From an uncultured Roseibium sp. (GTDB lineage: Bacteria; Pseudomonadota; Alphaproteobacteria; Rhizobiales; Stappiaceae), in assembly GCF_947494555.1 (NCBI RefSeq), contig NZ_CANLVF010000006.1, positions 165,374-229,373 on the forward strand: a DNA stretch of 64,000 nt. Direction: 5' to 3'. Below the pieces are notes generated by a model, which was not told the DNA's origin, did not search any database, and saw nothing but the letters and a program-made list of their open reading frames with translations. Within the stretch, counting starts at the first letter, position 1; each line of letters starts with the position of its first letter. Shown here in pieces: positions 1-64,000 of this stretch. The translations under genes and the position numbers were made by a program.

Positions 1-725
1 CGCTTGCCTTCCTCAACCGCGAATTTCTCTGCGACGGCAAGCGCCATGTCGGGCACTTGCAATCGCTCGACGACGGGATCCGATGCCTGGTTGATGAACA
101 TGACCGTTCGCGGAAAAACGCCTGCATCTTCGAACTGCTTCCGGAAGAACGCGTAGTCGTCGAATATCAGGCCGAGGCCCCCAAACACCACGATGTCCGC
201 ATCTGCCTGAATGCCGATACGCGCCAGAAATGGGTTATAAGGCTCGCCGGAAACCGAGAATATCGGGATTTTCTGGCTCTCCACCAGGCAATTGAAGATG
301 TCGATCATCGGCACGTCGGTGCGGATCATCCGCGATGCCAGAACCCGTTTCATCGGGTTGGCCGACGGTCCACCGATCGGAACGGTGGGATCGCTCGACA
401 GATCCGGTCCCTGATCGATCGGATGTCCGGCGCCGTCAAAAACCCGCCCCAGGATATTGTCTGAATAAGTTACCTTTGCCGGTTCGCCCAGAAAACGCAC
501 AGCGGCATTGTTTGCAAGTCCCTTGGTACCGGAGTTGACCTGGAGGGAGACCATGTCCTTGTCAATATTGATGACTTGCGCGAGCGAAGTGCCGCCGTCT
601 CCGGCTTCGACAACCGCCAGATCTCCGAGGCAGGGACGGCCTTCAGACTCAGATTTCGACGCAGAGACCTGGATCCGAATGATGTCACCGACAATATCGA
701 CAATGCGGGTATGGGAGACGAGCAT
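1..725 (-). CDS. V-type ATP synthase subunit B (partial, 3' part off window)
   Basis: The reverse strand reads without stops from an ATG at 725 to the window edge, giving about 241 residues. An AAGGGGG ribosome site lies six bases before the ATG. The protein begins with the small N-terminal barrel of rotary ATPases and continues into the nucleotide-fold domain with VRFLGEPAKV, GRVFDGAG, IGGPSANPM and FSVSGEPYNPFLARIG. The last motif replaces the Walker A P-loop and marks the non-catalytic B subunit rather than catalytic A. It would sit in the cytoplasmic V1 head of a proton- or sodium-translocating ATPase. The A subunit gene usually found just upstream is absent from the 0.7 kb before it; other subunits must be downstream, off the window, or elsewhere. 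Family assignment is firm; the ion is unknown. Confidence 0.9.
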   Translation of the reverse strand, partial: MLVSHTRIVDIVGDIIRIQVSASKSESEGRPCLGDLAVVEAGDGGTSLAQVINIDKDMVSLQVNSGTKGLANNAAVRFLGEPAKVTYSDNILGRVFDGAGHPIDQGPDLSSDPTVPIGGPSANPMKRVLASRMIRTDVPMIDIFNCLVESQKIPIFSVSGEPYNPFLARIGIQADADIVVFGGLGLIFDDYAFFRKQFEDAGVFPRTVMFINQASDPVVERLQVPDMALAVAEKFAVEEGK

Positions 726-1440
726 ATTTGCCCCCTTGGGAATGAAACTTGGCCTGTTTCCAATCGACCGGACGGACACGGCAAAACGCGCGCCTGACGT
801 ATCCGACACTATCTTAAGCGGGTTTTTCGACCCGATACAACCAGTGCATGAGGCGCCAGTGGCCGCCCGCTTCAACCTGATCGAAGTTAATGGACGAATG
901 ATAACGCGCGTATGACTTGGATCATTGCCGCGGCAACCATTTCGCCATCAGAGCGGCGTTTAATCTTAATGGCCGGTCTTCACCGTCATCAAGTGTACCT
1001 GGGCATGACTTGATTTGCAGCTTACAGAGCTGACCCAGTCTAGCTCCTGTTCGAATAGAGGGATGCTTTTGAGCTCCCGGGGTGTGCGTGAATGTTTCAG
1101 GAGAGTCTATGCGTCTAGGATGAAAGCGAATTTTGCTCATCCACATGCGCAATCGAACACGGTAAAAAGTATCTGTAATCAGTTTGAAAGAGCAAAACAG
1201 CTGCAAAAAATACAACCCAGCTTACAATTATTGGTTATATCTTCCCATACGTAAATTTTTACATTGAACAATGCACTCATTAACCACAATCCATCATTTA
1301 ACTGGGCATTTTGTACAATTTTCTATTTATTTTTTGCTGCGTTGATGTTTTGTTAACTTAACAATTCAAATTCCAAACAATTTTATGCAATAACTGGGAC
1401 ACTTTCTTGGTTTTTGCTATTGGTGCGTGTGGAGGGCAAT
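726..1440. other. AT-rich intergenic region, no gene seen
   Basis: This 715-base gap separates the divergently transcribed ATPase gene and cytochrome operon. The short open frames here (for example 922-1215 reverse and 1015-1254 forward) show no family resemblance and no ribosome site. From about 1200 onward the sequence becomes strongly AT-rich, as expected for promoters of the forward operon. One clear element stands out, the interrupted palindrome at 1350-1364, listed separately. Confidence 0.6.
1350..1364. promoter_or_regulatory. Palindrome TTGTTAACTTAACAA, possible operator
   Basis: Two perfect 7-base arms (TTGTTAA / TTAACAA) flank a single C, centred 84 bases before the start of the cytochrome gene, in an AT-rich stretch. 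The form suits a dimeric regulator, but no regulator gene is adjacent and the protein that binds it cannot be named. Confidence 0.35.
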
Positions 1441-3228
1441 TTGACGGACCATGTGACTGATCACTCTCTTGAACTCACGCCACCGCCAAATTCAGCTGAT
1501 CGTACTGCATCCAGCACCCGTCAAGACAAGACCCGACCCGCTTCCGGCTCGCCAGAAGCGCCGAAGCCGGTGGTGCGAAGCGACCTTGGGACCATCCTGC
1601 TTCATTGGACACTGGTGATTGCAATCGTCACCAGCCTGGTTACCGGCCTTCGGTTGTCCGCGGATGCAGAAAATTCGTGGTTCGCCAAGCTTTTCGAGCC
1701 AATCCTGCCACAGGGCGAAATCTGGACCTGGCACTATCTGTCCGCAGTTTTCGTTCTGGCCCTGATTTTCGCTTATGCAGCCTATATGTCCGCCGCCCGG
1801 TTGAAGCGGCGTGTCTCCTCGAAAAAAATTGTGGTCCTGTCACTGCCGGCGAGCAACAAGCTGCGTATCGCTGCAGTCAATGTCATTGCCTATTGGATCC
1901 TGTTCGCTGCGGTCCTTGTTCTGACCGCAACCGGTGTTCTGCTCTATCTCGGGCATGGCGGCCTCTGGGTGACGGTGCATTATGTGTCAGCGCTCACCGT
2001 TCTGGGCTACATCGTTGCGCACGTTGTTCTGCACTACTTCTACGGCGGGCTTGCGCAATTGCTCCGCCTGTTCCGGCCCCAGCCGCTTCGTCAATTCCCG
2101 GGGATGGGAAAGTACCCGCTCGCAAAGTCGGCCGCACTCGGGGCCGTTGTCATCGCGGGTGCGCTCCTGCTTGATTTCGGCACGCGTGACGATCTTGTCG
2201 TGTCTCAGGCCTCTGCGCTTCCAAAACTGGACGGCGTTCTTGACGACGCCGCCTGGCAGGATGCACGTCCCGTCTTTGTGCGGACCAATCAGGGGTCCGG
2301 TTTGAGCGGCACGGGAGAGTCGACCGTGGAGGTCCGTGCAGCGCAGATCGGCGACAAGATCGCATTCGCATTCCGTTGGGACGACAGCAACCGCTCCTTG
2401 AAGCGCCATCCGCTCGTGAAATCCGAAGACGGCTGGCGGATGCTCAACAACCGGGCCGATATTTCGGACGAAACCGCCTACTACGAGGACAAGTTTTCTG
2501 TCGCATTTTCCAAAACGGATGCGTTTGGCGGCGGTGACTCGACCCACATGGGTCCGAAACCACTGGGTGACAAACCACCTTCGCTTCACGGACGCGGCCT
2601 GCATTACACGACGGATGGCAGTCTGATTGACGTCTGGCAGTGGAAGGCCGCCCGCGGCGGCATGCTTGGCAAGGTGGACGACATGTGGTTCGGCACGCCC
2701 TTGGAGCCGAGCGAAGCCCAGGCTGCCGGAACCAAGCGTTACAGTGCCGGATACGGCGCCGACGAAGGCAAGTCCTTCTATGTCTATAACTATAAGAAGC
2801 AGTCAGGATCGGATTACGGCGGAACGGTCGACGTCCTCCGTCTTCCCGCGGACCATGTCAAAACGGCATCCCTGATGGGAAACGTTGACATGTCCATTGA
2901 AGCAACCGACGACGAAGGCTCGCAATGGTGGATGTTCGATGATGAGAGCGTTCCCTATTCCGCGGAAAAAGACAGCGAGATCCCGGTCGGAACTGTCATT
3001 CCTGGCGTCCTGATTACCGGCGAATATCTTGGCAGCCGAGCCGACCTGAACGGCGGCGCGAAATGGGAGGACGGTTACTGGACGCTTGAAGTGGTTCGGG
3101 ACATGAACACCGGGAACCATCAAGATCTGCCGATGGAGGACGGCCTCTTTGTGTGGGTGTCCGTCTTCGATCACAACCAGACCCGCCACACACGGCATTC
3201 GCGTCCCGTTCGCCTGACACTCAACTGA
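1441..3228 (+). CDS. Membrane cytochrome b fused to ethylbenzene-dehydrogenase-type haem domain
   Basis: About 595 residues. After a polar 35-45 residue N-terminus come four to five membrane segments of cytochrome b561 type, with histidines suited to two b haems (LHWTLV, TWHYLSAV, TVHYVSAL, HVVLHYFYGG). A further membrane helix near residue 240 leads into a C-terminal domain of about 330 residues resembling the haem-binding gamma subunit of ethylbenzene/DMSO-type dehydrogenases (KLDGVLDDAAWQDA, AFRWDDSN, DIWQWKA-like DVWQWKAARGG). That domain probably faces the periplasm. I chose TTG 1441 because GGAGG lies five bases before it; a TTG at 1414 has no such site. The reductase gene follows after 30 bases, so this is likely an electron-transfer pair. 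The physiological acceptor is unknown. Confidence 0.8.
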   Translation: MTDHVTDHSLELTPPPNSADRTASSTRQDKTRPASGSPEAPKPVVRSDLGTILLHWTLVIAIVTSLVTGLRLSADAENSWFAKLFEPILPQGEIWTWHYLSAVFVLALIFAYAAYMSAARLKRRVSSKKIVVLSLPASNKLRIAAVNVIAYWILFAAVLVLTATGVLLYLGHGGLWVTVHYVSALTVLGYIVAHVVLHYFYGGLAQLLRLFRPQPLRQFPGMGKYPLAKSAALGAVVIAGALLLDFGTRDDLVVSQASALPKLDGVLDDAAWQDARPVFVRTNQGSGLSGTGESTVEVRAAQIGDKIAFAFRWDDSNRSLKRHPLVKSEDGWRMLNNRADISDETAYYEDKFSVAFSKTDAFGGGDSTHMGPKPLGDKPPSLHGRGLHYTTDGSLIDVWQWKAARGGMLGKVDDMWFGTPLEPSEAQAAGTKRYSAGYGADEGKSFYVYNYKKQSGSDYGGTVDVLRLPADHVKTASLMGNVDMSIEATDDEGSQWWMFDDESVPYSAEKDSEIPVGTVIPGVLITGEYLGSRADLNGGAKWEDGYWTLEVVRDMNTGNHQDLPMEDGLFVWVSVFDHNQTRHTRHSRPVRLTLN

Positions 3229-3258
3229 CAATGCAACGCACCATCACGGACAAAAACC

Positions 3259-4275
3259 ATGTCGAAGAGCACCTGCACGGTTACGATCAACGGTAAGAAA
3301 ATCAAGGCAAATGTTGGCGATACCCTCATCGATGCGGGGCTTGGCGGAAGACTGGTCTTGCCGCATGACTGCTGTTCAGGACAGTGCGAAACCTGCAGAG
3401 TTCGTGTGCTGAACGGAAAGGTCGATGCGCTCGGCACAGACGAAAAGAGTACCGTGCTCGGCTGCCTCGCGGTGCTCGAGGGTGACGCGGAAATCTCCTA
3501 CGACCCTGTTCCGCTCGTGAAAACCCTGAAAGGCACGGTGGACGGCATCCGGAAGATCAAAGACGATTATCTGGAAGTCCGCATCCGGACCACAAAGCCT
3601 GTAACATGGCTGCCGGGACAATACCTTCGCGCCACGTTCAACGGATATCCGGCAAGGGACTACAGCCCCACGACACCTCTTAATCTCGATGCAGAGCAAA
3701 ACGTGATCGTCTTTCACATCAAGGTCTATCCGAACAGCATCGTGTCTTCCAAACTCGGATCCGAAATCGGTGTCGGTCACCCTGTGAAACTACGCGGCCC
3801 CTTCGGAAACGGGTTTTTGCGCAGACAGAGCGAACCCATCGTCCTGACGTCGACCGGTACCGGTTTTGCTCCCATCTGGTCAATCGCGGTCGCAGCCATC
3901 CTGGGTCAGCCTGATCGGCCGATCAGGCTCGTTGTCGGCTCAAGAACACGGGACGGTCTCTACATGCGCGATGCCGTGCGCTGGCTTCAGAATCGCGGCG
4001 TACCGATCACGTTGACGGCAAGCGACGGCGACGACGATACGGTCCTGACTGCACGCCCCTGTGAACTCCTTGGCGAGCTGACACCAGATCACGTCATCTA
4101 TTCGGCCGGAGCACCTTCCCATGTGGAAGCGACGCGGGAGGTTGCGCGCCAGGCCGGCGCGACGTTCTACGCGGATCCGTTCTATGTGGCTGAAGAGACT
4201 TCGGGATTGAAGAGCCTCGCCACCAGCCTCATTCGCAAGGCAAAAACGCCTTTCGTGACTGCCGCAGCGCGGTAA
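3259..4275 (+). CDS. 2Fe-2S ferredoxin / FAD-NAD(P)H oxidoreductase
   Basis: 338 residues. The first 90 residues are a plant-type 2Fe-2S ferredoxin with ligands in DCCSGQCETC (C-x4-C-x2-C) and the fourth in LGCLA. An FAD-binding barrel follows (ARDYSPTTPL, the RxYS flavin motif), then a nucleotide-binding domain with TSTGTGFAPIWS and the terminal YADPF. This is the layout of reductases that feed mono- and dioxygenases, but no oxygenase lies nearby. Its neighbour 30 bases upstream is the membrane cytochrome b, so I infer that it passes NAD(P)H electrons to that protein, or takes them from it. Cytosolic; no signal peptide. Confidence 0.88.
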   Translation: MSKSTCTVTINGKKIKANVGDTLIDAGLGGRLVLPHDCCSGQCETCRVRVLNGKVDALGTDEKSTVLGCLAVLEGDAEISYDPVPLVKTLKGTVDGIRKIKDDYLEVRIRTTKPVTWLPGQYLRATFNGYPARDYSPTTPLNLDAEQNVIVFHIKVYPNSIVSSKLGSEIGVGHPVKLRGPFGNGFLRRQSEPIVLTSTGTGFAPIWSIAVAAILGQPDRPIRLVVGSRTRDGLYMRDAVRWLQNRGVPITLTASDGDDDTVLTARPCELLGELTPDHVIYSAGAPSHVEATREVARQAGATFYADPFYVAEETSGLKSLATSLIRKAKTPFVTAAAR

Positions 4276-4305
4276 GTACCGAGTGCCGGTTTTCGCAGAG
4301 GCTGG

Positions 4306-7197
4306 TTATTGCGCAGCTGCCGTCAGCGGGGGCTGGCATTCAAAGAGAAGTTCATCCAATTGAGACACCGGCATGGGATGCCCGAGGAAGTATCCCTGCG
4401 CGTCGGTACACCCGATATCTTTGAGCATCTCCAGCAGAAGCTCGGTTTCGACACCCTCGGCAGTGGTAGTCATATCGAGGTTTTTCGCAAGATCGATCAC
4501 GGCCTTGACGATCGAAACGGATTCGTCCGAATAGGCCATCGACCGGACGAATGACTGATCGATCTTGATTTTGTCGAACGGGAATCTGCGCAAATAACTC
4601 AGCGATGAGTATCCGGTTCCAAAGTCGTCCATCGAAATCTTGACCCCCAGCGTTTTGGCCTGGTGCAAGGCATCAAGGATCTCTTCAGACTCTATGAGCA
4701 GGACGCTTTCCGTGACCTCCAGTTCAAGGCGGTCCGCCCTGAAGTCCGATTTGGAAAGTGCGCTTATGAGAACCGGGCCAAAGCCATGACCGCGCAACTG
4801 GCGGGGCGAAAGGTTGACGGCAACGCGTAAATGATCCGGCCATTCAGAAGCCCTGCGGCAGGCTTCGTTCAGGACCCATTCTCCGAGCGGAACGATCAGG
4901 CCGGTGTCTTCTGCAAGCGGAATGAATTCCATGGGAGGAACCATGCCACGCTTGGGGTGGTTCCAGCGTACGAGCGCTTCAAACCCGGTAATTGCGTTGC
5001 TGGCGAGCGAATATTGCGGCTGGAAATAGAGCTCCAGTTCGTCGTTCGCGATCGCGTGGCGCAGATCCGTAATCAATTCACGGCGCTCATTGACCGCAGT
5101 TCCCATGTCAGACTCGAAGAACCGATGCGTGTTGCGTCCGTCTTCCTTGGCCTGATAAAGCGCAAGATCGGCCTGTTTGAAGAGGTCATCGCCGGCAACA
5201 TCCGCCCCGTGCGAAAGCGTGATACCGACACTCACCCCGATGACGATTTCATGGTCTGCAATCTGGAACGGTTTGGACAGTTCCCAAATGACCGATTGTG
5301 CCAGTTCGTCCACCGCATAAACGCTCACCGGAAGGTCCGTCAGGATCGCGAACTCGTCGCCGCCAAGACGCACGACCAGTTCTCTTTCACTGATCAGGTC
5401 CTTCAACCGCTCGGCGACCTGGCGCAGCAGCTCGTCACCAATTGGATGGCCAAGGGAATCGTTGACCGTTTTGAATTCATCAAGATCCAGGCACAAGATA
5501 CCGAATTCGCCGCCCTGGGACTTCTGCCGTTTCAGCAACGCTTCCAACTGATCCCGGAATTCTATCCGGTTGGGCAACTGGGTCAGCATGTCGTGCCGCG
5601 CGAGGAATGCCAACCGGTCGCGCGCTTCCTGCCGTTCGGTGATGTCCTCGGAGATCGCAACCCAGCCGCCATCGCAAAGCGGCTGACGGGTCGTCAGCAC
5701 GATCCTGCCTGAACGGATCCTGACCATTTCCGTGCTTTGTTGACCGCCTTTTGTCCGTGCGAATGGCACGCTCATCTCCTTGGCGGCCGTTACTTCGGTT
5801 TCCACCAGTTCGACATCGAGCACGTCCGCAATGTCCGCTGAGGACATGCCGGGGCGTATGGTCTCGTCGCTGAGTTCGAACAACTCGGCGTACCGCTGGT
5901 TCGAAACGATGAGCTTTCCCCTCGAATCGAACATGCAAAGCCCGTGGGACATATTGTTCAAAGCGGCGTCAAACAGAACATTCTGCTCACGCAGCTTCGC
6001 TTCCTGGGACCTCAGGATAGTGTTCTTTTCGTGCACCCTTACCCGAAGGGCGTCGCGTTCCTTGACCGATCTTTGCAGCGACACGACGGATCTGGCGATG
6101 TCGCCTACCTCATCGAGACGTTCAGTGCCGGCTACTCGGTTTTCGAAATCGCCGGCCGCGATGCCCGACAATACCCTCGTGATCTTGGTCAGCGGCCGCG
6201 TGATCTGCCGTGAGAGAAGAAATGCAACGCTGGCAAATGCGGCGAGAGCAAGCAATCCGAACAAAAACAGCCGCTTCAGCAGTTTGGACTCTTCTTCCGT
6301 ACCAATCCGGGTAAGCTCGCTCTGCGTTTCGGTAAGTTGCTCGATTGGCAAGAGGGCGCATATCGACAAGGGAGCGATCGGCATGCCGCATTTGATCACG
6401 TGGCTTCCGCTGGCCGTGATATAGGGAGCCCCGTCAGAAGCCTGGGTATCTTCGATCGATCCGTCGAAACTTGCTCTGGAAATGATCTCATTGTCGTGAA
6501 CAATCACCAGCCCGAATGAGTTGATATCGGCGAGATCAGTCAGCATCGGTTCGTATTCCCGCAACCAGCGCTGCGCCATCAATCCGCCGACCACATAACC
6601 GAAATCGTCGAAGACAGGAACGAACATGACCTGCGAAACGGCGTTCACGTTCTTGCCCGGGACGAATACCCGGGACTCTTCCTCAGGCAGGATCCCGTTA
6701 AAGATCAGAGGCTTATCGGGCATACTGTCGCGCAAGGAACGCGCAACATCTTCATAAAAGCCGAGTTTCGGGAGTTCGGAACCAAGAGCAACGATGTCGG
6801 TGTCATAGGATGAAGACCCGACGATGCGGCCCCTGTCGTCGAGAACGACAATCCCGTCGATATCGTCCAACGCAGCAAAAGGTCCGAGCAACTCGGACAT
6901 GGCGACGTTGTTTCGAGACTCGATGGCCTTTGCGATATTCGGGTCTGCGGCAATTGCACTAACCCGTCTGACACGATCTTCGAAAAGAAACTCGAGCCGC
7001 TTGCCTGCCAGCTTTACATCTGCCCGCAACGTCTCAAGCACTCTGGATTGCGATAGCTGAAGCAACTCGCTTTGCTGCCGCGCCATGCTGTCTTCCAACT
7101 GATACGCGACCAGTCCGATCAAGCCAGCAAAGGCACATAGCGCTGTGAAAACAGCGCCATATGTATAATGCCAGAGAAGGGATGAGTGACGTATCAT
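4306..7197 (-). CDS. Membrane HAMP-PAS-GGDEF-EAL c-di-GMP enzyme
   Basis: 963 residues. An N-terminal membrane helix (about residues 10-32), a periplasmic sensor region of about 270 residues, a second helix near 310-330 and a HAMP linker are followed by a PAS-like segment, a GGDEF domain with intact RLGGDEFAIL and an EAL domain with intact GFEALVRW and DDFGTGYSSLSYLRR. Both catalytic signatures are present, so it could make and break cyclic di-GMP; which activity dominates cannot be read from sequence. Its gene lies 12 bases after the PstS-like binding-protein gene, with no strong ribosome site of its own, indicating co-transcription and probably translational coupling. The binding protein may present a ligand to the periplasmic domain. 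Confidence 0.92.
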   Translation of the reverse strand: MIRHSSLLWHYTYGAVFTALCAFAGLIGLVAYQLEDSMARQQSELLQLSQSRVLETLRADVKLAGKRLEFLFEDRVRRVSAIAADPNIAKAIESRNNVAMSELLGPFAALDDIDGIVVLDDRGRIVGSSSYDTDIVALGSELPKLGFYEDVARSLRDSMPDKPLIFNGILPEEESRVFVPGKNVNAVSQVMFVPVFDDFGYVVGGLMAQRWLREYEPMLTDLADINSFGLVIVHDNEIISRASFDGSIEDTQASDGAPYITASGSHVIKCGMPIAPLSICALLPIEQLTETQSELTRIGTEEESKLLKRLFLFGLLALAAFASVAFLLSRQITRPLTKITRVLSGIAAGDFENRVAGTERLDEVGDIARSVVSLQRSVKERDALRVRVHEKNTILRSQEAKLREQNVLFDAALNNMSHGLCMFDSRGKLIVSNQRYAELFELSDETIRPGMSSADIADVLDVELVETEVTAAKEMSVPFARTKGGQQSTEMVRIRSGRIVLTTRQPLCDGGWVAISEDITERQEARDRLAFLARHDMLTQLPNRIEFRDQLEALLKRQKSQGGEFGILCLDLDEFKTVNDSLGHPIGDELLRQVAERLKDLISERELVVRLGGDEFAILTDLPVSVYAVDELAQSVIWELSKPFQIADHEIVIGVSVGITLSHGADVAGDDLFKQADLALYQAKEDGRNTHRFFESDMGTAVNERRELITDLRHAIANDELELYFQPQYSLASNAITGFEALVRWNHPKRGMVPPMEFIPLAEDTGLIVPLGEWVLNEACRRASEWPDHLRVAVNLSPRQLRGHGFGPVLISALSKSDFRADRLELEVTESVLLIESEEILDALHQAKTLGVKISMDDFGTGYSSLSYLRRFPFDKIKIDQSFVRSMAYSDESVSIVKAVIDLAKNLDMTTTAEGVETELLLEMLKDIGCTDAQGYFLGHPMPVSQLDELLFECQPPLTAAAQ

Positions 7198-7209
7198 TTG
7201 GTCAGTGCA

Positions 7210-8013
7210 CTATTTTTCTACCGGAACGCCGCCAAAATTCTCGATCAGTTCACTTGCGCCATCCGACCGGCTGAAGTCGATAAAGGCTTCCATCGGGCCA
7301 TCCATCGTCCCCTCCTTGTAGATGAGTGCCAAAGTGACCGCGCTTGGATAGCCTGCGTCTGTCGGGTGATTTCCGTCGACTTTGAGCACAGACAATCCAT
7401 CTTCGAGAGGTTTCGAATAGGGACCGAACGCAATCGCGCCCTTTACGTCCTTGGCCGTGTTGATAGCTTCTTGGGTCGTGACAGCCGTTTTCGAACGGGG
7501 GGAAAACTTCAACTGTTTCCAGCCCGGCATGGAGGAACGCAAAACCTGGAGAGTGCTGTCGGCATCTTCGCGCCGAACAAGTTTCACACGCATGTCAGCG
7601 CCACCAAGATCGGACCAGTTGCTGATCTCACCGGTGAACAGTTTCACCAGATCTTCGCTCGAAACAGAGGTTATGCCAGTCGAGGGATGCGCAAAGATCG
7701 CGCTCGGGATTTTTGCAATCGGCAGATAAACCAGGCCAAAGGCAACTTCGCTGTCCTTCAGGGGTCTGGCCACCCTGCCGAGCCGCTCGGCTCCGGAACT
7801 TACAGCAGCAATCCCGCCACCGGAGCCGATGCTGGGAGGAATGGAAAGTTCGATGCCCGGATGAGCTGACTGAAAACCCTCTCCGATTTCGCGGAGCATC
7901 TCCAGGCCATCCCCCGTTCCAACCACATTCAGTGTGGAATCAGCGGAGGCAGAACTTGTTTGAGAGAAAATGACGCCTAGCGACAATGCCAAGCCAAATG
8001 CAAAGGTACGCAT
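7210..8013 (-). CDS. PstS-like periplasmic substrate-binding protein
   Basis: About 267 residues with a typical signal peptide (hydrophobic FAFGLALSLGVIF, cleavage near ASA-DS). The mature part has features of phosphate-type binding proteins: LNVVGTGDGLEM at the start, GSGGGIAAVSSG, FAHPSTG, and the LFTGEISNWSDLGG motif. It carries no transporter partners; instead it precedes a c-di-GMP enzyme gene by 12 bases. I therefore read it as a sensory binding protein rather than part of an uptake system. ATG 8013 is preferred; an in-frame GTG at 8022 is possible. Ligand: phosphate or another small anion, not established. Confidence 0.82.
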   Translation of the reverse strand: MRTFAFGLALSLGVIFSQTSSASADSTLNVVGTGDGLEMLREIGEGFQSAHPGIELSIPPSIGSGGGIAAVSSGAERLGRVARPLKDSEVAFGLVYLPIAKIPSAIFAHPSTGITSVSSEDLVKLFTGEISNWSDLGGADMRVKLVRREDADSTLQVLRSSMPGWKQLKFSPRSKTAVTTQEAINTAKDVKGAIAFGPYSKPLEDGLSVLKVDGNHPTDAGYPSAVTLALIYKEGTMDGPMEAFIDFSRSDGASELIENFGGVPVEK

Positions 8014-8407
8014 TACGACCACCCATGTTTATTTTGACAATCAAAGTGCCATCTTCAAGTTAATTAAAAACTAAAGTACCGATATTTTTTACAATTAACA
8101 TGTTGTAAGAATTAATGAATGCAATAAATACGTATGTTGTTACAACTTGATTACAACTTAACTTTGCACGACATCTTCCCAAAGGTAATTTTTTCCTATT
8201 CCAGATCGCAAAATGCAATCAGGAAAGTCACCTGGGCTTCCCGGATTCGCTGGAATTTTTTGAGAAAGGCTGAATTACTCAATAAAAACTGCGGCAAAAT
8301 CTGCCCGACAACTCAATAATTGCAACGACTTGCAGTTCAGGTTCACTTTCGGGATTTTTCCATGAAACTGGAACAACCGGAGGCTGTTATCCGCTACACA
8401 AGTTTTA
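8014..8407. other. AT-rich intergenic region upstream of the PstS-like gene
   Basis: No supported gene. A 61-codon forward frame at 8134-8319 has no ribosome site or family resemblance. The region is AT-rich and should hold the promoter of the reverse-strand PstS-like/GGDEF-EAL operon. A direct repeat at 8140-8159 is listed separately. Confidence 0.55.
8140..8159. promoter_or_regulatory. 11-bp-spaced direct repeat TTACAACTT
   Basis: TTACAACTT occurs at 8140-8148 and again at 8151-8159, an 11-base period, about 130 bases before the PstS-like gene. OmpR/PhoB-family response regulators bind direct repeats with this spacing. The bases do not match the classical Pho box, so the regulator is unknown and the repeat may be coincidental in AT-rich DNA. 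Confidence 0.3.
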
Positions 8408-9448
8408 TTATGACGTTGGCGGAGCAGAGCTCTGACGAACGACAAGTTCAACATCGACAAATACGGGCGTGTCCGTTGCTGTCTTCGCGCTCTTGTTCAG
8501 ATCGATACACTCCAGCAGCAAAGCGGCTGCCTTGGTTCCAAGGGCGTGTCTGTCCTGCCGAATGGTGGTCAGGGACGGGACGTAAAAATCGGACAGCTCA
8601 ATGTCGTCGAATCCCACTACGGAAATGTCCTCAGGCACCCTCAGACCACCCGCGGTCAAAGTGGACATGAGTCCAAAGGCCACCTGATCCGAAGCACAGA
8701 AAACCGCCGTTGGACGATGCTGCATGCCCAGTATCTTTGTTGCAGCAATTCGGCCGGATTCAAGGGAAAAATCGCCCCGGATAATCCACTCATCGCGCGA
8801 CGGCAGACCAAGCCGGCCGCGCTCTTCCAACATTCCCTCCCGGCGCGCATGCGTGAGAACATTGTCGGAGGGTCCCGTTACATGAGCGATCTTTGTGTGA
8901 CCAAGTTCATAAAGATGTCGCACGGCAAGCCGGGCGCCCTGGATGTTGTCGCTTCTAACAGAGGGTAGCTGGGCATTGTGCACCCATTCACAAGCAAACA
9001 CGATCTTGTCAGCGACCCCGTTTTCACGGAACTGTTGCAACTCGTTTTCTGAAAGCGCGCCATCAAGGCAAATCAGGCCGTCGATCTGGGAATCGAGGAA
9101 GTAATCCACGAGGTACTTGCCGGTTGTTGCATGATCCTTTGTGTCCGCAATCAGCACGGACGTGTCCTCATCTCCAAACCGCTCGCTGATGCCTGCAAGT
9201 ATCTTGGAAAAAAACGGGTTTCCAAGATTGGGAACGAGCACCAGCACCGCTCCCGCCTGGCGAGTCCTCAATGTCCGCGCCGCCTTGTTCACGCGATAGC
9301 CGGTGGACCGGATGGCTGCAAGGACGCTTTCGCGGGTCGCCTCCGTCAAGAGGTCTGGATTGCTGAGTGCGCGGCTGACAGTTGCCGTTGAAACACCCGC
9401 TGCCCGGGCGACATCAAGAATGCGCGCATTTTTCTGGACCAATGCCAT
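8408..9448 (-). CDS. LacI-family transcriptional repressor (sugar operon)
   Basis: 346 residues: an N-terminal LacI helix-turn-helix (DVARAAGVSTATVSRALSN, about residues 10-30, followed by the YRVNKAARTLR hinge) and a periplasmic-binding-protein-like effector domain (VLVLVPNLGNPFFS, CASDQVAFGLM, ISVVGFDDIELSDF). It diverges from the ABC transporter operon starting at 9625, and two TGTAATCGATTACA palindromes typical of LacI operators lie between them. I infer that it represses that operon until a sugar or derivative binds. GGAG abuts ATG 9448 and is six bases before an in-frame TTG at 9442, so the true start may be two codons later. Confidence 0.93.
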   Translation of the reverse strand: MALVQKNARILDVARAAGVSTATVSRALSNPDLLTEATRESVLAAIRSTGYRVNKAARTLRTRQAGAVLVLVPNLGNPFFSKILAGISERFGDEDTSVLIADTKDHATTGKYLVDYFLDSQIDGLICLDGALSENELQQFRENGVADKIVFACEWVHNAQLPSVRSDNIQGARLAVRHLYELGHTKIAHVTGPSDNVLTHARREGMLEERGRLGLPSRDEWIIRGDFSLESGRIAATKILGMQHRPTAVFCASDQVAFGLMSTLTAGGLRVPEDISVVGFDDIELSDFYVPSLTTIRQDRHALGTKAAALLLECIDLNKSAKTATDTPVFVDVELVVRQSSAPPTS

Positions 9449-9485
9449 CTCCGGAAGTTTGTTTTGCCTTTGACCACATTCCGGG

Positions 9486-9514
9486 TTGACACAGAGCCAT
9501 TTCCCTAGAATGAT
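9486..9514 (+). promoter_or_regulatory. Putative sigma-70 promoter of the sugar operon
   Basis: TTGACA at 9486-9491 is a perfect -35 box. The -10 region falls around 9507-9514 (AGAATGAT), a weak match. The first LacI operator begins directly after it, so a bound repressor would cover the transcription start. Orientation fits the forward ABC operon. Confidence 0.5.
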
Positions 9515-9516
9515 AA

Positions 9517-9532
9517 ATGTAATCGATTACAT
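9517..9532. promoter_or_regulatory. LacI-type operator 1 (ATGTAATCGATTACAT)
   Basis: A perfect 16-base palindrome with the central CG of LacI/GalR-family operators, located between the divergent repressor gene and the binding-protein gene. Its 14-base core recurs 31 bases downstream, about three helical turns, so two dimers would bind the same face. Confidence 0.85.
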
Positions 9533-9548
9533 CAATGATACTACAATA

Positions 9549-9562
9549 TGTAATCGATTACA
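9549..9562. promoter_or_regulatory. LacI-type operator 2 (TGTAATCGATTACA)
   Basis: Exact repeat of the operator core at 9518-9531, in the leader of the forward sugar operon, about 60 bases before the first gene. Together the two sites support repression of the operon by the adjacent LacI protein and possibly its autoregulation. Confidence 0.85.
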
Positions 9563-9624
9563 AAGTGAGGTGAAAGCCACATTCAGAGGACAATCGGACA
9601 CGTGGTGTTCGATGGGAGGATAAA

Positions 9625-10857
9625 ATGAAATCATTACGCGTAGTTTTTGCTGCATCCACGGCTCTTTGTGCTGCAACGGCCGCAAACGCAACTGACCTTG
9701 AAGTTACCCATTGGTGGACTTCGGGCGGCGAGGCTGCCGCTGTTGCAGAATTCGCAAAGGCGTTTGATGCAACGGGCAACAAGTGGGTTGACGGCGCAAT
9801 CGCCGGCTCCGGCGGAACGGCACGTCCGATCATGATCAGCCGCATCACGGGCGGCGACCCTATGGGCGCCACCCAGTTCAACCATGGCCGCCAGGCAGAG
9901 GAACTGGTTGAAGCCGGGCTCATGCGCGATCTCACGGACATTGCCGAGGAAGGTAACTGGAAGGAACTCGTCTTCCCGTCGTCTTTGCTCGACAGCTGCA
10001 CTCTGGACGGCAGAATCTACTGCGTGCCGGTCAACATCCATTCGCCACAATGGCTCTGGATCAACAATGCCGCATTCGAGGACAACGGTCTGGCCGTACC
10101 CACCAACTGGGACGAATTTGTCGCCGCTGCCCCGAAGCTTCAGGAGGCCGGCATCGTGCCGCTGGCAATGGGTCAGCAGCCCTGGCAAACAACACTGGCG
10201 TTTCAAACGCTCCTGACCGCCCTGGCGGGTCCTGAAACCTACACAAAAGTTTTTGGTGACAAGGATGCTGACGTTGCCGGCGGACCAGAAATGGCGAAAG
10301 TCTTTGAAGCTGCTGCAACGGCCCGGGATCTTGCCAAGGATTCCAATGTCCAGGCCTGGAACGATGCAACGAACCTCGTCATCACCGGAAAGGCCGGAGG
10401 CCAGATCATGGGTGACTGGGCGCAGGGCGAATTCCAGGTCGCAGAACAGGTCGCCGGCAAAGACTACACCTGTCTGCCGGGCCTCGGCGTCAATGAAGTA
10501 ATCCAGACGGGCGGAGATGCGTTCTACTTCCCGAAGGTGGATGACGAAGCAATCACGGCAGCACAGGGCGAACTCGCCAAGGTCATGATGGCTCCAGCAA
10601 CGCAAGTGGCGTTCAACCTGAAAAAAGGATCTCTGCCTGTGCGCGGAGACGTGGACCTTTCAGCTGCGAATGACTGCATGCGCAAGGGCCTCGATATCCT
10701 GGCCAAAGGTGACATCATCCAGGGCCCGGACCAGCTCATGTCCGCCGACAGCCTGACGCAGGTCAACGATCTGTTTGTCGAGTTCTTCAACAATCCGGAA
10801 ATGTCCGCCGAAGACGCACAGAAGCAATTCGCGTCGATCATCAGCAGCGCGGACTGA
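9625..10857 (+). CDS. Sugar ABC transporter substrate-binding protein (CUT1)
   Basis: 410 residues. A signal peptide (VVFAASTALCAATAANA, cleavage before TDLEV) exports it to the periplasm. The mature protein opens with LEVTHWWTSGGEAAAV, typical of family-1 extracellular solute-binding proteins for oligosaccharides and glycosides; the interior PQWLWINNAAFEDNG and MGDWAQGEF fit the same family. GGGAGG precedes the ATG. It heads an operon with two permeases, an ATPase and five catabolic genes including a GH43 glycosidase, so the ligand is probably a xylose- or arabinose-containing oligosaccharide. Two GC-rich hairpins follow the gene and separate it from the permease. Confidence 0.93.
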   Translation: MKSLRVVFAASTALCAATAANATDLEVTHWWTSGGEAAAVAEFAKAFDATGNKWVDGAIAGSGGTARPIMISRITGGDPMGATQFNHGRQAEELVEAGLMRDLTDIAEEGNWKELVFPSSLLDSCTLDGRIYCVPVNIHSPQWLWINNAAFEDNGLAVPTNWDEFVAAAPKLQEAGIVPLAMGQQPWQTTLAFQTLLTALAGPETYTKVFGDKDADVAGGPEMAKVFEAAATARDLAKDSNVQAWNDATNLVITGKAGGQIMGDWAQGEFQVAEQVAGKDYTCLPGLGVNEVIQTGGDAFYFPKVDDEAITAAQGELAKVMMAPATQVAFNLKKGSLPVRGDVDLSAANDCMRKGLDILAKGDIIQGPDQLMSADSLTQVNDLFVEFFNNPEMSAEDAQKQFASIISSAD

Positions 10858-10871
10858 TCCCGTCACCCTCC

Positions 10872-10910
10872 GCCGCCCGGACCGTCGTCGTCAACTTACG
10901 CCCGGGCGGC
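10872..10910 (+). terminator. Intra-operon hairpin 1 after the binding-protein gene
   Basis: GCCGCCCGG at 10872-10880 pairs perfectly with CCGGGCGGC at 10902-10910 across a 21-base loop, 14 bases after the stop codon. No T-run follows, so it is more likely an mRNA-stabilising or attenuating structure than a full terminator. Confidence 0.55.
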
Positions 10911-10919
10911 GTCCTCCAG

Positions 10920-10945
10920 CCCTGCGCGCAGAAATGCGCGCAGGG
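10920..10945 (+). terminator. Intra-operon hairpin 2 with GAAA tetraloop
   Basis: CCCTGCGCGCA at 10920-10930 and TGCGCGCAGGG at 10935-10945 form a perfect 11-bp stem closed by a GAAA (GNRA) tetraloop. It lies between the binding-protein and permease genes. No U-tract follows. I infer protection of the upstream mRNA from 3' exonucleases, giving more binding protein than permease. Confidence 0.65.
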
Positions 10946-10990
10946 AACTCCGGGTGCATGCCGGAAGTTTATTCAAAAAGGCTCTAGGAC

Positions 10991-11884
10991 ATGGCCGCAG
11001 CAACAGGTCCATCTAGGTGGCACAAGAACATAAGCGCCAAAGTGGCGGCGCTGCCGATGATCACAACCGCTCTCGTCGTCTTCATCGGCGGAACGGCCTG
11101 GACAGTGGTTTATTCGTTCACGAATTCCAAGCTGCTTCCGAGAGAGAAATTTGTCGGTTTTGCGCAGTACGATCGTCTCTGGAATAGCAGCAAATGGTTG
11201 ATATCCATCGAGAATCTGGCGATCTACGGTGCGTTCTCGCTGGTCTTTTCGCTCCTCATAGGCTTCCTGCTTGCAGCTCTGCTTGACCAGAAGATCCGCT
11301 TTGAAGACACGTTCCGAACGATCCTGCTCTACCCGTTCGCGCTGAGTTTCATCGTGACCGGTCTTGCCTGGCAATGGATCCTAAATCCTGACTTCGGCGT
11401 GCAGGAGGTCGTACGCAGTCTCGGCTGGGAAAGTTTTGCGTTTGATCCGCTCTATAATCCAGAAATTGTCATCTACGGCATACTCATTGCCGGTCTCTGG
11501 CAAGGGACGGGCCTAATCATGTGCCTCATGCTGGCGGGTTTACGCGGCATCGACGAGGATATCTGGAAGGCCGCGAAGATCGATGGCATCCCGATGTGGA
11601 AGACCTACATCTTCATCGTCATTCCGATGATGCGGGGTATCTTCATAACCGCCATCGTCCTGATCGCATCCGGCATCATCAAGGTTTACGATCTGGTTGT
11701 CGCACAAACGGGCGGCGGGCCCGGCATATCTTCAGAAGTGCCCGCCAAATACGTCTATGACGCCATGTTCCTGTCGCAGAATCTTGGACAGGGTTTTGCC
11801 GCCTCGACCATGATGCTGCTCACGGTAATCATCATCGTGGTGCCCTGGGCCTATCTTGAATTCGGAGGAAAGCGCCGTGGGTAA
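10991..11884 (+). CDS. Sugar ABC transporter permease 1 (MalF-type)
   Basis: 297 residues with six predicted membrane helices. The conserved EAA loop is seen as WKAAKIDGIPMWKTYIFIVIP. The opening helix (ALPMITTALVVFIGGTAWTVVYSF) and FVGFAQYDRLW are typical of CUT1 sugar permeases. It would pair with the next gene to form the inner-membrane channel. Its end overlaps the next start by eight bases, indicating coupled translation. Confidence 0.92.
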   Translation: MAAATGPSRWHKNISAKVAALPMITTALVVFIGGTAWTVVYSFTNSKLLPREKFVGFAQYDRLWNSSKWLISIENLAIYGAFSLVFSLLIGFLLAALLDQKIRFEDTFRTILLYPFALSFIVTGLAWQWILNPDFGVQEVVRSLGWESFAFDPLYNPEIVIYGILIAGLWQGTGLIMCLMLAGLRGIDEDIWKAAKIDGIPMWKTYIFIVIPMMRGIFITAIVLIASGIIKVYDLVVAQTGGGPGISSEVPAKYVYDAMFLSQNLGQGFAASTMMLLTVIIIVVPWAYLEFGGKRRG

Positions 11885-12815
11885 CGTGACCAAAACCTCC
11901 GCTGAAGTCGAACTCGCTCCCGTCAGTCACGAGATGACCGGGCCGCGGGGGCGCAAACCCCGAAAAATGCTGTCGCGCCGGAACATCATGATCTACGGCA
12001 CTTTGATCGTGGTCTCGCTTTATTACCTTCTGCCGCTATACGTTATGATCGTTACGTCGCTGAAGGGCATGCCCGAAATCCGGCTTGGCAACATCTTCTC
12101 ACCGCCCGTTGAAATTACCTTCCAGCCGTGGGTCAAGGCCTGGGCGGAAGCCTGTACGGGTCTCAATTGCGACGGCCTGTCGCGCGGTTTTTTCAACTCG
12201 GTCAGAATTCTCGTGCCGTCGGTGATCCTCTCGATCGCAATTGCCTCCGTCAACGGCTATGCGCTCGCCAATTGGCGTTTCAAAGGGTCCGAAACGTTCT
12301 TCACAATCCTGATCGTCGGCGCATTCATCCCCTACCAGGTGATGATTTATCCGATCGTGATCATGCTGCGGGAAGTCGGCCTTTATGGCAGCCTGACAGG
12401 GCTTGTGATTGTGCACACGATTTTCGGCATGCCGATCCTGACCTTGCTGTTCCGAAACTATTTTGCCTCCGTGCCACAGGAGCTGTTCAAGGCCGCGCGC
12501 GTCGATGGCGCCGGGTTCTGGGGGATCTATTTCCGGATCATGGTGCCCATGAGCCTGCCGATTTTCGTGGTCGCAATGATCCTTCAGGTCACCGGTATCT
12601 GGAACGACTTCCTGTTCGGCGTCATTTACACCAAGCCGGACCTCTACCCGATGACCGTGCAGCTCAACAACATCGTCAACTCCACGCAGGGCGTTAAGGA
12701 ATACAACGTCAACATGGCCGCGACGATCCTGACCGGGCTCGTCCCGCTCACCATCTATTTCATCTCCGGCAAACTCTTTGTCCGCGGCATCGCCGCAGGC
12801 GCCGTGAAAGGCTGA
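11877..12815 (+). CDS. Sugar ABC transporter permease 2 (MalG-type)
   Basis: 312 residues. I chose GTG 11877 because GGAGG lies eight bases before it; an ATG at 11856 lacks this and would overlap the previous gene by 29 bases. Six membrane helices, the MalG-type N-terminus (YLLPLYVMIVTSLK) and the EAA loop (FKAARVDGAGFWGIYFRIMVP) define a CUT1 inner-membrane permease. The C-terminus FVRGIAAGAVKG is characteristic of this subfamily. Confidence 0.92.
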   Translation: MGNVTKTSAEVELAPVSHEMTGPRGRKPRKMLSRRNIMIYGTLIVVSLYYLLPLYVMIVTSLKGMPEIRLGNIFSPPVEITFQPWVKAWAEACTGLNCDGLSRGFFNSVRILVPSVILSIAIASVNGYALANWRFKGSETFFTILIVGAFIPYQVMIYPIVIMLREVGLYGSLTGLVIVHTIFGMPILTLLFRNYFASVPQELFKAARVDGAGFWGIYFRIMVPMSLPIFVVAMILQVTGIWNDFLFGVIYTKPDLYPMTVQLNNIVNSTQGVKEYNVNMAATILTGLVPLTIYFISGKLFVRGIAAGAVKG

Positions 12816-12826
12816 AGAGACGTCTT

Positions 12827-13921
12827 ATGGAAACCAATCACAGTATCTCTATCAAGAACCTGGCCCTCAGCTTCGGATCACTCGATGTCCTGAAGGATCT
12901 CAACCTGGATGTCGGGCGGGGCGAGTTCCTGGTCCTGCTGGGATCTTCAGGCTGCGGCAAATCCACCCTGCTCAACTGCATCGCCGGTCTTCTGGACGTA
13001 TCCGACGGGCAGATTTTCATCGGCGGCCGCAACGTAACCTGGGAAGAGCCTTCCAAACGGGGCATCGGCATGGTGTTTCAAAGCTATGCTCTCTACCCCC
13101 AGATGACTGTTGCGGGAAATCTGAGTTTCGGACTGAAAAACGCCGGACTGCCGAAAGCCGAGATCGAGGAACGGGTTAACCGCGCGGCGAAGGTCCTCCA
13201 GATCGAACCCCTGCTCACGCGTAAACCTGCCGCCCTGTCCGGCGGGCAGCGCCAGCGTGCGGCAATCGGCCGGGCCCTTGTTCGCGACGCCGATGTGTTC
13301 CTGTTCGACGAGCCGCTCTCCAACCTGGATGCAAAGCTGCGCGCTGACCTGCGAGTAGAAATCAAGCAGCTTCACCAGAAGCTCAGCAACACGATGATCT
13401 ATGTCACACATGACCAGATCGAAGCGATGACGCTTGCCGACCGGATTGCGATCATGCGTGGCGGTCAGATCCTGCAGCTGGCGTCTCCGCACGAGATCTA
13501 CAACAGGCCGGCCAGCAAATATGTCGCCGAGTTCATCGGCTCACCCACCATGAATTTCTTTGACGGCGAGATTGTCGGCGGCGACGGGCTGCGCTTTTCC
13601 TCCGGTGATCAGCTCTTCCCGCTTGAGGGTTATCAATTCCAGGACGACTTACCGGTCCAGGGCCCTGCCTGGTTCGGAATCCGGCCGGAACACATGATTA
13701 CCGGAGCCGAAGCGCAAGCCGCGCCCATCAAGCTGAACGGGCAGATCGAACTGGTGGAACCGCTCGGATCGGACACGCTTGCCCGGGTCGATATAGGCGG
13801 CCGGTCAATTTGGGTACGCCTGGACGGACAAGCGAATGTCCATGATGGCGACAGCATCGTCGTCGGCTTTGACTCTGCACGAGCCAATCTCTTCGAAAAA
13901 TCATCTGAAAACCGGATCTAA
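12827..13921 (+). CDS. Sugar ABC transporter ATP-binding protein (MalK/UgpC type)
   Basis: 364 residues. Walker A GSSGCGKST, Q-loop FQSYALYPQM, signature LSGGQRQRAAIGRALV, Walker B DVFLFDEPLSNLD and the switch histidine in THDQIEAM are all intact. A C-terminal regulatory TOBE/OB region (FGIRPEHM) follows, as in ATPases of CUT1 importers. It powers uptake by the two permeases immediately upstream. Confidence 0.94.
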   Translation: METNHSISIKNLALSFGSLDVLKDLNLDVGRGEFLVLLGSSGCGKSTLLNCIAGLLDVSDGQIFIGGRNVTWEEPSKRGIGMVFQSYALYPQMTVAGNLSFGLKNAGLPKAEIEERVNRAAKVLQIEPLLTRKPAALSGGQRQRAAIGRALVRDADVFLFDEPLSNLDAKLRADLRVEIKQLHQKLSNTMIYVTHDQIEAMTLADRIAIMRGGQILQLASPHEIYNRPASKYVAEFIGSPTMNFFDGEIVGGDGLRFSSGDQLFPLEGYQFQDDLPVQGPAWFGIRPEHMITGAEAQAAPIKLNGQIELVEPLGSDTLARVDIGGRSIWVRLDGQANVHDGDSIVVGFDSARANLFEKSSENRI

Positions 13922-13952
13922 CAGACCTCCTCCAACCTTCAGGACAATCGTC

Positions 13953-14699
13953 ATGAATGTGTCTTTTCAACTCTACTCCGCGCGCAATTTCACACCGTGG
14001 GAGCCTGTGCTCGAACATCTTTCAAACCTTGGATACACGCAGGTGGAAGGCTTCGGTGCGGTTTATGAGGATGCACCAGCATTCCGAGCCTTGCTGGCCA
14101 AACACGGACTTGCCATGCCGTCGGGCCATTTCTTCCCGTTCGAACAGCTCCTGGACGATACAGGCAAAGTACTGGATACGGCAAAAACGCTTGGAATGGA
14201 GCGCCTGTTCGTGCCCGCAGTACCACCAGAGCAACGTTCCACCGACCCGGATGTGTGGGTGTCGCTTGGACAAAAACTCGAAAACATCGGCGAGAAAGTA
14301 CGCGGGGCAGGCCTGCGCTTCGGCTGGCACAACCACGATTTCGAATTTGTCGCCTGTTCGGACGGCCGCCTGCCCATGGATATCATCATGGCAAGCGCGC
14401 CGAGCATCGAGTGGGAAGCCGATATCGCCTGGATCGTTCGAGGCGGCCAGGATCCGCTTTTATGGATCGACCGCTACGCCGAGCGGATCACAACGGCGCA
14501 CGTCAAGGATATTGCCCCTCAAGACGAATGCATCGACGAAGACGGCTGGGCCGATGTGGGTTATGGCGTCATGGACTGGCAGGGTCTCACCGCTGCCTTG
14601 CGCAACATCGGCGTCGACCTCTTTGTCATGGAACACGACAACCCCTCAGATTTCGAGCGCTTTGCGAGCCGCTCCATCACATCGTTCCAAAAGCTCTAA
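13953..14699 (+). CDS. Sugar phosphate isomerase/epimerase-like TIM barrel protein
   Basis: 248 residues from ATG 13953 (AGGAC ten bases before); an upstream ATG at 13836 would overlap the ATPase gene and adds no conserved sequence. The protein is an AP-endonuclease-2/IolE-type TIM barrel: FQLYSARNF at the start, QVEGFGAVY, FGWHNHDFEF with the metal-binding histidine/glutamate region, IEWEADIAWIVRGG and TAHVKDI. Related proteins act as isomerases, dehydratases or 3-keto-glycoside lyases. Its place beside a Gfo/Idh dehydrogenase gene makes processing of an oxidised glycoside attractive but unproven. Confidence 0.85.
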   Translation: MNVSFQLYSARNFTPWEPVLEHLSNLGYTQVEGFGAVYEDAPAFRALLAKHGLAMPSGHFFPFEQLLDDTGKVLDTAKTLGMERLFVPAVPPEQRSTDPDVWVSLGQKLENIGEKVRGAGLRFGWHNHDFEFVACSDGRLPMDIIMASAPSIEWEADIAWIVRGGQDPLLWIDRYAERITTAHVKDIAPQDECIDEDGWADVGYGVMDWQGLTAALRNIGVDLFVMEHDNPSDFERFASRSITSFQKL

Positions 14700-14708
14700 G
14701 GATCTAAA

Positions 14709-15830
14709 ATGACTGACAAACTTGGTATCGGCATCCTTGGGTGCGGAAATATTTCGGCTGCCTACATGCGTCTGGCCCCCCTGTTCAAGGGCATCGAAGT
14801 GCGCGCCTGCGCGGACCTCAATGCCGAGGCGGCCAAGGCACGCGCTGAAGAATTCAATCTGAGGGCGGAAACGGTCGACGGCCTCTTGGCTGCAAGCGAT
14901 ATCGACATCATCGTCAATCTGACTGTGCCCGCCGCGCATTTTGAAGTCTCAAAGAGCGTCCTTGAGGCGGGTAAAAACGTTTATTCGGAAAAGCCCTTCG
15001 TTCTCAGCGTCGAAGAAGGACAAGCGCTTGCCAAACTCGCAGCAGACAAGGGGCTGCGTGTCGGGTCCGCACCGGATACGTTTCTGGGCGGCGCGCATCA
15101 GCTCGCCCGTCACCTGATCGACGAAGGTGCCGTGGGCCTCGTCACATCCGGAACCTGTTTCGTGCAAAGCCCCGGAATGGAAATGTGGCATCCCAATCCG
15201 GACTTCTTCTTCAAACCCGGCGGTGGTCCGATCCTGGATCTCGGCCCCTACTATATTTCCAATCTCATGCAGCTGCTCGGACCGGTCAAGCGCGTGACCG
15301 CAATGAGCACATCCGGTTCAGAATACCGCACGATTACCTCCGAACCGCGGCACGGTGAAAAGATCAAGGTGGAGACTCCCACCACGATCCACGCGGTGAT
15401 GCAGTTCCATTCCGGTGCCCAGGTGACTTATTGTGCCAGCTGGGATGTCTGGCAACATGGGCACTCGAACATGGAACTTTACGGCCAGAACGGCACGCTG
15501 CACGTTCCGGATCCCAATTTCTTCGGGGGAGAAATCCGGCTGACCGAGAAAGGCGCCTTCGCAACGGTGTCGGAGGACTGGAAACACCCCTTCTCGGTGG
15601 CGAATGACGGGTCGCATGCGAATTACCGGACTGCTGGTCTGGCCGACATGGCCCTTGCCATCCTGCAGGGCCGGCCGCACCGGTGCTCTCTGGAGTTCTC
15701 ACTCCATGTCGTGGATGTGATGACATCCATTCTGGCTTCCGGCGACGCAGGTGAGTACAAGGACATTCTCACCACATGCGAACGTCCTGAAGCCCTTGGT
15801 CCGCAAGCGGCGCAGGATTTGCTGGCTTAA
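14709..15830 (+). CDS. Gfo/Idh/MocA-family NAD(P) oxidoreductase
   Basis: 373 residues. N-terminal Rossmann fold (GIGILGCGNISAAYM), the SEKPF motif whose lysine is catalytic in this family, and a C-terminal alpha/beta domain (GGGPILDLGPYYISNLMQLLG with the conserved D-x3-H-like substrate face, here Y replacing H). It probably oxidises a hydroxyl of a sugar or glycoside, often C3. It follows the TIM-barrel gene by nine bases and precedes an aldo/keto reductase. Confidence 0.9.
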   Translation: MTDKLGIGILGCGNISAAYMRLAPLFKGIEVRACADLNAEAAKARAEEFNLRAETVDGLLAASDIDIIVNLTVPAAHFEVSKSVLEAGKNVYSEKPFVLSVEEGQALAKLAADKGLRVGSAPDTFLGGAHQLARHLIDEGAVGLVTSGTCFVQSPGMEMWHPNPDFFFKPGGGPILDLGPYYISNLMQLLGPVKRVTAMSTSGSEYRTITSEPRHGEKIKVETPTTIHAVMQFHSGAQVTYCASWDVWQHGHSNMELYGQNGTLHVPDPNFFGGEIRLTEKGAFATVSEDWKHPFSVANDGSHANYRTAGLADMALAILQGRPHRCSLEFSLHVVDVMTSILASGDAGEYKDILTTCERPEALGPQAAQDLLA

Positions 15831-15841
15831 TCGGAGACATC

Positions 15842-16888
15842 ATGACCTGGCAAGCTGCACAAGCTCGTTATGACACTATGGAATACCGCCGATGCGGGAA
15901 ATCCGGCCTGAAACTGCCGGTGATCTCGCTCGGCCTCTGGCATAATTTCGGTGGCGACACGTCACATGAGCGCAAACGGGATATCGTCCGGACCGCGTTC
16001 GACCACGGCATCACCCATTTTGACCTCGCAAACAACTATGGCCCACCACCAGGATCCGCAGAAGAAGCCTTCGGCGACATTCTCAAAACCGACTTCGCGC
16101 CTTATCGGGATGAGATCATCATCTCGTCCAAGGCCGGTTATCTTATGTGGCCCGGGCCCTATGGCGAGTGGGGCAGCCGAAAGTACCTGATTGCTTCGTG
16201 CGATCAGTCGCTCAAGCGGATGGGCCTTGACTATGTCGATATCTTCTATTCGCACCGGTTCGATCCGGAGACGCCATTGGAAGAAACAATGATGGCACTG
16301 GATCACATCGTGCGATCCGGCAAGGCGCTATATGCAGGCATATCCTCATACAATTCCAAAAGAACCCGGGAAGCTGCCGCGATCCTGAAGGAACTCGGCA
16401 CGCCGTGCCTGATCCACCAGCCGAGTTACTCCATGATCAACCGCTGGGTAGAAGAAGATGGCCTTCTCGACACGCTCGAGGATCTCGGCATCGGATCCAT
16501 CGCCTTTACGCCTTTGGCTCAGGGGATGCTGACGAACAAGTATCTCAAGGGCATTCCGGACGGCAGCCGCGCGACCCAGGGCAAATCCCTCAAGAACGAG
16601 TTTCTGAGCGAAGAAACTCTCAATGCAATCAGGTCGCTCAATGCGATTGCCGAGCGGCGCGGGCAGAGCCTTGCGCAGATGGCTTTGGCCTGGGTCCTCC
16701 GCAACGGCCGCGTGACCACGGCGCTTATCGGCGCAAGCCGGCCGGAGCAGGTGATAGATTGCGCGGCCGTGGTGAACAACATGGAGTTCACGGAAGCCGA
16801 ATTGCGGGAAATCGAGACCACCACGGTTGAGGCAAACGTCAATCTCTGGGCAGCCTCTTCCGAACGACAAGGACCGTCCCGCGGATGA
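15842..16888 (+). CDS. Aldo/keto reductase (YghZ-like)
   Basis: 348 residues. The catalytic tetrad is visible as FDLANNYG (Asp, Tyr), SSKAGY (Lys) and FYSHRFD (His). MEYRRCGKSGLKLPVISLGLW and LASCDQSLKRMGLDYVDIFYSH resemble the L-glyceraldehyde-3-phosphate reductase/YghZ group. It likely reduces an aldose or aldehyde released from the imported glycoside, with NADPH. It overlaps the GH43 start by four bases (ATGA). Confidence 0.9.
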   Translation: MTWQAAQARYDTMEYRRCGKSGLKLPVISLGLWHNFGGDTSHERKRDIVRTAFDHGITHFDLANNYGPPPGSAEEAFGDILKTDFAPYRDEIIISSKAGYLMWPGPYGEWGSRKYLIASCDQSLKRMGLDYVDIFYSHRFDPETPLEETMMALDHIVRSGKALYAGISSYNSKRTREAAAILKELGTPCLIHQPSYSMINRWVEEDGLLDTLEDLGIGSIAFTPLAQGMLTNKYLKGIPDGSRATQGKSLKNEFLSEETLNAIRSLNAIAERRGQSLAQMALAWVLRNGRVTTALIGASRPEQVIDCAAVVNNMEFTEAELREIETTTVEANVNLWAASSERQGPSRG

Positions 16889-18477
16889 TCCGGAACCCGA
16901 TCCTGCCTGGCTTCAACCCGGATCCTTCGATTTGCCGGATGGACGATGAGTATTTCATCGCCACCTCGACCTTCGAATGGTTTCCGGGTGTTCAGATCCA
17001 CAGGTCCAAAGACCTGGCCAACTGGGATCTGGCCTGCCGGCCGCTGGATCGGGCTTCTCAACTGGACATGCGCGGCAACCCAGACAGCGGCGGCATATGG
17101 GCGCCGTGTCTCAGCTATTCGGACAACCGCTTCTGGCTGGTCTATACGGACGTCAAACGCCTTGATGGCAACTTCAAGGACGCGCACAATTACCTTGTGA
17201 CGTCACCATTGATCGAGGGGCCCTGGAGTGATCCGGTCCATCTCTCGTCGCACGGCTTCGATCCTTCGCTCTTCCACGACGATGACGGCCGAAAGTGGTA
17301 CCTGGTTCTGCAGTGGAACCACATTTCAAGTTCCGTCGGCGGCAAACCGCGCACGTCGGCATTTGACGGCATACTTCTTCAGGAATGGTCGGAAACGGAA
17401 GGCCTGATCGGTGAGCCGGAAAAGATCTTCTCCGGAAGTTACCTCGGGCTGACCGAGGGACCGCATCTATTTAAACGCAACGGCTGGTACTACCTCACCG
17501 TTGCCGAGGGCGGCACGGGCTACAATCACGCGGTTACGATGGCGCGGTCCCGGTCGATCAAAGGCCCTTATGAACTGCATCCAAATACCCACCTGATAAC
17601 GGCAAAGGATGTTCCCGACTGGCCACTGCAGCGGGCCGGGCACGGTCAGATTGTTGAAACTCCTGATGGCGGGGTCTATCACACACATCTGTGTTCCCGA
17701 CCGCTTCCCGGCCGTTTTTCACCGCTCGGACGTGAAACCGCGATCCAGAAATGCGTCTGGCGCGACGATTGGCTGTTTCTTGAAAATGGCGGTCCGCTGC
17801 CGCAAATCGAGGTGCCGGGTCTCAGCGGCGCTGTCTCCAGGCCGCCGCAAAGAACCAACCGGATATTTGTCGGCAACGAGTTGCCCCCGGAATTCCAGTG
17901 GCCCAGGACACCTTATCCAGAACGCCTCTTCACGCTCACAGGTTCCGAACTGCGCCTCATTGGCCGGGAAAGCATCGGCAGCTGGTATGAACAATCTTTG
18001 GTCGCGCGCAGACAGGAGCATCTTGACTACCGCGCCGAGACGACCCTGTCAGGCTTCGAACCTGAGACCTATCAGCAGGCAGCGGGCCTGACGACCTACT
18101 ACAATCGGCACAAGTTTCATTTCCTCGCCGTCAGCCGGACCGAGGAACTCGGCCGCTGCCTGATGCTGATGTCCTGCCCGGGGAACTGGCCTGACGGAAA
18201 CATGACTTTTCCGGCAGAGCACGTCGCCATCGAGGACGGCCCGGTCGAGCTCGCCGTCGAGGTGAAAGGCGCGCGCCAGCAGTTTTTCTGGCGACAGAAG
18301 GCCGGCTGGTCAGCGTTCGGGCCGGAGCTTGATGCGAGTGTGATTTCAGACGAAGGCGGCCGCGGAGAACATGCATCCTTTACCGGTGCATTCGTCGGCA
18401 TGCTGGCCTTCGACACAACAGGCCGCGGCAAGACGGCCGAGTTTCAACAATTTTCATATGCACCTGAAGGAACCTGA
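16885..18477 (+). CDS. Glycoside hydrolase family 43 (beta-xylosidase/arabinofuranosidase type)
   Basis: 530 residues. The five-bladed propeller N-terminal domain carries the three GH43 acids: general base D13 in PGFNPDPS, pKa modulator D126 in HGFDPSLF and general acid E191 in GLTEGPHLF. A C-terminal beta-sandwich of about 190 residues follows, as in intracellular XynB-type xylosidases. No signal peptide is present, so it acts in the cytosol on oligosaccharides brought in by the operon's ABC transporter. ATGA overlap with the preceding gene shows coupling. The exact sugar (xylose or arabinose) cannot be settled from sequence. Confidence 0.93.
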   Translation: MIRNPILPGFNPDPSICRMDDEYFIATSTFEWFPGVQIHRSKDLANWDLACRPLDRASQLDMRGNPDSGGIWAPCLSYSDNRFWLVYTDVKRLDGNFKDAHNYLVTSPLIEGPWSDPVHLSSHGFDPSLFHDDDGRKWYLVLQWNHISSSVGGKPRTSAFDGILLQEWSETEGLIGEPEKIFSGSYLGLTEGPHLFKRNGWYYLTVAEGGTGYNHAVTMARSRSIKGPYELHPNTHLITAKDVPDWPLQRAGHGQIVETPDGGVYHTHLCSRPLPGRFSPLGRETAIQKCVWRDDWLFLENGGPLPQIEVPGLSGAVSRPPQRTNRIFVGNELPPEFQWPRTPYPERLFTLTGSELRLIGRESIGSWYEQSLVARRQEHLDYRAETTLSGFEPETYQQAAGLTTYYNRHKFHFLAVSRTEELGRCLMLMSCPGNWPDGNMTFPAEHVAIEDGPVELAVEVKGARQQFFWRQKAGWSAFGPELDASVISDEGGRGEHASFTGAFVGMLAFDTTGRGKTAEFQQFSYAPEGT

Positions 18478-18518
18478 AAGCGGCAACGGCTGCGCCTTCG
18501 ACAAACTGGGAGGACCCC

Positions 18519-19574
18519 ATGGCAGGACTGATAAAAGGACCGGCAATTTTCCTGGCACAATTTGGCGGCGACGAAGCGCCTTTCAATAGCCTGCCGTCGA
18601 TTGCAAAATGGGCTGCCGGACTCGGCTATAAAGGCATCCAGATCCCGACATTCGACAGCCGCCTATTCGATCTCGAAAAAGCCGCGGAAAGCCAGGCCTA
18701 TTGCGACGAGGTCAAGGGTATCTGTTCGGATGCCGGCGTCGAGATCACGGAACTGTCCACACACCTCCAGGGACAGCTGGTCGCCGTCCATCCAGCCTAT
18801 GATCTGGCATTCGACGGTTTCGCCCCGTCCAGCCTCCACGGCAATCCGTCCGGCCGGCAGGAGTGGGCGGTCGACCAGATGAAAAAGGCAGCGGTTGCAA
18901 GCCGCAATCTCGGCCTTGATGCCTCCGTCAGTTTCACGGGTTCGCTCGCCTTTCCGTACCTTTATCCCTGGCCGCAACGCCCGACCGGCCTGATCGAGGA
19001 GGCCTTTGCGGAACTTGCCAGACGATGGAAACCGATTCTGGATGTTTATGAGGACCACGGTGTCGATGTCGGCTATGAAATCCATCCGGGCGAGGACGTT
19101 TTCGACGGCGTCACATTTGAAATGTTCCTTGAAGCGCTCAACGGGCACAGTCGCTGCCAGATCAACTACGACCCGTCTCACTTTCTGTTGCAACAGTTGG
19201 ACTATCTGGCCTTCATCGACATCTACCATGAGCGTATCTGCGCTTATCACGTGAAAGACGCGGAGTTTAATCCCGACGGGCGCCAGGGCGTCTATTCAGG
19301 CTATCAGGGCTGGGTCAATCGCGCGGGCCGCTTCCGGTCCCTCGGCGATGGCCAGGTCGACTTCTCCGGCATATTCTCAAAGCTCGCCCAATACGGCTAC
19401 GACAGCTGGGCGGTCCTTGAGTGGGAATGCTGCCTGAAATCGCCCGAACAGGGCGCAGCCGAAGGCGCGCCGTTTATCGAACACCACATCATCGAGGTGA
19501 CCGACAAGGCATTCGACGACTTTGCCGGTGGCGATACGGATCAGGAACAGATCCGGAAAATGCTCGGGCTCTAG
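18519..19574 (+). CDS. Sugar phosphate isomerase/epimerase-like TIM barrel protein
   Basis: 351 residues with GGGAGG six bases before the ATG. TIM-barrel signatures: LGYKGIQIPTFD, GVDVGYEIHPGEDVFDG, CQINYDPSHFLLQ and CAYHVKDAEF; these place metal-binding Glu, Asp, His residues on barrel strands as in the xylose-isomerase-like superfamily. It is much longer than, and distinct from, the operon's other barrel at 13953. Last gene of the operon. Probable isomerase or epimerase on the released sugar or keto-sugar; specificity unknown. Confidence 0.85.
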   Translation: MAGLIKGPAIFLAQFGGDEAPFNSLPSIAKWAAGLGYKGIQIPTFDSRLFDLEKAAESQAYCDEVKGICSDAGVEITELSTHLQGQLVAVHPAYDLAFDGFAPSSLHGNPSGRQEWAVDQMKKAAVASRNLGLDASVSFTGSLAFPYLYPWPQRPTGLIEEAFAELARRWKPILDVYEDHGVDVGYEIHPGEDVFDGVTFEMFLEALNGHSRCQINYDPSHFLLQQLDYLAFIDIYHERICAYHVKDAEFNPDGRQGVYSGYQGWVNRAGRFRSLGDGQVDFSGIFSKLAQYGYDSWAVLEWECCLKSPEQGAAEGAPFIEHHIIEVTDKAFDDFAGGDTDQEQIRKMLGL

Positions 19575-19622
19575 GGCTCTGGACACCCCTGCGGGAATTG
19601 TCCGAAGTCAAAGCCACCCGAG

Positions 19623-19665
19623 CCCCCACCCCTTTTACCTTCCCACAGGGCGTCAGGGGTGGGGG
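19623..19665. repeat. 11-bp perfect inverted repeat between convergent genes
   Basis: CCCCCACCCCT at 19623-19633 and AGGGGTGGGGG at 19655-19665 with a 21-base loop. It lies in the 219-base gap between the end of the forward sugar operon and the end of the reverse ribose-type operon. There is no T-run on either side, so it may be a dispersed repeat rather than a classical terminator; either role is possible. Confidence 0.5.
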
Positions 19666-19793
19666 TCATCCGTGCCTGTGGTCAACAGGTCAAGGGATGG
19701 AAGGCGATCGCGCCTCGAAAACCGATAGCTGATCAAGTCGGAGCCTGACATCTGCGACAGGGATGCGGTTTTTCTTACAGATCCTCCAAGACC

Positions 19794-20744
19794 TCACCTG
19801 CTCTCCTTTCGCCCGCCTGCAAAAGTGACGACGCCGACGATGATCAGGCCGGTCAGGATCAACCTAAGACCTGCAGCGGCACCGAACGTGTTCAGCATTG
19901 CCACGAGCAGGAATAAAAACAGCGCAGATCCGAAAATTCCGGGGACATTGGAATTGCCCCCGGCTATCGACGAACCGCCAATCACCACGACTGCGATGGA
20001 GGCGAGCAGATATTCCTCGCCCATGTTCAGCGACGAGCCACCGGAAAATCCTGCCAAAAAGACACCGCAAACCGCTGCCAGCACGGCCGAGAGCGTGTAG
20101 GTCAGATATCTTATGCGTTCTATCGGGACACCCGCGAGCTTTGCAGCGCGTGTGTTCTGACCGAAGGCCGTAACGGACCTTCCGTAGATCGTGCGATTGA
20201 GCACCACCGCCATACCAATCGCGAAGGCAATTACCAGGAGCGCAAGAATGGGTACTCCCAAAATCTTTGCGGTCGAGATCCATTCCAGCGCGAGCGGCGG
20301 CTTGATCTTGACGCCGCGCCCGAGCGCGATGGCGCTCGATTGCACAAGGAAGCTCGACGACATGGTGGCGATGATCGGCGGAATACTGAGCACGCGGATC
20401 AGGCTGTAGTTGAAAAGACCGACCAGGAGGCCGACACCGACCGCGGCCAAAACGCCCAGAACGATCAGGGTGTTCGATCCGTCCATGACCATCATCGACA
20501 CGACCGCGGACAGGGTGATGGTTGACGGGATCGACAAGTCGACATTGCCGGGTCCAAGCGTGATCACGAACATCTGGCCTATGCCGACCATCACGAAGAA
20601 GGTGGAGAACGACAAGGCCGTCGACGCCAAGGCGAGTCCACCCGTTCCGCTGATATAGGCAGCTGTCACCGCCCAGGTCGTGAAAGCTGCAAGAAACGAC
20701 CAGCTCCAGGGATGCTGGCGCATGAAGGCCTGTACGCGTTTCAT
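19794..20744 (-). CDS. Ribose-type ABC transporter permease 2
   Basis: 316 residues, very hydrophobic with eight to ten helices. GPGNVDLSIPSTITLS and GGSSIAGG(N)SNVPG are hallmarks of the RbsC/CUT2 permease family. It shares an ATGA overlap with the permease gene before it. Two different permeases with one ATPase suggest a heterodimeric channel. Last gene of the lactonase/ABC operon. Confidence 0.92.
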   Translation of the reverse strand: MKRVQAFMRQHPWSWSFLAAFTTWAVTAAYISGTGGLALASTALSFSTFFVMVGIGQMFVITLGPGNVDLSIPSTITLSAVVSMMVMDGSNTLIVLGVLAAVGVGLLVGLFNYSLIRVLSIPPIIATMSSSFLVQSSAIALGRGVKIKPPLALEWISTAKILGVPILALLVIAFAIGMAVVLNRTIYGRSVTAFGQNTRAAKLAGVPIERIRYLTYTLSAVLAAVCGVFLAGFSGGSSLNMGEEYLLASIAVVVIGGSSIAGGNSNVPGIFGSALFLFLLVAMLNTFGAAAGLRLILTGLIIVGVVTFAGGRKESR

Positions 20745-21688
20745 CGGCGGGCCTCCATCCGGTTCACGATGGCTCTCAATGCCAGCACAATGATCAGAAC
20801 AGCCCCCTGCGCGCCGATCTGCCAGTCCGGCGAAATGCGCAGAAAGGACAGGAACGAGGCCGTCAATGTCAGGGTCATAGCACCGAGAACCGCGCCCACA
20901 GGCGAAATCCGCCCGCCGACAAACTCACCTCCGCCGAGGATAACGCCGGCGATGGAAAGAAGCGTGTAGCGCAGGGCAATATTGGCATCGGCGGAAGTGG
21001 CCAGACCAACCAGTGTCAGTCCTGCCAGAATGCCGAAAACAGCGGTCATCGCATACATCGTCATCTTGAGCTTCAGCACCGACCAGCCGGCACGCGTTAT
21101 CGCTCTTTCATTGCCGCCGACACCGCGCATCAGAACACCCCAGGAGGTACGCATAAGCGCGAAGTGGACAACGAGTGCCAGAACGACAGCAGCCAATATC
21201 GGCATGGGTATGTAAGGCGGCTTGAAGGTAACCAGGGCCCGGATCCAGTCCGGTGCGCTGCCGCCCGGCGTCGGCAGAAGCAGAACCGCGCAGCCGGACC
21301 AGACAAACGACATTCCCAGTGTGACGACTATGCTCGGCAACTGCCGGATATAGATCAGCGCGCCCATGGCGGCATAGGCCGCGACGCATCCCAGCAGAGC
21401 CGCAATGCCGAGCAACGGTGTGTCGTGCAGCCAGGTCGCGCCGATACAGGCGACTAGCGAGACGAAGCTGCCAATCGACAGGTCGAGGTCATTCACAGCG
21501 ATGACGAACATCTGCGCAATCGTCGCAAGTGCAATTGGTACAGCCAGATTGAACAGGAGGTTCAGTCCGAAATAGCTCATCGCGCGCGGTTGCAGCCAGA
21601 ACACGCCCAACAGCACAAAAGTGAGAGACAAGGCAGGCAAAGCGCCCCGCCAGAAGCGGGCGGATGTGAAGAATTGCAGTCCGTTCAT
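20741..21688 (-). CDS. Ribose-type ABC transporter permease 1
   Basis: 315 residues from ATG 21688, which overlaps the stop of the ATPase gene; longer upstream reading (to 21802) would run inside that gene and is not membrane-like. [18 protein letters not shown] and [16 protein letters not shown] are RbsC-family motifs. An inner-membrane channel component of the CUT2 sugar importer. Confidence 0.92.
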
Positions 21689-23166
21689 GCTGCCCCGCTC
21701 ACCTGCTTGAAAGACGCCTGCAGCAGATTTTCCTCGGTGATGTCGCTGCCGACCAGTGTCTCGCTCACCACACCGTCCCGGAACACGTAGACCCGGTCGC
21801 AATAATCCAGTTCTTCCATTTCGGTGGTGTACCAGAGGAATGTTCTTCCCTGAGACGCTTCCTGCCGGATGATCGCATAGACCTCGTTTTTCGTACCGAT
21901 ATCAACACCGCGCATCGGATCGTCCATGAGGACGATATTCGAAGCGGATCCAAGCGCCCTGGCGAACAGCACCTTCTGCTGATTGCCCCCCGAAAGGGAA
22001 AGAATAGGCGCTTCGACGTTCGGCGCGCGAATTCCGATGCGGTCCTTCCAGGCTTCGGCGAGTTCCTGCTCCCGTTCGTTTCTGATCAGGGCGCCGGAGC
22101 GCAGCCTCCTTAAGGACGCGATCCCGATATTCTTGCGGATTGACCAGAGCGGCAGAACCCCATCCACCTGTCTGTCTCCGGCAACAAAGCAGCAGTCGTT
22201 GCCGCCACGGCCGGACGGCAGTACACCGTGACCCTCAAAAATCTCCAGCAAGGCTTCCGTCTGACCCTGGCCGGCCAAACCCGCAAAGCCGATGACTTCA
22301 CCTGCCTGCGCGCGAATGGTCTGATCGTCCGGCTGGCCGGAGGGGCGCATGTGAATCCGTTCGTCACCGATCGCCTGCGCAGACTGGACGTCGCGTCGAG
22401 GCGCAACCCCCGCAGCCAGTGTGCTGCCCATGGCTTCGACAAGACGGCTGCGATCGAACTCAGAGGCTTCCCTGAAGGCGACGACGCGTCCATCCTTCAT
22501 CACCGCAATCTTGTCGGAAACCTGCAATATTTCACCCAGCAGATGCGAGATCAGAACCACGCTCGTTCCGGAGGCCGTGATCTTTTCGATATAGTCAAGA
22601 AGCTGATTTGCAACCCGGGCATCCAGCGAGGAAGTCGGTTCGTCCAGTATGACAAGCCCAAGGTTTGTCTCGGTGACCGTGAAGGCGCGCGCGATCTCAA
22701 CCATCTGCCGTTTTGAGATCGAGAGATCGCCAATGATGTCAACGGGCGAAATACCGTGCCCCGGGAATATCCGCTCCAGCTGGTCCATGATCAGAGCCGC
22801 AGCACGCTTTCGCCATGCGAAGCCCTTCAGGACCGGATGAATGATGCGTGTGTTTTCCGCCACCGAGAGGTTCGGACAGAGCGACAGTTCCTGAAAAACA
22901 CAGCGGATCCCGAGATTTCCGGCGTCCTGAACCGAATAGCCCTTGCCGAGACTTTTGCCGGAAACCGTTAGAGCACCGTCGCTCGCTTCCAGGGTCCCCG
23001 CCAGGATGTTCATCAAGGTGGACTTGCCGGCGCCATTGTGGCCGACAAGTCCGAGACACTCTCCGGCGTGGATTTCAAGGCCCACGCCGCTCAGGGCCTG
23101 TACCGCCCCAAAGACCTTTTGAATTCCCGCAAGGGAAATCAAAGGGCTCACAGTTTCCGTTGTCAT
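21685..23166 (-). CDS. Ribose-type ABC transporter ATPase (tandem domains)
   Basis: 493 residues. The first nucleotide-binding domain has Walker [11 protein letters not shown], signature region [15 protein letters not shown] and Walker [13 protein letters not shown]. The second has the degenerate Walker A ([12 protein letters not shown]) normal for RbsA/MglA proteins, signature [15 protein letters not shown] and MDDPMRGVD. Energises the CUT2 importer formed by the two permeases downstream. Confidence 0.93.
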
Positions 23167-23204
23167 TGCTCCTCCGGAAATCGAACGGACGGTACCGGCA
23201 CGCC

Positions 23205-24227
23205 TTACTTCACGCTTTCAAGATATGCCTTCGCATCATCCTGAGAGTACTCGACATTGGAAACGCCGCCAGGTTCGGTGTTGGCCAGCCCTTCTTCGAG
23301 ATCCGCCTGATCAATTTGCAGGAAGGGCACGATCAGTTCCTTCGGCACATCCTGTCCGTCGAGGATCTGCTGCGCAACCCAGAAGGCAAGTGTCGAGACA
23401 CCAGGCGCAATGGAGACCGACATGGTTTCATAACCATTGGCATCCTTTTGCTCCTGCCACCATGTCAGTTCATCGTGACGGTTGCCCATGATGATGATCG
23501 GCGTCGGCCGGCCTGCAGCCGCGAACGCCTGGGCAGCACCATAGCCGTCGCCACCTTGTGTCACGACCGCGACAATCTCAGGCATGCTCGGCAGAATACC
23601 GGCAACCGCTTTTTGAGCAACGGTCTGTGTCCACTCGCCATGAACGGACCCGGCAATGTTGAACTTGTCATGATTGGCGACACCAGCTTCGATACCCGAA
23701 TGAATTTCATCGTCGACGAAGACGCCGGCCAGGCCGCGAATTTCAAGCAGCTCACCGCCATCCGCCAAACGTCCGGACAGATAATCGACCTGGATCTCAC
23801 CCATCTTCTTGAAGTCGACAGCAATGCGCCATGCGCACGGTTCCGTGACAACACCGTCGAAGGACACGACGACGATGCCTGCATCACAAGCCTCCTTGAC
23901 CGCGCCGTTGAGTGCCGTCGGCGAGGCTGCGTTGACCACAATCGCATCATATCCCTGAAGGATCAGGTTCTGGATCTGCGCTGCCTGTTCGGTGGCCTGG
24001 TTTTCTGCCGTGGTAAATGCATCACCGGCAGCAACAACACCCGTGCTGACCGCCTGATCGGCATTTTTGCCCCAGGACTTGAGCATGGCCTGACGCCAGC
24101 TGTTGCCTGCGTAGTTGTTCGACAGCGCAATCCGCTTGTCAGAAGTATCGGCCACCGACGGCTGAACGGCCGCAACAGTCATGGCAAGAGCGGTAGTCGC
24201 AAACAGTAGTGATTGACGTATTCTCAT
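23205..24227 (-). CDS. Periplasmic sugar-binding protein of the ribose-type ABC system
   Basis: 340 residues from ATG 24227, with GGGAGG six bases before; the longer frame from 24362 has no such site. Signal peptide [20 protein letters not shown]. The mature chain begins [16 protein letters not shown] and contains [20 protein letters not shown], the family-4 (RbsB-like) binding fold. Ligand unknown; the lactonase gene 37 bases upstream suggests an aldose oxidised to its lactone. Confidence 0.9.
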
Positions 24228-24264
24228 GATTTCCTCCCAATCATTCGTATTTCGCTTCAAGTCG

Positions 24265-25182
24265 TCAGAAAGCACTCCTCCGGGTTGATCCTCGAACACC
24301 CACATAGATCGCGTAGAGCGATGTTGTTGCTGTAATGAAGAGGCGATTGTTCTTGGGGCCACCGAAAGTCAGGTTGGCGACGGCTTCGGGAACAACAATG
24401 CGCCCGAGGAAAGATCCGTCCGGTGCGAACACCTGAACACCGTTACCGGAGCTGGACCAGATGTTGCCAAACTCGTCCAGCCTGAAGCCGTCGGGTACGC
24501 CTGGCGAAATCTCGGCAAAAACGCTCTCGCTTTCCGGTCGGCCGGAGGCCCCGAGCTCGAAGGCCTTGATATGATGCGGCCCGCCGGCAAGATGCGAGAC
24601 ACCGGTGTCGGAGACGTATAGCCACGCTTCGTCCGGCGAGAAGGCCAACCCGTTGGGTTTCTCCATCGTCTTGACGACGGGTTCGACCTCACCTGTCTCC
24701 GGATCGAGACGATAGACATAACAGCCGTCCTGTTCGGGCTCGGCGCGCGCGCCCTCATAGTCGGTCAGAATACCGTAGCTGGGATCGGTGAACCAGATCG
24801 AACCGTCGGATTTCACCACGACGTCGTTGGGCGAATTCAACCGTTTGCCGGCATGATGCGTTGCCAGCACGGTTCGGGACCCGTCGTGTTCGCGCCGGGT
24901 CACCGAACGGGTCAGGTGTTCGCAACTGACAAGCCTGCCTTCGCGGTCGATCGTGTTGCCATTGGCATTATTGGATGACGTCGTCAGGGACCGCGTTCCC
25001 AGTCCCTCGACCCATTGCAATATCCTGTTGTTGGGAATGTCGGACCAGACCACGCAGTCCGTCATGGCAAAATAGGCCGGCCCTTCCGCCCAAAGGCAGT
25101 TTTCGAACAGGCGCTCCAGACCGCAGATCGGAATCACAAGATCCCGCATGCGGTCGCACGCAATTTCGACCCCGTCATGCAA
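24265..25182 (-). CDS. SMP-30/gluconolactonase-family lactonase
   Basis: About 305 residues. Six-bladed propeller protein with WAEGPAYF at the start (the Glu is a metal ligand), NGNTIDREGRLVSCEH, RLNSPNDVVVKSDGSIWFTDPSYG and PNGLAFSPDEAWLYVSDT (Asn and Asp metal ligands). Hydrolyses sugar lactones using a divalent cation. Start: residues VEIACDRMRDLVIP before the internal Met (25149) match family N-termini, so I prefer TTG 25182 with GGGAG ten bases before; TTG 25233 is another option. First gene of the ABC operon, diverging from the histidine kinase. Confidence 0.85.
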   Translation of the reverse strand: MHDGVEIACDRMRDLVIPICGLERLFENCLWAEGPAYFAMTDCVVWSDIPNNRILQWVEGLGTRSLTTSSNNANGNTIDREGRLVSCEHLTRSVTRREHDGSRTVLATHHAGKRLNSPNDVVVKSDGSIWFTDPSYGILTDYEGARAEPEQDGCYVYRLDPETGEVEPVVKTMEKPNGLAFSPDEAWLYVSDTGVSHLAGGPHHIKAFELGASGRPESESVFAEISPGVPDGFRLDEFGNIWSSSGNGVQVFAPDGSFLGRIVVPEAVANLTFGGPKNNRLFITATTSLYAIYVGVRGSTRRSAF

Positions 25183-25386
25183 TGGCCGCTGTCTCCCTGA
25201 GCCGCCGGTTTCAATGTCCTGATCCGGCAGCAATTGCTTTGTTGTTCAGGGAGCTTTCCATGCCGCCCGCACATTGTATGCTGTAGTTTCGACAAACCTC
25301 TTGCGGGAACCCGCAGGTTTGAGTGCAGGTTTCAACGGCGACAAAGCGGAAATGGCGCAGGAGAGACAATCCGGAGACCGGTATCC

Positions 25387-26685
25387 TTGACAGAAGAAGA
25401 AACACATACCGGAGCGAACGCCATTAGCACCGAGGCCATGCTGCAACGGTTTCTGCTGATCTCACGGGCAGTGGCCGGACAACTGGATTTTCAGTCGCTG
25501 ATCCAGAAAGTGTCTGAAGAGGTCGGCTACTTTCTGCCCCACGATCACATCGACGTCTGCATCCTGACAGGCGAAGGCGACATGCATGTCGCCTACGAGG
25601 CCAGGCTGCACACGGGATGGGGTGACGCACCCGAACCGGTTCCGATTTCCGTCAGTCCGATCCGCAGCATGTTGCGCGGCGAGGAGGATTTCATTCTGAC
25701 CGCTGACGCCCAGTTGGACGAGCGCTTCCACTTCGACGGTGCGTTCAGCGATCCGATTTTCGACGCCCGCCTGCGCAGCCGCCTGCACGTGCCTCTGCAG
25801 GTGGAGGGCAAGGTGATCGGCGCCCTGTCCTATTCATGCCATGCGCGCGACATCTATGAAGACAGCCACGTGACGATCGCCCAATATGTCGCCGACCTGC
25901 TGTCCTCCTATATCCACGCCCTGAACCAGGGTGAGCGCGCCCGGAAGGCCGCCATCCGGCAGGCGGAGATCCATGCGCATGCGGAAGGCCTGCGGGCCGG
26001 TGCGCTGCGCCTGACGGAAGCGCTCGAACTGGAGCGGCAAAGGATCGGCATGGACCTCCATGACCAGACCCTCGCAGACCTGACGCGTCTCAGCCACGAA
26101 TTGCGACGTCTCAGGCAGGCTCCGAAGATACCGGGCGAAACGCTGACCACGCTCACCGACCGGCTGGAAGGGTGCCTGCAGGAACTCAGAAGCATCATCG
26201 AAGATGCCCGGCCGAGCGTTCTGAAGCTGTTCGGCTTCGAGCAGGGTATCGAAGCCCTGCTCGAACGCGCCGTCGCCTCGCAGGCGAGGCCGATCTCGGT
26301 GGAATTTTCCGACGAAACCGACGGGGCGGGCAACGTCCTTCAGGAAACCCATCAGATCGCCCTTTTCCGGATCGCGCAGGAGGCGGTGAACAACGCGATC
26401 AAACATGCCGATGCATCCCGGATCCGCGTCGTGCTTTCACAGTCGGACCGCCTGCTGAGCCTTGCAATTTCCGATGACGGCAGCGGCCTAACAGGCGGTG
26501 ACGGTGACCATTTCGGCGGGATCGAGAACATGCGCACCCGCGCAACACTGATTTCCGCACAGTTCGAAATCGAGCCCTGTGCCGACTTGTCAGGAACCCG
26601 TGTCTGTGTCTCCCTTCCTCTCGGCGATCCGTCCACATTCCCCACGTCAGAACGAACTCAAAACAATGCGTATATTGATAGTTGA
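25387..26685 (+). CDS. GAF-domain sensor histidine kinase (NarX/DegS-type)
   Basis: About 432 residues, no membrane segment. N-terminal GAF domain (residues about 20-175: MLQRFLLISRAVAG, RLHVPLQVEGKVIGALSYS), a dimerisation domain with the HisKA_3 phosphoacceptor box GMDLHDQTL, and a HATPase_c domain (FRIAQEAVNNAIKHADAS, ISDDGSGL, GGIENMRTRA). A cytosolic signal is expected. TTG 25387 has GGAGA nine bases before; ATG 25438 would still retain the GAF domain, and ATG-like frames further up overlap the divergent promoter. The response regulator gene overlaps its end by 20 bases. The divergent sugar operon is the obvious candidate target. Confidence 0.88.
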   Translation: MTEEETHTGANAISTEAMLQRFLLISRAVAGQLDFQSLIQKVSEEVGYFLPHDHIDVCILTGEGDMHVAYEARLHTGWGDAPEPVPISVSPIRSMLRGEEDFILTADAQLDERFHFDGAFSDPIFDARLRSRLHVPLQVEGKVIGALSYSCHARDIYEDSHVTIAQYVADLLSSYIHALNQGERARKAAIRQAEIHAHAEGLRAGALRLTEALELERQRIGMDLHDQTLADLTRLSHELRRLRQAPKIPGETLTTLTDRLEGCLQELRSIIEDARPSVLKLFGFEQGIEALLERAVASQARPISVEFSDETDGAGNVLQETHQIALFRIAQEAVNNAIKHADASRIRVVLSQSDRLLSLAISDDGSGLTGGDGDHFGGIENMRTRATLISAQFEIEPCADLSGTRVCVSLPLGDPSTFPTSERTQNNAYIDS

Positions 26686-27406
26686 AGACGACGTCCTGCA
26701 CCGTTCCTTTCTGCGCGAAGTCGTGGAACGGGAACTGCCGGATGTCACGGAACTGACCGAGGCACAGAACGGGGACGAAGGCATTGCCCTGGCCGCAAAG
26801 CACAGGCCGGACGCGATCGTGATGGATCTGCAGATGCCGAACAGAACCGGGGTCGAGGCGGCGCGTGCCATCTGGCGGCAGGAGCCCGAAACACGAATCC
26901 TGTTCTGGTCCAATTATGCAGACGAGGCTTATGTCCGTGGGATATCCCGGATCGTTCCACCGGGCGCTTCCTACGGCTACATTCTCAAATCCGCCTCCGA
27001 AGACCGTTTGAAACTGGCCCTGCAGGGCGTCTTTGTCGAAGAACAGTGCATCATCGACAGGACCGTGCGCGGCGTTCAACAGCGGGCTGACGACCGGCTG
27101 CAGGGTCTTACCGACGCTGAATACGAGGTTCTGATCGACATTGCACTCGGATTGACGGACAGAACGATTTCAAGACGGCGCGGCATTTCTCTGCGCAGCG
27201 TGCAAAGCCGGCTGCAGGCGCTTTACGAGAAACTCGGGCTCGACCAGGATACAGACCGCGATCAGGATGGGGCAGCGATCTACAACAGCCGCTCGCGCGC
27301 AGTCAGCATCGCGTTTTTGCGGCGGCTCGTGAACGGCAAGGCGATCGAGGCGGCGGAACTGGACTACCGGACATGGGCAGACACGACGAGCAAGACGCAG
27401 ACCTAA
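26666..27406 (+). CDS. NarL/LuxR-family response regulator
   Basis: 246 residues. Receiver domain with acidic pair E7-D8-D9, phosphoacceptor D54 (IVMDLQMPN) and K in GYILKSASE. C-terminal LuxR-type helix-turn-helix (LTDAEYEVLIDIALGLTDRTISRRRGIS). A tail of about 60 residues after the HTH is longer than usual for the family and of unknown role. Partner of the overlapping GAF kinase. ATG 26666 was chosen because it begins the beta1 strand of the receiver. Confidence 0.9.
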   Translation: MRILIVEDDVLHRSFLREVVERELPDVTELTEAQNGDEGIALAAKHRPDAIVMDLQMPNRTGVEAARAIWRQEPETRILFWSNYADEAYVRGISRIVPPGASYGYILKSASEDRLKLALQGVFVEEQCIIDRTVRGVQQRADDRLQGLTDAEYEVLIDIALGLTDRTISRRRGISLRSVQSRLQALYEKLGLDQDTDRDQDGAAIYNSRSRAVSIAFLRRLVNGKAIEAAELDYRTWADTTSKTQT

Positions 27407-27443
27407 AGTATCCGTTATGATCAAGCGGGCTTTTGTGTCCACG

Positions 27444-28568
27444 TCACTGCAGCGGATCGGCGACCGCGTATTTTCTTAGCTTTACCGGGTCCACACTAAC
27501 CCCCAGTCCCTGGCCTTCGGGAACATGAACGCGCCCGTTTCTGACCGGGAACGGTTCTGTCAGAATATCGTCCTCGGCATAGTAGGTCGCCATGTAGAAT
27601 TCGCAGTCAAGGATCAGGTCGGGTACGGCCGCCATGAGATGTGCGCCGGCGGCATGCGCAAGACCAGTCTCGAACATGCAGCCGCCATAGACTTCGATCC
27701 CGGCCGCGCGAGCGATCGCCGCCACCTCGAGCGCGCGGCGAATGCCGCCAGACTTCATGATCTTCAATGAAAAGATGTCAGCCATGCGGATCTGCGCTGC
27801 ATAAAGCGCCCCCTTCGGGTCGAAGACGCTTTCGTCGGCCATAATCGGCGCGTCGATCACGTCAGTCAGATGCGCCATGATCTCGCGCTCGTGCATCTTG
27901 ACCGGCTGCTCGACAAAAGTCGGGCGAAATGCCTCCAGATCGCGGACACGGCGCACGGCATCGTAGGCTGGCAGTCCCTGATTGTAGTCGATGCGGATAT
28001 CAGCCGTTTCGCCATAGATCTCCCGCATTTTCTCCAGGCGCACAAGATCGAAACGGTGATCTGAAAAGCCGGTCTTGAGCTTGAAGATCCTGACGCCGTC
28101 CTCCCACATGGCGGCGACGTCTTCCAGGTCCTTGCCGAAGTCGGGATTGGCAATGGAAAAGCTCATGCCCATGCTGTCCCGCTGCCGGCCGCCGACAAGT
28201 TCCGAGACCGACAGGCCCGAGATCTGACCGGTTATGTCCAGCAGCGCCATTTCGAGCGCGGCCTTGGCCTCGGGATGCCCGACGATGATCTTGTCCGCCA
28301 TCGACATATGCTTTTCGACCTGCACGGGATCCTGTCCGATCAGATGCGGCCGCAGATACACATGCAGGGCCGTAGCGCATCCTTCCGCCGTGCCAGTGAA
28401 CACAGGCCAGGGCGAGGCTTCTCCCCAGCCTTTGATGCCTGTGTCGGTGGTCATTTCCAGGATGGCGACGTGAATTCCGGCAACGTCGCCGCTGCCATGC
28501 GAATGCACTGCCCTTGCGGGGATCCTGATCCTGTGGATTCGGATTGTCTCGATTTTGTGCCCGCTCAC
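27444..28568 (-). CDS. Enolase-superfamily enzyme (muconate-lactonizing/dipeptide-epimerase subgroup)
   Basis: 374 residues. The N-terminal capping domain (GWGEASPWPVF) and barrel carry the MLE-subgroup residues: K163 and K165 (FKLKTG), metal ligands D194, E220 and D245, and K269 (SLKIMKSGG). Two opposed lysines allow 1,1-proton transfer, dehydration or cycloisomerisation. No known specificity can be assigned; the 20s-loop region AVHSHGSGDVAG is unusual. It ends the TRAP-transporter gene set 46 bases after the universal stress protein, so its substrate is probably related to the carboxylate taken up. Confidence 0.88.
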   Translation of the reverse strand: MSGHKIETIRIHRIRIPARAVHSHGSGDVAGIHVAILEMTTDTGIKGWGEASPWPVFTGTAEGCATALHVYLRPHLIGQDPVQVEKHMSMADKIIVGHPEAKAALEMALLDITGQISGLSVSELVGGRQRDSMGMSFSIANPDFGKDLEDVAAMWEDGVRIFKLKTGFSDHRFDLVRLEKMREIYGETADIRIDYNQGLPAYDAVRRVRDLEAFRPTFVEQPVKMHEREIMAHLTDVIDAPIMADESVFDPKGALYAAQIRMADIFSLKIMKSGGIRRALEVAAIARAAGIEVYGGCMFETGLAHAAGAHLMAAVPDLILDCEFYMATYYAEDDILTEPFPVRNGRVHVPEGQGLGVSVDPVKLRKYAVADPLQ

Positions 28569-28613
28569 ACGAACCTCCGATATCGATTTGATGCGTCTTC
28601 CGGAAGTGGATGT

Positions 28614-29048
28614 CTAATCGGGCCGGACGACCAGAACCGAGCACGACGCGAAACGCGACACACGGGCCGCATTGGGACCTATGAACAAGTCCTTCACGGT
28701 TGGCCTGCTGGCCCCGATCACAATAAAGCGCGCGGCCTGGAGATCGGCATGTTCGATCAGCTTTTCGTAAACGACGCCGCGCAAGACATCTGTCGAATGC
28801 GGCACATCCTGCCAATCGAACTGGCCTGCATAAGCGGCGAGATCCTTGCGTGCGTCCACTTCGACCTGATCGCGCATCTCGTCGGGAATGTAGGCCTGCA
28901 CATAGGTGTTTTGCTGATCCGGTATCACAAAGACAAGTTCCACAGCGGCTTCATGGCTCTGTGCCAGCATGATCGCCTCACGGACCACACAGGCATCAGA
29001 CTCCCTGTGGTGCAGATCGACGGCGGCAATGATCTTGACGTCTGCCAT
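28614..29048 (-). CDS. Universal stress protein A family (TeaD-like)
   Basis: 144 residues. KIIAAVDLHHRESDA at the start and IVIGASRPTVKDLFIGPNAARVSRFASCSVLVVRPD at the end give the ATP-binding G-x2-G-x9-G(S) pattern in part (GASRP..FIGPNA). USP genes often sit beside TRAP transporter genes; TeaD of the ectoine TRAP system, which binds ATP and restrains transport, is the model. Here it follows the large permease by 73 bases. Confidence 0.87.
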   Translation of the reverse strand: MADVKIIAAVDLHHRESDACVVREAIMLAQSHEAAVELVFVIPDQQNTYVQAYIPDEMRDQVEVDARKDLAAYAGQFDWQDVPHSTDVLRGVVYEKLIEHADLQAARFIVIGASRPTVKDLFIGPNAARVSRFASCSVLVVRPD

Positions 29049-29121
29049 AACGGGACCTCTTTGAACGCTAACTGCAAATGCGGAACAAAAGGCGGCAGTG
29101 GCCTGCCGCCTCCTGCCAATG

Positions 29122-30432
29122 TCATCCTCGAGGGCCGCGCATGTTTTCCGGCAGGAAGGTGGCCAACTCGGGAACGAAGATCATCACAAAGACCATCAGC
29201 ACCATGATCAGGAACAAAGGGATCGCGGTCTTGGCGATGTAGCCCATTTCGTGGTTGGTAATCCCCTGCATGACGAACAGGTTGAACCCGATCGGTGGCG
29301 TTATCTGCGCCATTTCGACCACAATCACGATGAAGATCCCGAACCAGATCAGATCAATCCCTGCGCCAATGACCATTTCCTGCACGATCGCCATGGTCAG
29401 CACGACGGATGAAATCCCGTCGAGAAACATGCCGAGCAGGATGTAGAACAGCATGAGCGCCATCAGGAGCGAGAACTGCGAGAGTTGCAGGCTCTCGATG
29501 AATTCCGCCAAGGCGCGCGGCAGTCCCGTAAAGCCCATTGCGAGCGTCAGAGCCGTCGCCCCCATCAGGATCAGCGCAATCATCGCCGATGTCCTGGTTG
29601 CCCCAAGCAGGCTGTCGATGAAGGTCTCTTTCGTGAGCGATCCTTGCGCAGCCGCCAGAACGAAGGCCCCGATAACACCGATGGAAGCCGCCTCTGTTGC
29701 GGTTGCCCAACCGCCATACATGGACCCGATGACAACGAGGATGAGCAGGATGATGGGGATCAGAAACCGGCTTTCGCGCAGTTTCTCGGAAAAACTCATG
29801 CGATTGGCAATCGTCGGCACTTCTTTGGGGCGCAGGAACGACCAGCCGGCAACATAGGCCATGAACATGCCCGCAAGCACGATGCCTGGTAAAATGCCTG
29901 CCATGAACAGCTTGGAAATCGACTGCTCGACGGCGACGCCGTAAACAATCAGTGTCAGCGACGGGGGGATCATGAGCCCGAGCGTTGCCGCTCCGGTCAG
30001 GGTTCCGATCGTCATGTATTCGGGATAACCGCGTTTCCTGAGTTCGGGGATCGACATCTTGCCGACGGTGGTCAAAGTCGCGGCGGACGAACCGGACACA
30101 GCCGCGAAAATCGTACAGCCAACGATGTTGACATGGACAAGACCGCCCGGCAGACGCTGCATCCACGGACTGAGGCCACGGAACATGTCCTGCGACAATC
30201 GACTTCGGAACAGGATCTCGCCCATCCAGATGAAAAGCGGCAGAGCGGTCAGGGTCCAACTGGACGAACCGGTCCAGATGCGCGTCAGCATCGCGTCGCC
30301 GGCCGGGCGCGAGGTGAACATCTCCAGCCCGAGATAGGCAACGCCGAACAGGGCAAGCCCGACCCACACGCCTGTCCCGAGAAGCAGGAACAGAACGAAC
30401 AGGAAAATGAGAACGAGGTAGATCTCTTCCAT
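29122..30432 (-). CDS. dctM: TRAP transporter large permease (DctM)
   Basis: 436 residues, twelve or more hydrophobic segments. Typical DctM features are LFLLLGTGVWVGLALFG, FIWMGEILFRS, VSGSSAATLTTVGKMSIPEL and ITPPIGFNLFVMQGI. It forms the ion-coupled channel with the small subunit, whose gene ends three bases before. Substrate is likely an organic or amino acid carboxylate, given the neighbouring flavoprotein and ThDP enzyme. Confidence 0.94.
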   Translation of the reverse strand: MEEIYLVLIFLFVLFLLLGTGVWVGLALFGVAYLGLEMFTSRPAGDAMLTRIWTGSSSWTLTALPLFIWMGEILFRSRLSQDMFRGLSPWMQRLPGGLVHVNIVGCTIFAAVSGSSAATLTTVGKMSIPELRKRGYPEYMTIGTLTGAATLGLMIPPSLTLIVYGVAVEQSISKLFMAGILPGIVLAGMFMAYVAGWSFLRPKEVPTIANRMSFSEKLRESRFLIPIILLILVVIGSMYGGWATATEAASIGVIGAFVLAAAQGSLTKETFIDSLLGATRTSAMIALILMGATALTLAMGFTGLPRALAEFIESLQLSQFSLLMALMLFYILLGMFLDGISSVVLTMAIVQEMVIGAGIDLIWFGIFIVIVVEMAQITPPIGFNLFVMQGITNHEMGYIAKTAIPLFLIMVLMVFVMIFVPELATFLPENMRGPRG

Positions 30433-30435
30433 GTC

Positions 30436-30963
30436 TTATTCCCCCTGCGTTTTCGCACCGGGGACGTGGATATTGTCCCGGCCGGTAAACAGCGTTGTCA
30501 CGAGATTGTCGAGTGCACAGATTGCCAGGAGCACCGTTCCGGCTGCCATGGACATCTGCGGTATCCAGATCGGCCAGGCATCATGACCCTGGCTGATTTC
30601 GTTGAAACGGTAGCTTTCATACGTGAACTTGATGGCGTATCGCGCGAACAGGAAAGTCAGGTAACTGGCAATCGCCCAGCACCAGATCTCACCGAATTTG
30701 CGGTAGCGCCCAAGCGCAGTCAGCAACAGGTTGACCCGAATATGGCTGCCGCTGTTGAGCGCGTAAGGCAACGCGAGGAAGGATGCCGCTGCCATGCAAT
30801 AACCCGTGAAGTCAGGCGCGCCGGTGATGATCCCGCCGCCCCACCTTGCAACCATTTGCGAGGCCACAAAAAAGAGGATCAGAATCAGAAAAACCGCCGC
30901 CAGATACCCGGCGAATTTGTAGAGCGCATCAAGACCGGTGCGCAAAAGCCTGAAAATAGCCAC
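30436..30963 (-). CDS. dctQ: TRAP transporter small permease (DctQ)
   Basis: 175 residues with four predicted helices; the opening LYKFAGYLAAVFLILILFFVASQ and the QMVARWGG segment fit the DctQ family. It couples to DctM in the inner membrane. Separated from the binding-protein gene by a 68-base gap that holds a strong hairpin. Confidence 0.9.
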   Translation of the reverse strand: MAIFRLLRTGLDALYKFAGYLAAVFLILILFFVASQMVARWGGGIITGAPDFTGYCMAAASFLALPYALNSGSHIRVNLLLTALGRYRKFGEIWCWAIASYLTFLFARYAIKFTYESYRFNEISQGHDAWPIWIPQMSMAAGTVLLAICALDNLVTTLFTGRDNIHVPGAKTQGE

Positions 30964-30989
30964 CGCCGTCCCCCTTCAAAGGCGAGTGT

Positions 30990-31010
30990 GCCCGGCGGAA
31001 ACCGCCGGGC
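30990..31010 (-). terminator. Intra-operon hairpin after dctP
   Basis: GCCCGGCGG at 30990-30998 pairs with CCGCCGGGC at 31002-31010 over a three-base loop, directly downstream of the TRAP binding-protein gene and before dctQ. There is no T-run. It probably stabilises or partly terminates the message so that binding protein is made in excess. Confidence 0.65.
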
Positions 31011-31031
31011 AGAAATTGTCATGCAGGCAGA

Positions 31032-32012
31032 CTATTGTTGTGCCTTGAATGCATCGACGATCGCCTTGCCTTGATCGCCGGCAGTCTCAAGCCATTCTCC
31101 CGTCATGGTCTCACCGATGGCCCGCAGTTCCCCGGCCATCGTGTCGCTCACACGGCCCGTGGTCATGCCGTTCTTGCCCAGCTCGTTCACGGTGAACTCG
31201 TTGTACTGGATGGAGCGCCAGTCACCGGCATATTCGGCCATGGCTGCACAGCCGTTGATCACGTTCTTGGTGGTGTCATCCAGGCTGTTCCAGCTGTCCA
31301 TGTTGACCATGACATAGTTCCGCGGCAGCCACGCATCGGCGGCATAGTAGTGGGACAGGCTTTCCCAGATCTTGCGGTCGTAACCGGTGGACCCGGAAGA
31401 CACCATGCCCTGTGCAACGCCGGTCGCGAAGGCCTGGCTGATTTCGGCTGCCTCGATCTGCACCGGCTGCATGCCGGCGAGTTCAGCCATTCTTGCACTT
31501 GCGTTGTTGTAAGTGCGGAATTTCAGGCCTTTGACGTCTTCAAGGGAATTCACTTCACGGTCGAAATAAAGACCCTGCGCCGGCCACGGCACGGAATAAA
31601 GCAGGTGGAGATTCTGGTCTGCAAGGATCTCGGTCAGCGGCTCTTTCGCCACTTCCCAAAGCTTTTCGGAATCTTCAAATGACGTTGCCAGGAAAGGCAC
31701 GGAGTCGAAGCCGAAGATCGCGTTCTCGTTCTGGTGACCGGAGAGCAAGCGCTCGCCGATCGGCACCTGTCCGGTCTGGATCGCGCGTTTGATCTCGGCG
31801 CCCGAATAAAGCGAGCCGCCCGGATGGGTCTTGATTTCAAGCGCACCGCCCGTGCCGAGCGTCACGCATTCGGCGAACTTCTCACCTGTAGCGGAGTGGA
31901 AGTTGGTTGCCGCATACGCCATGGGCATGTCCCAGGTTTCGGCCGATGCCGCGCCTGCTGCAAGCGTTGATGCGGCAACACCGGCCATGAGTACTTTCGT
32001 CAGTCCGGACAT
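31032..32012 (-). CDS. dctP: TRAP transporter substrate-binding protein (DctP)
   Basis: 326 residues from ATG 32012 with AGGAGG six bases before. Signal peptide VLMAGVAASTLAAGAASA. Mature DctP-family features: GGALEIKTHPGGSLYSGAEIKRAIQTGQVPIGE and LKFRTYNNASARMAELAGMQPVQ, where the arginine (GLKFRTYN) normally binds the substrate carboxylate. Periplasmic receptor of the TRAP system. Confidence 0.93.
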   Translation of the reverse strand: MSGLTKVLMAGVAASTLAAGAASAETWDMPMAYAATNFHSATGEKFAECVTLGTGGALEIKTHPGGSLYSGAEIKRAIQTGQVPIGERLLSGHQNENAIFGFDSVPFLATSFEDSEKLWEVAKEPLTEILADQNLHLLYSVPWPAQGLYFDREVNSLEDVKGLKFRTYNNASARMAELAGMQPVQIEAAEISQAFATGVAQGMVSSGSTGYDRKIWESLSHYYAADAWLPRNYVMVNMDSWNSLDDTTKNVINGCAAMAEYAGDWRSIQYNEFTVNELGKNGMTTGRVSDTMAGELRAIGETMTGEWLETAGDQGKAIVDAFKAQQ

Positions 32013-32044
32013 GGAAAACCTCCTCGTTTTTTGTCCCCTCATGC

Positions 32045-32058
32045 CCCGCGGCCGCGGG
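32045..32058. repeat. 14-bp perfect palindrome in the dctP leader
   Basis: CCCGCGGCCGCGGG sits between the flavoprotein stop and dctP start, 33 bases before the ATG. As RNA it could form a short hairpin. It may separate expression of the upstream enzymes from the transporter, or simply be GC-rich chance. Confidence 0.35.
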
Positions 32059-32081
32059 ACACGCTACTCTTATTGACCGGC

Positions 32082-33335
32082 CTAGAACCTTTGCGGATCG
32101 TAGGCCGACAAGTCGATGTTCTGGCGTTCCCCGGATATGAGCCCGGCCAGAATTCGCCCGGTCTTGGGTCCGGCCGTGAGGCCGATGTGATGGTGTCCAA
32201 AACCGGCAAAGACACCTGATGCCCCGATTTCTCCGATCAGTGGCAAACTATCGGAAGGTGCCGGCCGATGTCCGAGCCAGCTCTCTTCCTTTTCGAACGT
32301 CAAATTCGGAAAGGTCTCCCTGACCTTCCTGTGCAACAACTCCAGCGGCGCCTTTGACGGCGGTGCATCCACTCCGCCGAATTCGACAACCCCTGCGCAG
32401 CGCAGTCCCGCCCTCATGGGCGTGGCGACAAACTTGCCGCTCGTGATCATCATCGGGGTCCGGGGTCCATGTTCGGCCGCCTGGAAAACAATGTGATATC
32501 CGCGTTCGGATTCCAGCGGCACCGCCAGCCCCAGTTTCCGTGCCAGGTCACCGGACCAGACGCCGGTTGCCAGAACCACCTGTGTGCAATCAATTGTCTC
32601 CTGTGACGTGATGACACTGGAGACCTGTCCGTCCGCAAAGCTGAAATCCTTGACTTCGGCCTGAACAAAAACCGCACCGAGCTTTTCTGCTTCCACCGCG
32701 AGCGCGGCGATATATTGCCCCGGGTCGCGCACATAGCCATGGTCATGCATCACCGCCAGCAGGCCGATCTTGTCCGACAAGGCTGGCTCGAAGTCATTGA
32801 TGTCGCCGCCTTGGAGCACGTCCGGCTCAAATCCGGCCAGTCGCCGGAGCATCCAGGTATAGGCATCCGCCTCGAAAGCTGCCTTCGACGGATAGGCGAA
32901 GCTGTAATCGGCATTGACCAGCCACTTCTCGGCGTCCGTTCCCTTGGCAAGCGCTTCGTGCTGAGAGGGTGAATCGTAGATGATCGGCGTCAGACTACCG
33001 GCAATGCGCCGGGTGTCCCTGTCGTTTGCATGCGACAGATATTTCAGGAGCCAAGGCATCAATTTAGGCAGGTACGACCAGCGCAGGAACAGCGGGAAAT
33101 CCGGGTCCAGCAACATTTTCGGGCTTTTGCGGACAAGTCCGGGTGCCGTTACAGGGGCGACCGAACACGCGGCAAGTACACCGGCATTTCCGTAGGACGT
33201 CGAGGACGCACTGCCCGGTTTAACCCTGTCCACCACGGTGACGTTCACACCCGCCCGGCGCAGCCAGATTGCGGTCGACACACCGACGACGCCGGCGCCG
33301 ATCACAACAACATGTGCCGATGCCGCCGTGCCCAT
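32082..33335 (-). CDS. D-amino acid dehydrogenase-like FAD oxidoreductase (DadA family)
   Basis: 417 residues from ATG 33335, five bases after the stop of the ThDP-enzyme gene. N-terminal FAD-binding VVVIGAGVVGVSTAIWLRRAGVNVTVVDR (GxGxxG), GSASSTSYGNAGVL as in DadA, and C-terminal SWLGHRPAPSDSLPLIG and FAGFGHHHIGLTAGPKTGRI. Such enzymes oxidise D-amino acids (or N-substituted amino acids) to 2-oxo acids and pass electrons to the respiratory chain. The neighbouring ThDP enzyme could use the 2-oxo acid. Substrate not identifiable. Confidence 0.9.
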   Translation of the reverse strand: MGTAASAHVVVIGAGVVGVSTAIWLRRAGVNVTVVDRVKPGSASSTSYGNAGVLAACSVAPVTAPGLVRKSPKMLLDPDFPLFLRWSYLPKLMPWLLKYLSHANDRDTRRIAGSLTPIIYDSPSQHEALAKGTDAEKWLVNADYSFAYPSKAAFEADAYTWMLRRLAGFEPDVLQGGDINDFEPALSDKIGLLAVMHDHGYVRDPGQYIAALAVEAEKLGAVFVQAEVKDFSFADGQVSSVITSQETIDCTQVVLATGVWSGDLARKLGLAVPLESERGYHIVFQAAEHGPRTPMMITSGKFVATPMRAGLRCAGVVEFGGVDAPPSKAPLELLHRKVRETFPNLTFEKEESWLGHRPAPSDSLPLIGEIGASGVFAGFGHHHIGLTAGPKTGRILAGLISGERQNIDLSAYDPQRF

Positions 33336-33339
33336 GTCC

Positions 33340-35043
33340 TCAACCCATCCAGCGCCGCACCGGTGCGGCCGCTTCTTCAAGAGGTTGGCAGATCACGTCT
33401 ATGAGGGTCGGTCCCTCGTAAGCAAGGGCCTCGGTCATTACCTCGTCAAGGTCTTCTGCCTTATCCACCCGCCAGGTTTTAAGACCGAAGGCTTCAGCGA
33501 CGGCCGCCTGATTGGTGCGGTTGAAGTCAACATTGTAGTAGCGCTTATCGCAGTCGGCATATTGACTTGCCTTGATCCAGCCAAAGGCCGAATTGGAAAA
33601 AACGACGTAAGTGATCGGCGCGTTGGCGCGCACGACGGTTTCCAACTCGCCGCAGGCAAAGGCAAAGGAACCGTCGCCCATCATCGCCACGACCTTACTG
33701 CCCGGCCGGCCATACCATGCCCCGAGCGCGGCCGAGAGCGAATACCCCAATGCACCATGCGCGCGATTGGTGATGTATAGTCGTCCAGGATGTTTCTGCT
33801 GCGAATAGGCATTGTAGTAGGGGCAGCTCGTTCCGGGATCGGAAACCACGATCGCATCATCAGGAAGCTTTTTGTTCAGCGAGTCAATGATCTGTTCGGG
33901 GACGATCGGCCCGGAACTGCCTTGGACCAGCGCTTGAAACTTTGCGAATTTGCGTTCCTTGATGTCGGCAACCTTTACGGCGCCGCCGAATGTCGGCAGT
34001 TCGCCTTGGCGTTCGTCGAGATAGCCGTTTGCCGCTTCAAGAGCGAGTTTCAAATCCGCGACCACACCGACTTCGGTCGGGTAGTTGGCGCCGATCGTCA
34101 TGGGATCGCTGTCGAAATGCACGATCCGCTGCCCCGGCTTGGGTGCTTCCCAGCGTGACGTTGTCGTGGAACCAGCGCGGCAACCCATGAAGACAACCAG
34201 GTCGGCCGCTTCCATCATTTCCCAGGTTTCGTCCGTTCCGCCATTCGATCCGACGACGCCAAGGGAAAGCGGGTGGGTATCGGCGAGCGATCCCTTGCCT
34301 GAAATGGATGTCGCGACAGCCAGATCAAGACGGCTTGCCAGCCGGTCCAGGCTTTCCATCGCACCGGAGATAACAACGCCGCCGCCGCAGACGATCAGCG
34401 GCGACTTCGCGGTCAGGATGGCCTCGACCGCCGTTTCCACCGCGCCGGGTTCGGGGGCGCCGCGGTAAGCGGGAAATGTCTGATGCCTGGGATCGCCCCA
34501 GATGTCGTCTGAGGCAACGGGATCGTACTGAATGTCATAGGGCAACCCGAGATGGGAGGACCCAGGCCGGCCTGTTGTCATCGCGCGAAAGGCCTGACGG
34601 ACCATGCGCGGAATGTGATCTGCCCGCTTTATGACCGTGTTGAACTTGGTCAATGGCCGCATTAGGGCTTCCTGGTCGACCTCGGTCAGCGGATATTTGC
34701 CGTAGGATGCGACCGAAATGTCGGTCGTGATCGACAGGACCGCATAAGAACTTTCGTTCGCCTCGATCAGTCCGGGAAGAATGTAGGTGGCACCGCCGCC
34801 GGACGGGCCTTCGCACACGCCGACCCGACCTGTCACGCGTGCGTAGGCGTCCGCCATATAGGCCGCGCTGCGCTCGTCCCTTGTGAGGACGTGGGTAATG
34901 TCGTGATCGAGGGTAAACATGGCGTCATAAAACGGCAGCGTCGTGTCACCGCACAGCCCGAAGATGTGCCTGACGCCGTGCGCCTCCAGCGACCGCACCA
35001 TCGCCTCGGCACCATTTAACGCATTACGAATGGTTTCCCCCAA
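33340..35043 (-). CDS. Thiamine-diphosphate-dependent enzyme (acetolactate synthase/decarboxylase fold)
   Basis: 567 residues from TTG 35043, with GGGAGG eight bases before; the longer frame from 35082 lacks a site. N-terminal Pyr domain (FGLCGDTTLPFYDAM, TRDERSAAYMADAYAR with the activating Glu), a central domain, and a C-terminal PP domain with the ThDP motif MMGDGSFAFACGELET...NSAFG. It is related to acetolactate synthase, benzoylformate decarboxylase and similar enzymes, without the ALS-specific context. Probably decarboxylates or carboligates the 2-oxo acid formed by the coupled flavoprotein. The operon promoter region contains an ATTGTATACAG motif. Confidence 0.88.
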   Translation of the reverse strand: MGETIRNALNGAEAMVRSLEAHGVRHIFGLCGDTTLPFYDAMFTLDHDITHVLTRDERSAAYMADAYARVTGRVGVCEGPSGGGATYILPGLIEANESSYAVLSITTDISVASYGKYPLTEVDQEALMRPLTKFNTVIKRADHIPRMVRQAFRAMTTGRPGSSHLGLPYDIQYDPVASDDIWGDPRHQTFPAYRGAPEPGAVETAVEAILTAKSPLIVCGGGVVISGAMESLDRLASRLDLAVATSISGKGSLADTHPLSLGVVGSNGGTDETWEMMEAADLVVFMGCRAGSTTTSRWEAPKPGQRIVHFDSDPMTIGANYPTEVGVVADLKLALEAANGYLDERQGELPTFGGAVKVADIKERKFAKFQALVQGSSGPIVPEQIIDSLNKKLPDDAIVVSDPGTSCPYYNAYSQQKHPGRLYITNRAHGALGYSLSAALGAWYGRPGSKVVAMMGDGSFAFACGELETVVRANAPITYVVFSNSAFGWIKASQYADCDKRYYNVDFNRTNQAAVAEAFGLKTWRVDKAEDLDEVMTEALAYEGPTLIDVICQPLEEAAAPVRRWMG

Positions 35044-35087
35044 GCCAGACGCCTCCCTGAGACAGCATTTTCCTAACTGCACTCAAT

Positions 35088-35098
35088 ATTGTATACAG
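35088..35098. promoter_or_regulatory. GntR-type operator candidate ATTGTATACAG
   Basis: The 11-mer lies 45 bases before the ThDP-enzyme start and 94 before the GntR gene. Its exact reverse complement occurs at 36745-36755 before the racemase-family gene. Central TGTATACA is palindromic, as in FCD-type GntR operators. Confidence 0.6.
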
Positions 35099-35191
35099 CT
35101 CTGTAGGCAAATGTGAAGGCGCAAATGTTCACAAAGACCGTTTTTTGATCTATCAGGAGACAAAGCGAATGGATCGGCAGGGCAGGAACAC

Positions 35192-35890
35192 ATGACCAAA
35201 CGTCTCAGTAGCGTTGACCGCGTCTACGAAACGCTGCGTGACATGGCGATCCATTTCGACTTCAAGCCTGGCGAACGCATCAACGAGTCGGCTTTGACAA
35301 CCAAACTCGGAACCAGCCGGACGCCTCTGCGCGAAGCACTCAATCGCCTGGTCGCCGAGGGTTTCCTGACGCTTGCAAAGGGGCAGGGCTTTTTCTGCCG
35401 CCCGCTTGAACCTGCAAAAATCCTGGAGCTTTACCAGGCCCGGTGCGCGATCGAGACCGAGGGGATCGTCCGGGGCATCGAAAATGCCAGCGACGAAGAA
35501 ATCCAGGCGCTTTGTGACTATCTTGAAGATTTTGAGAAGACCTATTTCACGTCAACGGACCTGACGGAAGTTCTGCAGCAGGACGAAGAGTTTCACCTTC
35601 GCCTTGCCGCTCTTTCCGGCAATGGAGAACTGGTGAGGCTGCTCAGCAACCTGAATGAGCGCATTCGTTACGTGCGCCTGATCAACTTCCGGCAGATCCG
35701 CGAGCAGATGAAAGACGGCGAAAAAGAAGATCCGTCGCTGCCGGCTCATCGCCGGATCGTCGATGCGGTCAAGCGCCGCGACACGGACGCGGCCGTCAAA
35801 GCGCTCCGCAGTCATATCGAACGGCGCAGCGGCGAAACCGTCGAGCTCGTCCGCCTCGCCTATTCACAGCTTTATGTGCCGAGTTACTGA
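35192..35890 (+). CDS. GntR-family transcriptional regulator (FCD subfamily)
   Basis: 232 residues. Winged-helix domain (RINESALTTKLGTSRTPLREALNRLVAEGFLTL) followed by an FCD effector domain (LYQARCAIETEGIVRGI, DEEFHLRLAALSGNGELVRLL, HRRIVDAVKRRDTDAAVKALRSHIERR with the metal/ligand His residues). It diverges from the ThDP-enzyme operon and converges on the racemase gene; TGTATACA motifs in front of both suggest it controls both. Confidence 0.93.
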   Translation: MTKRLSSVDRVYETLRDMAIHFDFKPGERINESALTTKLGTSRTPLREALNRLVAEGFLTLAKGQGFFCRPLEPAKILELYQARCAIETEGIVRGIENASDEEIQALCDYLEDFEKTYFTSTDLTEVLQQDEEFHLRLAALSGNGELVRLLSNLNERIRYVRLINFRQIREQMKDGEKEDPSLPAHRRIVDAVKRRDTDAAVKALRSHIERRSGETVELVRLAYSQLYVPSY

Positions 35891-35942
35891 GGCTCAAGCC
35901 ATCATAGCAGCGATCCGTGACCCGCATTGACTGTCCGGAGTT

Positions 35943-36689
35943 TCACCAGCGCGGATCGTCCAGCTCGGCGGGAAAACGGGCAGGAGCGAGGCTTTGCTGG
36001 AACCAGAGCACGTAATTGTAGATCGAATAGACCGGCAAGCCCGTCAACCGGCGGATATCTGCCGCATAGGGCACCATGTTGGTGCATTCCAGGACAATGG
36101 CACCCAAGTCGCTATTGTTGGCGACGAGTTCCCTTGCTGCATCGCGCATGTCTTCAATGCAGGCCGCAAAGTCGATTTCAGGCGCATCGCCCAGAATGTC
36201 CCGCGTGAAGACTTTTCCACGTTCAGTGCCGACAATCGGTGTGTCCAGCGGAACATTTGCCGCTCTCAAATGATCCTCGGTGAGGGTTTCCCGGGATATG
36301 GTCAGGATGCCGACCCGTCTGCCGGGAGGCAGAGTTGCCTGGACCATCGGAACCTGCATCAAGGATGAGGTGGCCAGCGGGACATCGATTTCCTGCGCCA
36401 ATTGATCCTGCAGGATCGACAGGAACCCGCAATTGGTCGTGATGCCATCGCATCCACTTGCAACGAGGTCTTTTGCGGCCTCGATGAAGGCATCAAGCAG
36501 AGGCCGTGCATCAGACCGCACGACAAGATCTGGCGATGCGCCGCGCACAACCCGGTACTGGACCGGGAAGGGCCATGTCAGGGCATTGCCCATGTCACCT
36601 GGAATGCGCGGAAAACGCGTTTCGAGCATCAGGATGCCGACACTTGCACCATAAACGGTCTTTCCGCCGCGCTGAAACGTCACTGCCAT
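35943..36689 (-). CDS. Aspartate/glutamate/hydantoin racemase-family protein
   Basis: 248 residues. Two cysteines in the expected positions of the racemase fold (GITTNCGFL and IVLECTNM) suggest two-base racemisation, though relatives include maleate isomerases and arylmalonate decarboxylases. GASVGILMLETRFPRIPGD at the start is typical of uncharacterised members from Alphaproteobacteria. With the DadA-like flavoprotein it could convert an L- to a D-amino acid for oxidation. Own promoter region carries the CTGTATACAAT motif. Confidence 0.85.
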   Translation of the reverse strand: MAVTFQRGGKTVYGASVGILMLETRFPRIPGDMGNALTWPFPVQYRVVRGASPDLVVRSDARPLLDAFIEAAKDLVASGCDGITTNCGFLSILQDQLAQEIDVPLATSSLMQVPMVQATLPPGRRVGILTISRETLTEDHLRAANVPLDTPIVGTERGKVFTRDILGDAPEIDFAACIEDMRDAARELVANNSDLGAIVLECTNMVPYAADIRRLTGLPVYSIYNYVLWFQQSLAPARFPAELDDPRW

Positions 36690-36744
36690 TTCCTTCGTAG
36701 TCGAGGGTGCATCCCTTTTAAGATATACATTTTTGAACGCAGAC

Positions 36745-36755
36745 CTGTATACAAT
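36745..36755. promoter_or_regulatory. GntR-type operator candidate CTGTATACAAT
   Basis: Exact reverse complement of the motif at 35088-35098, 56 bases upstream of the racemase-family start in a 255-base gene-free stretch (36690-36944). The recurrence at both ends of the gene set supports one shared GntR regulon. Confidence 0.6.
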
Positions 36756-36944
36756 TTATTTTACAGCAACAACGAAGCTCTCAGGACCGCCGGAGACCGA
36801 GCCAAAAAGCGTCTTCAATCAAAACTGCCGGATCAATATTTTAACAGGCTCCGAGGCCGGGAAATCATGAATGAAACAAGAAAATCCTGGAATCGCGATG
36901 CGGGTCCCTGTCAGGACCCGCTGTCGACGTAAGGGACTGGTTTG

Positions 36945-37241
36945 TCAGTGAAAGAAAGGGGAGCGGCATTTCTTGCGCGGACCGTTATATGGCCGGAACG
37001 TGTTGTCATAGGAATTATAGGTTTTGAAACGCTTGCTGCACCAGCCGACATGCTTCTGCCATGCCCTGTTCTTGCCGTATCCGAAGCCGTAAAACGGTTT
37101 TACCTTGACGTATCCGAAGCTTTTGCCGTGATGTTTTCCATAGCCATAGTTTCCGGCAGATGCGGTGGTTACGCCGGCCATAATCAATGAGACGGCAACG
37201 GCCGCGAGAGAAACGGTTTTAACAATCGATTTTTTAAACAT
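36945..37241 (-). CDS. Small secreted BA14K-family protein
   Basis: 98 residues from ATG 37241; the open frame extends to 37439 but the leader begins here. Signal peptide [20 protein letters not shown]. The mature part is rich in Gly, Tyr and Lys and ends with the BA14K motif ([18 protein letters not shown], then RKKCRSPFF) with two cysteines. Known from Brucella and other Hyphomicrobiales as an immunoreactive or lectin-like surface protein; function here unknown. Confidence 0.8.
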
Positions 37242-37395
37242 TACTGCATCCTTGTGTTTATGCGCGCTGGCCTTTTCTGTCGTGCCAACGAGCATCACGT
37301 AAGAATGCGATGAGGTGTTTGCCTGTGACGGGCGACACGCCAAACCGGCGGATCCTAAATGGTTTTGCGGCCTGTGAAAGCAACCGACGTTCTGA

Positions 37396-38097
37396 TCAGT
37401 CGTCTTCGGCGATCGATTCAAGCGCCTCTCGATTGTCAATGATCAGCCAGCCGTCCCTCAGCGTGATCAATTCCGCCTTCTGCCACTTTCGCAGACAGCG
37501 GTTCACGTTTTCCCGGGTATTTCCAATCATGCTTGCAAGCTCGGACTGGGATTGTGAGAGTTTTTTCAGGGGCTTGTCCTCTGATCCGGGAGGTGTCACC
37601 GTCAGGCGGATTACAAGTTTCGCAAGCCGCACCGGAAGATCGAGAAACGCGATTTCGATCATGCGCTCATCCGAGCGCCGAACGCGTTGACACAGGAGTT
37701 CGATCAGCGGAATGGACAAGCCCGGGTTGCGCTGCAGGACGTCCAGGAGGGAACGTCTTTCAAGAACTATCAGCGTGCAGTTGGTGAGAGCCTTGACGCT
37801 GGCAGAGCGTTCGCCACCATCGAGCAGCGCTATTTCCCCGAAAACATCGCCGGCCTGCAAGTCGTTGAGTGTAATCTCGCGTGCGCTCGGCGTCAGCATG
37901 GTTACGCGCACCGACCCTTCGGCAATCGCCATCATGCTCTGCCCCGGGTCGCCCATCGTAAAAATGGTTTCTCCGGATTTGTAGCGCTTCACAAAGGCAA
38001 AACTTGCCAGTTCCCGCTTTGCCTGATCGTCAAACGCATCGAACACGAAACTCTTGCCGAGAAGTTTCTCCTTGTTGAAATCACGGTCGACTTCCAT
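37396..38097 (-). CDS. Crp/Fnr-family cAMP-type transcriptional regulator
   Basis: 233 residues from ATG 38097 (AGAGAG before it); the frame extends upstream into the fecR promoter without conserved sequence. N-terminal cyclic-nucleotide domain with phosphate-binding cassette [18 protein letters not shown], keeping the Glu and Arg-Ser that contact cAMP in E. coli CRP. C-terminal helix-turn-helix [23 protein letters not shown]. No Fe-S cysteines as in FNR. It diverges from the FecR/cyclase operon, so it probably senses the nucleotide that cyclase makes. Confidence 0.92.
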
Positions 38098-38221
38098 GTT
38101 CGTCTCTCTTTCTGCATTATTTCGGCTTAAATCGCTTGCTACAACATTAAGCACATATACGGATCGACATCGTGGTATGGATCCAACGGGGTCGATAAAA
38201 AATATTTTCGGGAAGGTGACA

Positions 38222-38734
38222 ATGAGAAACTTCGTCCTGCTCACGGTGCTCACGCTTCTGATCACTCTGTCACCTCAAGGTGCGGTCGCGCAAACGCTTG
38301 TCGGCTGCACGACATCGAACCTGACAGATCCGCCTCGTGTCGTTTACCAGTGCGAGGGGGGTGTGGTTCTGGAAGCGGAAGCAGCTGCCGCGCTCGGCAT
38401 CGTGACATCAGGCGCCGGCAACAGACCGACGGACGTGGACGTGTCGTCCGACGCCGTTTTGATCGAAGTCGCACCTGGAAGCGGACCGTTTCAGATCCGG
38501 ACACCGCACGCAATCGCGGCCGTGCGCGGAACAATCTATGCCGTCGACGTCGAGGACGGTAAAACCGCCGTCTTCGTCAGTGAAGGCGAAGTTGCCGTCT
38601 CCCGCCCGGATGGCTCCGATCAGGTCCTTTTGGCTCAGGGCTTCGGTGTTGACGTTGCGCCCGGTGAACCGCTTGTCGTTCGCGAATGGGGCGCAGAGCG
38701 GGTCAGAAATCTCCTAAGCCGTTTCGGTCGATGA
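38222..38734 (+). CDS. Secreted FecR-domain protein
   Basis: 170 residues from ATG 38222 with AAGGTG before it. Signal peptide LLTVLTLLITLSPQGAVA. A single FecR domain is seen as PFQIRTPHAIAAVRGTIYAVDV. No anti-sigma N-terminal region and no membrane helix, so it is likely a periplasmic ligand or modulator. Its stop overlaps the start of the CHASE2 cyclase (ATGA), a pairing common in Alphaproteobacteria. I infer that it acts on the periplasmic CHASE2 sensor. Confidence 0.88.
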   Translation: MRNFVLLTVLTLLITLSPQGAVAQTLVGCTTSNLTDPPRVVYQCEGGVVLEAEAAAALGIVTSGAGNRPTDVDVSSDAVLIEVAPGSGPFQIRTPHAIAAVRGTIYAVDVEDGKTAVFVSEGEVAVSRPDGSDQVLLAQGFGVDVAPGEPLVVREWGAERVRNLLSRFGR

Positions 38735-40593
38735 AATCGACCGTTCCGCGCTGGATTGTTGCCCTTGCATTTGTAAGTGGCCTGGCTTGGAGCGGATATC
38801 TCGCCCAGCGTCATCTTGCAGGAACCGCGAGCGTGCTCGACAGGTTCGAGACGGTTTTGCTCGACCTGCGCATCGTTCTGACCGGTGAGCGGAAATCTCC
38901 GGAAAACGTGACTATTGTCGCGATCGACGACCAGACGGTATCGATCGTCGGAAAATATCCGCTCACACGGTCACAGCTCGCAGAGCTGGTCGGGAAGATC
39001 GAGGCTGCCGGTGCCCGGGCGCTGGCGATCGACATTCTTTTGTTCGGCGCCTCGGACAGTGCGGGCGATGCCGCACTGGCAAAGGAATTCGAGTCCCTCC
39101 CGGTGGTGATTGCTGCAGCAGGGCACAGCGGGAACATGACTTCGTCGGCGAGTTTCGTGCCGACCGTTGCCAGCATCCTGTCACCAACTCCGGAAATCGC
39201 CGATGCCGCCGAAGTGGGCCTTGCAAATGTTGTGACAGATACCGGCGGCACCCCCCGGCACATCCCTCTCCTATTCCTGACTGATGGCGGACTGCAGCCA
39301 TCCTTCAGCCTCAAAGCCCTGGAGCTTTACTCCAACAAGACGCCCATTTTTACCGAGACCGGCCTCAGAACGGGCAACCGGGATCAGGTTCTCGATGCCG
39401 GGTGGCATCTTGCGTTGAACTTCTACGGACCGGGCGGGACGATCAGAACGGTCAGCGCCGAACGCCTACTGTCAGACGATACCCCGGATCTGACCGGCCA
39501 GATCGTTGTTTTGGGCGTCACCGCGACCGGTGTCGGCGACAGGTTTGGCACACCCTTCGATCCCGTGATGCCAGGCGCTGAGGTGCAAGCAACCGGCATA
39601 GCCAATCTTCTGGACGGGACTGCGCTTGCCCGCAACGACACCATACGGCTTGCGGATGGTGCCGCCGCAATTGCCGTCACTGTTCTTAGTCTTGTTGCAG
39701 TCGCGTTTCTACCGCTTGCACCGGCCTTTGTGTTCTACATCATCCTGCTCGCTTGTTGGCTGTTCGCCGGTTTTCTATTTTTCGGCCAGTCACAATGGCT
39801 GAATGGTGCTTTGCCGTTTGCCGCCAGCTTGCCTCCGGTGGTTGGGCTTCTGGTCACGAGGCAGATTTTCGACCGGTTCCATTCACGCCGCCTGTTGCAG
39901 GCACAGAGCGCCCTGAGCCGCTTTCAATCTCCACGTCTGGCGACCCGAATCGCCGAAGATCCGGATTTTCTCGCAAACCCGCGGGAACAGGATGCGGCCA
40001 TGCTGTTTATCGACCTGTCAGGCTATACCGGACTAAGCGAACAGCTCGGTCCTGTCAGAACCCGCGATTTCCTGAAGACCTTCCACACAATCGTTGTCGA
40101 TGTCGCCGACAAGACAGGGGGCGTGGTGCTCGATTTCATGGGCGACGGCGCCATGCTCGGGTTCGGGGTCCCGGATGCATCGGAAACCGATCCGGTCAAC
40201 GCCGTGCGTTGCGCGTTTCAGTTGGAAAGCACGATCAGTGGATGGCTGCAGGGATCCAATGTTGCAGACCACATTAGCGCTGTGAGGGTTGGAGCACATT
40301 TCGGGAAAGTCGTGCTATCGCGCCTGGGACACGACAGGCAGCAGCAGATCACGACAACAGGCGACTGCGTCAATGTTGCCAGCCGGCTGCTGGAGGTCGC
40401 GAAAAGCCACGAAGCGTCCATCGCATTTTCGGTGGACCTGCTTGACGCGGTTGCCAGTCGATCGGGCAACAGGATGCCAACGCCGAGGCTTGAGACCGTT
40501 TCAATCCGTGGACGCCAACAGGATTTGCAGGTTGCCCTGTGGCGACCGGGAGAATTTCCCGCTGTTCCGGTCCGCGTGTCCGGATATTCCTGA
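38731..40593 (+). CDS. CHASE2-domain class III adenylate/guanylate cyclase
   Basis: 620 residues. N-terminal membrane helix (WIVALAFVSGLAWSGYLA), periplasmic CHASE2 domain (about 35-310; FETVLLDLRIVLTG, VAIDDQTVSIVGKYPLTR, ARALAIDILLFG), three membrane helices (about 315-390) and a cytosolic class III cyclase domain (about 420-600). Catalytic Asp residues in FIDLSGYTG and MGDGAMLGFG and the Asn/Arg pair in GDCVNVASRL are present. The base-selecting Lys usually found before FMGDG is Asp here (LDFMGDG), so product identity is uncertain. Start overlaps the fecR stop. Everything from 38821 onward is repeated in the tandem copy. Confidence 0.93.
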   Translation: MKSTVPRWIVALAFVSGLAWSGYLAQRHLAGTASVLDRFETVLLDLRIVLTGERKSPENVTIVAIDDQTVSIVGKYPLTRSQLAELVGKIEAAGARALAIDILLFGASDSAGDAALAKEFESLPVVIAAAGHSGNMTSSASFVPTVASILSPTPEIADAAEVGLANVVTDTGGTPRHIPLLFLTDGGLQPSFSLKALELYSNKTPIFTETGLRTGNRDQVLDAGWHLALNFYGPGGTIRTVSAERLLSDDTPDLTGQIVVLGVTATGVGDRFGTPFDPVMPGAEVQATGIANLLDGTALARNDTIRLADGAAAIAVTVLSLVAVAFLPLAPAFVFYIILLACWLFAGFLFFGQSQWLNGALPFAASLPPVVGLLVTRQIFDRFHSRRLLQAQSALSRFQSPRLATRIAEDPDFLANPREQDAAMLFIDLSGYTGLSEQLGPVRTRDFLKTFHTIVVDVADKTGGVVLDFMGDGAMLGFGVPDASETDPVNAVRCAFQLESTISGWLQGSNVADHISAVRVGAHFGKVVLSRLGHDRQQQITTTGDCVNVASRLLEVAKSHEASIAFSVDLLDAVASRSGNRMPTPRLETVSIRGRQQDLQVALWRPGEFPAVPVRVSGYS

Positions 40594-40710
40594 CGGCACC
40601 TGTTTAGCGGTTTGCAAACGCCTTTCGACGCAACAGGACGGCTGGCACGTCAATGTACCAGCCGTCCGCGCGCTTCGTTGGTGCAAGGCAATCGCCTAAA
40701 GTATTTTGTA
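38821..40710 (+). repeat. Tandem duplication, copy 1 (1,890 bp)
   Basis: This block covers the cyclase gene from codon 31 to its end, the downstream hairpin and the last five codons of cytochrome b561. It is followed immediately by an almost identical second copy. The only difference I find is T at 40260 versus C at 42150, synonymous. The length is a multiple of three. Confidence 0.97.
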
Positions 40711-42483
40711 GGAACCGCGAGCGTGCTCGACAGGTTCGAGACGGTTTTGCTCGACCTGCGCATCGTTCTGACCGGTGAGCGGAAATCTCCGGAAAACGTG
40801 ACTATTGTCGCGATCGACGACCAGACGGTATCGATCGTCGGAAAATATCCGCTCACACGGTCACAGCTCGCAGAGCTGGTCGGGAAGATCGAGGCTGCCG
40901 GTGCCCGGGCGCTGGCGATCGACATTCTTTTGTTCGGCGCCTCGGACAGTGCGGGCGATGCCGCACTGGCAAAGGAATTCGAGTCCCTCCCGGTGGTGAT
41001 TGCTGCAGCAGGGCACAGCGGGAACATGACTTCGTCGGCGAGTTTCGTGCCGACCGTTGCCAGCATCCTGTCACCAACTCCGGAAATCGCCGATGCCGCC
41101 GAAGTGGGCCTTGCAAATGTTGTGACAGATACCGGCGGCACCCCCCGGCACATCCCTCTCCTATTCCTGACTGATGGCGGACTGCAGCCATCCTTCAGCC
41201 TCAAAGCCCTGGAGCTTTACTCCAACAAGACGCCCATTTTTACCGAGACCGGCCTCAGAACGGGCAACCGGGATCAGGTTCTCGATGCCGGGTGGCATCT
41301 TGCGTTGAACTTCTACGGACCGGGCGGGACGATCAGAACGGTCAGCGCCGAACGCCTACTGTCAGACGATACCCCGGATCTGACCGGCCAGATCGTTGTT
41401 TTGGGCGTCACCGCGACCGGTGTCGGCGACAGGTTTGGCACACCCTTCGATCCCGTGATGCCAGGCGCTGAGGTGCAAGCAACCGGCATAGCCAATCTTC
41501 TGGACGGGACTGCGCTTGCCCGCAACGACACCATACGGCTTGCGGATGGTGCCGCCGCAATTGCCGTCACTGTTCTTAGTCTTGTTGCAGTCGCGTTTCT
41601 ACCGCTTGCACCGGCCTTTGTGTTCTACATCATCCTGCTCGCTTGTTGGCTGTTCGCCGGTTTTCTATTTTTCGGCCAGTCACAATGGCTGAATGGTGCT
41701 TTGCCGTTTGCCGCCAGCTTGCCTCCGGTGGTTGGGCTTCTGGTCACGAGGCAGATTTTCGACCGGTTCCATTCACGCCGCCTGTTGCAGGCACAGAGCG
41801 CCCTGAGCCGCTTTCAATCTCCACGTCTGGCGACCCGAATCGCCGAAGATCCGGATTTTCTCGCAAACCCGCGGGAACAGGATGCGGCCATGCTGTTTAT
41901 CGACCTGTCAGGCTATACCGGACTAAGCGAACAGCTCGGTCCTGTCAGAACCCGCGATTTCCTGAAGACCTTCCACACAATCGTTGTCGATGTCGCCGAC
42001 AAGACAGGGGGCGTGGTGCTCGATTTCATGGGCGACGGCGCCATGCTCGGGTTCGGGGTCCCGGATGCATCGGAAACCGATCCGGTCAACGCCGTGCGTT
42101 GCGCGTTTCAGTTGGAAAGCACGATCAGTGGATGGCTGCAGGGATCCAACGTTGCAGACCACATTAGCGCTGTGAGGGTTGGAGCACATTTCGGGAAAGT
42201 CGTGCTATCGCGCCTGGGACACGACAGGCAGCAGCAGATCACGACAACAGGCGACTGCGTCAATGTTGCCAGCCGGCTGCTGGAGGTCGCGAAAAGCCAC
42301 GAAGCGTCCATCGCATTTTCGGTGGACCTGCTTGACGCGGTTGCCAGTCGATCGGGCAACAGGATGCCAACGCCGAGGCTTGAGACCGTTTCAATCCGTG
42401 GACGCCAACAGGATTTGCAGGTTGCCCTGTGGCGACCGGGAGAATTTCCCGCTGTTCCGGTCCGCGTGTCCGGATATTCCTGA
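40612..42483 (+). pseudogene. 5'-truncated duplicate of the CHASE2 cyclase
   Basis: The duplicated cyclase lacks its first 30 codons, including the first membrane helix. The frame continues upstream through former intergenic DNA to a TTG at 40612, with no ribosome site. Without the first helix the CHASE2 domain is not expected to be exported, so topology would be wrong; the cyclase domain itself is complete. The frame is identical to that of copy 1 and only TGA 40591-40593 separates them, so read-through would give a protein of about 1,250 residues. Probably non-functional or a dosage-neutral recent event, but not decayed. Confidence 0.75.
40636..40667. terminator. Hairpin downstream of cyclase copy 1
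   Basis: GGACGGCTGG at 40636-40645 and CCAGCCGTCC at 40658-40667 form a perfect 10-bp stem with a 12-base loop. Before the duplication it lay between the convergent cyclase and cytochrome b561 genes, as a bidirectional terminator would. No long T-run. It is now inside the frame of the truncated copy. Confidence 0.6.
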
Positions 42484-42600
42484 CGGCACCTGTTTAGCGG
42501 TTTGCAAACGCCTTTCGACGCAACAGGACGGCTGGCACGTCAATGTACCAGCCGTCCGCGCGCTTCGTTGGTGCAAGGCAATCGCCTAAAGTATTTTGTA
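40711..42600 (+). repeat. Tandem duplication, copy 2 (1,890 bp)
   Basis: Second copy of 38821-40710, head to tail. The dinucleotide AG at the left breakpoint (38820-38821) and right breakpoint (42600-42601) is shared, a microhomology compatible with slippage or end joining. The right end lies inside the 3' end of cytochrome b561, which stays intact because the copied segment restores it. Confidence 0.97.
42526..42557. terminator. Hairpin between cyclase copy 2 and cytochrome b561
   Basis: Exact second copy of the stem at 40636-40667, now in the original convergent setting between the truncated cyclase and the b561 gene. Likely bidirectional terminator, lacking a strong T-run. Confidence 0.6.
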
Positions 42601-43155
42601 GAGAGTCATGTCTTTCTTAAGCATGTGATGAAACAGTACGGCACCTATGTGAAGCGCGAACAGCGCAAGCAAAATCCAGGCACTCCAGGCGTGAATGGCC
42701 GAAAGCGTCCAAGCGATATCCGGGCTCTTGCCGATGGGACTCCAGACCTGAAACAGACCGAACCATTTCAGTGGGAACCCGTGTGCATTGGTCGCCAGGA
42801 AACCCGAAACGGGCATGATGATCAGGAACAGATAGAGCAGCCCGTGAACCGTTGAGGCGGCATAGCGCTCCAGAGTCGGTCCTTCGTGCGGCGGCGACAC
42901 CGCCGTAAGCTTGTTGCCCACCCTCACAAGCATCAGCCAGATCACCAAAAAGCCGAAACTTTCGTGAAGAAGGTAGAACGTCGAAACCACGTCCTTTTTG
43001 GCAAAGCCGATCATCAGCCCGAGAGGCCAGGTCACCAGGACAAGGACGGCAACGGCCCAATGCAAAAGGCGCGCCGGCGTGCCGTATCGGGAAACGGATT
43101 GAACTGATTGTCCGTCGATCCCGGACACTCCTTCTGTAGCCATTCTGTCAGACAC
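42586..43155 (-). CDS. Cytochrome b561
   Basis: 189 residues from GTG 43155 with AGGAG six bases before (ATG 43143 is an alternative). Four membrane helices with haem histidines in ARLLHWAVAV, YLLHESFGFL, STVHGLLYLF and ALHIGAVLFHH. Members shuttle electrons from quinol or detoxify superoxide in the inner membrane. The final codons (YKIL-stop) lie within the duplicated segment; a 15-base orphan of this end remains at 40696-40710. Confidence 0.92.
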   Translation of the reverse strand: MSDRMATEGVSGIDGQSVQSVSRYGTPARLLHWAVAVLVLVTWPLGLMIGFAKKDVVSTFYLLHESFGFLVIWLMLVRVGNKLTAVSPPHEGPTLERYAASTVHGLLYLFLIIMPVSGFLATNAHGFPLKWFGLFQVWSPIGKSPDIAWTLSAIHAWSAWILLALFALHIGAVLFHHMLKKDMTLYKIL

Positions 43156-43437
43156 TGCCCACTCCTGTTCCCGCTGTTCGACATTGCAATGGCCAATTTG
43201 GCCGCGCGTTGCCTTAGCATAGTGGATTCACCTGCTTTTTCACGCGCCTTGCCGCCAAACGCACCAAGCAATCGAGAGACTTACCGTCCGTCGATGATCA
43301 ATAAGTAAGGCATCACTTACCGCGCGACCTGTGACGCGCAGCACTGTCAATTGAAGAAAACAAAAACAGGGATGAGGAGCGTCCGGACCCTAAAGGCCGT
43401 GCCGGATCGACGTTTTCCTAGTCGGAAAATCCGGTTA

Positions 43438-44133
43438 CTACGTGCGGGCTTTTTCGAACGCCGCCCATGCCGCTTCGAACTTCTCGAAGTTGAACCCGGG
43501 TTCCCGCGCAGGGCCCAAAACAAGCTGTTCCGTATCCAGAAGCTTTCGGATCGCGTTCGCCAGATCAGGGACCACTGTTTCGGGGACAACCAACGCGCCA
43601 TGCCGGTCCGCATGGACAAGTTCGCCGGGATGAATGTCCAGACCAAAGATCTTGACGGGTCCATCTATCTCCTTGACGTGAACATAGCCGTGGCTCGGTC
43701 CAATCGAACCGGCAACGACCGGAAACCCGTCCGGCAAGTCGCCGAGATCGCGCATGACCCCATTGGTCAACGTTCCTGAAAGCCCCAGCCCCTTGTGCAC
43801 TGCCGTGTTGATTTCCCCCCAGAAGGCGCCGATGGCGTTCGGGAAATCAATGTCCTCAACAACAGTCAGCGCCGGACGCGGTCCTTCTGACATGTACCGG
43901 TAGTAGTCCATTCGTCTTGCCTTGATGACTTCAGGCGGTTCGGTCGGTGGTGCCAGGGCCGAAATTTTGGCGGTGCGCGCGTAGCCGACCATGGCAGGGG
44001 CCGAAGGGTCGGAGGCCAGCATGGTCCCGCGCGTGAAACGGTTGAAGCCGCGTTTTCCCTCTGCAACTTCAATCGCATTGCACACCGTCGGCGTGTCGAC
44101 GGATCTAAGGAGGTCCAGTAGCTCGGTGTTCAT
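43438..44133 (-). CDS. RraA-family protein (HMG/CHA aldolase-like)
   Basis: 231 residues. The fold is recognised by GAFWGEINTAVHKGLGLSG, TNGVMRDLGDLPDG (the Arg-Asp pair that binds pyruvate and metal in 4-hydroxy-4-methyl-2-oxoglutarate aldolases) and HADRHGALVVP. RraA itself regulates RNase E, but in catabolic operons the family usually acts as class II aldolases or oxaloacetate decarboxylases. It is the last gene of the LacI-controlled locus and overlaps the hydrolase gene by four bases, so an aldolase role is more likely. Confidence 0.87.
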   Translation of the reverse strand: MNTELLDLLRSVDTPTVCNAIEVAEGKRGFNRFTRGTMLASDPSAPAMVGYARTAKISALAPPTEPPEVIKARRMDYYRYMSEGPRPALTVVEDIDFPNAIGAFWGEINTAVHKGLGLSGTLTNGVMRDLGDLPDGFPVVAGSIGPSHGYVHVKEIDGPVKIFGLDIHPGELVHADRHGALVVPETVVPDLANAIRKLLDTEQLVLGPAREPGFNFEKFEAAWAAFEKART

Positions 44134-44825
44134 TGGATATCCAGCCAGGTCTTGAAGGCCGCGTTTACGGCCTCGGGTTGTTCAAGGGTCGGCAGATGGC
44201 CTGCTTGTTCAACGATCCTGAGATCGGATCCATCGACAAGCGCGTGCATCAATTCATGCCGTTCCAAAGGGCAGAGCCGATCTTCCTTTCCCATCAGGAT
44301 CAGGGTCGGCACTGTCAGCGCTTGGAGCGTTTCCTGCTGATCAGGCCGCGTTTGAAGGGCCCTGGACTGGCGCTCGAAAACCTCGGGACCGAGATCAAGG
44401 GCCATCGCCATGCACGCCTCCAGGACGTCCTGCCGCAACGGACCGTTCGCCAGGTAATTCGGCTTGAGTTCGTCTCTCATCACCTCGCGCAGTCCGCCTG
44501 CCCTTACCTTGCCGATCTGCGGCTCGCGCCGCTGCTTGACCTCGTCCAGTTCCGCACGGGGATTTGTGTCCAGCAATGCCAGTCTCGAAACCCGGTCCGG
44601 AGCCTGCCTCACGATTTCCATCGCGACGATCCCGCCCATTGAGAGCCCGGCCAGCGCAAATTTCGGCGGCGCCTTGTCAAGAACATCCGCTGCCAGCGCT
44701 TCCACCGTGGCGTGGTCTGTGATCGGAGCCAGATGAAGCGGCACGCGTCCTGACAGGGCGGCGATCTGAGGGCCGTAAAGCCGCGCGTCACACATCATAC
44801 CCGGAAGCAGGACGAGTGGGGTCAC
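44130..44825 (-). CDS. Alpha/beta hydrolase
   Basis: 231 residues. VLLPGMMCDARLYGPQ (oxyanion region), nucleophile elbow LAGLSMGGIVAM, acid near LMGKEDRLCP and histidine in EQAGHLPTLEQP give the Ser-Asp-His triad. Similar to enol-lactonases and esterases of aromatic catabolism. It overlaps both neighbours by four bases, so expression is strictly coupled. Probable role: hydrolysis of a lactone or ester intermediate before the RraA-type cleavage. Confidence 0.88.
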   Translation of the reverse strand: MTPLVLLPGMMCDARLYGPQIAALSGRVPLHLAPITDHATVEALAADVLDKAPPKFALAGLSMGGIVAMEIVRQAPDRVSRLALLDTNPRAELDEVKQRREPQIGKVRAGGLREVMRDELKPNYLANGPLRQDVLEACMAMALDLGPEVFERQSRALQTRPDQQETLQALTVPTLILMGKEDRLCPLERHELMHALVDGSDLRIVEQAGHLPTLEQPEAVNAAFKTWLDIQ

Positions 44826-45955
44826 GCACGTCCTCCGGCAATCGCGGCACCGTCGGCAAGAGCCTTCAGCTTGGCAAAGGCGATCTCCGGATCAACCGCG
44901 CCAAAGCCTGCAAAGGTGCCGAAGCCGCAATCCGATCCGGCAATCACGCGATCCGCACCAACAATTGGGATAAACCGGTCCAGACGCTGAGCAACCACTT
45001 CCGGGTGCTCGACGAAATTCGTGGTCGTATCAACAACACCCGGGACAAGAACCTTGTCGTCGGGAATTTCGGATTTGCGATCACGGAAGACCGTCCATTC
45101 ATGTGCGTGCCTGGGGTTGGACGTCTCGAACAGCACATAGCGGGCGCGTGCCGACATTAGCGTCGAAAACACCTTGTCCATGGAAATGTCGCAGACATGC
45201 GGGCCTTCGTAGTTCCCCCAGCAGATGTGAATGCGCACCTTTGCCGGATCGATGTTCTGAAGCGCATGATTCAGCGCATCGACATGGCTCGCTGCGATCT
45301 TCAGGAATTCATCATCCGAAAGATCGGTGAAGAGCATATGCCGTGACAGCGCGAGGTCCGGACAATCGAGCTGCAGGTTCAGTCCCGAAGCGACGATGGT
45401 CTCGTACTCATCCTTCATGACGTCCGCGAGCGCCTGCAGATAGGCTTCGCGGGACGGGTAATAATCATTCTGGAGAAAGAGCGAAATCACCCCGGGCGAG
45501 GCGGCATTCATGAAGCCGTGTTCCGCGCCATGTTCTGCCATCGCAAGTTTCAGATGGCGGATGTCCTTGATCAGCTCGCCCTGCCCTTTGGAGCGGACTT
45601 CACCAGTACACATCGGACGCGCGTATTGGGGCGTGCCACCGCTCTCCGCGATCCGTTTCAGGAAGCTCGGATACATTTTCAAGTCGGCGGGCGCATTGCG
45701 CGGACTGTCACCGGAAAAACCCGTGTAGCGGTCTTTCACATAAGTCGCGTAGGAGATTTTGGAGGTCTCTCCGTCGCTGACGATGGTAACGCCCGCTTCG
45801 ACCTGCTTGCGCACGGTTTCCGACACAGCAGCCGCCATGGCCGCATCAAAGGCTGCCTCGTCATAGTCTTCGCCTTTTTCCCGGGCAAAGATAAAGTCGA
45901 CGACTGCCTGTGTTCTCGGCAATGAGCCGACGTGGGTAACGTCAATCTTGCTCAT
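44822..45955 (-). CDS. MetE C-terminal-like zinc protein (cobalamin-independent methionine synthase family)
   Basis: 377 residues from ATG 45955 (GGGGAG before it). Only the catalytic half of MetE is represented: THVGSLPRT at the start, SDGETSKISY, the zinc ligands His-x-Cys in RIHICWGNYEG, Glu in VLFETSNPR and Cys in GSDCGFGTF. The homocysteine-binding N-terminal half is absent. Family members of this size in catabolic operons are mostly uncharacterised and may transfer methyl groups or use the zinc site for other thiol chemistry. Demethylation of the pathway substrate is a reasonable guess only. Confidence 0.87.
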   Translation of the reverse strand: MSKIDVTHVGSLPRTQAVVDFIFAREKGEDYDEAAFDAAMAAAVSETVRKQVEAGVTIVSDGETSKISYATYVKDRYTGFSGDSPRNAPADLKMYPSFLKRIAESGGTPQYARPMCTGEVRSKGQGELIKDIRHLKLAMAEHGAEHGFMNAASPGVISLFLQNDYYPSREAYLQALADVMKDEYETIVASGLNLQLDCPDLALSRHMLFTDLSDDEFLKIAASHVDALNHALQNIDPAKVRIHICWGNYEGPHVCDISMDKVFSTLMSARARYVLFETSNPRHAHEWTVFRDRKSEIPDDKVLVPGVVDTTTNFVEHPEVVAQRLDRFIPIVGADRVIAGSDCGFGTFAGFGAVDPEIAFAKLKALADGAAIAGGRA

Positions 45956-46077
45956 GATCTCCCCCAGTGTTTCTGGCAAATTCTTACGCCTTGCCTCTGA
46001 TTTGTTTCGAGCATCTGTGACCCGTCAACGCCTTGCAGGACGCGTGGAGCGCAAGCCGGGCCGGCCCTGCACTTTCA

Positions 46078-47043
46078 TCAAACGACCCAGGTCGGTCCTG
46101 CCGGATCATCGGTGTTCATGACACGATACAGACTGGCTTCGCCGCTCATGGATGGTACGAGGCTGTGTTCGAGGCCCGGTGGCACGGCTGCTGTGTCGCC
46201 CGGCGCAAGTGTCTTTTCGCCACCCGGCCAACTGAGTTTCCAATGACCACGCACCACCATCAGAATTTCATGACTGGCGAGGCTGTAGCTCGTTTCCGGG
46301 ATCGATCCGCGGGTCAGGAACTCGACCTCGAAACCCGGTTTGTCTTTCAGGAGCCCGGCTTCGCCGATTACCCGGCAGGGCGTTTTGGCGGAGAGTGCCG
46401 TCATGTCCCAGTAACGCGCAACATAGTCCCTGACGACGGCTTCATTGCCCGGTTCAGGGAAGGCCTGAAGCTGTTCGTCGGTCAAAAGCGGCATCGGCTT
46501 GATACCGTCCGGGAGCACCTGCCCTTTCTTGGTGTCGTAAAGTACACCGTTTTCGCCGAGAACAAGGCCATGATCGGCGGCGTCTTCAATGACCTGAGGC
46601 GCCCAGGTCACGCCGCCACCGGCATCGTCACCACCCAGGATCGCCATGATCATTCCGTAGTCGGTGCCGATGTTTTCAAAGCCTCTGAAGATGCCCGTCG
46701 GGATGTTGAAAATGTCGCCTTCTTCCAGAACAACTTCACCGGCCGATCCCCAACGCCCCCAGAAAAACCGCCAGCGGCCCTTCAGGACAAAGAACACCTC
46801 TGCTGTGGTGTGCGAATGCAGCGAGTTGCGGCATTTCGGGGGCTGGCCTGCCGCCCCGATATTGAAGCCCGGAGTTTCCTTGATATGCACGTGCTGGTCC
46901 GGACTTTCGGAGACCCCGCCTCCGATGATCGTGAAGTTTTCTTTCTGATCCGAGCCTGGCGTGTGGGCGTCGATGAATGCCGTGCGGCACGGTTTCAGAT
47001 CACCATAGCGCACGATCCGGCTTTCCATTTCTTGAGGGGTCAT
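46078..47043 (-). CDS. Bicupin protein
   Basis: About 321 residues from ATG 47043. Two cupin domains. The first (about 70-140) has metal ligands in LHSHTTAEVFFVLKG (His-x-His-x4-Glu) but the second-motif histidine is replaced (IPTGIFRGFEN). The second (about 230-310) has lost the HxH pair (SLASHEILMVVRG) yet keeps PPGLEHSL. This resembles gentisate-dioxygenase-like bicupins in size, but key residues differ, so oxygenase activity is uncertain; an isomerase or lyase is possible. Confidence 0.83.
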   Translation of the reverse strand: MTPQEMESRIVRYGDLKPCRTAFIDAHTPGSDQKENFTIIGGGVSESPDQHVHIKETPGFNIGAAGQPPKCRNSLHSHTTAEVFFVLKGRWRFFWGRWGSAGEVVLEEGDIFNIPTGIFRGFENIGTDYGMIMAILGGDDAGGGVTWAPQVIEDAADHGLVLGENGVLYDTKKGQVLPDGIKPMPLLTDEQLQAFPEPGNEAVVRDYVARYWDMTALSAKTPCRVIGEAGLLKDKPGFEVEFLTRGSIPETSYSLASHEILMVVRGHWKLSWPGGEKTLAPGDTAAVPPGLEHSLVPSMSGEASLYRVMNTDDPAGPTWVV

Positions 47044-47067
47044 AACCAACCTGCCTGTTTGCTCACA

Positions 47068-48036
47068 TCATCCAGTCTTCAACGCGATCTGTTTCCAGAT
47101 CGCCGTCTCATCAAAGAGAGCGTATTCACGTCTCAGCCCCCAGGGACCGAATTCGGCATGGCACGCACCCATGACGTAGACATCCGCCCCGGAGGGCTCC
47201 CCGAAGGCGCCCCAACCATCATGTTTGCCGGAGAGCGACCAGCGGATGGCCGCACGCGGCGGCATCAGTGGATCGTCGCGCCCGATCTGATGCTCAATCT
47301 TGAATTCGGCGGATGGAAAGCTGGACCGCAGTCCCATCCAGAACCTGTCGGCAGCCGCCCAGGAATAGCCGTTGACGAAACCGGGATAGGCAAGCTCACA
47401 CGCGCGGTCGTATTCCGCCTCGATCGCTGCCATGTCCGCATTCATGAGACGGCTCAGAATATCGGCGTATTTCGCGCCCCATTCACTGTCGTTGCCGTTT
47501 CCCTTGTAGGGGCCGGCCTTGTCGACCGCTGCGGTAAAGGGCCGGACGCAGTGTTCCGGTCCGCCCTCTCGCGCTATGAGATCGCGTGCATAGTCTTTCG
47601 GATCCCAGCCCATTTGCCGGACGATCGCGCCCTGGTCGCGGATCAGCCATTCGTCGTTGATCTGATTGTCGATCGCGTGGCAGTCCGCGATGATCCGGTA
47701 TTGCAGCTTCTTGCCGGTTGCCTTTCCGTAAACGCCGTCACCGAGATGGGTCGCGGTTGAGATAATACGATGGGAAGACAGCATGCCGTCCTCCGGTGTG
47801 CCGGACCAGATTACGTCTTCACCGAAAAGGGTCCTGTCGGGAAATTCCGACAGGGTCGCCATTGTCGCACCGATGACATCCTTGTTGCCGACAACGAGCG
47901 AGCCCGGCGACCGGACAATGATGTCGCTGGAATAGTAGTGATGCAGGGTCGCGATCTTGCGGTCTTCCCAGATCTCTTTCGTGATGCCGATTATGTAGTC
48001 CGGAAAATCCTTCCAGCGCGGGTCAAAGCCTTTCAT
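47068..48036 (-). CDS. SnoaL/NTF2-like protein, double domain (1)
   Basis: 322 residues, two NTF2-type cone folds. The first half includes HHYYSSDIIVRSPGSLVVGN and the second GYSWAAADRFWMGLRSSFP and ALFDETAIWKQIAL. No signal peptide. It belongs with the other SnoaL-like proteins at 49818, 52324 and 57652, all in this locus. SnoaL relatives catalyse cyclisation, isomerisation or hydration without cofactors. The start overlaps the lacI end by 14 bases. Confidence 0.75.
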   Translation of the reverse strand: MKGFDPRWKDFPDYIIGITKEIWEDRKIATLHHYYSSDIIVRSPGSLVVGNKDVIGATMATLSEFPDRTLFGEDVIWSGTPEDGMLSSHRIISTATHLGDGVYGKATGKKLQYRIIADCHAIDNQINDEWLIRDQGAIVRQMGWDPKDYARDLIAREGGPEHCVRPFTAAVDKAGPYKGNGNDSEWGAKYADILSRLMNADMAAIEAEYDRACELAYPGFVNGYSWAAADRFWMGLRSSFPSAEFKIEHQIGRDDPLMPPRAAIRWSLSGKHDGWGAFGEPSGADVYVMGACHAEFGPWGLRREYALFDETAIWKQIALKTG

Positions 48037-49054
48037 CGGGCCATCCTTCGGGTATGCGCGCGGAGCCGCGGATCATGAGCGGTCCGTCAATCTGTATTTT
48101 CTGAACGTCGTTGCTGCCCTCTTCGATCCAGCCAAGCAGCGTGGAGACAGTCGCTTCCACCATCCGGTTCGAGGGCTGCCGCAAGGTTGTCAGATCGTAA
48201 GCAGGCCATGAGGCAAGCGGCACATCATCGTAGCCGACCACGGACACGTCACCCGGAACGTCGAGTTTCAGTTCGAACCGCAGGACATCCATCACGGCAA
48301 ACGCCATGTGATCGTTTCCGACAAAGACCGCGTCGGGCCGTTCGTTTCCGGAGAAGATTTCACGCGTTGCGGCCGCGGCCGTCTCTCGGTTGTACATCCC
48401 ATCGATGCAGCGGGTGATATCAAGTCCTGCAGCGTTCAGCCCGGCCAGGAACCCCGACTGTCTGTCCCGGCCTGTCGACGAGCCCGACCAGCCAGCGATG
48501 TGAGCGATCCTGCGGTGGCCGCCGGCGACAAGAAATTCCGCGATCTTGCGGCCACCCTCAAAGTTGTTCGACGTGACCTGATTGAGCCGTTCGTCGTCCT
48601 GGCCACGGTTGAAAAGAACAACCGGCACCCCGGCTGCCGCGCAACGGGCAGCCAAAGCGTTGGACATGCCGACGGATGCGGTGATGATGCCGTCGACCTG
48701 ATAGTCCAGCAGTTCTCCCATCACCTTGTCGACACCCGCGTCATCGTTGGAAACCATGAAAACGAGAATGTGGTAGCCATGCGCCTGCAGCGCCGTGGAG
48801 AGTTTTTCGAGTGCGTCCGGGTAAAACTGGTTCTCAAGGTAGGCAACAACCAGCCCGATGATGCGCGACCGCCCCGTGATCAGCGAACGGGCCAGAACAT
48901 TGGGCCTGTATCCGAGTTCCTGGGCCGCCTTGAGCACTTTCTCGGCCATTTTGGGAGAGACCGAAGCCCCGGGCGTGAACACGCGGCTGACAGCGGACTG
49001 GCTGACACCGGCCCTTCTCGCAACATCAACGGACGTGACTTTCTCAGCGCGCAT
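48023..49054 (-). CDS. LacI-family transcriptional regulator of the SnoaL/HisD locus
   Basis: 343 residues from ATG 49054, which shares one base with the SDR stop (TAATG). N-terminal helix-turn-helix VDVARRAGVSQSAVSRVFTPG and hinge GYRPNVLARSLITGRSRIIG; effector domain with LVVAYLENQFYPDAL, AVFVGNDHMAFAVMDV and SVVGYDDVPLASWPAYDLTT. Embedded inside the operon it likely controls. Predicted to bind the TTGCAT-N4-ATGCAA palindromes at 52259, 57536 and 57591, hence autoregulation. Confidence 0.93.
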   Translation of the reverse strand: MRAEKVTSVDVARRAGVSQSAVSRVFTPGASVSPKMAEKVLKAAQELGYRPNVLARSLITGRSRIIGLVVAYLENQFYPDALEKLSTALQAHGYHILVFMVSNDDAGVDKVMGELLDYQVDGIITASVGMSNALAARCAAAGVPVVLFNRGQDDERLNQVTSNNFEGGRKIAEFLVAGGHRRIAHIAGWSGSSTGRDRQSGFLAGLNAAGLDITRCIDGMYNRETAAAATREIFSGNERPDAVFVGNDHMAFAVMDVLRFELKLDVPGDVSVVGYDDVPLASWPAYDLTTLRQPSNRMVEATVSTLLGWIEEGSNDVQKIQIDGPLMIRGSARIPEGWPDERL

Positions 49055-49821
49055 TAGTCGGCCGTCCAACCTCCGTCGACAATCAGTGACGTGCCGGTGA
49101 CCAGCGCAGACGCATCGCTTGCCAGATAGAGAACAGCACCCATGATATCTTCCACCGTGCCGGTACGGCCGAGTTTGATCTTTTCCTCGATCCACCTGAC
49201 CCGATCCGGGTTATCAAAGGTCGCTTCGGTAAGCGGCGTGCGGATGAACGTCGGGCAGATCGTGTTGACGCGGATCTGTTTCGGTCCGAACTCCAGCGCC
49301 ATTGCCTTGGTGAAGCCTTCGACAGCAAATTTCGAAGCGCAGTAGACCGCGCGGTCGATACCGCCGACATGTGCCATCTGCGAGCTCATGTTGATCAGCG
49401 ACCCCGGCTTTCCAGCCGCGATCAATCCCTTGGCTACGCATCGCGTTACGAAATAGGCACCCCGTAGATTGACGTTCATGACCGCATCGAAGTCTTCCGG
49501 CGTAGTCTCGACGGCCGGAGAATGGCGTGCAAGGCCAGCGCTGTTGACCAGGACATCGAACGGCCCGTGTCTGTCGACGCTAACTTCGACCTCCATAACG
49601 TCGGCAATGTCGAGCTGAAGCGCAGATGCCTTCCATCCCTTTGCCGTCATGGCGTTGACGGCTTCTGCGAGTTTTTCAGTGCGGCGAGCAGCCAGCACGA
49701 CGTCTCCGCCTGCTTCAGCAAGCGCTGAAGCGCAGGCAAGGCCGATGCCTGAAGAAGCACCGGCAACAAGAACCTTCTTGCCGGCAAGAGAAAAACTCGG
49801 GGTGGAAGGCAGGTCGATCAT
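49054..49821 (-). CDS. Short-chain dehydrogenase/reductase
   Basis: 255 residues of classical SDR type: cofactor motif VAGASSGIGLACASAL, NSAGLARHSP (NNAG position), catalytic Ser in INMSSQMAHVGG and Tyr/Lys in YCASKFAVEGF, C-terminal VTGTSLIVDGGWTAD. Oxidises or reduces a hydroxy/keto group with NAD(P). Overlaps both neighbouring genes by a few bases. Confidence 0.93.
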   Translation of the reverse strand: MIDLPSTPSFSLAGKKVLVAGASSGIGLACASALAEAGGDVVLAARRTEKLAEAVNAMTAKGWKASALQLDIADVMEVEVSVDRHGPFDVLVNSAGLARHSPAVETTPEDFDAVMNVNLRGAYFVTRCVAKGLIAAGKPGSLINMSSQMAHVGGIDRAVYCASKFAVEGFTKAMALEFGPKQIRVNTICPTFIRTPLTEATFDNPDRVRWIEEKIKLGRTGTVEDIMGAVLYLASDASALVTGTSLIVDGGWTAD

Positions 49822-50867
49822 TGCAGAGCAACTCCGGTTTCAAGGTCAAAGCCAGCGCGGGCCTTGTTGAAATCCCGAAGTCTGCCGAAAACGTCAACAC
49901 CCAACTGGTCATAGGCATCCAGAAGGTCGACCAGTACCCAGTTTTCCCTGATCAAGCCGTTTTCAAGCCGCCAGAAATCGAGGCTGCGCATGGTAATACG
50001 CTTGCCGTTTGGCGCGATCCCCATCCAGCCGTCGTGGCTGACGGTCTGGATCATGTTCGGCCAGCCGGTGACCGCCGCATATTCACGGTCGCCGAAGAAA
50101 TGATAGGTGATTTCGTCGACATACTGTCCGCGATCCGGCATGCCGTTCAGGAACGGGATCTGATGCCACTTGCGGAAGCCCTTGATGCCACGGCCCGTAC
50201 CGATACCGGACGGGCCGTACCAGCTCATGCGGGGGTGCCAGAAGCGCGGCATTTCCATCACTTCCGGACCGCCCTGCGAAGGGTGCTTTTTCAGGTATTC
50301 CAGCATGTCGATGATATGCTGGCAGGTGCGCTGACCTGCTTCGGCGTCATAAGGTCCGGGTACGATGCCGTCCTCCGTCGCCGGACCCGGCACATGCCAT
50401 TCGCGCCCGAGACTTGGGGCCATCGGCCACGCGGCCGCCTGCATCATAACTTCGGGAATATCCCAGATCGCCTGAAACTCCACGACCTTGTCCTCCACGA
50501 AGCGATAGAACTCGTGAAAGCGCATTGCGAACTGATGGCCTGTCGCCGGAATATCAAGCCACGGCTTTTCGAACGATCCTGTGTAGTAACCACCACAGCC
50601 GACCCAGTCGTCGCCTTCGGGTGTCGGGCCGGCCATCACGATCGTATCGCGGCGCTCCAAATCCGGGATTGCCTTCAAAAGCGGCCTGAAAGCCTTGTCG
50701 TAAAAAGCATCGGGACCGACCGTGTCTCCAAACGGGTGGCACAGCCTGAAGGTGGCATCTGGTGCACACAGACCCTCGAGGGTCTTGCGAACCACGGCTT
50801 CCTCGAAATCGTACATTGCGGCCCGTAATGGGGCGATCAATGCCTTATGGGCCGTGTGCTTATCCAT
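49818..50867 (-). CDS. SnoaL/NTF2-like protein, double domain (2)
   Basis: 349 residues from ATG 50867, three bases after the HisD-like stop; the frame extends to 50981 within that gene. Two NTF2-like domains. PGPATEDGIVPG, MSWYGPSGIGTG and LDFWRLENGLIRENWVLVDLLD match the protein at 57652 (PGPATHDGVLP, MLWYGPGGIGS, MDFYRCAGGKIMENWVLLDYLD), so these are paralogues. Probably a cofactor-free isomerase, cyclase or hydratase acting in the pathway; specific reaction unknown. Confidence 0.8.
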   Translation of the reverse strand: MDKHTAHKALIAPLRAAMYDFEEAVVRKTLEGLCAPDATFRLCHPFGDTVGPDAFYDKAFRPLLKAIPDLERRDTIVMAGPTPEGDDWVGCGGYYTGSFEKPWLDIPATGHQFAMRFHEFYRFVEDKVVEFQAIWDIPEVMMQAAAWPMAPSLGREWHVPGPATEDGIVPGPYDAEAGQRTCQHIIDMLEYLKKHPSQGGPEVMEMPRFWHPRMSWYGPSGIGTGRGIKGFRKWHQIPFLNGMPDRGQYVDEITYHFFGDREYAAVTGWPNMIQTVSHDGWMGIAPNGKRITMRSLDFWRLENGLIRENWVLVDLLDAYDQLGVDVFGRLRDFNKARAGFDLETGVALQ

Positions 50868-50869
50868 TT

Positions 50870-52180
50870 CTACTCGGCAGCCTCTCCGTAAGGCACGTTT
50901 CCGCCGCCATATCTGCGGACGCGGACATTTGCCTGTTCCGCGTGGCCGACAAAGCCCTCCAGCATGCACAGGCGCGAGCAATAAGCGCCAATCTCGGCAG
51001 CTGCGTCATCCGTGAGGACTTTCTGGTAGGAATGCGTTTTCAGGAACTTGCCGACCCAAAGTCCGCCCGTGTAGCGTCCGGCCTTTTTCGTCGGCAGCGT
51101 ATGGTTCGTACCGATCACCTTGTCGCCGTTGGCAACGTTGGTTCTGGCTCCCAGGAACAACGCGCCATAACAGGTCATGTTATCCAGGAACCAGTCGTCC
51201 CGGTCGGTCATCACCTGCACGTGCTCCGAGGCGATGTCATCGGCAACGGCGAGCATCTCGTCATAGGTGTCGCACAGGATCACTTCGCCATAGTCCTCCC
51301 AGGATTTCGACGCGGTGTCAGCCGTTGGCAGGATCTTCAAAAGCCGGTCGATTTCAGAGAGTGTCTCGGTGGCGAGCTTACGCGAATTGGTGACCAGAAC
51401 CGCCGGCGAGTTGTAGCCATGCTCTGCCTGGCCGAGCAGGTCGGTCGCGCACATTTCCGCATCGACCGTTTCGTCTGCAATCACCATCGTCTCGGTCGGA
51501 CCTGCAAAGAGATCGATGCCGACACGCCCGAAGAGCTGGCGCTTGGCTTCGGCAACGAAGGCATTGCCTGGGCCGACGAGCATGTGGACCGGGTCGATGG
51601 TCTCCGTTCCTATCGCCATGGCGCCGACGGCCTGGATGCCGCCGAGGACATAAATCTCATGCGCGCCGCCAAGATGCATTGCGGCGATCACCGCCGGGTT
51701 AGGTGCACCCTTGAAGGGCGGCGTTGCGGCAATGATGCGCGGCACCTCGGCAACGGATGCTGTCGCGACCGACATATGCGCCGAGGCAACCATTGGAAAC
51801 TTGCCGCCCGGCACATAACAGCCGACCGACTGCACGGGTATGTTCTTGTGTCCAAGAATGACGCCTGGCATCGTTTCGACTTCGATGTCCAGCATCGATG
51901 CACGCTGCGCTTCGGCGAACTTGCGCACCTGTTCCTGAGCGAATTTGATGTCTTCCATGTCCCGTTGCGAGACCTGGTTCATCAGGGCGTCGATTTCCGA
52001 GGCGCTCAACCGGAAAGAGGCCGGCGAATAGTTATCGAATTTCTCCGAAAGTTCGCGAACCGCGGCATCGCCGCGTGCCTCGATCTCCTTGAGCGTTCCC
52101 TCCACGATGGAGCGAACCTTGGCATCGTCTTCGGAGCGTTCGGATTCCGGCTTCCCGCGCTTCAGATACTCAATGGCCAT
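50870..52180 (-). CDS. Histidinol-dehydrogenase-family alcohol dehydrogenase (HpsN-like)
   Basis: 436 residues. The zinc and catalytic residues of the HisD fold are kept: Gln/His in [17 protein letters not shown], Glu-His in [11 protein letters not shown], Asp in [17 protein letters not shown] and C-terminal His in [11 protein letters not shown]. The subgroup ([25 protein letters not shown]) resembles HpsN, the sulfopropanediol dehydrogenase, rather than biosynthetic HisD, and no his genes are near. It would perform two-step NAD oxidation of a primary alcohol to an acid. Substrate in this locus unknown. A LacI-type operator lies 79 bases before the start. Confidence 0.88.
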
Positions 52181-52258
52181 GTTTCATCCCTTTCACGGCG
52201 CGAGCGGAAAATCTTTTGCGGATCTCAAACGCCACGCACCTTATCGTTTTCCTTCAGT

Positions 52259-52274
52259 TTGCATACGTATGCAG
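52259..52274. promoter_or_regulatory. LacI-type operator C (TTGCATACGTATGCAG)
   Basis: Contains a perfect 14-base palindrome TGCATACGTATGCA and fits TTGCAT-N4-ATGCAA with one mismatch. Located between the single-domain SnoaL gene and the HisD-like gene, so the downstream genes including lacI have their own regulated promoter. Confidence 0.8.
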
Positions 52275-52323
52275 AAAGTTCAAGTGACCTTCTGCGAAAC
52301 ATGGAAAACTACTTGGTTTTCCC

Positions 52324-52860
52324 TCACGCAGCTTTTTCTGGCGTAGGCGGGACGCGCTCGCCGCGGTCGAAGGCTTCCCAGCCCTGACCGTCAAAAACGT
52401 CCTTGCCGAGCTGGGCCAGAACATGAGGGAAGTCGACCATCACCCAGTTATCCACGATCTTGCCGTCGACCACCTTCCAGAAATCCATGTAACGGATCTC
52501 GACCCGCTTGCCCGTCGGCGCGAGCCCCATGAACTCTCCGGAATGAGTCGCTTCCTGGCGCCCGAATGCGGCAGCCCATTCACCCATGTAGAGCCGCGCC
52601 TCATCAACGCAGACCTTGTCCGAAAAGGCTGCCTGAAACGGTTTTTGCCAGTTGTCCTGAAATTCCTTGAGACCGGTTTTGGTTCCGCACCCGGTATTCC
52701 CCAGCCAACGGAAACCTGAAGAAAAGAACTCTCCGATGTCTGCGATCCGGTGGTCGTTGAGACCATCGACCATGCCTTCGATGACGCGGCGGGTTTCCTC
52801 CGTCTTGCTCATATCCGTGTCGCGGCTCAATGCCGCCTGTTCGGGACGGGATCCCTTCAT
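52324..52860 (-). CDS. SnoaL/NTF2-like protein, single domain
   Basis: 178 residues, one NTF2-like fold: VIEGMVDGLNDHRIADIGEFFS, EFMGLAPTGKRVEIRYMDFWKVVDGKIVDNWVMVDFP. The end resembles the second domain of the double-domain paralogues. ATG 52860 has AGGTGA before it; ATG 52812 is also possible and would trim a non-conserved leader. Follows the ABC permease by 42 bases. Confidence 0.8.
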   Translation of the reverse strand: MKGSRPEQAALSRDTDMSKTEETRRVIEGMVDGLNDHRIADIGEFFSSGFRWLGNTGCGTKTGLKEFQDNWQKPFQAAFSDKVCVDEARLYMGEWAAAFGRQEATHSGEFMGLAPTGKRVEIRYMDFWKVVDGKIVDNWVMVDFPHVLAQLGKDVFDGQGWEAFDRGERVPPTPEKAA

Positions 52861-52902
52861 GTTTCACCTGTGACTGTAGTGCCTGTTTGAATACTGCATG
52901 AC

Positions 52903-54069
52903 CTATCCCTTCACGGCTCCGGCTGTTAGGCCCGAAACGATCTGGCGCTGGAAAATCATGATCAGCAAGAAAAGCGGTGCGATGATAGACACCGCCGCAG
53001 CCACGGCTTCAACCTGATCCGTCGTGGTCGTTTCACGATTGAAGTAGCCGGCAATGGCCGGAACCATGGTCTGGTTCTGCGCGTCCAAGAGGAGCGAACA
53101 GACCAGATAGTCGTTATAGGCGAGCAGGAAGCTGAAGAGGCCTGTCGTGATTACGCCCGGCCACATCACCGGCATGATCACCCAGCGGAATGCCTGGAAG
53201 TGGGTGCATCCGTCCACGCGCGCCGCTTCGTCCAGCTCGTTCGGGATGTTCTGGAAGAACGACCGCAGCATCCAGATCGTGAAGGGCTGGTTGATCGACA
53301 CCAGGACCGCGATCACCGCCCAGGGTTTGCCATAAAGGGTCGGCGCTGCATCGCCCAGGAGCGGGCGCAGGATTTCGGCCGAATTGATGAAGGGCGGCAG
53401 ATAACCGGCGACGAGGACGGAATGCGGCAGCGCGCGGAAGACCAGCGCGATAATGAGGATCCAGAAGGCTATGACCGATCCGGTCGATCCCGACCTTGCC
53501 AGGCCGTAACCGGCAAGGGTTCCGACCGTCAAGGAGACCGTCACCACACCAACCGTGACAATCAGCGAATTGGTGAAGTTCTCGTAGAAAGCGTTTTCGA
53601 CCCATACGGCCTGATAGTGTTCTGTGGTCAGGCCGAGGATCGGTTTGCCAAACGGGCCGAGCACCGAATTGACCACACCCAGAACCGGCGGAAGGATTCC
53701 CGCGAACACAATCAGGAAGCCGATTGCAAACACGAGCGCGCCGATTATCCAGCCCGGGACGAGCAGATGGGGCGGCGTGTACTTGCTGACCATTTTCGGA
53801 AGAAGCGTCATGGCCAGGTGGATCGTGTACCAGAGAAACGCAATTCCGACGATGATGCTGACAATCGACAGGCCGCGGCCGGTCGCAACGGTTTCGGGTC
53901 CGAAAATCACGCTGAGAGGGTTCGAGGAAAAGGCGTCGATCGGGTCCTTGAAGCTCATGACCGCGATCCAGAAGATCGGGAAAGCAGCAATCAGGCACCA
54001 GAACGCCAGGAAACCGGCCGAGGACAGTTGCAGCGCCATGGGCTGCTGCATGGATTTTGGCAGGCTCAT
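52903..54069 (-). CDS. Carbohydrate-type ABC transporter permease 2
   Basis: 388 residues, longer than the usual 280 because of extra sequence between the first and second helices (FLWYTIHLAMTL and LLVPGWIIGALVFAIGF add two helices). EAA loop DEAARVDGCTHFQAFRWVIMP; terminal IVSGLTAGAVKG. CUT1-type inner-membrane permease. ATGA overlap with the other permease. Hydrophobic insert suggests a subfamily with seven to eight helices. Confidence 0.9.
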   Translation of the reverse strand: MSLPKSMQQPMALQLSSAGFLAFWCLIAAFPIFWIAVMSFKDPIDAFSSNPLSVIFGPETVATGRGLSIVSIIVGIAFLWYTIHLAMTLLPKMVSKYTPPHLLVPGWIIGALVFAIGFLIVFAGILPPVLGVVNSVLGPFGKPILGLTTEHYQAVWVENAFYENFTNSLIVTVGVVTVSLTVGTLAGYGLARSGSTGSVIAFWILIIALVFRALPHSVLVAGYLPPFINSAEILRPLLGDAAPTLYGKPWAVIAVLVSINQPFTIWMLRSFFQNIPNELDEAARVDGCTHFQAFRWVIMPVMWPGVITTGLFSFLLAYNDYLVCSLLLDAQNQTMVPAIAGYFNRETTTTDQVEAVAAAVSIIAPLFLLIMIFQRQIVSGLTAGAVKG

Positions 54070-55091
54070 ACCCGTCCTCCCTTGTGATCGCGCCAGGTTT
54101 TGCGCAGCAACGGAATCAGCAGAACAACAATGCCGATCATGGTGAGCATCGCACTTGCGGATGCGCGCGAAATGGATCGGTTTCCGCTGTCATCAGGCGT
54201 CAACAGGTCGTAGGTCAGCCATTGCAGGGAAATGCGGTAGGCCTGGCTCGAGAAGCCGACAATCTCCTCGAAGACGCGGTACGAATCCATCAGGTGGATC
54301 AGCGAAACGAAAACAATGAGCGGCATCAGGTGCGGAATGATGACATAGCGCAGCCTCTCCCAGCGACTCGCTCCGTCAATCACTGCCGATTCCAGCGTGT
54401 CCTGATTGACGGTTTGCAGGCCTGCATAAAAGACCAGGAATGCAAAGGGTGCCACGTGCCAGACACGGTAGAACATCATCAGAAGTTCAATGGTCCAACC
54501 CTGTCCGAACATGGATATGTCGCGCCCGAGCCACCACTCCAGAAAGGCCGTCATGATGCCGTCGCCGATGAACAGCCAGCGGATGGACAGCGCCCCGATA
54601 ACCGGTGTGATGATGAAGGGCAGCAGTGAAACGAAAATGATGGGGCCACGTATCATTCGGGTGGCATTGTTGACCGTGATCGCAATGGCCAGCCCGACAC
54701 CGATAACAAGGGGAAGCGTTACCAGCGTGAACGTCAATGTGAAGCGGAGTGCCTTCCAGAAGTCGATGGTCAGCAGGGCATCAAAATCAAGAGCGCTCAG
54801 GGCCTCCCAGGCACGACCCGGCTCCAGTACATTGGAGTAGCTCTCCAGACCGACATATTTCACCGTCGTGACGATCTTGCCGTCGTCTCCAAGAACCGGT
54901 TGTATTTTTGTTTCGGTGACGCATGTCTGGTTCGGAAAACCGGGGGTGCAGGTTTCCACTTCAACCTGTTCGAACACCGGTTGCGTGACATAGAAACTCT
55001 GCATGAACACGCTGACAAGCGGTGCAGCGATAAAGAGCAGCATCAGGAAGATGGACGGGCCGACAAAAGCGGCAAATGTCTTGGTGTTCAT
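54066..55091 (-). CDS. Carbohydrate-type ABC transporter permease 1
   Basis: 341 residues, six helices with a periplasmic insert of about 60 residues after helix 1 containing two cysteines (ETCTPGFPNQTCVTE), as in some polyol/glycerol-phosphate permeases. EAA loop ESAVIDGASRWERLRYVIIP. GGGAGG precedes the ATG. Partner of the following permease. Confidence 0.9.
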   Translation of the reverse strand: MNTKTFAAFVGPSIFLMLLFIAAPLVSVFMQSFYVTQPVFEQVEVETCTPGFPNQTCVTETKIQPVLGDDGKIVTTVKYVGLESYSNVLEPGRAWEALSALDFDALLTIDFWKALRFTLTFTLVTLPLVIGVGLAIAITVNNATRMIRGPIIFVSLLPFIITPVIGALSIRWLFIGDGIMTAFLEWWLGRDISMFGQGWTIELLMMFYRVWHVAPFAFLVFYAGLQTVNQDTLESAVIDGASRWERLRYVIIPHLMPLIVFVSLIHLMDSYRVFEEIVGFSSQAYRISLQWLTYDLLTPDDSGNRSISRASASAMLTMIGIVVLLIPLLRKTWRDHKGGRV

Positions 55092-55121
55092 GCTGCCCTC
55101 CCGTGAAAGTACCTGGATAGG

Positions 55122-55145
55122 GCGAAGGGCGCGGGCGCCCCTCGC
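55122..55145 (-). terminator. Intra-operon hairpin after the binding-protein gene
   Basis: An 11-position stem (GCGAAGGGCGC / GCGCCCCTCGC, one mismatch) in the 70-base gap between binding-protein and permease genes. Same position as the hairpins at 10872-10945 and 30990-31010. Likely mRNA stabiliser or attenuator; no T-run. Confidence 0.5.
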
Positions 55146-55161
55146 GAAGGCTGTTGCGGCC

Positions 55162-56367
55162 TTACTTGATCAGTCCGGCTTCCTTCGCCGACGTCGTGTA
55201 CGCGGCGGCGATGTCCTTCAACGTCGTCTCGGCGTCTTTTGCACCGGTCAGATAATCGGCGACACCGTTGCCAAGCGCTGTGTGCATCAGGCCCATCTGC
55301 GAGCTCGCCGGGTACGGCAACGCTCCGGCTTCAGCTGTCTGAACAACGCCGAGCGCGAGAGGTCCAGGCTCGTAGCCCTCGATCAGCCAGACAGCGACGT
55401 CATTGTTTTCCTTGACCATTTCAGGTGTCATGCCATTCATCGCGACACGGAAAGCAGCTTCAGCTTCTTCGTCGGATGCATTTTTGGCGATGACGATGCC
55501 GTCCCACCACAATGTGGAGGCTGCGCGTGCGTTAGCGGTCGGGGCACCGGCCATTTTGACCTTGCCGACAACCTGGGATTCATTCGGATCGTCCATAGCC
55601 CCTGCACGGCTGGCCCACAGGTTCGCCATGGCAATCTTGCCCTGCTGGAACTGCTGCTGGACGTAGGTGGAGTCTGAAACGAGATATTCCGGATCCATGT
55701 ATTCGGTCAGCTTCTTGAGCATTTCGAGAGACGCAACGCCCTGCTCATTCTCGATCGTCGCAGCATTGTCCGGCCCAAAGAACTCGCCGCCCATGCCGAG
55801 ATACATGTTCACGAATTCCTCACCGAGGTTCCAACCGGTCTTGAATGTACCGCCAATCGGGTATTCCACGACGCCGGCTTCCTTGATCTTGGCGGCCGCT
55901 GACAGAACCTCGTCATAGGTTTTCGGCACCGGGATGCCGAGATCGGTCAGAATGTCCTCGCGATACATCAGGTGCTGCGCATTCACCATCATGGCAACGG
56001 CCATGGTCTCGCCGTTGATCTTGATGAGCTGGTTCGCGGTCAGGTTCTGACCGTGTTTCGCGATAAGGTCATCGAGCGGACGAACGGTTCCTTCGTTGAG
56101 CAGCGGAACGAGGGTTCCGTTGGCAACACCGCCGATTTGGTAGAGCGACGGGTTGGCGGCAAATGCCGCGGGCTGCTTGGTGCGGAACTCCTGGTCTAGT
56201 TCAGCTTCGAAGTCGCCGCATTTGGCCATGAAAGACGTCACCGCCTTCCAGGCTTCAAAACCGGCGGTAAGAGATTTCACCGGTGTCGTATTCGTGAAAT
56301 CACAGGCGCTTGCCGCACCAGTGACTGCCAGCGACATCGCACCGGCAAGAAGCAGTTTCTTCAACAT
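55162..56367 (-). CDS. ABC transporter substrate-binding protein (family 1)
   Basis: 401 residues. Signal peptide KKLLLAGAMSLAVTGAASA then CDFTN; the Cys is probably not a lipobox cysteine because the site lacks the L-x-G/A-C spacing context, but it is close. The mature protein has YREDILTDLGIPVPKTYDEVLSAAAKI and NLWASRAGAMDDP, typical of CUT1 binding proteins for sugars or polyols. GGGAG lies before the ATG. Periplasmic receptor of the locus transporter. Confidence 0.9.
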   Translation of the reverse strand: MLKKLLLAGAMSLAVTGAASACDFTNTTPVKSLTAGFEAWKAVTSFMAKCGDFEAELDQEFRTKQPAAFAANPSLYQIGGVANGTLVPLLNEGTVRPLDDLIAKHGQNLTANQLIKINGETMAVAMMVNAQHLMYREDILTDLGIPVPKTYDEVLSAAAKIKEAGVVEYPIGGTFKTGWNLGEEFVNMYLGMGGEFFGPDNAATIENEQGVASLEMLKKLTEYMDPEYLVSDSTYVQQQFQQGKIAMANLWASRAGAMDDPNESQVVGKVKMAGAPTANARAASTLWWDGIVIAKNASDEEAEAAFRVAMNGMTPEMVKENNDVAVWLIEGYEPGPLALGVVQTAEAGALPYPASSQMGLMHTALGNGVADYLTGAKDAETTLKDIAAAYTTSAKEAGLIK

Positions 56368-56446
56368 CTGTCAGGTCTCCCTGCTGTTCCATGCGCCGAC
56401 AGGCGCTGCTCTGGTTTTTTCGGCAGAATGCCGGGTCCGGACCGGC

Positions 56447-57502
56447 TTAAGCGTCAATGCGCGCGCCTGTCTCGTGATTGAAAAGATGACAAATTTCGCC
56501 GGGGATGTGCAGCCCGACTTTTTCGTCGATCTCGATCCTGTAGTCCTTGTTGGCCTTTACGGACACGAGCGCTCCACCGGCTTTCACGGTGATCATCGTG
56601 GCATCGCCAAGCAGCTCCATGGTGTAAACCGGTGCGTTGATTTCCGCGTCTGCGCTCGATGATGCAACGGCGGCGTCCTCGGCGCGGAAACCGAGGGTCA
56701 TGGGACCGTCGGGGCCGTCAAGTCCTGTGATGCTGACGTTTTCGCCCGTGAAGGTGCCGGCAGACAAAGTACCTTCCATGAGGTTCATGGCAGGAGATCC
56801 GATGAAGCTGGCAACGAATGTGTTGGCCGGACGGTCATAAATTTCCGTCGGCGATCCGACCTGTTGCACGATGCCGCGTTTCATCACGACGACACGGTCG
56901 GCAAGGGTCATCGCCTCGATCTGGTCGTGCGTGACGTAGATGGTCGTCACCTGCAATTCGTGTTGCAGGTTCTTGATCTGCGCCCGTGTCGAGACACGAA
57001 GCTTGGCGTCCAGATTGGAGAGCGGCTCGTCCATCAGAAAGACGTTCGGTTCGCGCACGATGGCGCGGGCAAGCGCCACACGCTGGCGCTGGCCGCCGGA
57101 CAGTTCTGCGGGTTTGCGATGCAGGAACTCGTCAAGCTCGACCATGGCGCTCGCACGGCGTACGCGGGCATCATGGGTCGACGGGTCGACCTTCCTCACC
57201 TTCAACGGAAAGCGAATGTTCTCGTAAACATTCATATTCGGGTAAAGGCCATAAGACTGGAAAACCATTGCAATGTCGCGGTCCTTGGGATCCAGATCGT
57301 TGACAACCCGGTCACCGATCACGATCTCGCCACCGGTTGCGTCTTCAAGACCGGCGATCATGCGCATGGTCGTCGTCTTGCCGCAGCCGGACGGGCCAAG
57401 CAGGACCAGAAACTCACGGTCGGCTATGGTCAGATCGAAGTTGTCGACACCGACAAAGGATCCCCAGCGTTTTGAAACGTTTCTCAGCTGAATCTCAGCC
57501 AC
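56447..57502 (-). CDS. ABC transporter ATP-binding protein (UgpC/MalK type)
   Basis: 351 residues from GTG 57502 with GAGGAGG seven bases before. Walker A GPSGCGKTT, signature LSGGQRQRVALARAIV, Walker B NVFLMDEPLSNLD, switch histidine THDQIEAM, then a TOBE regulatory domain. First gene of the reverse operon; two LacI-type operators lie 34-104 bases upstream. It also has the extra C-terminal TOBE end FNHETGARIDA. Confidence 0.94.
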   Translation of the reverse strand: MAEIQLRNVSKRWGSFVGVDNFDLTIADREFLVLLGPSGCGKTTTMRMIAGLEDATGGEIVIGDRVVNDLDPKDRDIAMVFQSYGLYPNMNVYENIRFPLKVRKVDPSTHDARVRRASAMVELDEFLHRKPAELSGGQRQRVALARAIVREPNVFLMDEPLSNLDAKLRVSTRAQIKNLQHELQVTTIYVTHDQIEAMTLADRVVVMKRGIVQQVGSPTEIYDRPANTFVASFIGSPAMNLMEGTLSAGTFTGENVSITGLDGPDGPMTLGFRAEDAAVASSSADAEINAPVYTMELLGDATMITVKAGGALVSVKANKDYRIEIDEKVGLHIPGEICHLFNHETGARIDA

Positions 57503-57535
57503 TGCGTCCCCTCCTCAGCAATCCGAGCGACAATC

Positions 57536-57551
57536 TTGCATTCCTATGCAA
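57536..57551. promoter_or_regulatory. LacI-type operator A (TTGCATTCCTATGCAA)
   Basis: Perfect TTGCAT/ATGCAA arms with a four-base centre, 34 bases upstream of the ABC ATPase start, within the 149-base divergent promoter region. Confidence 0.75.
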
Positions 57552-57590
57552 TTTAGCTAGACACAGAGGAAAGACTTTGGCAATGATTTT

Positions 57591-57606
57591 TTGCATACGA
57601 ATGCAA
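57591..57606. promoter_or_regulatory. LacI-type operator B (TTGCATACGAATGCAA)
   Basis: Same arms as operator A, extended by TT/AA on each side, 55 bases further on and 45 bases before the forward SnoaL gene. Spacing of about five helical turns allows looping between A and B and control of both divergent units. Confidence 0.8.
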
Positions 57607-57651
57607 AATTGTTGCAATACGTAAAACTTCGCAATTGTTGCAAGGCACAAT

Positions 57652-58635
57652 ATGTCCGATTTCCGGCTTAAGCCACAGGGCTTTCTCGACGTCATCCTCA
57701 CAGCACCAGCGAGCGAGATGAGGTCGTTGCTTTCCAATCACTTAACCGACGACGCCATTTGGGATGTCGCCTATCCGGTGGAGCGGCTTTCCGGCAAGGC
57801 GCATGTTCAAGAGGCCTTCTTCGAACCTCTGCGAACCGCGTTTTCCAATGTCCGCCGGCGCAACGAGATTTTCATTGGCGGACCGAACCGCCGGGCTCCG
57901 GGAGGACATTGGGTCGCCAGTGTCGCCCATTATGTCGGCAATTTCGAAAATCCGCTTTTCGGTGTTCTGCCATCTCATCACCTGGCATTCCTCCGGTCCG
58001 GCGAGTTTTACCGGATCGAGCCGGACGGGCGCATCTCGGAGGCCAAGATCATCCTCGATCTCATCGATCTGATGCGGCAGGCCAACCGGATGCCTCTCCC
58101 GGGAATGCTTGGCACTGAAATGATGTTCCCAGGTCCCGCGACCCATGACGGCGTCCTGCCGGTCGATCAGGAAGACGGCGAGCGAACGCTGGATCTTTGC
58201 GAAGCGATGCTTGCGGATTTGAAAGCTTTCGATCCGAACACATTCACCTCCAAGGGCCAGACCGGTGAAAACGGCTACTGGCACGACGACATGCTCTGGT
58301 ACGGGCCGGGTGGGATCGGATCGAACTACCGCTGGAGCGGATTTGAGAAGGATCACCGGGCTTCGTTTCTGACCGCCTTTCCGGACCGGGTCGGCGGGGA
58401 CCACTATTGCCGGATCGGTGATGGCAATTACGCAGCCGTCAGCGGCTGGCCGTCCATGACCATGACGCATAAAGGCGACTATCTGGGTGTTCCTGCCACA
58501 GGTAAATCGCTTACGCTTCGGGTCATGGATTTCTACCGCTGCGCTGGCGGAAAGATCATGGAAAACTGGGTTCTGCTCGACTATCTGGATCTGTTCCGGC
58601 AGATGGGACGCGATCTGATTGCCGAGCAGGGTTAG
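57652..58635 (+). CDS. SnoaL/NTF2-like protein, double domain (3)
   Basis: 327 residues, two NTF2-like domains, paralogous to the gene at 49818 over the whole length (shared PGPAT-x-DG, WYGP-x-GIG, W-x-M and ENWVL-x-DYLD-type motifs). Divergent from the ABC operon and likely under the same LacI operators. No signal peptide. Followed by a terminator-like hairpin. Reaction unknown. Confidence 0.8.
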   Translation: MSDFRLKPQGFLDVILTAPASEMRSLLSNHLTDDAIWDVAYPVERLSGKAHVQEAFFEPLRTAFSNVRRRNEIFIGGPNRRAPGGHWVASVAHYVGNFENPLFGVLPSHHLAFLRSGEFYRIEPDGRISEAKIILDLIDLMRQANRMPLPGMLGTEMMFPGPATHDGVLPVDQEDGERTLDLCEAMLADLKAFDPNTFTSKGQTGENGYWHDDMLWYGPGGIGSNYRWSGFEKDHRASFLTAFPDRVGGDHYCRIGDGNYAAVSGWPSMTMTHKGDYLGVPATGKSLTLRVMDFYRCAGGKIMENWVLLDYLDLFRQMGRDLIAEQG

Positions 58636-58642
58636 GGGAACG

Positions 58643-58671
58643 CCGGTGCGCGCAAAAGCGCACCGGTATTT
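58643..58671. terminator. Bidirectional terminator between SnoaL gene and coxM
   Basis: CCGGTGCGC at 58643-58651 pairs perfectly with GCGCACCGG at 58658-58666 over a six-base A-rich loop, then TATTTC. It lies in the 51-base gap between convergent genes, the classic place for a shared terminator. Confidence 0.75.
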
Positions 58672-58686
58672 CGGTTGCCGTCTTCG

Positions 58687-59487
58687 TCAGCCAGCTGCGC
58701 TGACGGCGCGTTTGGCCATGACGGTGACGAGGTTTGCTCTGTAGGCTGCGGATCCGTGGATATCGTGCAGCATGGAGCCAGCGTCCACCTTGATGGAAGC
58801 GACCGCGTCCGGCGACCAGTTGCCGGCAAGGGCTGCTTCCATGCCGTCGACCCGGAAGACGCCGTAGTGGCCCGCCCCCGTGACCGCGACCCGCACCGAG
58901 CCGTCCTGGTGTTTGGCCACATAGACACCCGCCATCGCATAGCGCGAGGCCGGGTTCGGGTATTTCGCATAGGCGCCCTTCTCGATCAGCGGGAACGTCA
59001 CGGACACCACGATCTCATCCTCGTCCAGCGCCGTGTCGAACATGCCGACAAAGAAGTCTTCGGCGGAAAGCGAGCGCTTGCTCGTGACAACCGTTGCCCC
59101 CAGCGCCACAAGCGCTGCCGGATAGTCCGCAGCCGGATCGTTGTTGGCAATCGAGCCCCCGATCGTGCCCATGTGCCGAACCGCAGGATCGCCGATGCCG
59201 CCCGCAAGCCCCGCAAGGCTCGGAAGCTTCGATTTCACGAGGTCGGACGCGGCAACCTCCGCATGGGTCGTTGCCGCCCCGATCGACAGGCTGCCATCGC
59301 CCTCGCAGATGCCGTTCATCTCCGCGATCTTCGTCACATCCACAAGATCGCTCGGCGACGCAAGACGCTGCTTCATCGTCGGCAGCAGCGTCTGGCCGCC
59401 CCCAAGGATCTTGCCGTCCTCAGCCTTCGACACAAGATCCGATGCTTCGCCAACTGAGCCGGCGCGGTGATAGGTTGTTTCATACAT
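58687..59487 (-). CDS. coxM: Molybdenum hydroxylase medium (FAD) subunit, CoxM-type
   Basis: 266 residues from ATG 59487; the frame to 59739 runs in the coxL 3' region. FAD-binding motifs KILGGGQTLLPTMKQR and MGTIGGSIANNDPAADYPAAL identify the CO-dehydrogenase/xanthine-oxidase flavoprotein subunit. It takes electrons from the 2Fe-2S subunit. The gene order coxG-S-L-M is that of form II enzymes. Confidence 0.92.
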   Translation of the reverse strand: MYETTYHRAGSVGEASDLVSKAEDGKILGGGQTLLPTMKQRLASPSDLVDVTKIAEMNGICEGDGSLSIGAATTHAEVAASDLVKSKLPSLAGLAGGIGDPAVRHMGTIGGSIANNDPAADYPAALVALGATVVTSKRSLSAEDFFVGMFDTALDEDEIVVSVTFPLIEKGAYAKYPNPASRYAMAGVYVAKHQDGSVRVAVTGAGHYGVFRVDGMEAALAGNWSPDAVASIKVDAGSMLHDIHGSAAYRANLVTVMAKRAVSAAG

Positions 59488-59561
59488 GTCGGGTCTCCCC
59501 AAAATCTCTTTGTCGGTGACCGGGCAGGCTGACCCTGCCCGAAGAATTTTCCTCGCGAACC

Positions 59562-61922
<2,361 letters not shown>

Positions 61923-62057
61923 TCTCTCTCTCCCAAAAACCTGATCCGGATCCCACTGACACCTCGCCGCGCCTTCTCCTCAAGACGCTGAACGGACACT
62001 GGACCCAATCGTCAAAACGCGCTGCAAACACAGCGCTCAAATCTCAAACCAACAGCC

Positions 62058-62549
62058 CTATTCAGCCGCCTCAGCCATCCCAGCCATCTGGTCCGACGCC
62101 GCCTTGATCGCCTTGACGATGTTGTGATAGCCCGTGCACCGGCAGATGTTGCCCTCAAGCTCGTCCCGGATCGTCGCCTCGTCCAGATTGCCCGCACCAT
62201 GACGGTTGATCATGTCAACCGCGCTCATGATCATCCCGGGCGTGCAGAACCCGCACTGAAGACCGTGATGCTCCCGGAACGCCGCCTGAACTGGATGAAG
62301 CGCATCCGCAGACCCGATCCCCTCAAGCGTCACAACATCAGACCCCGCCGCCTGTGCCGCCAGCATCGTACAGGCCTTAACCGCCTTCCCGTCAACATGA
62401 ACAACACACGCACCGCACTGCGACGTGTCACAACCAACATGCGTCCCCGTCAATCCCCGAACATCACGGATCAGCGAGACAAGCAACGTCCGATCCTCAA
62501 CATCACACGTCACAGACTTCCCGTTCAAAACCAACGATACCTTCGTCAT
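62058..62549 (-). CDS. coxS: Molybdenum hydroxylase small (2Fe-2S) subunit, CoxS-type
   Basis: 163 residues. Plant-type 2Fe-2S cluster ([16 protein letters not shown]...C) and the second cluster (CGFCTPGM and [12 protein letters not shown]). Transfers electrons from the Mo site of the large subunit to FAD. Codons here end almost always in G or C, more so than in neighbouring operons. Confidence 0.94.
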
Positions 62550-62681
62550 AAATCAATCTCCCTCGGGCAATTTCCAGGGCCATGCTCCCATGGCCTGAAA
62601 CGACATTTCCCGGCCTTCTACCGGTGTTCTTCTATGTGAACCGGACGGACTGAAATCCGCGATCCAGATGCGCGTCCCCTT

Positions 62682-63365
62682 TTAAAAGAGAACCGCAAAG
62701 ACGATGACGACAACCCCAAGAGCCACCAGACCCCAGACGAGCGGACCGCCAAAGACCTTTTCATCCCTGGTTGCCTGCTGGCCGGCGTTTTCGCTGTCCG
62801 GCGGCCTGGTCGAGGTGGCGGATGGCATCTCTGGAGCAGCCGCAACAACCGGTTCCGGTGTGGCGGAAGTTTCAAGCGGGGCCACCTCAGGTGCAGCCGG
62901 TTCTGCCGATGCTGCCGATCCCGACTGATCGGCAACCGTCTCGGAAAATTTCGTGAAGAAATCCTCGGCCATTTTCTTGGCCGTGGAGTCGATCAGCCGG
63001 CTGCCGAGTTGCGCAAGTTTGCCGCCGACCTGGGCCTTCGCCTCGTATTCCAGCAGCGTTCCGCCTTCTGCTTCTGTCAGCTTGATATCGGCGCCACCCT
63101 TGGCGAAGCCGGCAACGCCACCCTTGCCTTCACCGGTTATGGTGTAGCTTTCCGGAGGGTTGATGTTTTCAAGTGTGACAGCACCTTTGAACTTCGCCTT
63201 GACCGGCCCGATCTTCGTGGTCACCTGCGCGTTCATCTCGTTGTCGGAGGTCTTTTCCAGACTTTCGCAGCCGGGAATGCAGGCCTTGAGAACTTCCGGA
63301 TCATTCAGTGCGCGCCACACTGCCTCCCGCCCGGCCGGTATCACCTGGCTGCCCGACATATCCAT
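62682..63365 (-). CDS. coxG: CoxG-type SRPBCC protein with C-terminal membrane anchor
   Basis: 227 residues. SRPBCC domain (residues 1-150; SQVIPAGREAVWRALNDPEVL, IPGCESLEK, GKLAQLGSRLIDSTAKKMAEDFF), a Pro/Ala/Glu-rich linker of about 50 residues and a C-terminal helix GPLVWGLVALGVVVIVFAVLF. CoxG proteins anchor CO-dehydrogenase-type enzymes at the membrane and pass electrons to quinone. First gene of the cox cluster here, diverging from the FIST gene. Confidence 0.92.
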   Translation of the reverse strand: MDMSGSQVIPAGREAVWRALNDPEVLKACIPGCESLEKTSDNEMNAQVTTKIGPVKAKFKGAVTLENINPPESYTITGEGKGGVAGFAKGGADIKLTEAEGGTLLEYEAKAQVGGKLAQLGSRLIDSTAKKMAEDFFTKFSETVADQSGSAASAEPAAPEVAPLETSATPEPVVAAAPEMPSATSTRPPDSENAGQQATRDEKVFGGPLVWGLVALGVVVIVFAVLF

Positions 63366-63551
63366 AGTGTCCTCCCACCGGAATATTTCAAAAGTCGTTG
63401 ATCTTTAGAAAAGAACAGAGCAGGGCAGCTGTACACTGTACTTTAGGCCGGGTTGCGGTCCGCTTTACAAGGTTCAGGTTCGAGAGCTACAAATTGGGTT
63501 CGGCATCTGACATCCCGGAAAAAACGGGAGCCTGATGCCCGGGAGGAGAGA

Positions 63552-64000
63552 TTGAGCCCAAGATCAGGGACGCGGCACGAGTGCGGCGTGGTGGTTCTGA
63601 CGACCAACCAGCCGGATGACCACTCATTCTGGGTTGATATCGGTACGGCTGCCCGATCCGGGCAGTTTGCCCTCGGTCTTTTGTTTTTTTCGCAAGACTG
63701 CTTCCCACCCGAGCTGATCAGAAACCGGATGTCGGAGCATGCCCCGGGCCTTGTTTATGCCGCCTGTTCGACGGCAGGCGAGATCGGCGGTCCGCAAAGC
63801 GATACCGGTCAATGTCTTGCCGTTCTCTTTCCAAAAGACAACTTCTTTGCAACGACGGTTCGCATAGACGGGATCCGTTCGATCGGATTCGATCGTATCG
63901 TCGCACAAGTGAAGGAAGCCCGGCAGACCTTCGAGCGTGCCAGCAATGGTTTTGGGCAAGACGCTGATCAAGGCGAAATTTTCGCGGTCTGCCTCATCGA
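63552..64000 (+). CDS. FIST-domain signal protein (partial, 3' off window)
   Basis: About 149 residues visible. No stop is met before the window ends. TTG 63552 has GGAGG five bases before; no in-frame ATG upstream fits. GQFALGLLFFSQDCFPPEL, APGLVYAACSTAGEIGG and LAVLFPKDNFFATTV are typical of the FIST N-terminal domain, a small-ligand sensor found with c-di-GMP, histidine-kinase and chemotaxis proteins. Function of this one unknown; likely starts a signalling gene set to the right. Confidence 0.85.
   Translation, partial: MSPRSGTRHECGVVVLTTNQPDDHSFWVDIGTAARSGQFALGLLFFSQDCFPPELIRNRMSEHAPGLVYAACSTAGEIGGPQSDTGQCLAVLFPKDNFFATTVRIDGIRSIGFDRIVAQVKEARQTFERASNGFGQDADQGEIFAVCLI

Follow-up and report, generated by a model that had tools for sequence, protein, structure and literature searches.

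Several described systems resemble parts of the locus analysed here. LacI-controlled ABC sugar operons share with it a LacI gene, a palindromic promoter motif and a carbohydrate-type ABC importer. SnoaL-type cyclases and NTF2-like acid-base enzymes share the SnoaL Pfam domain, and an E-N-W-x3-D motif at the protein end is conserved among aligned relatives of the double-domain proteins of the cluster. The MetE-core cobalamin-independent methyltransferases share PF01717 and the H-x-C, E, C zinc-ligand pattern, while the LigK/PcmE aldolase, a member of the RraA family, shares the RraA-like domain. HpsN, the R-DHPS 3-dehydrogenase, belongs to the same fold family as the HisD-like enzyme, in which the alignment shows the zinc and catalytic residues to be kept, with equivalents of E318, H319, D352, Q248, H251 and H411.

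The locus lies in the window, by which we mean the whole 64,000-nucleotide stretch of DNA that was analysed. It is a real set of 15 genes, conserved in marine bacteria; the genes are certain, while the substrate is something that we infer. Its features are as follows.

43438..44133, minus strand: RraA-like aldolase (PF03737), present in 68/80 related loci
44130..44825, minus strand: alpha/beta hydrolase, PcaD-like, present in 54/80 loci
44822..45955, minus strand: MetE-core protein (PF01717) with conserved H-x-C, E, C zinc-ligand pattern, start corrected, 71/80 loci
46078..47043, minus strand: bicupin, H76, H78 and E82 invariant in 23 rows, F119 at the usual fourth-ligand place, start corrected
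47068..48036, minus strand: double SnoaL protein Sno47, a deeply separate clade
48023..49054, minus strand: LacI-family repressor, start corrected
49054..49821, minus strand: SDR dehydrogenase
49818..50867, minus strand: double SnoaL protein Sno49, start corrected
50870..52180, minus strand: HisD-like NAD dehydrogenase, HpsN-related, with GKFPM where HpsN has GRYAH
52257..52276, no strand: candidate LacI operator, 2 mismatches, upstream of HisD, position not conserved
52324..52860, minus strand: single-domain SnoaL protein Sno52
52903..54069, minus strand: ABC permease 2 (carbohydrate type)
54066..55091, minus strand: ABC permease 1 (carbohydrate type)
55162..56367, minus strand: ABC solute-binding protein (SBP_bac_1)
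56447..57502, minus strand: ABC ATPase (UgpC/MalK type)
57536..57551, no strand: second, imperfect candidate LacI operator, position counted from the sequence
57589..57608, no strand: candidate LacI operator, 1 mismatch, divergent promoter
57652..58635, plus strand: double SnoaL protein Sno57, divergent gene

All families named in the earlier sequence-only reading are present (RraA-like, PcaD-like hydrolase, MetE-core, bicupin, LacI, SDR, HisD-like and ABC importer), as are the three double-domain (47068, 49818, 57652) and one single-domain (52324) SnoaL proteins that it counted. Its statement that most genes overlap by 1–14 bases is somewhat too liberal: of the 13 same-strand junctions, six have overlaps (1, 4, 4, 4, 4 and 14 bases), the remainder being gaps of 2–143 bases, and the Sno57 gene (57652) is divergent from all the others. 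By our reading, we place the likely true starts of MetE, bicupin, LacI and Sno49 at 45955, 47043, 49054 and 50867, respectively; thus several ORFs quoted earlier were too long.

Conservation was examined in the best 80 of 402 related loci, 70 of which reach 7 kb or more to each side and are termed uncut. A core of 13 genes is found together in 56 of these 70, so the objection that the genes might not co-occur fails. The neighbouring CoxM/CoxL genes were considered as part of the system and left outside it, because a tblastn match was obtained only in L003 among the 80 loci; about 2 kb beyond Sno57 is visible in most of these, so the place of CoxM is mostly covered. A simpler core comprising HisD, SDR, bicupin, hydrolase and aldolase occurs in rhizobia and gammaproteobacteria. 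These five genes are kept in the simple clusters L162–L165, L170, L174 and L180, and the stretches examined there contain no match to Sno49 or MetE. An amidase gene accompanies the core in L162, L165, L170 and L180 and not in L163, L164 or L174, while L162–L165 and L180 carry a second HisD gene. Some of the 80 loci also hold a gene resembling fuconolactonase, a lactonase of sugar-acid type (29/80), or gluconate/galactonate dehydratase (16/80), both scoring below the NCBIfam cut-offs.

The presence of a LacI gene together with a conserved operator motif supports the proposal of a single LacI-controlled catabolic unit. The motif, TTTTGCATACGTATGCAAAA, is carried by 57 of 59 related divergent promoters, and at up to 3 mismatches the window contains two sites, compared with none in 100 shuffles. 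Four places in the window's own genome match, two of them in the cluster; across 19 cluster genomes there are 23 sites, and for 21 of these a cluster gene is found on the same contig no more than 12 kb away. Such conservation supports a role for this palindrome as the predicted target of the cluster's LacI. The site in front of HisD is a peculiarity of the window: of 68 equivalent gaps, one has it. Among 28 other loci scanned, the motif occurs in 11, including the simple cores L162, L163, L165, L170 and L180 and the Vibrio-type L224, and was not found in 17, including L134, L166 and L173. Induction probably depends on a core intermediate that the cluster shares with the simpler ones.

The PGPAT-x-DG and WYGP-x-GIG motifs reported for two double-domain paralogs are indeed present in both, and PGP and W-x-GP-x-G-x-G show no variation in 30 aligned relatives. 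These proteins had been proposed to carry out a cofactor-free rearrangement. We prefer to regard them as amino-acid-releasing hydrolases, because relatives in Vibrio-type genomes (the genus being deduced from 94–99% identity to a V. europaeus protein) travel with L-serine ammonia-lyase; they are better read as catalysing acid-base hydrolysis of a ring C–N bond, releasing an amino acid. Among 67 copies of the related double SnoaL gene at 80% identity or above, at least 50 lie 4.3–4.9 kb from the lyase gene. This is a lower bound, using 58 of the listed lyase places and leaving out listed ones presumed to be second copies, none of which comes as near as 10 kb to any of the 17 unlinked genes. Eight of the 17 were inspected: L212 and L217 have an adjoining lyase at 74–75% identity, L213 has a fragment match, and the examined stretches of L214, L215, L216, L219 and L221 have no lyase. 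Next to the serine-lyase block of L224 are the genes for HisD, SDR, bicupin, hydrolase, aldolase and Sno47. The serine-linked Vibrio-type proteins form one clade (support 100/100) with the proteins occupying the Sno57 slot in Ruegeria, Shimia and SAR324, and the link is mostly one inherited block rather than a series of independent events. Sno57 of the window is of type A, in a clade separate from the serine-linked type B, and none of the 80 close loci has a match to the Vibrio serine lyase. Sarcosine-oxidase genes adjoin the V. pelagius copies; they look incidental, since L220 has the same SnoaL/ABC block and none in its stretch.

Import and oxidation, both part of the original proposal, are supported as elements of the catabolic unit. 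So is aldol cleavage by a pyruvate-type aldolase, RraA being replaced by an HpaI-type aldolase in other lineages; the RraA-like protein scores 22.7 bits against the 4-carboxy-4-hydroxy-2-oxoadipate aldolase model, short of the NCBIfam cut-off of 304.5. The possibility of demethylation gains from the zinc-ligand motifs HICWGN, FETSN and GSDCGF, kept in at least 95% of 71 rows, in which we take H, C, E and C to be the ligands as in MetE, and from the absence of MetE from the simpler clusters. To our knowledge no O-demethylase of MetE type has been described. Pairing of MetE with Sno49 is not strict, as Sno49-type genes are kept without MetE in 4/70 loci and also in L171 and L175. The available part of a 2025 paper describes core-MetE homologs of aerobic marine bacteria as being of questionable function (PMC12478193). 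Comparison with solved structures was uninformative for the bicupin (one marginal match), which is without one usual metal ligand, and for Sno49 (weak IdmH/TsrD matches). Named structural matches of the binding protein are nearly all of sugar type (best E 1.3e-14).

Mycosporine-like compounds are cyclohexenone or cyclohexenimine UV sunscreens bearing glycine, serine or threonine, with one O-methyl group and a CH2OH group adjacent to a tertiary alcohol; as mycosporine-like amino acids they are widely found as UV screens in algae, corals, cyanobacteria and fungi. We tentatively read the locus as directing repressor-controlled import and catabolism of these algal and fungal sunscreens, a reading about which we have considerable doubt and in which we infer the substrate and every chemical step. 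The ABC importer would take up the sunscreen, and the double SnoaL proteins would hydrolyse its ring C–N bonds to give 4-deoxygadusol, with the Sno57 slot acting on the hydroxyamino acid and Sno49 on glycine. The MetE-like protein could pass the O-methyl group to a thiol, and the CH2OH group that adjoins the tertiary alcohol could be oxidised by the HisD-like enzyme, giving a carboxylate. SDR, bicupin and hydrolase may then open the ring, and RraA would yield pyruvate and another oxo acid by cleaving a 4-carboxy-4-hydroxy-2-oxo acid. A fungal substrate, mycosporine-glutaminol, would fit the amidase and the additional HisD gene found in the simple clusters listed above.

In favour of the mycosporine reading are the unit conserved in 56/70 loci, the spread of the operator, the simple clusters with their five kept genes, the amidase and second HisD in some of these, the aldolase swap, the serine link, and a review whose available portion notes the suggestion that Vibrio harveyi hydrolyses hydroxyamino acids off shinorine and porphyra-334 (PMC3083659). 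Against it are the count of 0/80 for the serine lyase, the sugar-acid lactonase (29/80) and dehydratase (16/80), the sugar-type binding-protein matches, the low RraA score, the missing bicupin ligand, the loose MetE–Sno49 pairing, the questionable MetE homologs, the fact that we know of no MetE-type O-demethylase, the type-A Sno57, the mostly single-block Vibrio link and the operator motif missing in 17/28 of the other loci scanned.

The main rival, which we consider unlikely, is that the compound degraded is a sugar or sugar acid, either O-methylated or branched. SDR and HisD would oxidise it, a lactonase would open the lactone, elimination or isomerisation would fall to the SnoaL proteins and demethylation to MetE, and RraA or HpaI would split a 2-keto-3-deoxy acid. 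The carbohydrate-type importer, the HpaI-type aldolase of other lineages and the lactonase and dehydratase genes, both under their cut-offs, all suit such a route. However, the latter two genes are not constant across loci, the 15 genes include no sugar kinase or glycosidase, and the serine ammonia-lyase link and the amidase are left unexplained. The "polyol- or sugar-like" substrate suggested previously draws some support from the binding-protein matches and from the lactonase and dehydratase genes beside some copies. Less likely again is a pathway for some other hydroxymethyl compound conjugated to an amino acid, which the double SnoaL proteins would again release; this would share the serine ammonia-lyase link and accommodate the amidase and second HisD genes, but we know of no other abundant marine compound that combines an O-methyl group with a CH2OH adjoining a tertiary alcohol. 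Breakdown of DHPS or a related sulfonate is highly improbable and we reject it, for although sulfopropanediol 3-dehydrogenases are the best solved relatives of the HisD-like enzyme, the His126 by which HpsN recognises the sulfonate (PMC11382572, available part) is lost, being Met within GKFPM in at least 95% of 77 rows, and no sulfolactate lyase or sulfite gene is among the 15.

The earlier remark that no published pathway with this set of genes was recognised agrees with the top-ranked literature matches, which, as far as the openings of their abstracts go, include no such pathway; nor were genes for breakdown of mycosporine-like amino acids found among them, and the accessible part of a Roseobacter litoralis proteomics study (PMC4103551) holds nothing tied to the cluster. 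If the mycosporine reading is true, it accounts for the old report of hydrolysis by Vibrio, supplies marker genes with which to follow a flow of carbon and nitrogen through reefs and blooms, and extends the NTF2 and MetE folds to new reactions. It is possible, albeit rather doubtful, that the cluster represents the first genetic system able to break mycosporines down completely, with double NTF2-fold proteins as a new class of C–N (vinylogous amide/imine) hydrolases, a MetE-type O-demethylase, and coastal and soil bacteria using the same core with amidase and second HisD on fungal mycosporines. Even with a different substrate, the 15 genes would make up a marine catabolic pathway that is widely conserved and has a defined operator motif, and for which those abstract openings offer no match.

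Each of the known systems also differs from the locus. Besides its sulfonate-pocket histidine, HpsN has other gene neighbours, and the cluster's RraA-like protein falls far under the curated cut-off for the LigK/PcmE type of aldolase. Unlike the MetE-core methyltransferases, the MetE-like protein has no N-terminal MetE half and sits in a catabolic operon. The double SnoaL proteins, in contrast to the SnoaL-type cyclases and NTF2-like enzymes, consist of two fused domains and are encoded in a catabolic operon free of polyketide genes. Finally, where it departs from LacI-controlled ABC sugar operons, the cluster is without kinase or glycosidase and instead has four SnoaL proteins.

Fourteen genes of the window lie on the minus strand, from 57502 down to 43438, with one further SnoaL gene divergent from them. 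The features used below are as follows.

57652-58635, divergent: Sno57, the third double SnoaL gene
57589: LacI-type palindrome site, one mismatch
57536: imperfect copy of the palindrome
57502 down to 43438, minus strand, in this order: ABC ATPase, solute-binding protein, two permeases, single-domain SnoaL protein (Sno52), HisD-like dehydrogenase, double SnoaL protein Sno49, SDR, LacI, double SnoaL protein Sno47, bicupin, MetE-core protein, alpha/beta hydrolase, RraA-like aldolase (to 43438)
52257: LacI-type palindrome site, two mismatches

Later start codons are probable for MetE (45955), the bicupin (47043), LacI (49054) and Sno49 (50867). The sequence-only reading described the genes as tightly coupled, most of them overlapping by 1-14 bases; the overlap size stands, while "most" does not, as overlaps occur at 6 of the 13 same-strand junctions. 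The genome containing the window is 7.0 Mb, and the best-matching named relatives are Roseibium and Labrenzia loci (L001-L011), with Sno49 identities of 77-89%. Directly adjoining the cluster are CoxM/CoxL-type molybdenum hydroxylase genes (58687-61922), matched in L003 only among the best 80 of 402 related loci. A gene resembling cyclases and carrying a sensor part at its N-terminal end (family read by eye) occurs as two near-identical tandem copies (38686-40593 and 40612-42483), which reflect either a recent duplication or an assembly artefact; within the stretch of L003 it is a single copy.

Of 7037 candidates, 5720 are homologous to Sno49 at E 1e-3, and a relative is encoded in 402 of 412 candidate stretches from named genomes, of which the best 80 were compared. 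Limiting the co-occurrence count to the 70 of these 80 loci flanked by 7 kb or more on either side, we find all 13 core genes together in 56, and any one core gene in 62-70 of the 70. Our conclusion is that the cluster is one unit; the failure to co-occur that would have spoken against a joint locus, as first proposed, is not what neighbourhood analysis finds. Across the phylum, a Sno49 relative at E 1e-40 is present in 22 of 398 drawn genomes, our own counted. The Sno57 slot is occupied in 55 of 66 loci with sufficient sequence, by proteins of two clades (type A in 16, type B in 39), and empty in 11. The binding protein is likewise of two types (at least 60% identity in 51 of 69 loci, below 50% in 18), so the importer varies while the enzymes are kept. 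One SAR324 MAG carries the SnoaL cluster twice, on two contigs (L052 and L053), the SnoaL proteins of which are identical across the aligned tree columns. In L041 (14951-15553) and L039 the bicupin and MetE genes are separated by a class I methyltransferase gene, which is matched in 31 of the 80 related loci.

The divergent promoter contains the LacI-type palindrome TTTTGCATACGTATGCAAAA, which we infer to be bound by the cluster LacI. The sites at 57589 and 52257 had no counterpart in 100 shuffles, and are two of only four places in the whole genome at up to 3 mismatches; the reversed control pattern gave one match per strand. The third place, a good operator motif outside the cluster (contig C3 541266 of the source genome, position 9968 of L232), precedes a second sugar- or carbohydrate-type ABC importer with no LacI match in the 20 kb stretch surrounding the motif, and this importer may belong to the same regulon. 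The fourth lies upstream of an ABC set having its own LacI (L233). Among related loci, TTGCA-N6-TGCAA is present in 57 of 59 divergent promoters, with 116 sites across 1.61 Mb against 5 for the reversed control. Motif sites are carried by 17 of 19 cluster-bearing genomes (23 sites), and 21 of the 23, counted by hand, share a contig with a cluster gene no more than 12 kb away. Scanning 28 other loci, we found the motif in 11 (L135, L162, L163, L165, L170, L175, L179, L180, L220, L224 and L227) and not in the remaining 17.

Simpler versions of the cluster occur naturally. The stretches L162-L165, L170 (S. medicae), L174 (a Roseibium aggregatum plasmid) and L180 (a Martelella plasmid) contain genes for HisD, SDR, bicupin, hydrolase, aldolase and LacI, and give no match to Sno49 or MetE; distant Sno47-like proteins are kept in L162-L165, L170 and L180. 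The core thus exists apart from MetE and Sno49, which is what one would expect of a core substrate with neither methyl nor glycine. Nor are the two strictly tied to each other, a Sno49-type gene occurring without MetE in 4 of 70 full loci and in L171 and L175. The motif is also present in simple clusters, namely L162, L163 and L165 of gammaproteobacteria, L170 of Sinorhizobium medicae and L180 of Martelella, which suggests an inducer that arises as an intermediate in simple and full clusters alike. The window and most close relatives encode an RraA aldolase, and an HpaI-type enzyme takes its place in L162-L165, by annotation in Rhizorhabdus wittichii, and at weaker similarity in L219, L224, L225 and L227. 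Because these two unrelated pyruvate-type families interchange, a last step of retro-aldol cleavage of a 4-hydroxy-2-oxo acid fits. Other importers are a sodium symporter (L134), TRAP genes (L174) and MFS (L162), and a plasmid of the haloarchaeon Halobellus limi encodes four double and one single SnoaL protein, a MetE-core protein (40%) and an ABC importer. An amidase gene is present in L162, L165, L170 and L180. L162-L165 and L180 have a further HisD gene; among the 80 close loci the amidase has no match and the second HisD one.

A type-B double SnoaL gene (at least 80% identity) is present in 65 of 227 Vibrio-type genomes (67 copies), and at least 50 copies have an L-serine ammonia-lyase 4.3-4.9 kb away, first base to first base, in a block ordered LacI, porin, SnoaL, MFS, symporter, lyase. 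Most of these 50 are one block inherited in a genus, not independent events. Next to this block in L224 are genes for hydrolase, bicupin, SDR, HisD, aldolase, LacI, Sno47 and a Sno49-like protein. Proteins from the Sno57 slot of Ruegeria, Shimia and SAR324 group in one clade with the Vibrio-type proteins (100/100), and in that clade the Vibrio-type proteins are nearer SAR324 and L134 (99/97); the window Sno57 is type A, in a separate clade, and Sno47 is distant. The lyase has no match among the 80 close loci. Glycine-cleavage genes, read by eye, adjoin the Granulosicoccaceae copy L068.

Mycosporines combine glycine with serine or threonine, and carry one O-methyl and a CH2OH on the carbon bearing the tertiary OH. 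If, as we tentatively propose, they are the substrate, the double SnoaL proteins would be candidates for the C-N bonds, the MetE-like protein for the O-methyl, and the bicupin and hydrolase for the ring. If the CH2OH carbon were oxidised and the ring cut between adjacent carbonyl carbons, the product would be 4-carboxy-4-hydroxy-2-oxoadipate, which RraA-family enzymes are known to accept and which would be cleaved to pyruvate and oxaloacetate. The HisD-like enzyme is a candidate for the CH2OH because its family, in the passages concerned, oxidises an alcohol adjacent to a Zn-bound OH or NH2 (PMC11382572). Fungal mycosporine-glutaminol, with its amide and amino alcohol, would account for the amidase and second HisD. 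Passages of a review mention a suggestion that Vibrio harveyi removes the hydroxyamino acids of shinorine and porphyra-334 by hydrolysis, and name no enzyme (PMC3083659). Among the matches listed, which cover few subscription papers, we found neither a gene cluster for mycosporine breakdown nor a published pathway with this gene set, in agreement with the sequence-only reading on the latter.

Several observations count against mycosporines. The named structural matches of the binding protein are nearly all sugar-type (27 sequences, best E 1.3e-14), and fuconolactonase-like and sugar-acid dehydratase-like genes, which suit a sugar acid as substrate, occur near 29 and 16 of the 80 loci, respectively, both scoring under the NCBIfam cut-offs. 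The window RraA scores 22.7, where the known aldolase has a cut-off of 304.5. The bicupin retains H76, H78 and E82, and could be a dioxygenase or an isomerase, since F119 replaces the usual fourth ligand. As to the MetE step of the mycosporine proposal, passages of a 2025 paper call the function of core-MetE homologs of aerobic marine bacteria questionable (PMC12478193). The nearest relatives of the HisD-like protein are the DHPS dehydrogenases; the window protein, however, has Met where those enzymes have the sulfonate-sensing His126.
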